The notes beneath the pieces are model-generated. The model was not told the DNA's origin, made no database searches, and worked only from the letters and a program-made list of their open reading frames with translations. A stretch of 33,664 nucleotides of DNA from Bathymodiolus japonicus methanotrophic gill symbiont (GTDB lineage: Bacteria > Pseudomonadota > Gammaproteobacteria > Methylococcales > Methylomonadaceae): NCBI RefSeq assembly GCF_019721995.1, contig NZ_BLYC01000034.1, positions 1-33,664 of the forward strand. Reading direction: 5' to 3'. Position 1 is the stretch's first letter. Every line of letters begins with the position of its first letter. The translations under genes were made by a program, and so were the position numbers. Of the stretch, positions 1 through 33,664 are shown piece after piece.

Positions 1-566
1 CCATTTTGCAAGAAATAAAGGCAAATACCTTTTATAATTTTCAGGTGAACCCTGAAAGTTTCATCAAAGAAATATCTAAAATCATCAACGATGAAAAAGC
101 AGCCACCTTAATCAATAATATTGTCTACTCTAAAACCGACAACACTTACGAAGATAAAATATTTACAGTTAATAAGTTTAAAGGCTCTTTAAACAGTAAT
201 ATTTTAGAGGTTAAAAAGCATATTTATGATTACTTAAAAACAGATTCTAAAATAGAACAAGAGTTTGCAAAAGAGCTAGAGAGCGGTGAGGTTTTAGTTT
301 ATGCCAAACTTCCCAATGACTTTAAAATCTCTACCCCTGTTGGTAACTATAACCCTGATTGGGCAATTGTTTTTGATACCGATAAATTCAAATATGTTTA
401 TTTTATTGCAGAAACAAAAGGTAGCATGGAGAGTATGCAATTAAGGGCAATTGAAGAGAAAAGAATTGATTACGCTAAAAAGCATTTTGAAGCTTTGGGT
501 CATGCAGATATAAAATATGATGTTATTAAAACCTACACTGATCTAAGAGATAAGGTGATGCTGTAA
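1..566 (+). CDS. Type III restriction enzyme Res subunit, C-terminal part (open at window edge)
   Basis: The frame is open to the left edge, so only about the last 188 residues are present. The product reads as the C-terminal nuclease domain of a type III restriction Res subunit: a PDWAIVF segment (about residue 118) is followed some 20 residues later by AETKGS, the spacing of a PD-(D/E)xK catalytic core. Res subunits are normally about 900-1000 residues with an SF2 helicase before this domain, and pair with a Mod methyltransferase. The natural stop is TAA at 564-566. An IS6-family element begins 4 bp later, so the gene end is just spared. Whether the rest of the gene and mod exist upstream cannot be seen. 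Confidence 0.75.
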   Translation, partial: ILQEIKANTFYNFQVNPESFIKEISKIINDEKAATLINNIVYSKTDNTYEDKIFTVNKFKGSLNSNILEVKKHIYDYLKTDSKIEQEFAKELESGEVLVYAKLPNDFKISTPVGNYNPDWAIVFDTDKFKYVYFIAETKGSMESMQLRAIEEKRIDYAKKHFEALGHADIKYDVIKTYTDLRDKVML

Positions 567-569
567 GTT

Positions 570-1382
570 GGTTCTGTCGCAATAATTATCAAAAAGCGTA
601 GTCCTCCTGGTCTTCAGGCATAACTATCCTGCTAAAGCCATAAACTGCTTATAAGCAGGAATATTTTCCTCAGACAATTGCCCCTTTCGGATCATATGTG
701 CCGTTTCAATTCCATCAATTGTTGCTTGGGAGGAGTGAAACGCTTTAAAGCCCATCATCGGTTCTGTTATTTTTTTGATAAAGCGGTGATCCTGTTCGAT
801 GATGTTATTCAAATATTTAACCTGTAATATGTCGATCATAGTGGCAAACCCAGCGAGGATTAACAAGAGGTTAATATTGGCTAATCCTGCATAGTTAGCG
901 CCACTTTTATCCATAACGACCTTATCAGGAAAGCCATTATTGTTAATCGTTTGTTTGAAAAATGCGGTTGCAGCCTCTTCATCACGGCGCTCAGAAAGCA
1001 TGAAATCAAGCGTATCCCCGCGACTATCAACAGCTCGGTATAAATAGGTCCACTGACCCTTAACTTTGATATACGTTTCATCCATGCGCCACGATTTATT
1101 GGTTTCTCGTTTCTGAGATTTAGCGTTTACAGCAATGGCAGGAGAATAACGGATAACCCAACGATTGAGCGTAGCATGATCCACTTCAACACCTCTTTCT
1201 TCCATAATTTCTTCAAGGTCGCGATACGAAACGCCATACCTGACATAAAAGAAAACAGCATAAAGAATGACATCTTTTGGAAAGTGAGTGCCTTTGAAGC
1301 TGAGCATGTGATCCACCTTTTATTGAATTTGATAATTATGATAGCAGATAACGTCGGGAAGGGGGATTTATGCGACAGAACC
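570..1382. mobile_element. IS6-family insertion sequence, complete (813 bp)
   Basis: It is bounded by perfect 12-bp terminal inverted repeats, GGTTCTGTCGCA at 570-581 and TGCGACAGAACC at 1371-1382, close to the ends of known IS6-family elements. It contains one intact transposase on the minus strand. The 8 bp on the two sides (tgtaagtt and ctatttcc) differ, so there is no target duplication; this is common after IS6 cointegrate formation and recombination. Remnants of the same element lie at 4311-4322, 14922-15216, 18567-18684, 22889-22936, 28671-28758, 32024-32111 and 33645-33664. Confidence 0.93.
624..1307 (-). CDS. IS6-family DDE transposase
   Basis: DDE transposase of the IS6 family, about 227 residues, full length for the family. 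The three acidic catalytic positions are visible in MDETYIKV, VVMDKSGANYAGL and IIEQDHRFIKK, the last being the typical IS6 glutamate-lysine block. An N-terminal helix-turn-helix segment (HATLNRWVIRYSP) precedes the catalytic core. The start ATG at 1307 is preferred over the upstream GTG at 1316 because an AAAGGTGG ribosome-binding site lies about 5 nt before it. No frameshift or stop is seen, so this is the one copy in the window that could act on the IS6-ended derivatives elsewhere. Confidence 0.93.
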   Translation of the reverse strand: MLSFKGTHFPKDVILYAVFFYVRYGVSYRDLEEIMEERGVEVDHATLNRWVIRYSPAIAVNAKSQKRETNKSWRMDETYIKVKGQWTYLYRAVDSRGDTLDFMLSERRDEEAATAFFKQTINNNGFPDKVVMDKSGANYAGLANINLLLILAGFATMIDILQVKYLNNIIEQDHRFIKKITEPMMGFKAFHSSQATIDGIETAHMIRKGQLSEENIPAYKQFMALAG

Positions 1383-1728
1383 CTATTTCCGCTATTGAGT
1401 ACGGTAATTTAAAAAAGTCATCGAAAGTTACAGAATCCGATCACAACGCAATAGAGAGGTTTGAATGTAGAGAGCAACTAGCACTCGGAGAAGAGGTTTC
1501 AGAGAAGGATATTCAATTGTGGGATGGTGGAACGCTAGGACCTGTCCTCAAGAGATTTGAGATAGTAAACGAGAGTCTAGGCAATACGCAATCACTAGAT
1601 GAATTTGAGAACGCAACGAGGATAGCCCCTAAAGACCGGACTTATGCCACTAGCCAAATGATAATATTTTATTCAGTTATGAGTTTATTACAGGGCAAGG
1701 GGATACAGCCCCCGTATTCATTGAAAAA

Positions 1729-1775
1729 GGGGACAGATAAACTGTTTATACAACACAACCTATTTATCTGTCCCC
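1729..1775. repeat. REP-like hairpin, 13-bp perfect arms
   Basis: GGGGACAGATAAA at 1729-1741 pairs perfectly with TTTATCTGTCCCC at 1763-1775 around a 21-nt loop. The GGGGACAGAT core is like the palindromes that REP-associated tyrosine (RAYT) transposases handle in many gammaproteobacteria. It is located where the reading frame of the surrounding remnant changes. No T tract follows, so it is not a terminator. Confidence 0.55.
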
Positions 1776-1886
1776 TTCCCCCGCAAACACGGGGTATCAC
1801 TACCCAGAGGAGCCAACACATGAGAAGCCAACAACACAACCCGAGGTTGGCTTGACTGAAGAGCAGCTTTCGAGTTATGCCTTTAA

Positions 1887-2038
1887 CTCGATGTTCAAGT
1901 TTTCAGCTATAACTGGGCTAAGAAAAGTAAATTTTTCCGGCTTTGTTTTATAAGTGATTGATTTACAATGATGTTGATGCTTTCTTTGTCAGTAAAATTA
2001 TCAATAAAATCAATCAGTTAAAAAACTTGAACATCGAG
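1887..2038. mobile_element. 152-bp MITE, copy 1, with TTTAA target duplication
   Basis: The 17-bp terminal inverted repeats are CTCGATGTTCAAGTTTT at the left and its exact complement at the right. Direct repeats TTTAA flank it at 1882-1886 and 2039-2043. It carries no ORF. A second copy of the same length lies at 22953-23104 with its own TTATA duplication. Removing this copy restores a reading frame across the site. Confidence 0.88.
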
Positions 2039-2092
2039 TTTAAGAAGATTTTGGCAGGAGGTGAACTACAGCCTGCGTAGTAAACTCTAAAA

Positions 2093-2132
2093 ATGGAATA
2101 GGTAGATGTTAAACCACCTATCTATTCCATCC
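2093..2132. other. Imperfect inverted repeat upstream of the VapE-like gene
   Basis: ATGGAATAGGTAGAT and ACCTATCTATTCCAT form an imperfect hairpin about 80 bp upstream of the gene starting at 2208. It could be a transcriptional end of the preceding remnant or an operator; no T tract follows it. Confidence 0.3.
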
Positions 2133-2207
2133 TAATAAATGTGGAGGTATGAAAAGCGACAGAACTTAGATTAATAAATAAATTAACACTGCAAAGGATA
2201 TAGAGAA

Positions 2208-3413
2208 ATGGACAAAAAAACACCCCTGCTGCACCCCGGAGAACGTGGAGAACTTGAAGGGTTGATGAAACGCTTTGGCGTGGATGCCCGTTATGATGAA
2301 ATGTTGAACGCACCTGCAATTAAAGGCGTTCCCGGCGTAGAAGGAAATGAATTGAAAGACTTGGTAGCGTACACCAAAGTTATTTGCAGGAACTACAAGC
2401 TTAGCAGGACGATTGTTGATGAACAGTTAGGATCTATCATTGAAAGCAATGTTATTAATCCCGTTAGAGATTGGCTTACAGGCATTACACGCACCAAGAC
2501 AAATAACCCAGTCCATGAACTTGTAGATAACTTGCCAGTGGAAGATAAGGAATGGGTTAAGGTCGCCATGTATAGATGGCTAATACAATGCTGTGCAGCC
2601 GCTGATATGGCAAAGCATGAAGGTAAGCATCCAGATGCTATCCCCAAATATGAATGTGTGCTGGTGCTAGGTGGAGATCAAGGACTCCATAAAACTTCAT
2701 TTATTAAATACCTGCTCCCTGCGGAACTTCATAAATACATAAAAGACTCTGTTCGACTAGATACAAAAGACCGAGATTCTATGCTTAATATTCTTAGTTG
2801 TTGGATACCTGAACTTGCAGACCTAGGCCCTGCGTTGAAGAAGAAAGGGATGCCCGAGTTAAAAGGGTTTTTGGCAAAAGAGGTGGATGAAATAAGATTA
2901 ACGTACGCTAGGAAACCTACAGTCATACGTAGGCATGTATCGTGTATGACTTCTGTTGAGGGAGAATATCCACCCAAAGGTGCTAGGTGGGATAGAAGGC
3001 TTCTACCCGTTATTGCTAAAGGTCGGTTAGATTATCCACGCGTTTCTAATTTTGATTATACAGACTTGTGGGCGTTTATATGGCATGCCTATACACATGG
3101 TGGGCAATGGTGGCTTACGCCCGAAGAAGAGGCTCTACGTGCGGAAATCTTAGGCTATCCTGACAATAGGTCATTGAAAGATATAGTTTTGGAGGTGTTT
3201 GAGTTTACTGCTGACAAAACTGGTGAGGTACTTAGCAATAGAACAATAAAAATGACTAGCTCCGAGATAATAAATGAGTTACCTAAGAATATAATAAATA
3301 ACAGATCGAACCAGATGGCTGTAAAAAAAGTGTTAAAGGGTCTTAATGTGAAGCACAATAGGAGGACTTATTTTATGCCGCCTTTAAGTAAAGCTGACAG
3401 CTCAACCCATTAG
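2208..3413 (+). CDS. VapE-like (virulence-associated E domain) replication ATPase
   Basis: Predicted cytoplasmic P-loop ATPase of the VapE/PF05272 type, found in plasmids, phages and phage satellites as a replication helicase-like protein. A Walker A-like segment GGDQGLHKTSF lies at residues 155-165, followed by WIPELADL (199-206), LKGFLAKEVDEIRLTYARKP, and the sensor/arginine region RWDRRLLPV at 260-268; this order matches the family. It is 401 residues, within the range for stand-alone VapE proteins that lack the N-terminal primase domain. The ATG is preceded by a weak AGGATATAGAG ribosome-binding region. The C-terminal 90 residues look like a DNA-binding tail. The gene is intact, and its own GC content fits its surroundings. 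Its role beside the separate RepA (23120-24055) is unclear. Confidence 0.78.
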   Translation: MDKKTPLLHPGERGELEGLMKRFGVDARYDEMLNAPAIKGVPGVEGNELKDLVAYTKVICRNYKLSRTIVDEQLGSIIESNVINPVRDWLTGITRTKTNNPVHELVDNLPVEDKEWVKVAMYRWLIQCCAAADMAKHEGKHPDAIPKYECVLVLGGDQGLHKTSFIKYLLPAELHKYIKDSVRLDTKDRDSMLNILSCWIPELADLGPALKKKGMPELKGFLAKEVDEIRLTYARKPTVIRRHVSCMTSVEGEYPPKGARWDRRLLPVIAKGRLDYPRVSNFDYTDLWAFIWHAYTHGGQWWLTPEEEALRAEILGYPDNRSLKDIVLEVFEFTADKTGEVLSNRTIKMTSSEIINELPKNIINNRSNQMAVKKVLKGLNVKHNRRTYFMPPLSKADSSTH

Positions 3414-3417
3414 AGTC

Positions 3418-3452
3418 AGATTCCCTTGTATTTTCTTATATAAGGGAATCTT
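3418..3452. terminator. Hairpin after the VapE-like gene
   Basis: AGATTCCCTT and AAGGGAATCT are 10-bp perfect arms separated by about 14 nt, directly after the stop codon. There is no strong T tract, so it may be a weak terminator or an mRNA 3' stabiliser. Confidence 0.5.
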
Positions 3453-3471
3453 CATATATCGAGTATACGCT

Positions 3472-3500
3472 AAAAAAAGTTACTTTCCCCTAGGGCTGAG
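3472..3500 (+). repeat. AAAAAGTTACTTNCCCCTAGGG motif, copy 1
   Basis: First of three similar ~22-30 bp stretches (others at 3868-3900 and 4237-4265), spaced roughly 370-400 bp apart downstream of the VapE-like gene. Copies 1 and 2 share the CCTAGGG core and a following AGAGTC. They could be protein-binding repeats of a replication or partition region; three copies is too few to call iterons. Confidence 0.4.
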
Positions 3501-3504
3501 AGTC

Positions 3505-3867
3505 TGCTAAATGAAAGGTCTACTCAAATTGCTCTGATGAACAAGCGATTGGTTATATTATACGGTTTAAGGGATTGCAGTAATTAAACCAAAAGGGAAA
3601 CTATGGTTTTCCCAACCATGATAATTTATCCTAATTGAGCAAGAAATTGATTTCATTCACGTTTAATAATTAGTTGAAATGAAGTCATACGCGTGTTATC
3701 CCCAAAGAGGAGTAACTATAAAACCCTAAATTGTAAATGTAATGATTTCGTATAAATATCCATAGGTTGTACATGACAGTAACCCTAGTCTTTGATTATA
3801 AAAGGATTATAGATATAGTACAATCTATATTATATTGTACACTAAATAGCGTTTTATTATGAAGTTT
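3505..3867. other. AT-rich intergenic stretch with short palindromes, no gene seen
   Basis: No convincing ORF on either strand. It holds an imperfect hairpin GGGAAACTATGGTTTTCCC (3595-3613), a single near match to a DnaA box (ttatcccca at about 3698) and, at 3818-3840, GTACAAT/ATTGTAC arms around 9 nt of AT. Together with the neighbouring repeated motif this could be a replication or control region for the VapE-like gene, but nothing here is decisive. Confidence 0.35.
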
Positions 3868-3900
3868 AAAAAGTTACTTCCTCCCTAGGGTAAAGAGTCC
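3868..3900 (+). repeat. AAAAAGTTACTTNCCCCTAGGG motif, copy 2
   Basis: AAAAAGTTACTTCCTCCCTAGGG followed by TAAAGAGTCC; nearest in sequence to copy 1. Confidence 0.4.
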
Positions 3901-4093
3901 CCAGAATACTGTTGCTTGTTGCAATAAGCCAACCCTTTATTTTGGAATGGTTTACCGTTTAATCTTTGTTTTCTGTAACAGCTATAACAAACCACATACC
4001 ACACACCCAAATTAGTCAATCGCTTATTGGGGGGCATGTAAGCCCCTTAAAGACCCACAAAAACCTTTAACGGGTATGTATGATAGGGGGTAG

Positions 4094-4348
4094 CTGTTAA
4101 AGCGCCTTAAAAGCGATATAAAACGCCTTAGCGAAGAGCTGGCGCGCCATGTGTACTGTGAGTTATCCTTTTTAGAGTACTCGGATTCAATTGTAAAAAC
4201 ATCAGGCGCGCCCAAGATAGAAGATTACAGATACGATAAAAAAGTTACTTACCCCCTGGGCGAAGAAAAAAAACAGGTTCATAACCAGTTTTACACAAAT
4301 ACGTATCTTTTGCGACAGAACCAGAAAAGGCCATCTAGCACCTTGTAG
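4094..4348 (+). pseudogene. Unrecognised ORF remnant without a start codon
   Basis: From just after a TAG at 4091 a frame runs to 4348. The first 75 codons read like real protein (a basic, helical start with LSEELARH, then YDKKVTYPLGEE), but there is no good ATG and no ribosome-binding site. A GTG at 4151 is possible but unsupported. The frame runs into a solitary IS6 end at 4311-4322, so its natural C-terminus is lost. The third copy of the GTTACTT motif (4237-4265) lies inside it and is read as KKVTYPLG. No family recognised. Confidence 0.35.
4311..4322. repeat. Solitary IS6 terminal repeat
   Basis: TGCGACAGAACC is an exact 12-of-12 match to the right end of the IS6 element at 570-1382, with no recognisable IS6 interior on either side. 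Probably the scar of a deleted or recombined copy. Confidence 0.55.
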
Positions 4349-4391
4349 ACTATGTATTTATCTAGGGTAAAGCTGGCAATCCTAGTTCCTC

Positions 4392-4684
4392 CGCTGAAAA
4401 TCAGGGAAACGTAGCCTAAGCGAAGTGAAGATTTTTAGTCCGCGATAGCCGTAGGGCCGTTGTTTTGTCGGAGTCTGAGCGTTAGCGAAGGTGGAGACAA
4501 AATAAAAGGCCATCCGACACGGCGTCAAGTCATTTGGAGCCTATGTTCCGACCCCTTGTTGGGTCGGGACGAGGTGACGAGGACGAATCGGGGCCGCCGG
4601 AGGCATAAGTGGTCGCGTTAAGTTTTTGCTGCTTGCTTGGGCTGGGATGCCCAAAACAAGCTTTCGCAAAAATAGCGACTCCCC
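4392..4684 (-). repeat. R3-R2 composite repeat, left copy (inverted partner at 6221-6513)
   Basis: A 293-bp GC-rich block that is the near-exact reverse complement of 6221-6513. It consists of an R3 hairpin module (4392-4440) and the R2 core (4441-4684). It ends in AATAGCGACTCCCC and abuts the parA coding sequence directly, so the first codons and promoter of parA are gone. Apparent ORFs inside it on either strand are read-through of the repeat and have no family signature. Confidence 0.85.
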
Positions 4685-5609
4685 GAATTAAACCAAAAAG
4701 GCGGGGTGGGAAAATCAAGCCTTGCTCGTGCGTTGGCGGTTGAGTTTGCGCGTAATAAATGGGCGGTACATGTCGCAGACCTTGACGGAAAACAACAAAC
4801 ATCTTTCTTGTGGGGGGAGCGGCGCAAAGAGAGCCAGGCGCGCCATGCTACCTCACGAAATTCCGTGACTCCTGTCGCCATAATTCGTTCACCTACGCAG
4901 CGGATGGGAGATGCCCTGAACGCCCTGCGTCCGCAACGACTACGCACAAAAGCCGCTTCGTCATTACTACCTCACTGGCTGGACGGCTATTCGGAATGCA
5001 ATTCTTGCTCCTCTCGCGTGCTGCTAGCACACGTCGAATCAGCAAATTGCCCTGTCGCCTATCAGGGACTAAAAATCACCACTTCGCTAAGCTACGTTTC
5101 CATGATTTTCAGCGGGGGTAGATCCTTCTATTGATGTTTCTTTGTATTCAGAGCCTAAAACCGCACTAAAAGCCGCGAATAATGCGGATATTCTTATAGT
5201 GGACGGCAAAGCCTTTGCTGATACTCACGCCTTGCCGATAGCCCAAAAAAGTGACCTGATTATAATACCCGTGGGAATTTCAGTGGATGATTTAGAGCCG
5301 TCTTTAAAACTGGCCGTTGAATTTGTTAATAAGGGTATAGATAGAGCCTCTATTGTGTTTGTCGTGTGTAGAGTTCCTGACAAGGGCGATAAAGAGGCCA
5401 TGAATACCCGCGCCAGTATCGAGGCTTGGAATTTTTCCGTGGTGCGTGGCTGGATTCCCATGAAATCGGCATATTCTCAAGCTATGGATAAGGGCTTATC
5501 CTTTACGGAAACGCCTTTTAAGAGCTTGAGCGACAAAACAAATAAAATCATAGAACAATTATTTAACAAAGCAATAGAGCAACAAACAGCGAAGCAGGGG
5601 AGCGCATAA
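4685..5609 (+). pseudogene. parA: parA partition ATPase, split by an R1-R3 cassette
   Basis: The N-terminal part (4685-4834) has the deviant Walker A motif LNQKGGVGKSSLARALA and continues to VADLD and FLWGERRKES. The C-terminal part (5118-5609) begins VDPSIDVSLYSEP and contains ADILIVDGKAF and later ParA-type segments (SDLIIIPVGIS, AYSQAMDKG), ending in an acidic/glutamine tail. Between them lies a 283-bp GC-rich insert (4835-5117). Taking the insert out joins codon AGC to codon GTA in frame, so the disruption is a clean insertion; with it in place the frame shifts. The 5' end is also missing, replaced by R2, with an in-frame TAG at 4673-4675. A TTG at 5142 could start a 155-residue C-terminal piece, but this lacks the nucleotide-binding loop. 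As it stands the gene cannot make a normal ParA. Confidence 0.85.
4835..5117 (+). repeat. R1 cassette, divergent copy, with R3, inside parA
   Basis: It begins CAGGCGCGCC like all R1 copies and stays clearly alignable to them to about 5060, but with many substitutions. Its last part is an R3 module (5067-5115) instead of the usual R1 end. It shifts the parA frame and adds about 100 unrelated codons to the N-terminal fragment before a stop at 5134. One predicted stem carries a compensatory change against the other copies (see findings). Confidence 0.8.
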
Positions 5610-5610
5610 C

Positions 5611-5892
5611 ATGGCAAATCTAAAACCACCAGTAAGCAAAAAAACAGACACAAAAGGCAAAACATGGCTTGACCCTTACACGATTGAGTTAGAGGAGACC
5701 CTACTAGCAAAAGCCAAGCCAGCAGCAGCGACAGAACAAACGCCGCCTAGCTCGCTTGTTCTCATGCAAATAAGAGTACCAGAGAGCGCAAGAAATGAGT
5801 TTAAGGCGTATGCCTCAATGCGTAGCAAGTCAATGAATGTCTTGTTTTTGGAGATGTTCGAGGAATTTAAAACCCGAAATAGTGGCGCATGA
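5611..5892 (+). CDS. Small ribbon-helix-helix partition partner (ParB/ParG-like)
   Basis: A 93-residue basic protein starting 1 bp after the parA stop, as expected for a par operon. The N-terminal 50 residues are charged and probably disordered; the C-terminal segment LMQIRVPESARNEFKAYA (about 52-69), followed by a helix ending LEMFEEFK, has the strand-helix-helix pattern of ribbon-helix-helix DNA-binding proteins. Such small proteins act as centromere-binding partners or repressors of ParA ATPases. The ORF is intact, although its parA is broken and the shared promoter is lost, so expression now would need a new promoter. A short GGTTC/GAACC inverted repeat lies just downstream (about 5908-5934). 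It could also be an antitoxin-like repressor, but no toxin is adjacent. Confidence 0.65.
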   Translation: MANLKPPVSKKTDTKGKTWLDPYTIELEETLLAKAKPAAATEQTPPSSLVLMQIRVPESARNEFKAYASMRSKSMNVLFLEMFEEFKTRNSGA

Positions 5893-5958
5893 CCCGAAGT
5901 CATAAAGGTTCAAATTAATAGAAAATAAGAACCAACCAAAACGCATAATACATTTCTC

Positions 5959-6219
5959 CAGGCGCGCCATGCTACCTCACGAAATTCCGGGACTCCTGTC
6001 GCCGTAATTCGTTCACCTACGCAGCGAATAGGAGATGCTCCAGCCGCCCTGCGTCCGCCACAGACTGAGCACAAAGCAGCTCAGTCATGGCTACCACAAA
6101 TGGCTCTACGGCTATTCGGGATAAAATTTTAGCCTCCCTCGCGCGCTATCGCGCACTTCGGATTGGCAAATTTCCCTGCGCCTTCTGGAGACTATCAGCC
6201 CGTCCGGGGCTGACAGCGG
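5959..6219 (+). repeat. R1 cassette (261 bp), contiguous with R2-R3
   Basis: Full-length R1 from CAGGCGCGCC to GACAGCGG. It is followed after one base by the R2 core and R3, giving the longest composite R1-R2-R3 in the window. It lies about 65 bp downstream of the par partner gene. Confidence 0.88.
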
Positions 6220-6220
6220 A

Positions 6221-6513
6221 GGGGAGTCGCTATTTTTGCGAAAGCTTGTTTTGGGCATCCCAGCCCAAGCAAGCAGCAAAAACTTAACGCGACCACTTAT
6301 GCCTCCGGCGGCCCCGATTCGTCCTCGTCACCTCGTCCCGACCCAACAAGGGGTCGGAACATAGGCTCCAAATGACTTGACGCCGTGTCGGATGGCCTTT
6401 TATTTTGTCTCCACCTTCGCTAACGCTCAGACTCCGACAAAACAACGGCCCTACGGCTATCGCGGACTAAAAATCATCACTTCGCTTAGGCTACGTTTCC
6501 CTGATTTTCAGCG
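6221..6513 (+). repeat. R2-R3 composite repeat, right copy
   Basis: 293 bp, reverse complement of 4392-4684. R2 core 6221-6464, R3 hairpin module 6465-6513. Together the two copies enclose the whole par locus. Confidence 0.88.
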
Positions 6514-6735
6514 AATGAAATAATCATTTTTATTGCTTCTCCCACATATAATAAAAACATTGAAAATAATATAACCCATACTTAAATAAATTACAATACT
6601 TTTAATAAATACATTAAAAACAATACATTTATTAATACACGCAAAAACACTATAAATATATTTTATATTAAAACAAATACAACCAATACTTATTATACTA
6701 GATAGATGGTTGCTAAGTGGGCGAAAATGTCATTT
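6514..6735. other. Very AT-rich spacer, no gene
   Basis: Roughly 200 bp made almost entirely of A and T with scattered short AT words and no ORF of note. Nothing identifiable; it could be a promoter-rich, curved or origin-like stretch. Confidence 0.4.
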
Positions 6736-6914
6736 TCAAAAAGGTATGTCCAGCTCTTCCGGTACTAGACAAAATACGCCACTTTCTGCGCCGTTGCGCT
6801 CAATGAAACTTTCATCTTTTGCGATTTCTTCGGCGGTTATATTGAAAATTTCTCTTGTGGCGTTCACTACGCCCGTAAAACCTCCAACCTTATTAGCGGG
6901 TTGGCCTTTGGTGG
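6736..6914 (-). pseudogene. C-terminal fragment of an unrecognised gene, cut by a MITE
   Basis: On the minus strand a frame enters from the R4 MITE boundary at 6914 and reads ATKGQPANKVGGFTGVVNA, then FNITAEEIAKDESFIERNG, ending ELDIPF with a stop at 6736-6738. Codon use and composition look like genuine protein. The N-terminal part has been removed at the MITE. I do not recognise the family. Confidence 0.45.
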
Positions 6915-7118
6915 CTGAAGTTTCCCAATAATTATTTATGGTAAAATTGAAACTATGCTACAACTATATGAAAAAAACAGTCTTTTCATTCGTTTCAAAT
7001 GCTATTGCCTAAGGGAAATTAAGTAGGGGTTTGCTATAAACATGGCAAAACCACCTAAAATAAACCTCGATACACCAGCATTGTGTATTTCAGCTACTCA
7101 ATAATTGGGAAACTTCAG
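6915..7118. mobile_element. R4 MITE (204 bp), copy 1
   Basis: Terminal inverted repeats CTGAAGTTTCCCAATAAT and ATTGGGAAACTTCAG. The interior has two very short start-like reading frames (MLQLYEK..., MAKPPKINL...), which suggests it is an internally deleted insertion sequence. This copy has no matching flanks, unlike the copy at 18355-18558. Confidence 0.8.
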
Positions 7119-7224
7119 TTAAGTTAAGAAGAGAGGGTTTACTGCCTTTGTTATAATTACTTATCCAGAACTCAGGTTACAATAGCGTAAGAAACCATAA
7201 AAGTATTGAGCAGGCACTATAAAA

Positions 7225-8073
7225 ATGATAAAGAAAAATGAACGGACAATATTGTTTCTCGACTTGCATATTGATCTCAAAACGGCTTCACATAAAATTA
7301 AAGGGTTGCGTAATAATTTTACCCTAACTGAATTATTTAAAAAAATTGAAGCTATCCGAGAAGCAAATAACGTCAATATGATTAGTCGTTCAGAAGATAA
7401 CAAAAAAGAAGTTTATTTGGCGGATATTAAATATGATTCTGAAAATTGTTGTTGGAAATTACTGGTCAATATTACTGATACGACATTAGCCGATGAAGTT
7501 CACAGGGAGCTTGGTAGTAATGACGATACTCGAAAAGTTAATGCTAAAAAGAATGGTGTAGGTACTGATTTTTCATCACACATAATCATAAAACCTGATC
7601 CCGAAGCAAATGGAAGTTGGCTCGCATTATATGAACAGTCGCTTGCTTTACCAGTAAGACTAGTTTCCAGTTATCTAAATGAGTTATTAAAAATAATAGC
7701 AAGAGAAAATAAAGACGATTTTGAGACTGACCACCCTAAAAATACTGTAGATACAAAAGGGGGAGTAAAAAAAATTAATACCTACTGTCATTGTCATTTT
7801 AACGGCCATATCTCTAAGCAATTTGAAGATGATCTTAATGGTGGCTTTTTGAAGTCACTGACCCTTATTACTGAAAGAATTGAGCAAAAGCACTTGTTGA
7901 CCTTGCAGGAAGGTGTTTCTGAAAATCAGTTCAAGGAAATGATAAATGCAGGAGTCCAGCTTGTCGTTCCTGAGCCTGTAGTATCTGCCTATCCAAAATC
8001 TATCCAGCCACATCTTCAAACCTTGGAAAGCTTTATCGGCGATGTCCGAATTTTGAATATTGGCAGAAGCTAA
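7225..8073 (+). CDS. Chimeric protein: N-terminal part of gene A fused to a restriction-enzyme-like tail
   Basis: A 282-residue ORF made of two parts. Residues 1 to about 213, up to GGFLKSLTLI, match the protein assembled from fragments at 9714-9926, 10103-10143 and 12128-12623 (gene A), so this is the only surviving N-terminus of that protein. From about residue 214 the reading changes to ERIEQKHLLTLQEGVSENQF, a segment ending with AYPKSIQPHLQTLESFIGDV, which resembles the extreme C-terminus of EcoRII-like type II restriction endonucleases. The join falls at a short shared SLTLI stretch, pointing to illegitimate recombination. Gene A itself is of unknown function: a soluble protein with a cysteine/histidine-containing YCHCHFNGHIS strand. 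The start ATG follows a weak ribosome-binding site. The chimera is open and could be translated, but is probably inert. Confidence 0.6.
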   Translation: MIKKNERTILFLDLHIDLKTASHKIKGLRNNFTLTELFKKIEAIREANNVNMISRSEDNKKEVYLADIKYDSENCCWKLLVNITDTTLADEVHRELGSNDDTRKVNAKKNGVGTDFSSHIIIKPDPEANGSWLALYEQSLALPVRLVSSYLNELLKIIARENKDDFETDHPKNTVDTKGGVKKINTYCHCHFNGHISKQFEDDLNGGFLKSLTLITERIEQKHLLTLQEGVSENQFKEMINAGVQLVVPEPVVSAYPKSIQPHLQTLESFIGDVRILNIGRS

Positions 8074-8101
8074 AAAGGCGGCTGAGTAGGGCAGGGCAGA
8101 A

Positions 8102-8365
8102 TTACCACGGATTATCCCAGCCTAAAACACGCCCATCCTCTAAATCCCCTTGATGCCTCTCTAATGTTTCTTGCACGTTGGGCTGTATGCGGTGAACAAG
8201 ATCACTTAATCGGGCTTTGTCTTCCTCTGTCTCCGCACCTTTAAGGCTATTGATTTCTTTTTGAACCCTTGCCCCTGCTTGAAAAATTTCTGTGATTGCA
8301 TCATCGCTAACGCTGTCAGCCCCGACGGGCTGATAGTCTCCAGAAGGCGCAGGGAAATTTGCCAA
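8102..8365 (-). CDS. Small acidic hypothetical protein whose start lies in an R1 cassette
   Basis: An 87-residue frame. The first 18 or so residues (from a TTG at 8363-8365, reading ANFPAPSGDYQPV) are encoded by the end of the R1 cassette at 8311-8569; the remainder (DDAITEIFQAGARVQKEINS onward, ending GWDNPW) is independent sequence that looks like a helical, acidic protein C-terminus. This R1 copy is one base shorter in its terminal hairpin than its sisters, which is what puts the two parts in one frame. It is best read as a gene whose N-terminus was replaced by R1. Family unknown. Confidence 0.45.
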   Translation of the reverse strand: MANFPAPSGDYQPVGADSVSDDAITEIFQAGARVQKEINSLKGAETEEDKARLSDLVHRIQPNVQETLERHQGDLEDGRVLGWDNPW

Positions 8366-8569
8366 TCCGAAGTGCGCGATAGCGCGCGAGGGAGGCTAAA
8401 ATTTTATCCCGAATAGCCGTAGAGCCATTTGTGGTAGCCATGACTGAGCTGCTTTGTGCTCAGTCTGTGGCGGACGCAGGGCGGCTGGAGCATCTCCTAT
8501 TCGCTGCGTAGGTGAACGAATTACGGCGACAGGAGTCCCGGAATTTCGTGAGGTAGCATGGCGCGCCTG
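8311..8569 (-). repeat. R1 cassette (259 bp), minus orientation
   Basis: Runs from CGCTGTC at 8311 to GGCGCGCCTG at 8569, nearly identical to the other standard copies apart from one missing base in the terminal hairpin (about 8319-8325). Confidence 0.87.
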
Positions 8570-8662
8570 ACTTTTTTATATCATTTGCTAATTAACGCTT
8601 TTTTCTTTTGATCGTAAAAAAAAGGTTACTAAAAATCAGTCTTTGAGAAGTCGAGACCATTA

Positions 8663-8690
8663 AAAAAAATGGCATCTTTTCGCCATTTTC
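8663..8690 (-). terminator. Rho-independent terminator, minus strand
   Basis: Read on the minus strand, AAAATGGC and GCCATTTT pair around an 8-nt loop and are followed by a run of T. It is placed 3' of the Mrr-like fragment ending at 8747. A second GC-rich hairpin (TAGGGGC/GCCCCTA, about 8699-8720) followed by TTTT faces the opposite way. Confidence 0.65.
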
Positions 8691-8746
8691 CCGCTAGGGT
8701 AGGGGCAGGGAAGCCCCTATTTTAATTGTCTAAAAACAGGGATGTT

Positions 8747-8950
8747 TTATTCTTTTCTTGTTCGCTGGTTTTTTGGACAAAGCAGATTTAAAAGCCTATC
8801 ACCGCTTACCATTTTCATTTTTGCATTTTTTGCAATCTGCGCTGCTTGCTTTCCAGTTTTACCAGTATGAACAAATAGGGCGCGTTTGTCTCTGCGGTGG
8901 CATATAAGGGCAAATTCTCGAACGTGGGCGGCGTTTATGTGGCCTTTGTA
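8747..8950 (-). pseudogene. Mrr-type restriction endonuclease, C-terminal fragment
   Basis: The minus-strand frame reads HINAAHVREFALICHRRDKR, then ALFVHTGKTGKQAAQIAK, and MVSGDRLLNLLC before a stop at 8747-8749. The order of a strand followed by a T-x-K/G-containing loop, an alanine-rich helix and an I-D/S-G-x-x-L segment is that of the Mrr_cat / restriction-endonuclease fold C-terminal half. The N-terminal part has been cut at about 8950 by a truncated IS element. A terminator follows at 8663-8690. Confidence 0.5.
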
Positions 8951-9712
8951 CCTTTAGGCGGGTTGATTTCTTTTGCCTGAACCAAAGTTACTTCAATACC
9001 TTCTTTCCCTTTTACGGGGAAAGTGCAGCGTAACACTTTAATTTCTTGCTGAACTTGTCGCGATTTTTCGCCTTTTTTTCGTGGCTTAATAAAACTAACG
9101 CGACTCATAACCTCTTGCTTATCGACGCTATCCCACAGTGTTTCATCCGCTGATAATTTACGGTTATGCCTGGCTCTTACTAGCCAGTCAGCAGGCGTAT
9201 TTAACGCCTTACTTCTCTGCATAGCTTTTTCCTCTTGTCCACATCCACGCATCACTAACCCCTAAAGGGAGCCGGTCTGGTGTAATGCAGAGTGTCGGAT
9301 GCAAGTACATGCCTCTTTGGGCATCGTAAGATAAGCGACCTAAATCCTCAGTTTCTTGTCCATTAAAATCTAATTCTGTCGTATCTTGTAAGCATAAAAT
9401 AACGGGCTCTTCACTGACTATAATGCGCTGTTCAACTTGATCTGTATGGGCGACTAACAACTTTTCCCATGTCACATTTTCATTTGCATAAAATCGATAA
9501 GTCGCTTGTGTTTCAGTCCAGCCTTGGCAAGCCTGAGGAATGCTTAGTTTAGGCGCTTTTACAAAAGTTTCTATCAATTTAACTGCTTTTTTATTAAGCC
9601 GTGAATCACCTAAATCTAAATTACAAAATTCCATTTCTGCCCAAGTCTCAGTCATCGTTACTAAAATAATGAGATTTTACACTCTTATATCAGACTTGTG
9701 TGTAAGGAGATG
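8951..9712 (-). mobile_element. Tn5-like IS4 element, copy 1, truncated deletion derivative
   Basis: The transposase-start end is intact (GGAGATG at 9712), but the other end has been lost at about 8951. It has the same 143-bp internal deletion as copy 2, which joins the start of the transposase to a later segment out of frame and removes the second catalytic aspartate (VADREGD). The two ORF pieces are 9209-9655 and 8935-9255. The flank starting at 9713 is gene A sequence. Confidence 0.85.
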
Positions 9713-9713
9713 T

Positions 9714-9926
9714 GTTCACAGGGAGCTTGGTGGTAATGACGATACTCGAAAAGTTAATGCTAAAAAGAATGGTGTAGGTACTGATTTTTCATCACACATA
9801 ATCATAAAACCTGATCCCGAAGCAAATGTAAGTTGGCTCGCATTATATGAACAATCGCCTGCTTTACCAGTAAGACTAGTTTCCAGTTATCTAAATGAGT
9901 TATTAAAAATAATAGCAAAAGAAAAT
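9714..9926 (+). pseudogene. Gene A, second copy: middle fragment
   Basis: Codes for VHRELGGNDDTRKVNAKKNG onwards to LKIIAKEN, about 93 percent or more like residues 94-165 of the chimera at 7225. It is cut on the left by the Tn5-like IS copy 1 and on the right by an IS66-type MITE (9927-10102) with an exact 8-bp duplication, after which coding resumes for 13 codons (10103-10143) up to IS copy 2. Confidence 0.8.
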
Positions 9927-10102
9927 GTAACTACTCAGCGTGTTTTTTAACTTTAAAATCAAATGGATATATTTTAATTTAACCTTACTTTAGTCATTTT
10001 CACCTTTAAAAAGGGGTGAAAATTGGACTAAAATTCAGAGAGATACATTAATTATTATTTTAAATCAATCTGTTATGAGTTTAAATTACGCTGAGTAGTT
10101 AC
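9927..10102. mobile_element. R5 MITE (176 bp), IS66-type ends, 8-bp target duplication
   Basis: Terminal inverted repeats GTAACTACTCAGCGT and their complement; flanks AAGAAAAT at 9919-9926 and 10103-10110 are an exact 8-bp direct repeat. Ends beginning GTAA with 8-bp duplications are the hallmark of the IS66 family, and an IS66 transposase remnant is present at 18685-19066. No ORF inside. A half copy is at 16257-16333. Confidence 0.85.
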
Positions 10103-10143
10103 AAGAAAATAAAGACGATTTTGAGATTGACCACCCTAGAAAT

Positions 10144-11421
10144 CACCTCCTTACACACAAGTCCTAAAATACGCCTTTTAGCTTTCTGGCCATTTGAATA
10201 CCATATACGCAGTCCTGAATCCTCTGAAAACCGATCCAAATACTTTTCGCACCAGGGTCACCATCTGATTTACGCCCTAAAAAACCACCCAATGTCGCTA
10301 AATTTCTTAACACGGCATTCAGTGTAGGCACTTTTTTGGGTATCTTTTTGTCCAATAAACCATAAGATGATTTCCATTCTAAAGGATCAAAGATTAATTC
10401 AGCAGGCAAGTCAGGACAGATGCGACCTAAGCGCATAAGATACATCACCCGCCAAGCAATAACCATGGCCATGACTAAGGCTTTTTCAATGCGCTCTTTA
10501 CTGGATAATTGAAGCTTTTCAACCTTGCAGCCCACTTTCAAAATATCAAAAAACATTTCTATTTCCCAGCGACAGCGATACCAGTCAATCAACTCACAGG
10601 CTTGATCTTCACTTTCTACCCTTCGATTGCTTAATAAGCGCCATATGAGCGGTGACTTCCCTTTAGGCGGGTTGATTTCTTTTGCCTGAACCAAAGTTAC
10701 TTCAATACCTTCTTTCCCTTTTACGGGGAAAGTGCAGCGTAACACTTTAATTTCTTGCTGAACTTGTCGCGATTTTTCGCCTTTTTTTCGTGGCTTAATA
10801 AAACTAACGCGACTCATAACCTCTTGCTTATCGACGCTATCCCACAGTGTTTCATCCGCTGATAATTTACGGTTATGCCTGGCTCTTACTAGCCAGTCAG
10901 CAGGCGTATTTAACGCCTTACTTCTCTGCATAGCTTTTTCCTCTTGTCCACATCCACGCATCACTAACCCCTAAAGGGAGCCGGTCTGGTGTAATGCAGA
11001 GTGTCGGATGCAAGTACATGCCTCTTTGGGCATCGTAAGATAAGCGACCTAAATCCTCAGTTTCTTGTCCATTAAAATCTAATTCTGTCGTATCTTGTAA
11101 GCATAAAATAACGGGCTCTTCACTGACTATAATGCGCTGTTCAACTTGATCTGTATGGGCGACTAACAACTTTTCCCATGTCACATTCTCATTTGCATAA
11201 AATCGATAAGTCGCTTGTGTTTCAGTCCAGCCTTGGCAAGCCTGAGGAATGCTTAGTTTAGGCGCTTTTACAAAAGTTTCTATCAATTTAACTGCTTTTT
11301 TATTAAGCCGTGAATCACCTAAATCTAAATTACAAAATTCCATTTCTGCCCAAGTCTCAGTCATCGTTACTAAAATAATGAGATTTTACACTCTTATATC
11401 AGACTTGTGTGTAAGGAGATG
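10144..11421 (-). mobile_element. Tn5-like IS4 element, copy 2, deletion derivative (1278 bp)
   Basis: Both ends are present (CACCTCCTTACACACAAGTC and GACTTGTGTGTAAGGAGATG). It is exactly 143 bp shorter than the full element at 12624-14044 because of the same internal deletion as copy 1, which splits the transposase into two frames (10918-11364 and 10164-10964). Left flank ccctagaaat belongs to gene A; right flank gcctaaggg belongs to an R4 MITE, so the two flanks come from different insertion events. Confidence 0.9.
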
Positions 11422-11533
11422 GCCTAAGGGGAATTAAGTAGGGGTTTGCTATAAACATGGCAAAACCACCTAAAATAAACCTCGATACACCAGCATTGTG
11501 TATTTCAGCTACTCAATAATTGGGAAACTTCAG
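11422..11533. mobile_element. R4 MITE, right half of a split copy
   Basis: Matches the right half of the R4 MITE from GCCTAAGGG to CTTCAG. Its left half is at 14045-14147 beyond IS copy 3, in the opposite orientation. Both halves carry the 9-bp GCCTAAGGG at the IS boundary. Confidence 0.85.
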
Positions 11534-11552
11534 TTGTGTTTTATAACCGATT

Positions 11553-12125
11553 TTATATATTTAAATTTAACCGTTCACAGAGGTAATACATTCCAAAAAG
11601 CAAAAGAGTAAGCAATTGCCAAAATATTGTTATAAATATACCTGCGAAAACCCATTCAGCGATATGGTATTGAGTTTCTAAAAAGCTGGGAACAGATGCG
11701 ATTGATCCAACTTTTGCATAAATAATTAGAAATATACTATCTACCGTTAAAAACGAAAATAAGCGTAAAAGAAAGTCTCTACGTGTTAGTGCTTGATCTT
11801 CTAACTCTGTATTACCAGCCTTGATGTTAATAGTTGGAGCATCAATCATTTCTTGATCAATAATTGGTCGGTTAAAAGTAGCTATTGCAGCTAGGGCGGT
11901 AATTAAAAAACCTGGAAGACTAATTACAAAATCAGTTAAATTTTCAACCAAACCATTTTTACCAACAACATCGCTTATTTCAGCTAAGAACACTAAAATG
12001 GCTAAACTGATTACAGTTAGGATAAGTGGTATTATCCAGTTGTAGACCTTTCCCGCGGGGTGTTTTAGGAATAAATATGAGATTGGTCTTGTTAACTGAT
12101 AAACAATCACTTTATATCTTTTCAT
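11553..12125 (-). CDS. Gene B: four-helix membrane protein of unknown function
   Basis: 190 residues with four strong hydrophobic segments at about 29-49, 65-86, 117-141 and 155-181, joined by short loops; the loop between the second and third is polar (about 30 residues, with ELEDQALTRRD). No signal peptide cleavage site is evident, so it should be an inner-membrane protein with both ends probably cytoplasmic. Its ATG lies 2 nt after the stop of gene A, which implies translational coupling and joint function. The ORF is intact although gene A next to it is broken. No family recognised. The soluble-protein plus small-multi-helix-membrane-protein layout, on a plasmid rich in restriction genes, is like many toxic or defence modules, but this is an inference. 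Confidence 0.65.
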   Translation of the reverse strand: MKRYKVIVYQLTRPISYLFLKHPAGKVYNWIIPLILTVISLAILVFLAEISDVVGKNGLVENLTDFVISLPGFLITALAAIATFNRPIIDQEMIDAPTINIKAGNTELEDQALTRRDFLLRLFSFLTVDSIFLIIYAKVGSIASVPSFLETQYHIAEWVFAGIFITIFWQLLTLLLFGMYYLCERLNLNI

Positions 12126-12127
12126 AT

Positions 12128-12623
12128 CTAAATATGCTCTAACATCTTAGTGATGATTGGTTTATATATCTGGCCTACAGACGTTGCTGAAAAATCTTTA
12201 AAATCTGTGATTTTAATTTTTTTAACGTAATTTTCAGAATTGATTAATTTTCCTGTATTGGTGTCTATTTCGGCAGTATGGTAAATATCACCATCGTCTT
12301 TAAATGAAATTTTGATTGATTCCATATTCATGGCCTTTGCATCATTATTTTTGATAAGACCCATATATTTGTAATTACCTCCTGATTTTAATATGTTACC
12401 TTTATCTATTTGTATTGATATCTTAAACTCTTTCATACTCTTGTGATTTTGAGCGTCATAACCGACAATGCTATCTAGGTTACTTGAAATGAGGGTCAGT
12501 GACTTCAAACTGCCACCATTAAGATCATCTTCAAGTTGCTTAGAGATATGGCCGTTAAAATGACAATGACAGTAGGTATTAATTTTTTTTACTCCCCCTT
12601 TTGTATCTACAGTATTTCTAGGG
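12128..12623 (-). pseudogene. Gene A, second copy: C-terminal fragment
   Basis: Reads from PRNTVDTKGGVKKINTYCHC through the region shared with the chimera at 7225 and on to the true gene A C-terminus, which includes GNYKYMGLIKNNDAKAMNME, an immunoglobulin-like run of short strands, and the end QIYKPIITKMLEHI. The upstream cut is the IS end at 12624. Its missing upstream part is not next door but at 10103-10143 and 9714-9926, on the far side of IS copy 2 and on the other strand. Reassembled with the N-terminus from 7225, gene A would be about 330 residues. The stop is 2 nt before gene B. Confidence 0.75.
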
Positions 12624-14044
12624 CATCTCCTTACACACAAGTCTGATATAAGAGTGTAAAATCTCATTATTTTAGTAACGATGACTGAGACTTGGGCAGA
12701 AATGGAATTTTGTAATTTAGATTTAGGTGATTCACGGCTTAATAAAAGAGCAGTTAAATTGATAGAAACTTTTGTAAAAGCGCCTAAACTAAGCATTCCT
12801 CAGGCTTGCCAAGGCTGGGCTGAAACACAAGCGACTTATCGATTTTATGCAAATGAAAATGTGACATGGGAAAAGTTGTTAGTCGCCCATACAGATCAAG
12901 TTGAACAGCGCATTATAGTCAGTGAAGAGCCCGTTATTTTATGCTTACAAGATACGACAGAATTAGATTTTAATGGACAAGAAACTGAGGATTTAGGTCG
13001 CTTATCTTACGATGCCCAAAGAGGCATGTACTTGCATCCGACACTCTGCATTACACCAGACCGGCTCCCTTTAGGGGTTAGTGATGCGTGGATGTGGGCA
13101 AGAGGAAAAAGCAAAGCAGAAGATCAAAATAATCCCACGATAAAAGAAAGTGATCGCTGGATAGAAGGTTATGAACGTGTCGCTGAAATGGCCGAACGTT
13201 GCCCTAAAAGTCGGCTCGTTTATGTGGCCGATAGAGAAGGTGATATTTTAAGTCTTATGCAGAGAAGTAAGGCGTTAAATACGCCTGCTGACTGGCTAGT
13301 AAGAGCCAGGCATAACCGTAAATTATCAGCGGATGAAACACTGTGGGATAGCGTCGATAAGCAAGAGGTTATGAGTCGCGTTAGTTTTATTAAGCCACGA
13401 AAAAAAGGCGAAAAATCGCGACAAGTTCAGCAAGAAATTAAAGTGTTACGCTGCACTTTCCCCGTAAAAGGGAAAGAAGGTATTGAAGTAACTTTGGTTC
13501 AGGCAAAAGAAATCAACCCGCCTAAAGGGAAGTCACCGCTCATATGGCGCTTATTAAGCAATCGAAGGGTAGAAAGTGAAGATCAAGCCTGTGAGTTGAT
13601 TGACTGGTATCGCTGTCGCTGGGAAATAGAAATGTTTTTTGATATTTTGAAAGTGGGCTGCAAGGTTGAAAAGCTTCAATTATCCAGTAAAGAGCGCATT
13701 GAAAAAGCCTTAGTCATGGCCATGGTTATTGCTTGGCGGGTGATGTATCTTATGCGCTTAGGTCGCATCTGTCCTGACTTGCCTGCTGAATTAATCTTTG
13801 ATCCTTTAGAATGGAAATCATCTTATGGTTTATTGGACAAAAAGATACCCAAAAAAGTGCCTACACTGAATGCCGTGTTAAGAAATTTAGCGACATTGGG
13901 TGGTTTTTTAGGGCGTAAATCAGATGGTGACCCTGGTGCGAAAAGTATTTGGATCGGTTTTCAGAGGATTCAGGACTGCGTATATGGTATTCAAATGGCC
14001 AGAAAGCTAAAAGGCGTATTTTAGGACTTGTGTGTAAGGAGGTG
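12624..14044 (+). mobile_element. Tn5-like IS4-family insertion sequence, copy 3, complete (1421 bp)
   Basis: Terminal inverted repeats CATCTCCTTACACACAAGTC and GACTTGTGTGTAAGGAGGTG strongly recall the IS50/Tn5 end CTGACTCTTATACACAAGT. It contains an intact transposase and is the only complete copy here. Left flank cctagaaat-type sequence (gene A) and right flank cccttaggc (R4, reverse) do not match each other, but each matches a flank of copy 2. Confidence 0.92.
12681..14024 (+). CDS. IS4-family (IS50/Tn5-like) transposase
   Basis: 447 residues, full length. Cut-and-paste DDE transposase: first aspartate D91 in CLQDTTELDF, second D184 in VADREGD, and the IS4 signature Y-(2)-R-(3)-E-(6)-K at Y310, R313, E317 and K324 in WYRCRWEIEMFFDILKVGCK. 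The N-terminal DLGDSRLNKR segment is typical of Tn5-type transposases. The start ATG lies about 57 bp inside the left end. This intact protein could act on the two deletion derivatives, which keep one or both ends. Confidence 0.95.
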   Translation: MTETWAEMEFCNLDLGDSRLNKRAVKLIETFVKAPKLSIPQACQGWAETQATYRFYANENVTWEKLLVAHTDQVEQRIIVSEEPVILCLQDTTELDFNGQETEDLGRLSYDAQRGMYLHPTLCITPDRLPLGVSDAWMWARGKSKAEDQNNPTIKESDRWIEGYERVAEMAERCPKSRLVYVADREGDILSLMQRSKALNTPADWLVRARHNRKLSADETLWDSVDKQEVMSRVSFIKPRKKGEKSRQVQQEIKVLRCTFPVKGKEGIEVTLVQAKEINPPKGKSPLIWRLLSNRRVESEDQACELIDWYRCRWEIEMFFDILKVGCKVEKLQLSSKERIEKALVMAMVIAWRVMYLMRLGRICPDLPAELIFDPLEWKSSYGLLDKKIPKKVPTLNAVLRNLATLGGFLGRKSDGDPGAKSIWIGFQRIQDCVYGIQMARKLKGVF

Positions 14045-14147
14045 CCCTTAGGCAATAGCATTTGAAACGAATGAAAAGACTGTTTTTTTTCATATAGTTG
14101 TAGCATAGTTTCAATTTTACCATAAATAATTATTGGGGAAACTTCAG
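14045..14147. mobile_element. R4 MITE, left half of a split copy (reverse orientation)
   Basis: Reverse complement of the left half of R4, from CCCTTAGGC next to the IS end to CTTCAG at 14147. Partner of 11422-11533. Confidence 0.85.
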
Positions 14148-14178
14148 TTCACTAAGCAACGACGCGTTTTTAGTTGCA

Positions 14179-14214
14179 TATACAAATTATAAACCACCGT
14201 TTATAATTTGTATA
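14179..14214. promoter_or_regulatory. 16-bp perfect inverted repeat upstream of the resolvase (res/operator candidate)
   Basis: TATACAAATTATAAAC at 14179-14194 and GTTTATAATTTGTATA at 14199-14214 are perfect complements with a 4-nt centre. The repeat ends about 20 bp before the resolvase start. Serine resolvases bind paired half-sites of this general size and often repress their own gene from the res site, so this is the likely binding site; a second subsite is not obvious. Confidence 0.65.
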
Positions 14215-14235
14215 ACTAAATAAAAAGGTGTGATT

Positions 14236-14913
14236 ATGATTAAGAAAGCTATAGGTTACGTAAGAGTATCAACCTCTGAACAAGGAAGAAGTGGGTTAGG
14301 GCTAAAGGTTCAAGAATCGAATATAAAGGAATTCTGTAAAAATGAGGGTATTGAGTTAATCAAGATATTATCCGAAGTGGAAAGCGGAAAAGGGTTTGAT
14401 GCTTTAGAGAAACGCCCTGTATTATCTCAAGCATTAAATTGCGCTAAAAAGGAATCAGCTTATATCATTGTGAATAAGTTAGACAGACTAGGTCGCGATG
14501 TTGCTTTTATATCATCGCTAATGGCAAATAAAACCCCATTCATTGCAGCACAACTTGGAAGAGACGCAGACACCTTTATGCTCCACCTATACGCGGCTCT
14601 ATCCGAAAAGGAACGGGAGTTGATTAGCACTAGAACAAAGGCGGCTCTACAAATATTAAAGGCGCGAGGGGTTCAACTAGGTAATCAAACAAATTTAGAT
14701 GAAGCACGGCTAAAGAGCAATGAAATAAACAAGGAGCTAGCCAGTGACTTCGCTAGAACCGTAAGCGACATTATCGAGGGGTATCGGATTAAAGGCTTAT
14801 CAATGGGGAATGTGGCTAATGAATTAAATAAACTAGGCGTAAAAACGAGACGCGGGGGTAAATGGCACGCATCAACAGTGAAGAATATTATTGATCGAGA
14901 GAAAACAGTATAA
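14236..14913 (+). CDS. Serine recombinase (resolvase/invertase family)
   Basis: 225 residues from the ATG at 14236, which sits about 6 nt after AAAGGTG; a GTG at 14230 is less likely. The catalytic serine is S12 in YVRVSTSEQ; KLDRLGRD at 81-88 and EKERELISTRT at 124-134 are the conserved catalytic-domain arginine motifs and the long helix. The C-terminal 50 residues (GLSMGNVANELNKLGVKT...RGGKWHASTV) form a helix-turn-helix, as usual for resolvases of about 200 residues. On a plasmid its role would be dimer resolution or cointegrate resolution. It appears intact and has its own upstream palindrome. Confidence 0.9.
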   Translation: MIKKAIGYVRVSTSEQGRSGLGLKVQESNIKEFCKNEGIELIKILSEVESGKGFDALEKRPVLSQALNCAKKESAYIIVNKLDRLGRDVAFISSLMANKTPFIAAQLGRDADTFMLHLYAALSEKERELISTRTKAALQILKARGVQLGNQTNLDEARLKSNEINKELASDFARTVSDIIEGYRIKGLSMGNVANELNKLGVKTRRGGKWHASTVKNIIDREKTV

Positions 14914-14921
14914 ATTTAGGC

Positions 14922-15216
14922 GGTTCTGTCGCATACCCCCCCCCCTTCCCTACGTTATCTGCCATCATAATTCTCAATTTCAATAAAAGGTAGATCATAT
15001 GCTCAGCTTCAAAGGCACTCACTTTCAAATGATGGGCTTTAAAGCGTTTCACTCCGCCCAAGCAACAATTGATGGAATTGAAACGGCACATATCATCCCA
15101 AAGGGGCAATTGTCTGAGGAAAATATTCCTGCTTATAAGCAGTTTATGGCTTTAGCAGGATAGTTATGCCTGAAGACCAGGAGGTATGTGCTTTTGATAA
15201 TTATTGCGACAGAACC
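14922..15216. mobile_element. Internally deleted IS6 derivative (295 bp), both ends intact
   Basis: Has both 12-bp IS6 terminal repeats (GGTTCTGTCGCA at 14922, TGCGACAGAACC ending 15216) but lacks about 520 bp of transposase. A run of ten C lies near the left end. No matching 8-bp flanks. As ends are intact it could be moved by the full IS6 transposase. Confidence 0.88.
14999..15163 (+). pseudogene. In-frame internally deleted IS6 transposase (54 codons)
   Basis: From ATG at 14999 the frame reads MLSFKGTHFQMMGFKAFHSA and on to the normal IS6 C-terminus ending FMALAG. It joins the first 9 residues of the transposase to its last 45 without a frameshift. All catalytic residues are gone. The AAAGGTAGATCAT leader is that of the full element. 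Confidence 0.75.
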
Positions 15217-15221
15217 AAACA

Positions 15222-15265
15222 GCCCCAATACATCAAGAATTGATTGATTGGGGTGATTCCCCCGA
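15222..15265. terminator. Hairpin between the IS6 derivative and higBA
   Basis: CCCCAAT and ATTGGGG are 7-bp arms separated by about 17 nt, followed by TGATTCCCCC rather than a T tract. It may insulate the downstream promoter. Confidence 0.35.
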
Positions 15266-15305
15266 AGTAGGTAATGAAAGCATGGGATCAAGTTAATACT
15301 GATAC

Positions 15306-15334
15306 TTGTATGTTTATATATCTATTGATATAAT
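15306..15334 (+). promoter_or_regulatory. sigma70-type promoter of higBA
   Basis: TTGTAT (15306-15311), 17 bp, TATAAT (15329-15334), with an extended -10 TG one base upstream. It ends 28 bp before the toxin ATG. The overlapping near-palindromic TATATATC/GATATAAT could be the HigA operator. Confidence 0.65.
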
Positions 15335-15362
15335 TACATGTGGATATTAGGAAAAACTAAAG

Positions 15363-15698
15363 ATGAAACAAATAGAATTTAAGGGGACTTCATTAAAGGA
15401 TTTAAGAGGTTTCCCTGAAGCGGCTCGTAACGAAGCTGGTTATGAGTTGCGAGAAGTTCAAAAAGGCAATGAGCCAACAGATTGGAAGCCAATGTCAAGC
15501 ATTGGAGTGGGTGTAAAAGAAATACGGGTAAAAGATGAGCAAGGAATTTTTAGAGTTGTTTATGTGGTTAAGTATTTGGAGCGAGTAATTGTATTACATG
15601 CTTTTCAAAAGAAAACAGAAAAGACCGCTAAAAAAGATTTAGATTTAGCCAAGCAGCGATTAAAGTTAGTATTGGAGGAAGTTGAAAATGGCAAATGA
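15363..15698 (+). CDS. higB: HigB/Gp49-like toxin (RelE superfamily)
   Basis: 111 residues. The arrangement KDLRGFPEAARNEAGYELRE at the N-terminus, DWKPMSSIGVGVKEIRVKD in the middle and RVVYVVKYLERVIVLHAFQKKT near the end is the HigB/phage Gp49-like pattern, a ribosome-dependent mRNA endonuclease fold. The gene follows a good promoter and precedes a helix-turn-helix antitoxin, the usual order of higBA loci (toxin first). It overlaps the antitoxin start by 11 nt. Intact; on a plasmid it would serve post-segregational stabilisation. Confidence 0.87.
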   Translation: MKQIEFKGTSLKDLRGFPEAARNEAGYELREVQKGNEPTDWKPMSSIGVGVKEIRVKDEQGIFRVVYVVKYLERVIVLHAFQKKTEKTAKKDLDLAKQRLKLVLEEVENGK

Positions 15699-15963
15699 AA
15701 TATTTGATGATGTGTTTGATGCGTTAGAGGATGATCCTGTTAGGCGCAAAAACTTAAAGCTACGATCTCAATTAATGAGTGAGATTAACGCCAAAATTAA
15801 TGAAGGCAGGCAAACACAGAAAGAATTAGCCCTTATTTTAGAAACCACTCAGCCTAGAGTATCAGCCTTGAGAAAAGGGAAAATTAACGGATTTCGTTTA
15901 GATATGTTGTTTGATTTTTCAGTACGATTAGGTTTAAACCTATCACTATCTAAAGTAGCTTAA
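15688..15963 (+). CDS. higA: HigA-like antitoxin (XRE helix-turn-helix)
   Basis: 91 residues from the ATG at 15688, supported by GGAGGA 8 nt upstream; the TTG at 15682 has no such support. A helix-turn-helix lies at about 45-70 (QTQKELALILETTQPRVSAL), followed by FRLDMLFDFSVRLGLNL, typical of HigA proteins. It should neutralise HigB and repress the shared promoter. Confidence 0.87.
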   Translation: MANEIFDDVFDALEDDPVRRKNLKLRSQLMSEINAKINEGRQTQKELALILETTQPRVSALRKGKINGFRLDMLFDFSVRLGLNLSLSKVA

Positions 15964-15965
15964 AG

Positions 15966-16052
15966 ATGTTTAATCAAATATTTGTAGGTTTAGCGGTTCT
16001 TTCAGTTGTTATACTTTTTGGCTATCTGGAGCTGGAAAGACATGAAAAATAA
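15966..16052 (+). CDS. 28-residue single-span membrane micropeptide (candidate)
   Basis: ATG 3 bp after the antitoxin stop opens a short frame: MFNQIFVGLAVLSVVILFGY followed by a charged end ELERHEK. Nearly all of residues 5-20 is hydrophobic with a charged cytoplasmic-type tail. No clear ribosome-binding site, but translational coupling to higA is possible. Known type I toxins are of this kind; whether this is expressed is unknown. Confidence 0.4.
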   Translation: MFNQIFVGLAVLSVVILFGYLELERHEK

Positions 16053-16075
16053 CGAACAAAAGTAAAGGGGTAATA

Positions 16076-16205
16076 ATGAGTAATCAAGCAACTAAAGAAG
16101 AACTTGCTCAGCATGAAAAAATACAGGCGTAAATTGCAAAATTAATTGCTGAAACATCAAAAATTAATAGCGAGAATAGGTGGTATCCAGCTATTGTTGG
16201 TGCAT
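16076..16205 (+). pseudogene. Small membrane-associated protein, stopped and truncated
   Basis: A good AAGGGG ribosome-binding site precedes ATG 16076. The frame (MSNQATKEELAQHEKIQA) meets TAA at 16130-16132, but the same frame continues as IAKLIAETSKINSENRWYPA until the R3 hairpin at 16206. Small proteins with this layout usually end in a membrane helix, here lost. One nonsense change plus R3 truncation explain the state. Confidence 0.5.
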
Positions 16206-16256
16206 CCGCTGAAAATCAGGGAAACGGAGCCTAAGCGAAGTGATGATTTTCAGCGG
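16206..16256. repeat. R3 hairpin element, solitary complete copy (51 bp)
   Basis: CCGCTGAAAATCA and TGATTTTCAGCGG are 13-bp perfect arms around GGGAAACGGAGCCTAAGCGAAGTGA. This is the cleanest R3 and shows that R3 exists apart from R1 and R2. Confidence 0.85.
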
Positions 16257-16333
16257 GTGAAAATGACTAAAGTCAGGTTAAATTAAAATATATCCATTTG
16301 ATTTTAAAGTTAAAAAACACGCTGAGTAGTTAC
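16257..16333. mobile_element. R5 MITE, half copy (reverse)
   Basis: Reverse complement of the first 77 bp of the R5 element at 9927-10102, ending at GTAGTTAC. It is cut on the left by R3. Confidence 0.82.
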
Positions 16334-16335
16334 AC

Positions 16336-16494
16336 ATTTGTGATGTTTTTTTTTCAGAGGACATCTTAAAAGTTGAAGTACTACCGTTTTTTATTGATTG
16401 GTTTGCGACCGAACCCTTTCAGTGCATAGTGGTTGAGTTTTCACAAACATTTGTTTTTTTGCAAAAGAACCGTCTTGAAGTTGTTTGGGTATAG
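16336..16494 (+). pseudogene. C-terminal gene fragment upstream of the HEPN-like gene
   Basis: A frame running out of the R5 end encodes about 52 residues (DVFFSEDILKVEVLPFFIDW ... LQKNRLEVVWV) and stops 12 bp before the next ATG. The close spacing suggests it was the upstream partner of the 602-residue gene in one operon. Its N-terminal part was lost to R5. Family unknown. Confidence 0.45.
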
Positions 16495-16506
16495 AGGAGC
16501 AATATT

Positions 16507-18315
16507 ATGAAAAAAAAACTTTCTAAATCGAATTTTACTGCTTGTGAATGGCACTTCGACAAAGAAACTGAAAATCATGATGGCTATGAGGGTGTCATGA
16601 ATAGCCTCTTGGTAGCGGCTATAGAAAAAGAAAAACAGGGGGAATATGAACAATCCGAAATTTTAAACTTGCTGTCCAATGCGACCTCCATGTATCTTTC
16701 AGCAAAAGATATTAATCAGCCATTTAAAGCATTGTGTAGAATAAGTAATCGCCCCTATCTTACTCCTGATTCATTTACCCAGGACGCGTTAGTATTTTTT
16801 GAAGAAATTTTGCCTGTAGTAGATAGCATGTGGCTTAAGGCTCGATTAGCTGATCTATTGTGGTTGTGCAAAAAGAAGAAAAATGTAGATCATGCAAAAA
16901 TTGCAGTAAATGCTTATATATCACACTCCATCGACTCAGGTAACTTTCACAAAGACGTAAACGACTGTTTTTATAGGGCTATTGTCTTATGTAAGGGGGT
17001 AAAATACAAGGACGGATCAAAAGAAATTAAAAATAAACTTTATACCTCCTTTCAGAAAGATTATCCAGATTGCCCTTTTATGTGCGGATCATTGGCTCAG
17101 CTATTACTTCTAAATGAATTAGATATTAAGAGTAATTGTAGGGTAAATATAGTCAACCGGCTTATTACTCTAGGCCAAAAATTATCCGAATCTGGAGACT
17201 ACCTGGGATCGATAGATTATTTTGATCTGGCTGAAAAAGAACAGAAAAATGAAGATGAATCAGAATGGTTAAATTGTTTATTGTTTATTGCTGATAGCAA
17301 TAAACATCAGGGGGATCTAAGGTCATCTGATAGTCAAAGTGTTGCCAAGTACTTTTATGAAGAAACCCTTAAATACTATCTAAAGATACCGAACAAATAT
17401 CGAGAAGAATTAGGGGTACAAAAAAAAATTATCACCATTCGCGACAAAATTGAAATATCTGGAAAAAATGCTCTAGCTCAAATGGTGGAGCTAGAATTAC
17501 CACCGGTTGATATTTCGGATAGTGTAAAAAAATCCAGAGAGCACGTATCCGGGAAAGAGTCATTAAGAATAGCTCTCTTTTATTTTTCTACTGTATGTAT
17601 CCTCCCTAGTTTGAAAGATGTTAAAGAAGTTGAGCAAAAGTCAATAGAAAATCCATCTATTATCGATGATATACACTCGATAATAATAGCTCAAGATGGT
17701 CGTTGTGTTGCAAGTGTACCGGGTATTAATTTTGATGGAGTGGATGCTGTTCTCAATCATCGAATTCAAAAAAACTTTCAGATAAATATATGTTTTGCTG
17801 TTAAAGGAGATATTTTACCCGCTTTATCTAAGCTTCGGGATGAGTATTCAGTTACGCTGCCTGTTTTAAAATCTCTATGTGAGTGCTCGGTATTAGTTCC
17901 TAAAGGCAGAGAAAATTTAACCGCTTACGCTTTGTGGTTGGGTTTTGGTGGTGATTTTGGTAATGCTATTCATTTACTTTGCCCCCAATTTGAAAACATG
18001 ATTCGTGTTGAATTAAAACGAGTTGGAGCTCAAACACGTCCTATAACTAACAACCACATTGAGCATGAAATATGTCTAAGTAGTTTGATGGACTTACCTG
18101 AGTGTAAAGAAGTGTTTGGTGAAGATTTGGTATTTGAAATAAAATCGATTTTTACCGACCCTTTGGGGAGTAATTTACGCAATGATGTAGCTCATGGTTT
18201 ACTAGATGATAGCAGTTCCTCAAGCATCCAAAGTGTTTATGCCTGGTGGATGATCTTGAAAATGATAATCCACCATCGCCCGAAAAATTCTGAAAACGGA
18301 GCTTTAGCGAAGTGA
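16507..18315 (+). CDS. 602-residue helical protein with HEPN-like RNDVAH motif (DUF4209-like)
   Basis: Large, mostly helical cytosolic protein; an AGAGGAGC ribosome-binding site lies 8 nt before the ATG. Residues 30-300 look like TPR-type helical repeats (SGDYLGSIDYFDLAEKE and similar). The C-terminal part has DPLGSNLRNDVAHGLL with R558-N-D-V-A-H563, the Rx4H signature of HEPN-type ribonucleases and related domains, in a context like DUF4209 proteins. HEPN proteins of this size are common in abortive-infection and toxin systems. The last residues (NSENGALAK) are encoded by an R3 fragment, so the natural C-terminus, probably only a few residues, has been replaced. The fragment at 16336-16494 may be a broken partner. 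The family assignment is moderate; the defence role is inference. Confidence 0.6.
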   Translation: MKKKLSKSNFTACEWHFDKETENHDGYEGVMNSLLVAAIEKEKQGEYEQSEILNLLSNATSMYLSAKDINQPFKALCRISNRPYLTPDSFTQDALVFFEEILPVVDSMWLKARLADLLWLCKKKKNVDHAKIAVNAYISHSIDSGNFHKDVNDCFYRAIVLCKGVKYKDGSKEIKNKLYTSFQKDYPDCPFMCGSLAQLLLLNELDIKSNCRVNIVNRLITLGQKLSESGDYLGSIDYFDLAEKEQKNEDESEWLNCLLFIADSNKHQGDLRSSDSQSVAKYFYEETLKYYLKIPNKYREELGVQKKIITIRDKIEISGKNALAQMVELELPPVDISDSVKKSREHVSGKESLRIALFYFSTVCILPSLKDVKEVEQKSIENPSIIDDIHSIIIAQDGRCVASVPGINFDGVDAVLNHRIQKNFQINICFAVKGDILPALSKLRDEYSVTLPVLKSLCECSVLVPKGRENLTAYALWLGFGGDFGNAIHLLCPQFENMIRVELKRVGAQTRPITNNHIEHEICLSSLMDLPECKEVFGEDLVFEIKSIFTDPLGSNLRNDVAHGLLDDSSSSSIQSVYAWWMILKMIIHHRPKNSENGALAK

Positions 18316-18326
18316 AGATTTTTAGT
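18281..18326. repeat. R3 element, degenerate copy at the gene end
   Basis: TGAAAACGGAGCTTTAGCGAAGTGAAGATTTTTAG is a degraded R3 with recognisable AACGGAGC and GCGAAGTGA core. It supplies the last residues and stop of the upstream 602-residue gene. Confidence 0.6.
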
Positions 18327-18354
18327 TTGATTTTTTAACATGGGTTTTATTAAC

Positions 18355-18558
18355 CTGAAGTTTCCCAATAATTATTTATGGTAAAATTGAAACTATGCTA
18401 CAACTATATGAAAAAAATAGTCTTTTCATTCGTTTCAAATGCTATTGCCTAAGGGGAATTAAGTAGGGGTTTGCTATAAACATGGCAAAACCACCTAAAA
18501 TAAACCTCGATACACCAGCATTGTGTATTTCAGCTACTCAATAATTGGGAAACTTCAG
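18355..18558. mobile_element. R4 MITE (204 bp), copy with 8-bp target duplication
   Basis: Full-length R4; flanks TTATTAAC at 18347-18354 and 18559-18566 are an exact 8-bp direct repeat, defining the ends (CTGAAG...CTTCAG) and duplication length for the family. Confidence 0.88.
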
Positions 18559-18566
18559 TTATTAAC

Positions 18567-18684
18567 TATCTTCCATAATTTCTTCAAGGTCGCGATACGA
18601 AACGCCATACCTGACATAAAAGAAAACAGCATAAAGAATGACATCTTTTGGAAAGTGAGTGCCTTTGAAGCTGAGCATATGATC
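18567..18684 (-). mobile_element. IS6 transposase N-terminal remnant
   Basis: About 118 bp matching the first 40 codons of the IS6 transposase at 570-1382, with no terminal repeat. It is bounded by the R4 duplication on one side and an IS66 end on the other. Confidence 0.82.
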
Positions 18685-19066
18685 GTAAGCGTCAATTCTC
18701 TCCACCTAGACAAGCTGCCCCAATTACTTTAGAGGCTTAATTTTTTCAATCAAGTTCCAGGGCAAAAACTGATCCAGTGCTTCTGGTTCATAATGCCTAC
18801 CCAGCTTGGGTAGTTCAGTTACTAGGTATTTCAGGTAATCAAAAGGTTCCAGGTTATTAGCAACGGCTGTTTGCACAAGACTGTAAAGTAGTGCGCTGGC
18901 ATTTGCACCGCGTGGTGTCTGGTTAAACAGCCAGTTTTTACGTCCAATCACAAACGGTTTGATATGCCGTTCAGCTGCATTATTATCAATTTGTATATTA
19001 CCGTCATCAATATAGCGGATCAAGCTACCCCACTGGTTAATAGTGTAACGAATGGCTTTACCTAAC
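18685..19066 (-). mobile_element. IS66-family element remnant with one intact end
   Basis: GTAAGCGTCAATTCTC at 18685 matches the canonical IS66 terminal repeat start. The transposase fragment reads inward from it. The other end is lost at about 19066, where the tandem repeats begin. Confidence 0.85.
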
Positions 19067-19072
19067 AACGCA
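18724..19072 (-). pseudogene. IS66 TnpC transposase, C-terminal fragment
   Basis: About 115 residues from LGKAIRYTINQWGSLIRYID through IDNNAAERHIKPFVIGRKNW, the strongly conserved IS66 catalytic glutamate region, to the usual TnpC C-terminal domain and a stop at 18724. A full TnpC is about 500 residues, so more than three quarters is missing. Confidence 0.87.
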
Positions 19073-19500
19073 AATGATAAGTAATTTATATTCATTGATT
19101 TATTAAGAAAAAAAACCAAAAAAAATCAAAACCCAAAACCTCTAAAACTTTATTAAAAACAATATCTTAAGTGGAATATTCTCAACTATAAATGCATTAT
19201 ATATAAATATAAAAAAAACAAAAATCAAAACAACGTAAATGATAATTGGTTTATATCTAATATATATATATCTATTGATTTCTTAAGAAAAAAACAAAAA
19301 AAATCAAAATCCTAAACCCTTAAAACCTTATTGAAAACAATATCTTAAGTGGAATATTCTCAACTATAAATGCATTATATATAAACATAAAAACAAAAAA
19401 CCAAGAAAAAGCAAAACAACCTAAGTGACAATTGGTTTATATCTCATTGTATATATATTTATTGATTTCTTAAAAGAAAAAACCAAGAAAAAGCAAAACA
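19068..19500. repeat. AT-rich tandem repeat, period about 180 bp, about 2.4 units
   Basis: A long AT-rich unit repeats: the landmark ATTGATTT occurs at 19094, 19274 and 19461 (periods 180 and 187), and the inner block TTAAGTGGAATATTCTCAAC with ATAAATGCATTATATATAAA occurs in both full units. Each unit holds many A-tracts followed by TTATATAT runs. No ORF. It lies between IS66 and R1 remnants. It may be curved DNA, part of an origin or centromere-like site, or a decayed satellite. Confidence 0.75.
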
Positions 19501-19509
19501 AATTAATAA

Positions 19510-19770
19510 CAGGCGCGCCATGCTACCTCACGAAATTCCGGGACTCCTGTCGCCGTAATTCGTTCACCTACGCAGCGAATAGGAGATGCTCCAGCCGCCC
19601 TGCGTCCGCCACAGACTGAGCACAAAGCAGCTCAGTCATGGCTACCACAAATGGCTCTACGGCTATTCGGGATAAAATTTTAGCCTCCCTCGCGCGCTAT
19701 CGCGCACTTCGGATTGGCAAATTTCCCTGCGCCTTCTGGAGACTATCAGCCCGTCCGGGGCTGACAGCGG
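19510..19770 (+). repeat. R1 cassette (261 bp), against the hsdM start
   Basis: Standard full-length R1 with no R2 after it. Its GACAGCGG end cuts a minus-strand gene start after 12 codons (19771-19805). Confidence 0.88.
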
Positions 19771-19805
19771 GTTCTACCCAGCTCTTTGTGTTGTTCTTTT
19801 GTCAT
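19771..19805 (-). pseudogene. hsdM start remnant (type I methyltransferase), 12 codons
   Basis: ATG at 19805 on the minus strand begins MTKEQHKELGRT, like the N-terminus of HsdM proteins (usually followed by LW-x-x-A-D). It is cut immediately by R1. The position beside hsdS and hsdR supports the reading, but 12 residues are little evidence. Confidence 0.35.
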
Positions 19806-19824
19806 GATTAGGTTGACTCTTCTA

Positions 19825-19909
19825 TCGCTGAAAATCCTGGAAACGGAGCTTTACGGGGAGTCGCTATTTGCTTAGGGAATAGTTCAGGATTAAACCTGTA
19901 ATTAGTCAT
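19825..19909 (-). pseudogene. R3/R2 debris and an unidentified 14-codon gene start
   Basis: A partial R3 (19825-19854) joins a scrap of R2 (GGGGAGTCGCTATTT, 19855-19869). On the minus strand an ATG at 19909 with AGGGGA before it starts MTNYRFNPELFPKQ and runs into this R2 scrap. It is the beginning of a gene, family unknown, downstream of hsdS. Confidence 0.4.
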
Positions 19910-20002
19910 AAAATCCCCTAATATTTATTTGAAATACTTTTTGTTTTCACCCTGATTAGTGCATTTGTGTAACCAGCGAGTCTAAATAGGTTGATTGATT
20001 GT

Positions 20003-21202
20003 TTACATATACTCCTCGTTATCGACGGGGAATAGCTGCTGCATCAGGCCTTTTTTATGCGCTTTAAGTGATTCTATTTTTTGAGATTGGGCGGTTATGA
20101 GATCGTCTATGGAAGATAGACAATCGGCAATTTTTTGTTGTTCGCCTGTTTTTTTTCTTGGAAAAACAATCTGTTTTTCCTTGAGATCTGAGAAGTGCCT
20201 TTTATAACTCTCCATAACGAGGGGGTTAAATCGCAGGAATTGATACAAATAGTGCGACTCAACTAGCTCGTTTGTTTTTAATATCTTGATACCATCAGAA
20301 CCTTGAACAAACGGCTCCGTTACAAATTTTAAAAGACAAGTATGATCACCAAAAATAATCAAAGGTAAAAAATCAGCTATCACAGCTTTTTGGTCATTTG
20401 TCCAACCACAAATATAATTTTGTGATTGATCAATAATGGGATATAAGCCTTCAGCTAAGTAGCTTTCAGACAATAGTTTTTGGGGTGGTATGACCGTTGA
20501 TATTAAATTAACTAATTGCTTCTCCTCCCACTCCCTTGCATCCCGAAACTCAGGAAAGCGAAGTTTTGGAACAGTTTCACCTTCAGCAGGGAATAGCTGC
20601 TGCATCATGCCTTTCTTATGATCTTTGAGTGATTCTATTTTTTTGGCTTGGGCGGTGATGAGATCGTCTATGGAAGATAGGCAGTCGGCTATTTTTTGTT
20701 GTTCTTTCTTATCCTGAGGAACGGGGATCGGTATTTTTTTGAGATTTTTCAAAGTTAGTTTTGGAGGTGCCGACCCTGTAATGAAGGGAGCTATATCCAA
20801 CATAATAATATAATTTTCTAAGAAAATATCGTTAACCATTTTTACTCTTAACACATGCACATGATTGTTAACCCAATACTTACCTGTAACAATAAATGCC
20901 GTTTTTTCAAACGCACCCCATTTTGCTCCGTCTTCACCAATCAATAGAAGCTTCTCATCGAATATATAATCTTTTACATAATCAACTATTCCACTAGCAC
21001 CATAATATCTATAAAACCCTTTTTCTCTGTTACTTCCTGTGATTGGCTTTCGCAAATTATTTAAAATATCGCATGATTCACCTAGAGGTTTAATACCCCA
21101 CTCTCCCGCATCCAGAAACTCAGGAAATCGCAGTTGGGGAACAGTTCCACCTTCAGCAGGGAATAGCTGCTGCATCAGGCCTTTTTTACTCTTCTTACTC
21201 AT
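20003..21202 (-). CDS. hsdS: Type I restriction specificity subunit HsdS
   Basis: About 399 residues from ATG 21202. Three copies of the sequence KKG(L/M)MQQLFPAEG, at the start, middle and end, and two copies of EQQKIADCLSSIDDLITAQ mark the conserved helical spacers that bracket two target-recognition domains (about 20-165 and 215-350). This is the complete two-TRD layout. HsdS determines the DNA sequence recognised by an HsdM2HsdS methyltransferase and HsdR translocase. Its ATG overlaps the hsdR stop by 8 nt (ATGAGTAA). The gene is intact, but its partners are not: hsdR lacks the N-terminal half and hsdM is lost or elsewhere. Near-identical spacer repeats allow TRD exchange by recombination. 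Confidence 0.92.
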   Translation of the reverse strand: MSKKSKKGLMQQLFPAEGGTVPQLRFPEFLDAGEWGIKPLGESCDILNNLRKPITGSNREKGFYRYYGASGIVDYVKDYIFDEKLLLIGEDGAKWGAFEKTAFIVTGKYWVNNHVHVLRVKMVNDIFLENYIIMLDIAPFITGSAPPKLTLKNLKKIPIPVPQDKKEQQKIADCLSSIDDLITAQAKKIESLKDHKKGMMQQLFPAEGETVPKLRFPEFRDAREWEEKQLVNLISTVIPPQKLLSESYLAEGLYPIIDQSQNYICGWTNDQKAVIADFLPLIIFGDHTCLLKFVTEPFVQGSDGIKILKTNELVESHYLYQFLRFNPLVMESYKRHFSDLKEKQIVFPRKKTGEQQKIADCLSSIDDLITAQSQKIESLKAHKKGLMQQLFPVDNEEYM

Positions 21203-22889
21203 ACGCCGATAACCCCGAGATTTCACGTCCTTGCGCCAGTTTATGTAAATGTGGGGCTAAGTCTTTCATTAACGCCAATTCTTTTTTTACACGGTCTTTC
21301 CAGCCAAGTTCTAGCGGTGACAATAAATCACTTAAATTCTCACCATCAAAAATCATGCGGTTAATAATCGTACCGACAAAATCTTGTAAGGTTTGTGGTT
21401 GTAGCCCATGTTTTGTAGCTAACGTGTTTAGTTCATTGGTCGTTTTATCTGCCTTAAAGGCTTGGTAGTCCTTGCGGATTTGATTTTCATCTAGTTTTTC
21501 GCCAACCTTGAGGCTGTTGATATAATCAATAATATCTTCACTTTCTTCCATTAGGTTTGCATGGCTACTAATCATGTTGATTAGTTCTTTGCGGGTCATT
21601 TTTTCTTTGTTGCTGTCTTGGGTGGATTTGGCGATTAATCCCATAATGAAATCGTAATCGATCACAGCAGAAGCAAAGATCACCAATTCAAAATCTAATT
21701 GTTGCACTTCGATCTCAATACCTTCACCGTCTTTATCTTGCTTGCGCTTGAAGTCTTTTGCTATTTCTAAGTAAGCACTTTTGAAGCCACGCAAGTCTTC
21801 GATAGATAAAGCAGTCTCTATGTGTTGCTGTTCCTCATCACTAAGCTCAGTGTATTGCTCAATTTGGGTATTGAGCTTTTGCACGGTTTTAAAGTGGTTA
21901 ATAAACTCAGCTCTGGCAATATCACCTTTTAGATTAGCCACTTCTGACGGGCTACAATCCAGCCCTTTTTCTTGCATAAAAGTATCTAGTGTTTCGATGG
22001 ATTTTTGGTAATTTTTAACTGCTACAGGGGAAGAATCTACTAACCAGATTTCTTTAGCACGGTTTTTAGCCGCCCCTGAGAAAAGCTCGATAGCGGCGTT
22101 AACTCCAGTTTCTTGCCCACGAAAATCGAGAATATTACCACAAGGCTTACTGTCATTAAGGACGCGATTTGTCCGCGAGAAGGCTTGAATTAAGCCGTGG
22201 TATTTTAAGTTTTTATCCACGTAAAGTGTATTAAGGAATTTAGAGTCAAACCCTGTCAGTAACATATCCACCACAATGACAATATCAATTTTATTTTTGT
22301 GGGGGAAACCGGCATTGCTGTATTTTTGGTCTTTAATGCGTTGCTGTACATCTTGGTAGTAAAGATCAAATTCGTTAATTCTATGGTTAGTGCCATATTG
22401 CTGATTATAGTTGGCAATAATTTCTTTAAGAGCTTCTTTTTTCTTTTCTGGCTCTACTTGGTTGTCCGCTTTTTCTTGCGGCAAGTCTTCTTGTAGTTGT
22501 TTAATATCTTTGCTGTTTTTATCTACATTGCTATTATCTGAGTTGGTTTTATCTTTCGCTCCCCTTTGAGCAGGCGGTGAGAATACACAGACAATATTCA
22601 GAGGCGTAAGGTTCTGATATTCGACTTGCTGCTGTTCTTGTTGAATTTTGAATTCTTCAACATAGTCTATCGCATGGTTAATAGAGGCGGTTGCCAGTAC
22701 TGCATTAAAGCGGCGGTGATTGGTTACTGCGTCGTGCTTTGCCAATATCTCTTTTACCACGGCATCAGTCGGTAGGCTCTCACTTTTTTGTTTTTTACTA
22801 TTATGTCCTTCGCCAAAATAATCAATATGAAAGCTGAGTACATTTCTATCGTCAATGGCATTGGTAATGGTGTAGGCGTGCAACTCTTT
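21195..22889 (-). pseudogene. hsdR: HsdR type I restriction subunit, C-terminal half
   Basis: About 565 residues of an HsdR, which is normally about 1000. It keeps SF2 helicase motifs of the second RecA domain (VVDMLLTGFDSKFLNTLYVD, then LIQAFSRTNRVLN) and the helical C-terminal region that contacts the methyltransferase (HANLMEES...FVGTIINRMIFDG). The nuclease domain and Walker A region are missing: the frame starts in an IS6 fragment (22889-22936). Without those parts it cannot cut or translocate DNA. The stop overlaps hsdS. Confidence 0.9.
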
Positions 22890-22936
22890 CGCAATAATTA
22901 TCAAAAGCACAGACCTCCTGGTCTTCAGGCATAACT
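22889..22936. mobile_element. IS6 end fragment fused to hsdR
   Basis: CGCAATAATTATCAAAAGCA and on to CTGGTCTTCAGGCATAACT match the left-end region of IS6 (578-625). The outermost GGTTCTGT has been replaced by hsdR sequence. Confidence 0.8.
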
Positions 22937-22952
22937 CCCCAAACTTCTTATA

Positions 22953-23104
22953 CTCGATGTTCAAGTTTTCAGCTATAACTGGGCTAAGAAAAGTAAATTT
23001 TTCCGGCTTTGTTTTATAAGTGATTAATTTACAATGATGTTGATGCTTTCTTTGTCAGTAAAATTATCAATAAAATCAATCAGTTAAAAAACTTGAACAT
23101 CGAG
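22953..23104. mobile_element. 152-bp MITE, copy 2, with TTATA target duplication
   Basis: Same length and nearly identical to 1887-2038, flanked by TTATA at 22948-22952 and 23105-23109. It lies 15 bp past the stop of repA. Confidence 0.88.
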
Positions 23105-23119
23105 TTATAGCCTCTAAGC

Positions 23120-24055
23120 TCACTTTTTCAACGCATCCCTCAACCGCTTAATCCTATTCTCCGCTTGGTCATAACTTTCTCCAGGTTTAGCCAGCTTCTC
23201 AATCTCTTTTTTACTAACATGCTTAGGTAGTTGTTGAGATGCTTTGCTTTCTTTAGGTGGTTCTTTTCGTGTAAACATCACAACATCATTTTCCATTGAT
23301 ATGTTGTATTCAGGAAGGTGATTAGTTTCGATGATTTTTTTGATATTAAATCGAAGGGCCTTTATCTGTGAAGTAATACCAATTTTTGTTTTAAGATTTT
23401 CTAGCTTAATTTTCCAAGCTACTTGATTACCACAGTGCTTTCTAGCTAACTCATACAGTCGCCTTTCAGTTGGTTTCCTTAGCGTGAAATAGTCTTTATC
23501 AATACTTAATACTGCATTACCCAACACTGAATTATAAAACCAATCAGATAACCTTACTTCAATAGATGAAGCTCGACCTTGTTCGTTTTCTTTAACAATC
23601 TTCCAAGCATCAATCAATCCGAACTCTTCTGTAGTCTCAACTTTATTTGTCTTGATGTTTGTCTGAATAACAGTACCTTTTAAACGCTCAAGTCCTTCTT
23701 GAAGTTGATTGTACTGAAAACCACCGGTACCTTTACTTGTTGCAATTAAATAATCATATGAAGTAAATCGAACTGTTTTAGAAATCTTCTCTCCAGAATT
23801 TTTCGCATTCATCAATGAACTTGAAAGATATAGTAAAATATCTTTATCCAAAATAGTTGCTAACCCAGTATAACTAGGCTTAATAGTTATTTTTATTCCA
23901 TTATGTTCATATTTTAAAACCCTATGATCAGGTTTTTTTGAAAGGCTAAAAACAGGATGCTCCATCGATGCAATATCATCTTTAAAAGAATCAAAAACAT
24001 CACATATAAAAAAATCCTTATTTTCATTCTTACTAGAAAGTGATGGCAGGCTCAT
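23120..24055 (-). CDS. repA: Plasmid replication initiator protein A (RPA family)
   Basis: 311 residues. The N-terminal part (EHPVFSLSKKPDHRVLKYEH, then KPSYTGLATILDKDILLYL) and the central SIDKDYFTLRKPTERRLYELARKHCG segment are typical of the replication initiator A family (PF10134), which binds a plasmid origin through winged-helix domains. The C-terminal 50 residues are basic with a predicted helix. The gene looks complete. Its upstream region ends 40 bp before the ATG at an IS4-type element (24096), so the native promoter and any iterons upstream have been displaced; no strong ribosome-binding site is visible. Replication now may depend on this protein expressed from an IS promoter, or the replicon may be dead. 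Confidence 0.82.
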   Translation of the reverse strand: MSLPSLSSKNENKDFFICDVFDSFKDDIASMEHPVFSLSKKPDHRVLKYEHNGIKITIKPSYTGLATILDKDILLYLSSSLMNAKNSGEKISKTVRFTSYDYLIATSKGTGGFQYNQLQEGLERLKGTVIQTNIKTNKVETTEEFGLIDAWKIVKENEQGRASSIEVRLSDWFYNSVLGNAVLSIDKDYFTLRKPTERRLYELARKHCGNQVAWKIKLENLKTKIGITSQIKALRFNIKKIIETNHLPEYNISMENDVVMFTRKEPPKESKASQQLPKHVSKKEIEKLAKPGESYDQAENRIKRLRDALKK

Positions 24056-24095
24056 AAATATCGGTGTATCGAAAACTTTAAGATTGAATAATGAT

Positions 24096-25619
24096 CATCA
24101 GTGTTCCCCTATCAATTGAGGCCGTGAAACTAACCTCGCCACAAGAGAGCTCATAAAGCACTGTAAAGACATTCCTGTTATTATTGCGTTTTGAACTGCC
24201 CGAATGGTATACGAGCTGATACGAGATATTCTTGCCTGGAAAAATAATGGATTCACAAAACGATCTCGTTTTTGAGCCTGTTGCTGCCTTATCTCCAGAG
24301 CCTCGCTATATTTTTTATCCGATGGATGAATCAATTCTGGCTGTTGTGTTTTTGAAATCTCTTCAAATACGCGCATTAAATTATAGCTCATTGCAGTCAG
24401 GCGCATTTGATTTTCAAGTGAGCGGGTATTGGAAGACCAAGCTTTAGTTTCCTTGAAATTACTTTTAGTGTTATTGAATGTCTTTTCAATCGTCCATCGC
24501 TTGAAATACAGCATGGCAATGGTTCCAGGGTTAATAGTCATTGGCAAGGTTGTCACAAACCGGTGAAGTTTTCCGGTTTCTGGATCACGGTAATCCACCA
24601 CGTTAAATTTGATGCCCTTGTTTTCGTACACACTGTATGCTTCAACCCCTGTATTGATCTCATGGCGGGAGTCAAAAGGGATAGACTCAACCAGAGTCGC
24701 AATTGAATTTTCTTTTAGCATTGAAATCATGTAATTAGCATGTCGTTTCTGCCGATCCCACCAGACAAAGTCGGTGACGGCTTTATCGTAGACATAGAGA
24801 TGTTTCTGAGAGCTGTTATTTCCCTTGTTTTGCTTTTCAATATGATCTCGTAACACAGGTATTTCTTGATGCCTCTGAGTTCCGTTTGTCACCAGACAAA
24901 GAAATCTGAGCAACCCACTTCTGAGATTCAACGCGTAAATCCCCCCGGCCGCATAAACTTTCCCCTTGCTGTTTTTTTCAGTATGGCAGGCATGATCAAT
25001 AAAATGTCCATCCGCTGCTTCTATGGTGTATTCGTCAAGTTCTGGGAATGCTTTAAGATAATCAATGCCTTGCGATAGCAGTGTTTCAGAGTGAAGATGG
25101 TAGCTCTGCTGTTCAAATGCCTCAAGCATACTTGTTCGTCTATGCGACTTCAGTGATTTAAAATACGTTGAGTGGGGAAGCAGCTGGCCATAAATCTGTT
25201 CATTGGTTTGGAGGAAATGGCGACCACTATCGACTACACTGATACAGCGTAATAACCCAAGGCGAATAAAGTCGATATCCTTCAACTCTGGGCATGAACG
25301 AGCCCACAAAGGATGACGCTCTGCTAACAGGGCACGTTCCATACTTTCATTGCAGTGTTGGTGAATATGTTCAGAGAGTGGTAGGTCTTTAAGCATGGGT
25401 GATATCCGTTTATGAGGTGATTAAAACGGAAATTTTTAGAAAAATTTTTTCGGCAATTGCAAGCTTTATTTGAAATTATTTGTTGTTTTTTTACGGTGCC
25501 TACAGAGTGTCTATTTGCTGTTATAAGTGATTAAAATCAAAAAGATGGAAATATTCGAGTGGTGCTACCTTCAGGTAGGTTATAGGCTGCTTTGTTTAGG
25601 TACTTCTTCTTTCAATGGC
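24096..25619 (-). mobile_element. IS4-family element A, copy 1 (outer end damaged)
   Basis: The 3' end CATCAGTGTTCCC is at 24096; the 5' end is altered after TTCAATGG at about 25619, where element B begins. Sequence 25397-25619 is the non-coding leader of the IS and holds no other gene. Confidence 0.88.
24098..25396 (-). CDS. IS4-family transposase (element A, copy 1)
   Basis: 432 residues, with D129 (EAADGHFIDH), D204 (VYDKAVTD) and the YREK signature at Y297, R300, E304 and K311. Its stop codon lies in the terminal repeat. It differs from copies 2 and 3 at residue 103 (S instead of A). Confidence 0.94.
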   Translation of the reverse strand: MLKDLPLSEHIHQHCNESMERALLAERHPLWARSCPELKDIDFIRLGLLRCISVVDSGRHFLQTNEQIYGQLLPHSTYFKSLKSHRRTSMLEAFEQQSYHLHSETLLSQGIDYLKAFPELDEYTIEAADGHFIDHACHTEKNSKGKVYAAGGIYALNLRSGLLRFLCLVTNGTQRHQEIPVLRDHIEKQNKGNNSSQKHLYVYDKAVTDFVWWDRQKRHANYMISMLKENSIATLVESIPFDSRHEINTGVEAYSVYENKGIKFNVVDYRDPETGKLHRFVTTLPMTINPGTIAMLYFKRWTIEKTFNNTKSNFKETKAWSSNTRSLENQMRLTAMSYNLMRVFEEISKTQQPELIHPSDKKYSEALEIRQQQAQKRDRFVNPLFFQARISRISSYTIRAVQNAIITGMSLQCFMSSLVARLVSRPQLIGEH

Positions 25620-27136
25620 ACTGACAAAAATCAAAAAAACACCATGATTTTAAAAGATTTTCGACAATGCTTAAACCATGAATCATCTAAAAGTAGTGAC
25701 GAAGATGGGCTAAGCGCCCTAAATCTCTGCCAATCATATGTTTTCCTGATGGCATCAGTTGAAACACATCCTTTATTAATTCACCTAACTCTTTCAGCTT
25801 ATCACCAGGATCTGGAAACTCTAGCAATGACGTGATGAACTCAAGCAGTACATCCATTTGAGACTTGCGCTGTAAGCTTCCTACGGTATACGCAGGTAGT
25901 TTGCTTTCAATGCGGGCTATTTGCTCTGGGTGAAGGAGAAGGCAATGGTCAAACAAAAGACTCAGAATCAGGCCACGGCTTGATCCCTCTTCATCTAATT
26001 GTTTGGCCTCACGCCCCCATCCTTCATAAAGCTTCCAGTCCTCAAAGAAAACCTCAATCAGCCATCTCAACGTATAGGCTTGAATAATATCTTGTGTGCG
26101 CCAAGTCAGGTCTGTCGCCACTAAATAGCGATAGTCGTTTTCACCGTCATATTTTAAGGCAATGACAAAGCGTTTTTTACTGTGAGAACTCACCTTTAAT
26201 CGTGCACTGCTGACAGTCACTTTAATCTCTTTGCCGCCACGTACACGTATTATCTGATCAATGCCTTTGTTAATCGAATTAAAGTAGCTCTCGACTGACC
26301 TTATTCTACCTCTATATTCAATATTTTGGTTTTTACGTAATTGGCTAATCACCTGCGAGCCTCCAGATTCTTTAGCGGCTTCGTCCATAAAGGCTTTTTC
26401 ACCATACAGCGCATCAGCCAGTACGCCTTTAATTTTAATCAGGCTATGCGCAACTTTAAACTCTTTTAATAAGCCTAATGCAATCTCTGTTTTGGTCGGG
26501 TAGGCACTGTCACGTTCAGGCTTAATAGGCCGATCTTTTTTTGCTATACCGCTCTTTTTCAACCGTTTATCTTCTTTATCCCACTGCTTTAAGGCTGGAT
26601 CCGGCATATAAAAGAAAAAACCGACAGGCACTGTAATGGATGAGGTAACTAGCAGCAATAATACTATCGTTTGTCCATTAACATACCCGCCGGAGCCTTT
26701 GTGTTTCTGCTTGTAAACCTTATAAATACGTTTTGTAGACTTAGATCGTGCTCGGTCTGATTCATCAAAGGCCAACACACCTTCAGTAATGCCATAACGT
26801 TTTAAAATTAAGACCACACTCACCCGTAGCAACCAGTCCCAGGGTATACTTGCTTTACGAAACACCCAGGATAATGCGGCTACTTTGCAATCTCCAAGGC
26901 TTGCTCGCTCAAACTTAGCCCAGCAAACAGAGTTCATTAGCAGTATGCCCGTTAAACAAGTGCCCAACCAAGCGGCTTGAATCCGTGTCAAAGCGGCTCC
27001 GGGTTTTAGCTGATTGAGCGCATCATTTAAATCGTCAATATAGCTTTGGATAAAGGTGGCTGGGGCATTCATTAACATGGGCTTACACCGATAAAATTAC
27101 AACAACCTCAGAATACCTGATTTTACCTTCTCAATA
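25620..27136 (-). mobile_element. IS4-family element B, between two inverted copies of element A
   Basis: About 1.5 kb. Its exact ends are hard to place because the left junction (GGCACTGACAAAAATC) and right junction (TTCTCAATACATCAGTG) touch damaged or intact ends of element A. Flanking copies of A are in inverted orientation, like a composite transposon. Confidence 0.7.
25687..27078 (-). CDS. IS4-family transposase (element B)
   Basis: 463 residues. First aspartate in VLAFDESDRARSKSTKRIYK, second in VLADALYGEKAFMDEA, and a YREK-type C-terminal block YTLRWLIEVFFEDWK. Unrelated at sequence level to the transposases of element A and of the Tn5-like element. The N-terminal region is helical and binds ends in related proteins. 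Intact. Confidence 0.9.
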   Translation of the reverse strand: MLMNAPATFIQSYIDDLNDALNQLKPGAALTRIQAAWLGTCLTGILLMNSVCWAKFERASLGDCKVAALSWVFRKASIPWDWLLRVSVVLILKRYGITEGVLAFDESDRARSKSTKRIYKVYKQKHKGSGGYVNGQTIVLLLLVTSSITVPVGFFFYMPDPALKQWDKEDKRLKKSGIAKKDRPIKPERDSAYPTKTEIALGLLKEFKVAHSLIKIKGVLADALYGEKAFMDEAAKESGGSQVISQLRKNQNIEYRGRIRSVESYFNSINKGIDQIIRVRGGKEIKVTVSSARLKVSSHSKKRFVIALKYDGENDYRYLVATDLTWRTQDIIQAYTLRWLIEVFFEDWKLYEGWGREAKQLDEEGSSRGLILSLLFDHCLLLHPEQIARIESKLPAYTVGSLQRKSQMDVLLEFITSLLEFPDPGDKLKELGELIKDVFQLMPSGKHMIGRDLGRLAHLRHYF

Positions 27137-28670
27137 CATCAGTGTTCCCATTGAAAGAAGAAGTACCTAAACAAAGCAGCCTATAACCTACCTGAAGGTA
27201 GCACCACTCGAATATTTCCATCTTTTTGATTTTAATCACTTATAACAGCAAATAGACACTCTGTAGGCACCGTAAAAAAACAACAAATAATTTCAAATAA
27301 AGCTTGCAATTGCCGAAAAAATTTTTCTAAAAATTTCCGTTTTAATCACCTCATAAACGGATATCACCCATGCTTAAAGACCTACCACTCTCTGAACATA
27401 TTCACCAACACTGCAATGAAAGTATGGAACGTGCCCTGTTAGCAGAGCGTCATCCTTTGTGGGCTCGTTCATGCCCAGAGTTGAAGGATATCGACTTTAT
27501 TCGCCTTGGGTTATTACGCTGTATCAGTGTAGTCGATAGTGGTCGCCATTTCCTCCAAACCAATGAACAGATTTATGGCCAGCTGCTTCCCCACTCAACG
27601 TATTTTAAATCACTGAAGTCGCATAGACGAACAAGTATGCTTGAGGCATTTGAACAGCAGAGCTATCATCTTCACGCTGAAACACTGCTATCGCAAGGCA
27701 TTGATTATCTTAAAGCATTCCCGGAACTTGACGAATACACCATAGAAGCAGCGGATGGACATTTTATTGATCATGCCTGCCATACTGAAAAAAACAGCAA
27801 GGGGAAAGTTTATGCGGCCGGGGGGATTTACGCGTTGAATCTCAGAAGTGGGTTGCTCAGATTTCTTTGTCTGGTGACAAACGGAACTCAGAGGCATCAA
27901 GAAATACCTGTGTTACGAGATCATATTGAAAAGCAAAACAAGGGAAATAACAGCTCTCAGAAACATCTCTATGTCTACGATAAAGCCGTCACCGACTTTG
28001 TCTGGTGGGATCGGCAGAAACGACATGCTAATTACATGATTTCAATGCTAAAAGAAAATTCAATTGCGACTCTGGTTGAGTCTATCCCTTTTGACTCCCG
28101 CCATGAGATCAATACAGGGGTTGAAGCATACAGTGTGTACGAAAACAAGGGCATCAAATTTAACGTGGTGGATTACCGTGATCCAGAAACCGGAAAACTT
28201 CACCGGTTTGTGACAACCTTGCCAATGACTATTAACCCTGGAACCATTGCCATGCTGTATTTCAAGCGATGGACGATTGAAAAGACATTCAATAACACTA
28301 AAAGTAATTTCAAGGAAACTAAAGCTTGGTCTTCCAATACCCGCTCACTTGAAAATCAAATGCGCCTGACTGCAATGAGCTATAATTTAATGCGCGTGTT
28401 TGAAGAGATTTCAAAAACACAACAGCCAGAATTGATTCATCCATCGGATAAAAAATATAGCGAGGCTCTGGAGATAAGGCAGCAACAGGCTCAAAAACGA
28501 GATCGTTTTGTGAATCCATTATTTTTCCAGGCAAGAATATCTCGTATCAGCTCGTATACCATTCGGGCAGTTCAAAACGCAATAATAACAGGAATGTCTT
28601 TACAGTGCTTTATGAGCTCTCTTGTGGCGAGGTTAGTCTCACGGCCTCAATTGATAGGGGAACACTGATG
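27137..28670 (+). mobile_element. IS4-family element A, copy 2 (1534 bp)
   Basis: Complete, ends CATCAGTGTTCCC and GGGAACACTGATG. Its right flank GCTTATAA is the reverse of the duplication seen at copy 3, but its left flank belongs to element B, so one side has been rearranged. It forms the outer part of the left palindrome arm. Confidence 0.9.
27370..28668 (+). CDS. IS4-family transposase (element A, copy 2)
   Basis: 432 residues, all catalytic residues present (as in copy 1: D129, D204, E304 with YREK). Confidence 0.94.
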   Translation: MLKDLPLSEHIHQHCNESMERALLAERHPLWARSCPELKDIDFIRLGLLRCISVVDSGRHFLQTNEQIYGQLLPHSTYFKSLKSHRRTSMLEAFEQQSYHLHAETLLSQGIDYLKAFPELDEYTIEAADGHFIDHACHTEKNSKGKVYAAGGIYALNLRSGLLRFLCLVTNGTQRHQEIPVLRDHIEKQNKGNNSSQKHLYVYDKAVTDFVWWDRQKRHANYMISMLKENSIATLVESIPFDSRHEINTGVEAYSVYENKGIKFNVVDYRDPETGKLHRFVTTLPMTINPGTIAMLYFKRWTIEKTFNNTKSNFKETKAWSSNTRSLENQMRLTAMSYNLMRVFEEISKTQQPELIHPSDKKYSEALEIRQQQAQKRDRFVNPLFFQARISRISSYTIRAVQNAIITGMSLQCFMSSLVARLVSRPQLIGEH

Positions 28671-28758
28671 GCTTATAAGCAGTTTATGGCTTTAGCAGGA
28701 TAGTTATGCTTGAAGGCCAAGAGAGGTCTGCGCTTTTAATAATTATTGCGTCAGAACC
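28671..28758. mobile_element. IS6 end remnant, left palindrome arm
   Basis: 88 bp covering the last codons of the IS6 transposase and the right terminal repeat, here TGCGTCAGAACC (one change). It differs at several bases from the mirrored copy at 32024-32111. Confidence 0.85.
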
Positions 28759-28904
28759 CAGATATTGATATCTTTGTGGCTAAAATTGAGGGGGATAAAA
28801 CTTCTTAAGTGTTGTATCGTGAGCGTAAGTTACGCTAAACTAAGTAATCTTTCTGAGAAACTTAGGCTCTACGGTGTTATTTTTTATATAAATTGAGGTG
28901 TAAA

Positions 28905-29624
28905 ATGAAGAGATATAATTTTTTAGTGTTATTAGTAAGTGTTTTAGTGTTATTCCCTGCGCGAGCAGATGATCTTGAGGTGTTCACCCCGTACGCTCTT
29001 TATGATAATCCTATAGTAGAATTTACTCAGGAACCTGAGTACGATGATTTTTGTACATCATCGTTTGCTCCTTATGGAGCTTTAGAAATGGATGAAGAAG
29101 AAATGTCTCAGTATCTAACATCTTTGCAGGATGGTCCTTGTGCCAGAATTTATGAGGTTGGTGATGAGGGTCCCGCGGGAGGTCGTGTATTTTATATTTC
29201 GGACGATGAAGGAAAACATGGATTAGAAGCTGCTCCCGATGATTTTAGTGGTGTTGAGTGGGGCTGTCATGGAATTAAGGTAGAAGGAACTAATCATACA
29301 GAGATTGGTGGGGGGAAAGATAACTCTGATGCACATGCAGAATTTAACTGTAAAAGTCGCTGGGGCGGAAGAGTTGCTTTCGATGTAGTTAAGGATTATA
29401 AATTACATGGATATCTGGATTGGTACGTGCCCTCTCGTGACGAGTTGCTGACTATGAAGTCTGAGTTGAGTGTTAAGGATCTCGGTAACTTTGCTAAATC
29501 TTGTTATTGGGCTTCTACAGAAGCATGGGGTACATTCAGTTGGATGGTAAATTTTGGTTCCGGCGGGTACGTATATGGCGAGAAAAGCCTGAGAGTCCGC
29601 GTCAAGCCTATTAGGACTTTTTAA
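28905..29624 (+). CDS. Secreted DUF1566/Lcl-type protein, left arm copy
   Basis: 239 residues from ATG 28905, chosen because GAGGTG lies about 5 nt upstream; the TTG at 28893 is part of that site. A Sec signal peptide MKRYNFLVLLVSVLVLFPARA precedes the mature start DDLEVF. After an acidic region (to about 85), the repeat-rich module begins with GDEGPAGGRVFYISDDEGKH and continues through WGCHG, GYLDWYVPSRDELLTMKSEL, SCYWASTEAW and ends VRVKPIRTF. This is the DUF1566 (Lcl C-terminal-like) fold found in cell-surface and secreted bacterial proteins, some of which bind host glycans or collagen-like partners. The mature protein has several cysteines. It is the only clear exported protein in the window. 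Duplicate: 31160-31879. Confidence 0.8.
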   Translation: MKRYNFLVLLVSVLVLFPARADDLEVFTPYALYDNPIVEFTQEPEYDDFCTSSFAPYGALEMDEEEMSQYLTSLQDGPCARIYEVGDEGPAGGRVFYISDDEGKHGLEAAPDDFSGVEWGCHGIKVEGTNHTEIGGGKDNSDAHAEFNCKSRWGGRVAFDVVKDYKLHGYLDWYVPSRDELLTMKSELSVKDLGNFAKSCYWASTEAWGTFSWMVNFGSGGYVYGEKSLRVRVKPIRTF

Positions 29625-29655
29625 TTACAGTCCGCAGTTTAGACTTTAAAAACAT

Positions 29656-29916
29656 CCGCTGTCAGCCCCGGACGGGCTGATAGTCTCCAGAAGGCGCAGG
29701 GAAATTTGCCAATCCGAAGTGCGCGATAGCGCGCGAGGGAGGCTAAAATTTTATCCCGAATAGCCGTAGAGCCATTTGTGGTAGCCATGACTGAGCTGCT
29801 TTGTGCTCAGTCTGTGGCGGACGCAGGGCGGCTGGAGCATCTCCTATTCGCTGCGTAGGTGAACGAATTACGGCGACAGGAGTCCCGGAATTTCGTGAGG
29901 TAGCATGGCGCGCCTG
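29656..29916 (-). repeat. R1 cassette (261 bp), left palindrome arm
   Basis: Standard R1, with GGCGCGCCTG pointing to the central loop. In this orientation its TGAGGTAGCATGG supplies a ribosome-binding site and ATG to the helicase fragment. Confidence 0.88.
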
Positions 29917-31041
29917 ATCCGTTTTATCTGCTGTAAAAAAAACATTCCTGATGTAGAAAATTTTGCAGAAACAGTTAAAAAAGGTATCTTTGAAATAAAA
30001 GGTTTTGAGGATGAAGGCGATGAAGTTCAGTGGATTATTAATAAGATAACATCATTAGTTTCATTAAAGGTACATGGTGATATTGAAGGTGAAATTTCCT
30101 ATGAAAAAATTGCTGTGCTTGCAAGAAACAAATATTTTTTTAATCAATTAGAAGCTCAACTTGTAGAAAGTAACCTTCCTTTCTACTACAAAATGACTCC
30201 AGGAACTATTCGATTTGAGTCTGATTTAATGAAGACATTTGATCTTGGGTTAAGAGTTCGACTGAACCCTCAAGACATCTTACACAAACAGCGATTGTTT
30301 AACAGGTTGAAAATAGAGGGTAACAACAACCCAGATTTAAAAAACATTACATCATTAATATCAGACCAATCTTTAAAAGAGGTTATTATTTTAGTGCTAT
30401 CATTGAATGATGATGGAAGCAACTTAAAAAGGAGTTTTGAAAATTTAAAGGATAATATAAATATTGAGGATGAAAATGAAAAAAGCATGATCATCAATGA
30501 TATTAACGAAATACTGAAACATTGGCATAATTACGCTAGTAAGACTGATAATAAATCTTTACATCAATTTAAAAATGCTATGGCTTTAGGGCAAACTCAT
30601 CCATTGGCACAGCATTCTGGAATCACATTAAGTACAGTTCATACAATGAAAGGTCAAGAGTTTGATATTGTCTTTATTATGGGGATGGATGATGAGACTT
30701 TTCCTGATTATAGAGCAGTACGTAATGGTGGTATTGAGATGACACAGGAAAAAAACAACCTATATGTTGCTTTTACCCGTGCAAAACGATTTTTATATGT
30801 TACTTACCCAAAAAATAAAATGATGCCTTGGGGTGATTATAAAATGCGAAGACTCTCTCGATTCTTACAGGCGCGCCATGCTACCTCCCGAAATTCCGGG
30901 ACTCCTGTCGCCGTAATTCGTTCACCTACGCAGCGAATAGGAGATGCTCCAGCCGCCCTGCGTCCGCCACAGACTGAGCACAAAGCAGCTCAGTCATGGC
31001 TACCACAAATGGCTCTACGGCTATTCGGGATAAAATTTTAG
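29905..31041 (+). pseudogene. UvrD/Rep-like SF1 helicase C-terminal part, capped at both ends by R1
   Basis: The helicase-like part is 29917-30867, about 317 residues. It contains VLARNKYFFNQLEAQLVESN, then TLSTVHTMKGQEFDIVFIMG (motif V) and NNLYVAFTRAKRFLYVTYPK (motif VI), the second RecA domain of UvrD/Rep/PcrA-type helicases. The ATP-binding Walker A half is absent, so it has no helicase activity by itself. The start (MAR) comes from the left R1, and the last 57 or so codons, after LSRFL, come from the right R1, ending at 31041. It forms the loop between palindromic arms. The source gene is not in the window. Confidence 0.8.
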
Positions 31042-31128
31042 CCTCCCTCGCGCGCTATCGCGCACTTCGGATTGGCAAATTTCCCTGCGCCTTCTGGAGA
31101 CTATCAGCCCGTCCGGGGCTGACAGCGG
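30868..31128 (+). repeat. R1 cassette (261 bp), right palindrome arm
   Basis: Mirror of 29656-29916 with at least one substitution (CTACCTCCC against CTACCTCAC). It supplies the tail of the helicase-fragment ORF. Confidence 0.88.
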
Positions 31129-31159
31129 ATGTTTTTAAAGTCTAAACTGCGGACTGTAA

Positions 31160-31879
31160 TTAAAAAGTCCTAATAGGCTTGACGCGGACTCTCAGGCTTT
31201 TCTCGCCATATACGTACCCGCCGGAACCAAAATTTACCATCCAACTGAATGTACCCCATGCTTCTGTAGAAGCCCAATAACAAGATTTAGCAAAGTTACC
31301 GAGATCCTTAACACTCAACTCAGACTTCATAGTCAGCAACTCGTCACGAGAGGGCACGTACCAATCCAGATATCCATGTAATTTATAATCCTTAACTACA
31401 TCGAAAGCAACTCTTCCGCCCCAGCGACTTTTACAGTTAAATTCTGCATGTGCATCAGAGTTATCTTTCCCCCCACCAATCTCTGTATGATTAGTTCCTT
31501 CTACCTTAATTCCATGACAGCCCCACTCAACACCACTAAAATCATCGGGAGCAGCTTCTAATCCATGTTTTCCTTCATCGTCCGAAATATAAAATACACG
31601 ACCTCCCGCGGGACCCTCATCACCAACCTCATAAATTCTGGCACAAGGACCATCCTGCAAAGATGTTAGATACTGAGACATTTCTTCTTCATCCATTTCT
31701 AAAGCTCCATAAGGAGCAAACGATGATGTACAAAAATCATCGTACTCAGGTTCCTGAGTAAATTCTACTATAGGATTATCATAAAGAGCGTACGGGGTGA
31801 ACACCTCAAGATCATCTGCTCGCGCAGGGAATAACACTAAAACACTTACTAATAACACTAAAAAATTATATCTCTTCAT
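31160..31879 (-). CDS. Secreted DUF1566/Lcl-type protein, right arm copy
   Basis: Identical in protein sequence to 28905-29624, in the opposite orientation: signal peptide, acidic linker, DUF1566-type module. The same start choice applies (ATG at 31879 with a GAGGTG site upstream). The perfect identity of the product, set against base changes in the IS6 and IS4 parts of the arms, is worth noting. Confidence 0.8.
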   Translation of the reverse strand: MKRYNFLVLLVSVLVLFPARADDLEVFTPYALYDNPIVEFTQEPEYDDFCTSSFAPYGALEMDEEEMSQYLTSLQDGPCARIYEVGDEGPAGGRVFYISDDEGKHGLEAAPDDFSGVEWGCHGIKVEGTNHTEIGGGKDNSDAHAEFNCKSRWGGRVAFDVVKDYKLHGYLDWYVPSRDELLTMKSELSVKDLGNFAKSCYWASTEAWGTFSWMVNFGSGGYVYGEKSLRVRVKPIRTF

Positions 31880-32023
31880 TTTACACCTCAATTTATATAA
31901 AAAATAACACCGTAGAGCCTAAGTTTCTCAGAAAGATTACTTAGTTTAGCGTAACTTACGCTCACGATACAACACTTAAGAAGTTTTATCCCCCTCAATT
32001 TTAGCCACAAAGATATCAATATC

Positions 32024-32111
32024 TGGGTTCTGACGCAATAATTATCAAAAGCGCAGAGCTCCTGGTCTTCAGGCATAACTATCCTGCTAAAGCCATAAAC
32101 TGCTTATAAGC
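32024..32111. mobile_element. IS6 end remnant, right palindrome arm
   Basis: 88 bp from GGTTCTGACGCA into the transposase 3' end. The rest of this IS6 copy continues at 33645 beyond element A copy 3. Confidence 0.85.
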
Positions 32112-33644
32112 CATCAGTGTTCCCCTATCAATTGAGGCCGTGAAACTAACCTCGCCACAAGAGAGCTCATAAAGCACTGTAAAGACATTCCTGTTATTAT
32201 TGCGTTTTGAACTGCCCGAATGGTATACGAGCTGATACGAGATATTCTTGCCTGGAAAAATAATGGATTCACAAAACGATCTCGTTTTTGGGCCTGTTGC
32301 TGCCTAATCTCCAGAGCCTCGCTATATTTTTTATCCGATGGATGAATCAATTCTGGCTGTTGTGTTTTTGAAATCTCTTCAAATACGCGCATTAAATTAT
32401 AGCTCATTGCAGTCAGGCGCATTTGATTTTCAAGTGAGCGGGTATTGGAAGACCAAGCTTTAGTTTCCTTGAAATTACTTTTAGTGTTATTGAATGTCTT
32501 TTCAATCGTCCATCGCTTGAAATACAGCATGGCAATGGTTCCAGGGTTAATAGTCATTGGCAAGGTTGTCACAAACCGGTGAAGTTTTCCGGTTTCTGGA
32601 TCACGGTAATCCACCACGTTAAATTTGATGCCCTTGTTTTCGTACACACTGTATGCTTCAACCCCTGTATTGATCTCATGGCGGGAGTCAAAAGGGATAG
32701 ACTCAACCAGAGTCGCAATTGAATTTTCTTTTAGCATTGAAATCATGTAATTAGCATGTCGTTTCTGCCGATCCCACCAGACAAAGTCGGTGACGGCTTT
32801 ATCGTAGACATAGAGATGTTTCTGAGAGCTGTTATTTCCCTTGTTTTGCTTTTCAATATGATCTCGTAACACAGGTATTTCTTGATGCCTCTGAGTTCCG
32901 TTTGTCACCAGACAAAGAAATCTGAGCAACCCACTTCTGAGATTCAACGCGTAAATCCCCCCGGCCGCATAAACTTTCCCCTTGCTGTTTTTTTCAGTAT
33001 GGCAGGCATGATCAATAAAATGTCCATCCGCTGCTTCTATGGTGTATTCGTCAAGTTCCGGGAATGCTTTAAGATAATCAATGCCTTGCAATAGCAGTGT
33101 TTCAGCGTGAAGATGATAGCTCTGCTGTTCAAATGCCTCAAGCATACTTGTTCGTCTATGCGACTTCAGTGATTTAAAATACGTTGAGTGGGGAAGCAGC
33201 TGGCCATAAATCTGTTCATTGGTTTGGAGGAAATGGCGACCACTATCGACTACACTGATACAGCGTAATAACCCAAGGCGAATAAAGTCGATATCCTTCA
33301 ACTCTGGGCATGAACGAGCCCACAAAGGATGACGCTCTGCTAACAGGGCACGTTCCATACTTTCATTGCAGTGTTGGTGAATATGTTCAGAGAGTGGTAG
33401 GTCTTTAAGCATGGGTGATATCCGTTTATGAGGTGATTAAAACGGAAATTTTTAGAAAAATTCTTCGGCAATTGCAAGCTTTATTTGAAATTATTTGTTG
33501 TTTCTTTACGGTGCCTACAGAGTGTCTATTTGCTGTTATAAGTGATTAAAATCAAAAAGATGGAAATATTCGAGTGGTGCTACCTTCAGGTAGGTTATAG
33601 GCTGCTTTGTTTAGGTACTTCTTCTTTCAATGGGAACACTGATG
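32112..33644 (-). mobile_element. IS4-family element A, copy 3, with TTATAAGC target duplication (1533 bp)
   Basis: Ends CATCAGTGTTCCC (32112) and GGGAACACTGATG (33644). TTATAAGC occurs at 32104-32111 and 33645-33652, an exact 8-bp target duplication within an IS6 transposase gene. It thus defines the ends and the 8-bp duplication of this element. Sequence 33413-33644 is its non-coding leader. Confidence 0.93.
32114..33412 (-). CDS. IS4-family transposase (element A, copy 3)
   Basis: 432 residues with D129, D204 and the YREK signature; differs from copy 2 at residue 108 (L instead of S). Intact. Confidence 0.94.
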   Translation of the reverse strand: MLKDLPLSEHIHQHCNESMERALLAERHPLWARSCPELKDIDFIRLGLLRCISVVDSGRHFLQTNEQIYGQLLPHSTYFKSLKSHRRTSMLEAFEQQSYHLHAETLLLQGIDYLKAFPELDEYTIEAADGHFIDHACHTEKNSKGKVYAAGGIYALNLRSGLLRFLCLVTNGTQRHQEIPVLRDHIEKQNKGNNSSQKHLYVYDKAVTDFVWWDRQKRHANYMISMLKENSIATLVESIPFDSRHEINTGVEAYSVYENKGIKFNVVDYRDPETGKLHRFVTTLPMTINPGTIAMLYFKRWTIEKTFNNTKSNFKETKAWSSNTRSLENQMRLTAMSYNLMRVFEEISKTQQPELIHPSDKKYSEALEIRQQQAQKRDRFVNPLFFQARISRISSYTIRAVQNAIITGMSLQCFMSSLVARLVSRPQLIGEH

Positions 33645-33664
33645 TTATAAGCAGGAATATTTTC
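33645..33664. mobile_element. IS6 transposase fragment continuing past the window
   Basis: TTATAAGCAGGAATATTTTC matches 651-670 of the IS6 element, the continuation of the copy interrupted by element A. Confidence 0.7.

Follow-up and report, generated by a model that had tools for sequence, protein, structure and literature searches.

R1 and its sister R2 are short mobile repeats with no recognisable gene in the genome of the methanotrophic gill symbiont of Bathymodiolus japonicus, and we lean towards the view that they travel as a single folded strand of DNA. Their insertion is precise and free of target duplication, with C at -4, a strand bias and a conserved fold of the active strand. The window analysed is a stretch of 33,664 nucleotides (contig NZ_BLYC01000034.1), from which R1 was originally described as a GC-rich, structured, six-copy cassette, possibly moved by an enzyme that could not be named. 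That single-window view could not show how many copies R1 has, that R2 is its sister, that insertion follows an NNNG rule with a strand bias, or that other families contain relatives. A fold conserved between distant families is unusual in a non-autonomous element and might open the way to a new insertion system guided by RNA or DNA structure. With its one-base target rule and exact ends, R1 allows the missing enzyme to be tested directly. R1 also illustrates how genomes related to the mussel symbionts are being reshaped.

R1 and R2 in the Window

All six reported copies of R1 are present (Table 1), and every one begins CAGGCGCGCC and ends CAGCG. They are richer in GC than their surroundings (54–59%, against 39% for the window), and neither end is an inverted repeat of the other. 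The 259-bp copy stands, but the main unit is 260 bp rather than 261. Likewise, the first copy does start at 4835, but it runs to 5114 and belongs to a different subtype, R1b, with an AT-rich 3' hairpin; the fifth lies on the minus strand as claimed, with limits of 29657–29916 and not from 29656. The subtypes are R1a (260 bp) and R1b (280 bp), and the sister R2 measures ~295 bp. The R2 at 6221, whose first two bases are uncertain, has the same end hairpin and CAGCG as R1.

Table 1. R1, R2 and hairpin remnants in the window.
Feature	Position	Strand	Description
R2 copy	4392..4686	-	295 bp, TCGGGGAGTCGC...CAGCG; 3' flank GAGG; 74.1 bits
R1b copy	4835..5114	+	280 bp; 3' flank GGGG; R1 covariance model 144 bits
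R1a copy	5959..6218	+	260 bp; directly 5' of R2 copy; 3' flank GAGG
R2 sister element	6221..6513	+	R1 covariance model 75.5 bits, E 1.1e-15; 3' flank AATG
R1a copy	8311..8569	-	259 bp, end hairpin one base short; 3' flank TTAG
Solo hairpin, 49-bp palindrome of R1b/R2 end	16207..16255	.	45.2 bits
Hairpin end, probable decayed relic	18279..18380	-	33 bits, E 3.3e-6
R1a copy	19510..19769	+	260 bp; 3' flank GGTT
R2-like hairpin end, fragment	19826..19887	-	21.2 bits, E 0.0014
R1a copy	29657..29916	-	260 bp; within inverted host duplication; 3' flank GATG
R1a copy	30868..31127	+	260 bp; inverted duplicate of 29657–29916; 3' flank GATG

The copies at 29657 and 30868 share their flank in an inverted host duplication, and therefore most likely represent one insertion event. 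The solo hairpin, which has G at +4 on either side, was probably left by a deletion between two inverted elements. The R1b copy appears to split a ParA-like gene, an identity read from the translation of 5142–5609, where Pfam gives no match; an open frame (4706–5134) passes through this copy. A coding function of R1 looks unlikely, because a stop-free frame runs from end to end in only 6 of 36 diverse copies and the lengths span all three classes modulo 3.

Abundance in the Genome

R1 is a real repeat, as predicted, but the six copies of the window are a small part of the genome's total. Exact 14-mer R1 starts number 798 in the 4.97-Mb assembly, against 0 for a reversed-pattern control, so that the abundance is far beyond chance. 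R2 reaches ~400 copies by extrapolation from a 1.23-Mb sample, and in the portions of five contigs that were sampled, R1/R2-like sequence masks 5.5–9.6%. With such numbers in one genome, an element that has no recognisable gene and no recognised mover is an extreme case. Some of the spread came as a burst of identical copies, which within 400 kb account for 21 of the 28 of subtype R1a.

Insertion Sites, Target Rule and Strand Bias

Comparison with empty sites, which the original prediction had proposed as a check, reveals that most comparable R1 junctions match uninterrupted sites precisely, and the absence of target duplication held at the junctions compared. For R1, 65 of 84 junctions were ungapped, 62 of them at ≥95% identity (59 distinct), and gaps occurred in 19 of the 84 comparisons. 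For R2, 46 of 65 junctions had a single gap, located at the junction; therefore, the true start of R2 lies one base earlier (T[CT]GGGG). The hosts of the empty sites are mostly repeated sequences. A 21-bp flanking duplication was seen at one R1a copy (L022).

Junctions and flanks were counted in the 1.23-Mb sample of the 4.97-Mb genome. There, the fourth base after the hairpin end is G in 177 of 179 R1 and 106 of 109 R2 copies, or 174 of 176 and 106 of 109 when distinct junctions are counted once, and the other flank of R1 is without a motif. Among the six R1 copies of the window, that at 19510–19769 is the sole exception. Read on the complementary, active strand, the element starts 3' of CNNN, with CG and a 10-bp hairpin first; the C at -4 is fixed in 283 of 288 R1 and R2 ends, and the remaining three positions are variable. 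The far end of the element likewise has C at -4, and this C belongs to the element itself, whose last four bases are CCT[GA] in R1, CC[GA]A in R2 and CTTG in the element of genome G027, from another species.

Orientation is also biased. With repeats masked, local GC skew is negative along the top strand of the element in 148 of 173 R1 and 68 of 87 R2 copies, and the active strand therefore matches the lagging-strand template. Insertions fall in frames less often (61/171) than random sites do (252/400). An intron-like orientation rule was considered and dropped, since the 61 spanning frames are divided between 37 in the same sense and 24 in the opposite sense, with no clear rule.

Conserved Fold

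The predicted structure is borne out by compensatory changes across 36 diverged R1 copies, in the covariance check that had been suggested. Over 66 pairs of the fold, 93.4% of cells are paired, against 26–48% when the fold is slid and 85.4% when the 3' letters are shuffled among sequences. Both sides have changed in 29 pairs (21.4 in shuffles), and a second, separately made alignment restricted to the left half of these 36 copies gives 9 of 15 pairs. In a strand-neutral fold, with wobble disallowed, G.T cells outnumber A.C cells by 92 to 31 on the active strand. Within the end stem, pair three is a G.T wobble in all but 3 of the 36 copies, and two U.G pairs are near-invariant (35/36 and 34/34 of the sequences with letters). 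Y1 enzymes contact irregularities in stems (PMC8266576). The part of the structure that was modelled, and that is common to R1 and R2, is the left half and not the right end.

Search for the Mobilising Enzyme

Searches with six protein families did not identify the mover of R1. The source genome holds 25 matches to the IS200-type TnpA family (PF01797, Y1_Tnp); apart from a RAYT-like gene, these are partial or broken by match range and frame, several have R1 or R2 inside or beside them, and one Y1 gene (C2:313065) carries an in-frame TAG. The RAYT-like gene, the sole intact-looking Y1 gene (225-aa frame, C5), was rejected as a candidate, as it has its own terminal repeats. Its flanks carry AAAGGGGACG...CCCTTT-type repeats in the source genome and in two others (G049, G017), kept in orthologues, and resemble the TIRYT arrangement (PMC3733652). 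Tyrosine integrases gave 15 matches. Of the five reverse transcriptases (RVT_1), none is linked with R1 as a unit; judged by sequence, they look like defence or retron types and one broken group II type, and R1 occurs at their loci only as nearby insertions. TnpB (PF07282) gave no match in the source genome and matched 6 of 14 control genomes, whereas IscB (PF14239) and Y2_Tnp (PF04986) gave none in the source genome and equally none in the controls (0/14 for Y2_Tnp).

The sequence covered (1.23 Mb of the source genome, 0.8 Mb of G027 and the individual loci retrieved) shows no Y1 transposase between R1/R2 ends; 47 of the 346 ends surveyed in the source genome are unclassified. A search for longer elements split by a gene gave three chains at two places, where the gaps contain frames read as known transposases, and on C2 two inverted ends forming a pair of 820 bp resembled a decayed copy next to a host gene. 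No Rfam family reaches threshold in the window and permissive thresholds yield chance-like matches only; no group I or II intron model matched 4380–6530 at E up to 10, nor did the HEARO model match. The proposal of a mobile structured element with an unidentified enzyme is thus sustained, its mobility by the empty sites and the identical-copy burst, and its structure by the compensatory changes.

Possible Mechanism and Alternatives

The logic of R1 is, by a modest balance of probability, that of single-strand transposition, as in IS200/IS605 or REP elements, into the lagging-strand template. We infer a single-strand intermediate, Y1-type chemistry and supply in trans. The moving strand would be the complement of the one on which R1 was originally described and, from 5' to 3', would comprise the target CNNN, a cut, CG and the 10-bp hairpin (with a CTG...TAG foot and one G.T pair), the folded body, the GC-rich right end, CNNN and the second cut. 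A HUH/Y1-type single-strand transposase may cut 3' of CNNN at both ends, and the excised strand would be rejoined 3' of another CNNN on the lagging-strand template. In common with IS200/IS605 and their gene-less derivatives, the PATEs, R1 has no duplication, structured ends and the lagging-strand template, and it would insert 3' of a left-flank tetranucleotide. It differs in that no copy seen carries tnpA or tnpB, the target rule is confined to one base, only 2 nt separate the left hairpin from the cut and the fold is conserved over the whole body; in known IS200/IS605 elements all of the flank tetranucleotide is specified, as with TTAC in IS608 (PMC5934647). REP/REPIN-RAYT systems share with R1 very high copy numbers, a hairpin with one irregular pair in its stem, movement presumably driven in trans and double-ended solo hairpins. 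However, R1 and R2 measure 260–300 nt against 20–40, and the repeats on either side of the RAYT-like gene are unrelated to R1 and R2. At the foot of the hairpin, REPs carry a GT[AG]G or CGTC tag (PMC6006769, PMC3733652); R1 has no GTAG, GTGG or CGTC there, and the collected hairpin types have a CG/TC foot with the tag absent. Integron cassettes also differ: attC sites are constrained on both flanks of the crossover point, and R1 on one. The dispersed repeats bcr1, BOX and ERIC have conserved secondary structure, like R1, and appear to be set apart by size, ends and sequence.

Conservation of the whole body is superfluous in the IS200/IS605 model. The fold is kept between distant families and the body therefore does something; the simplest reading, though a bold one, would be that a functional RNA is also produced from it, or once was. 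Taken further, R1 might be the best-populated member seen of an ancient group of folded, mobile RNAs of ~260–310 nt, whose shape is kept across several families of the class, although we regard this as doubtful. Equally tentatively, the gene would itself be the transposable unit, its fold and two cut sites acting together, and could conceivably be spread, with one fixed target base, by an enzyme of single-strand transposase, RNA-guided or reverse-transcribing type; if true, R1 would be a bacterial counterpart of the SINE. It is unlikely that R1 is a mobile structured RNA whose transcribed folded strand is reverse-transcribed in trans, somewhat as in group II introns that lack an ORF. Such introns share its folded body, precise insertion without duplication and strand bias, and the folding and covariation of the whole body on one strand, the near-invariant U.G pairs and the five RVT_1 matches are all in keeping with such a route; but R1 has a one-base target rule in place of an IBS-like block, no Rfam group I/II match and no clear orientation rule with respect to genes, and lies outside the reverse transcriptase loci except for insertions.

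Improbable, in our estimate, is a body that serves as the omega-RNA-like guide scaffold of a former IS605/TnpB element, with a Y1-moved remnant and the nuclease lost. HEARO and omega-RNA resemble R1 in an RNA-like folded body, a mobile unit and a one-sided flank motif, and R1 fits the TnpB order (motif on the 5' flank, active and folded strand one and the same, RNA ending at the right-hand limit) and not the IscB order. Against this, the genome lacks TnpB matches and IscB matches (the IscB controls being silent), Rfam gives no match above chance, and the modelled part that R1 and R2 have in common is the left half rather than the right end. Even poorer prospects attach to rolling-circle movement of the IS91/Helitron type, in which the hairpin would be a terminator and R1–R2 tandems read-through products. 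The lack of duplication, the asymmetric ends, the hairpin near one end and the one-sided target base would suit it, and an R1a end stands directly before R2 in 4 of the 47 R2 copies listed. Nevertheless, Y2_Tnp gave no match in the source genome, nor in the controls, C at -4 at both cuts fits a two-cut mechanism better, and the GGGG start of R2 is itself a fitting NNNG target, so that the tandems can be plain insertions. An ordinary DDE-type MITE or an assembly artefact is scarcely credible: high copy number and small size recall a MITE, but inverted-repeat ends and target duplication are both absent and the compensatory fold covers the whole body; in addition, other families contain relatives, and finished Legionella plasmid records carry two identical copies.

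Relatives in Other Genomes

The element occurs in 16 of 61 genomes screened, its own included, and relatives are found in other families of the class, also on Legionella plasmids. In other species, 42 of 43 hairpin ends have C at -4, a count that takes in the ends of G027 and includes at least one locus twice (L043/L221); the C is there at 8 of 8 ends in G027 and 2 of 2 on Legionella antarctica plasmids. The strand rule is followed by 5 of 7 elements in G027, a small sample. Beside a group II intron in that genome lies an RE half whose left end was not found in reach. A match in Caedibacter was unsupported by the R1 model, and phage records gave none. An IS91 gene beside one Legionella copy was discounted as a partner, as a second, identical copy has a Tn3-family transposase CDS on one side and a DUF4158 CDS on the other; given this other context, both are taken as insertion sites. 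A further place lies on the smaller plasmid. The right end on the Legionella plasmids may run four bases on, to ATCG, and would then be without C at -4. Among plasmid records, four methanotroph plasmids carry partial R2-like matches.

Copies in the Window and in the Genome

The original prediction listed six copies of R1 in the window, all of which proved to be real; its cassette stands, but its unit of ~261 bp does not, since five copies belong to subtype R1a (260, 259, 260, 260 and 260 bp) and one to subtype R1b (280 bp). The copies at 29657 and 30868 sit within an inverted duplication, and most likely represent a single event. R2, a sister element of ~295 bp, has its hairpin end (the CAGCG end of the top strand) in common with R1b, and both R2 copies of the window are detected by a model made from R1 alone, with 74.1 and 75.5 bits. 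The contig may be a plasmid, because a putative ParA-like gene and an RPA-type replication initiator are present. The window also holds a MITE-like repeat, unrelated to R1, with the inverted ends TTTCCCAATAATTATT.../...AATAATTGGGAAACTT.

Features of the window and their positions
Feature	Position	Basis or remark
R2 copy	4392-4686	R1-only model
Putative ParA-like gene	4706-5609	apparently split by the R1b copy
R1b copy, 280 bp	4835-5114	
R2 copy	6221-6513	R1-only model
MITE-like repeat, 207 nt	6915-7121, 18355-18561; 11330-11536	third copy at 70%
EcoRII-C domain protein	7225-8073	
AT-rich ~180-bp repeated units, iteron-like	19083-19490	directly upstream of R1a copy at 19510
Type I restriction specificity and R subunits	20003-22964	
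RPA-type replication initiator	23120-24055	PF10134
DDE-type insertion sequence, three near-identical copies	24096-25618, 27148-28670, 32112-33655	

Exact matches to the opening 14 bases of R1 number 798 in the whole assembly (G000; 4,971,076 bases, 109 contigs), 359 of them forward and 439 reverse, against none for a reversed-pattern control. In a 1.23-Mb sample composed of parts of contigs C1-C5 and the window, end patterns delimit complete elements, 179 of R1 and 109 of R2, and R1/R2-like sequence masks 5.5-9.6% of five contig samples. Of the 28 R1a copies in the initial 400 kb of C1, 21 are identical to one another, while those R1b copies that have the reference length diverge from the reference by up to about 2%; thus, R1a seems to have spread in a recent burst and R1b to be the older subtype. 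R1 is unlikely to be protein-coding, as a stop-free end-to-end frame of any kind is found in only 6 of 36 diverse copies, whose lengths fall into all three classes modulo 3. An R1a end directly precedes 4 of the 47 listed R2 copies (C1:23374, C1:24851, C1:135463 and window 6221), and these tandems may reflect an insertion hotspot, GGGG fitting the NNNG rule described below, or a composite unit.

Insertion Junctions, Target Rule and Replication Bias

Flanks joined across the element were aligned with uninterrupted sites in the 1.23-Mb sample, a comparison that the original prediction had proposed. Among 84 comparable R1 junctions, 65 are ungapped, 62 of them at ≥95% identity (59 distinct). For R2, 47 of 65 comparable junctions carry one gap, which in 46 lies exactly at the junction, so that the true R2 start is T[CT]GGGGAGTCGC. 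The earlier remark that no target duplication is visible agrees with the compared matching junctions, where target sequence is neither duplicated nor lost. One R1a copy (locus L022, 1480-1785) has a direct duplication of 21 bp of host sequence on its two sides, which may stem from a local rearrangement.

The fourth flank base beyond the hairpin end is G at 177 of 179 R1 and 106 of 109 R2 elements of the sample (174/176 and 106/109 when distinct junctions only are counted), and the first is rarely C (4/179 and 2/109); no motif was found in the opposite R1 flank in this sample. The rule holds at 42 of 43 hairpin ends in other species, at least one locus being counted twice, and in both copies on Legionella antarctica plasmids. 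The sample also contains solo end-hairpin palindromes, three of b type and two of a type, with G at the same position at 10/10 ends. Such solo hairpins are just what would remain after a deletion between two inverted elements, an origin which PMC6006769 also states for double-foot REPs.

On the complementary strand, hereafter the active strand, the rule reads as a cut 3' of CNNN, followed by CG and a 10-bp stem with the foot CTG...TAG. The far end of the element on this strand is CCT[GA] in R1 and CC[GA]A in R2; in G027, another genome with an R2-like element, it is CTTG. A C thus stands at -4 of both cuts; in the Legionella plasmid copies, the far end can be placed only to within four bases and may depart from this pattern. 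With repeats masked, the active strand is the lagging-strand template for 148 of 173 R1 and 68 of 87 R2 elements; 5 of 7 elements in G027 agree, a number too small for a test.

Fold and Covariation

In line with the covariance modelling proposed in the original prediction, 36 R1 copies less than 97% alike from at least 10 genomes were aligned. RNAalifold gave -101 kcal/mol for the active strand versus -70 for the other, and the active-strand fold pairs 93.4% of cells over 66 pairs. Sliding the columns by 1-3 reduced pairing to 26-48%, whereas redealing the 3' letters among sequences still left 85.4% (sd 0.4), because the alignment columns are conserved. Two-sided changes occur in 29 pairs, against a shuffle mean of 21.4, and in a separately made left-half alignment 9 of 15 pairs changed on both sides. 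On the active strand, G.T exceeds A.C by 328:36 cells in a fold that had been chosen on that strand, and still by 92:31 in a fold computed without wobble pairs; a fold chosen on the opposite strand also favours the active strand (90 vs 58). Thus, selection works on the active strand; the data do not separate an effect at the RNA level from one on single-stranded DNA.

Mode of Movement and Candidate Enzymes

The best single account, which we regard as somewhat probable, is that a Y1/HUH-type enzyme supplied in trans would move the element as a folded single strand. Such a process would produce the precise junctions, the one-flank rule, the strand bias relative to replication and the C found at -4 of each cut, but it leaves the conservation of the whole body unexplained. 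A possible role as RNA, alone or beside a DNA route, is the more novel reading. R1 works like REPs, but is no member by the tests made, and like IS200/IS605 elements, but the defining transposase is missing. By the tests made, R1 also belongs to no Rfam family, and no description of the repeat was found in the titles and abstract starts listed by searches of open-access literature.

Y1_Tnp gave 25 matches in G000, all but one partial or broken by range and frame. The exception, a 225-aa RAYT-like frame, is bounded by AAAGGGGACGCTACCCTTT-type repeats, as are its orthologues in two other genomes (G049, G017), and is arranged like the TIRYTs of PMC3733652; the gene is therefore probably not the R1 mover. 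TnpB was not found in G000, and IscB and Y2 transposase gave no match there, but the control genomes were silent for both as well. Of RVT_1 there are five matches, which resemble reverse transcriptases of defence or retron type and, in one case, a broken group II type; integrases gave fifteen matches. The samples, covering about one quarter of G000, showed no larger element bounded by R1/R2 ends, with 47 of 346 ends in one survey left unclassified. The mover gene may lie elsewhere, be unrecognised, or be absent from the assembly (98.86% complete).

Hosts and Distant Relatives

A 22-base query taken from the shared hairpin end matched at least 53 stretches, which do not constitute a census. Among the matches listed, the named genomes belong mostly to methanotrophic symbionts from the gills of Bathymodiolus mussels, and Methylococcaceae, Methylophaga, Cycloclasticus and thiotroph bins were matched too; some of the bins other than mussel methanotrophs may be contamination. 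R1 itself has a match in 16 of 61 genomes, G000 included. A left-half model, run with strict filters by which weak matches were possibly lost, responded in 6 of 370 genomes of the class: G000, G027, G039 (partially), G243 (whose left end looks broken), G277 and G295.

Loci in G277 (L265) and G295 (L264) and a contig of a viral collection (L280) share one plan, namely CNNN, the CGCTG stem TAGTCC and a CATTTG segment, followed by a CGCAGGGCG stretch, which is weaker in L265, and at the right end by a hairpin around GGGACT...GTCCC. Their end stems diverge in sequence and keep the CTG/TAG foot. BLAST with L265 found the two Legionella antarctica plasmid copies, identical over 261 bases, one adjoining an IS91 transposase CDS and the other flanked by CDSs for a Tn3-family transposase and a DUF4158 protein. 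With the R1 model, L280 reaches 29.4 bits and the Legionella copy 19.8 bits (E 0.005). For the R1-type left end, BLAST also gave a weak match on pKAP298, a plasmid of Caedibacter taeniospiralis (L284, 1501-1549; E 0.02), which received no support from the R1 model. At about 300-420 of L280, the R1 relative adjoins what we take, from its boxes, to be a putative integron attC-type site. In G027, the right half of an R2-like element (C1, about 3169515-3169648) is separated by an N stretch from intron-like sequence, interpreted as the reverse transcriptase of a group II intron with a domain V-like end.
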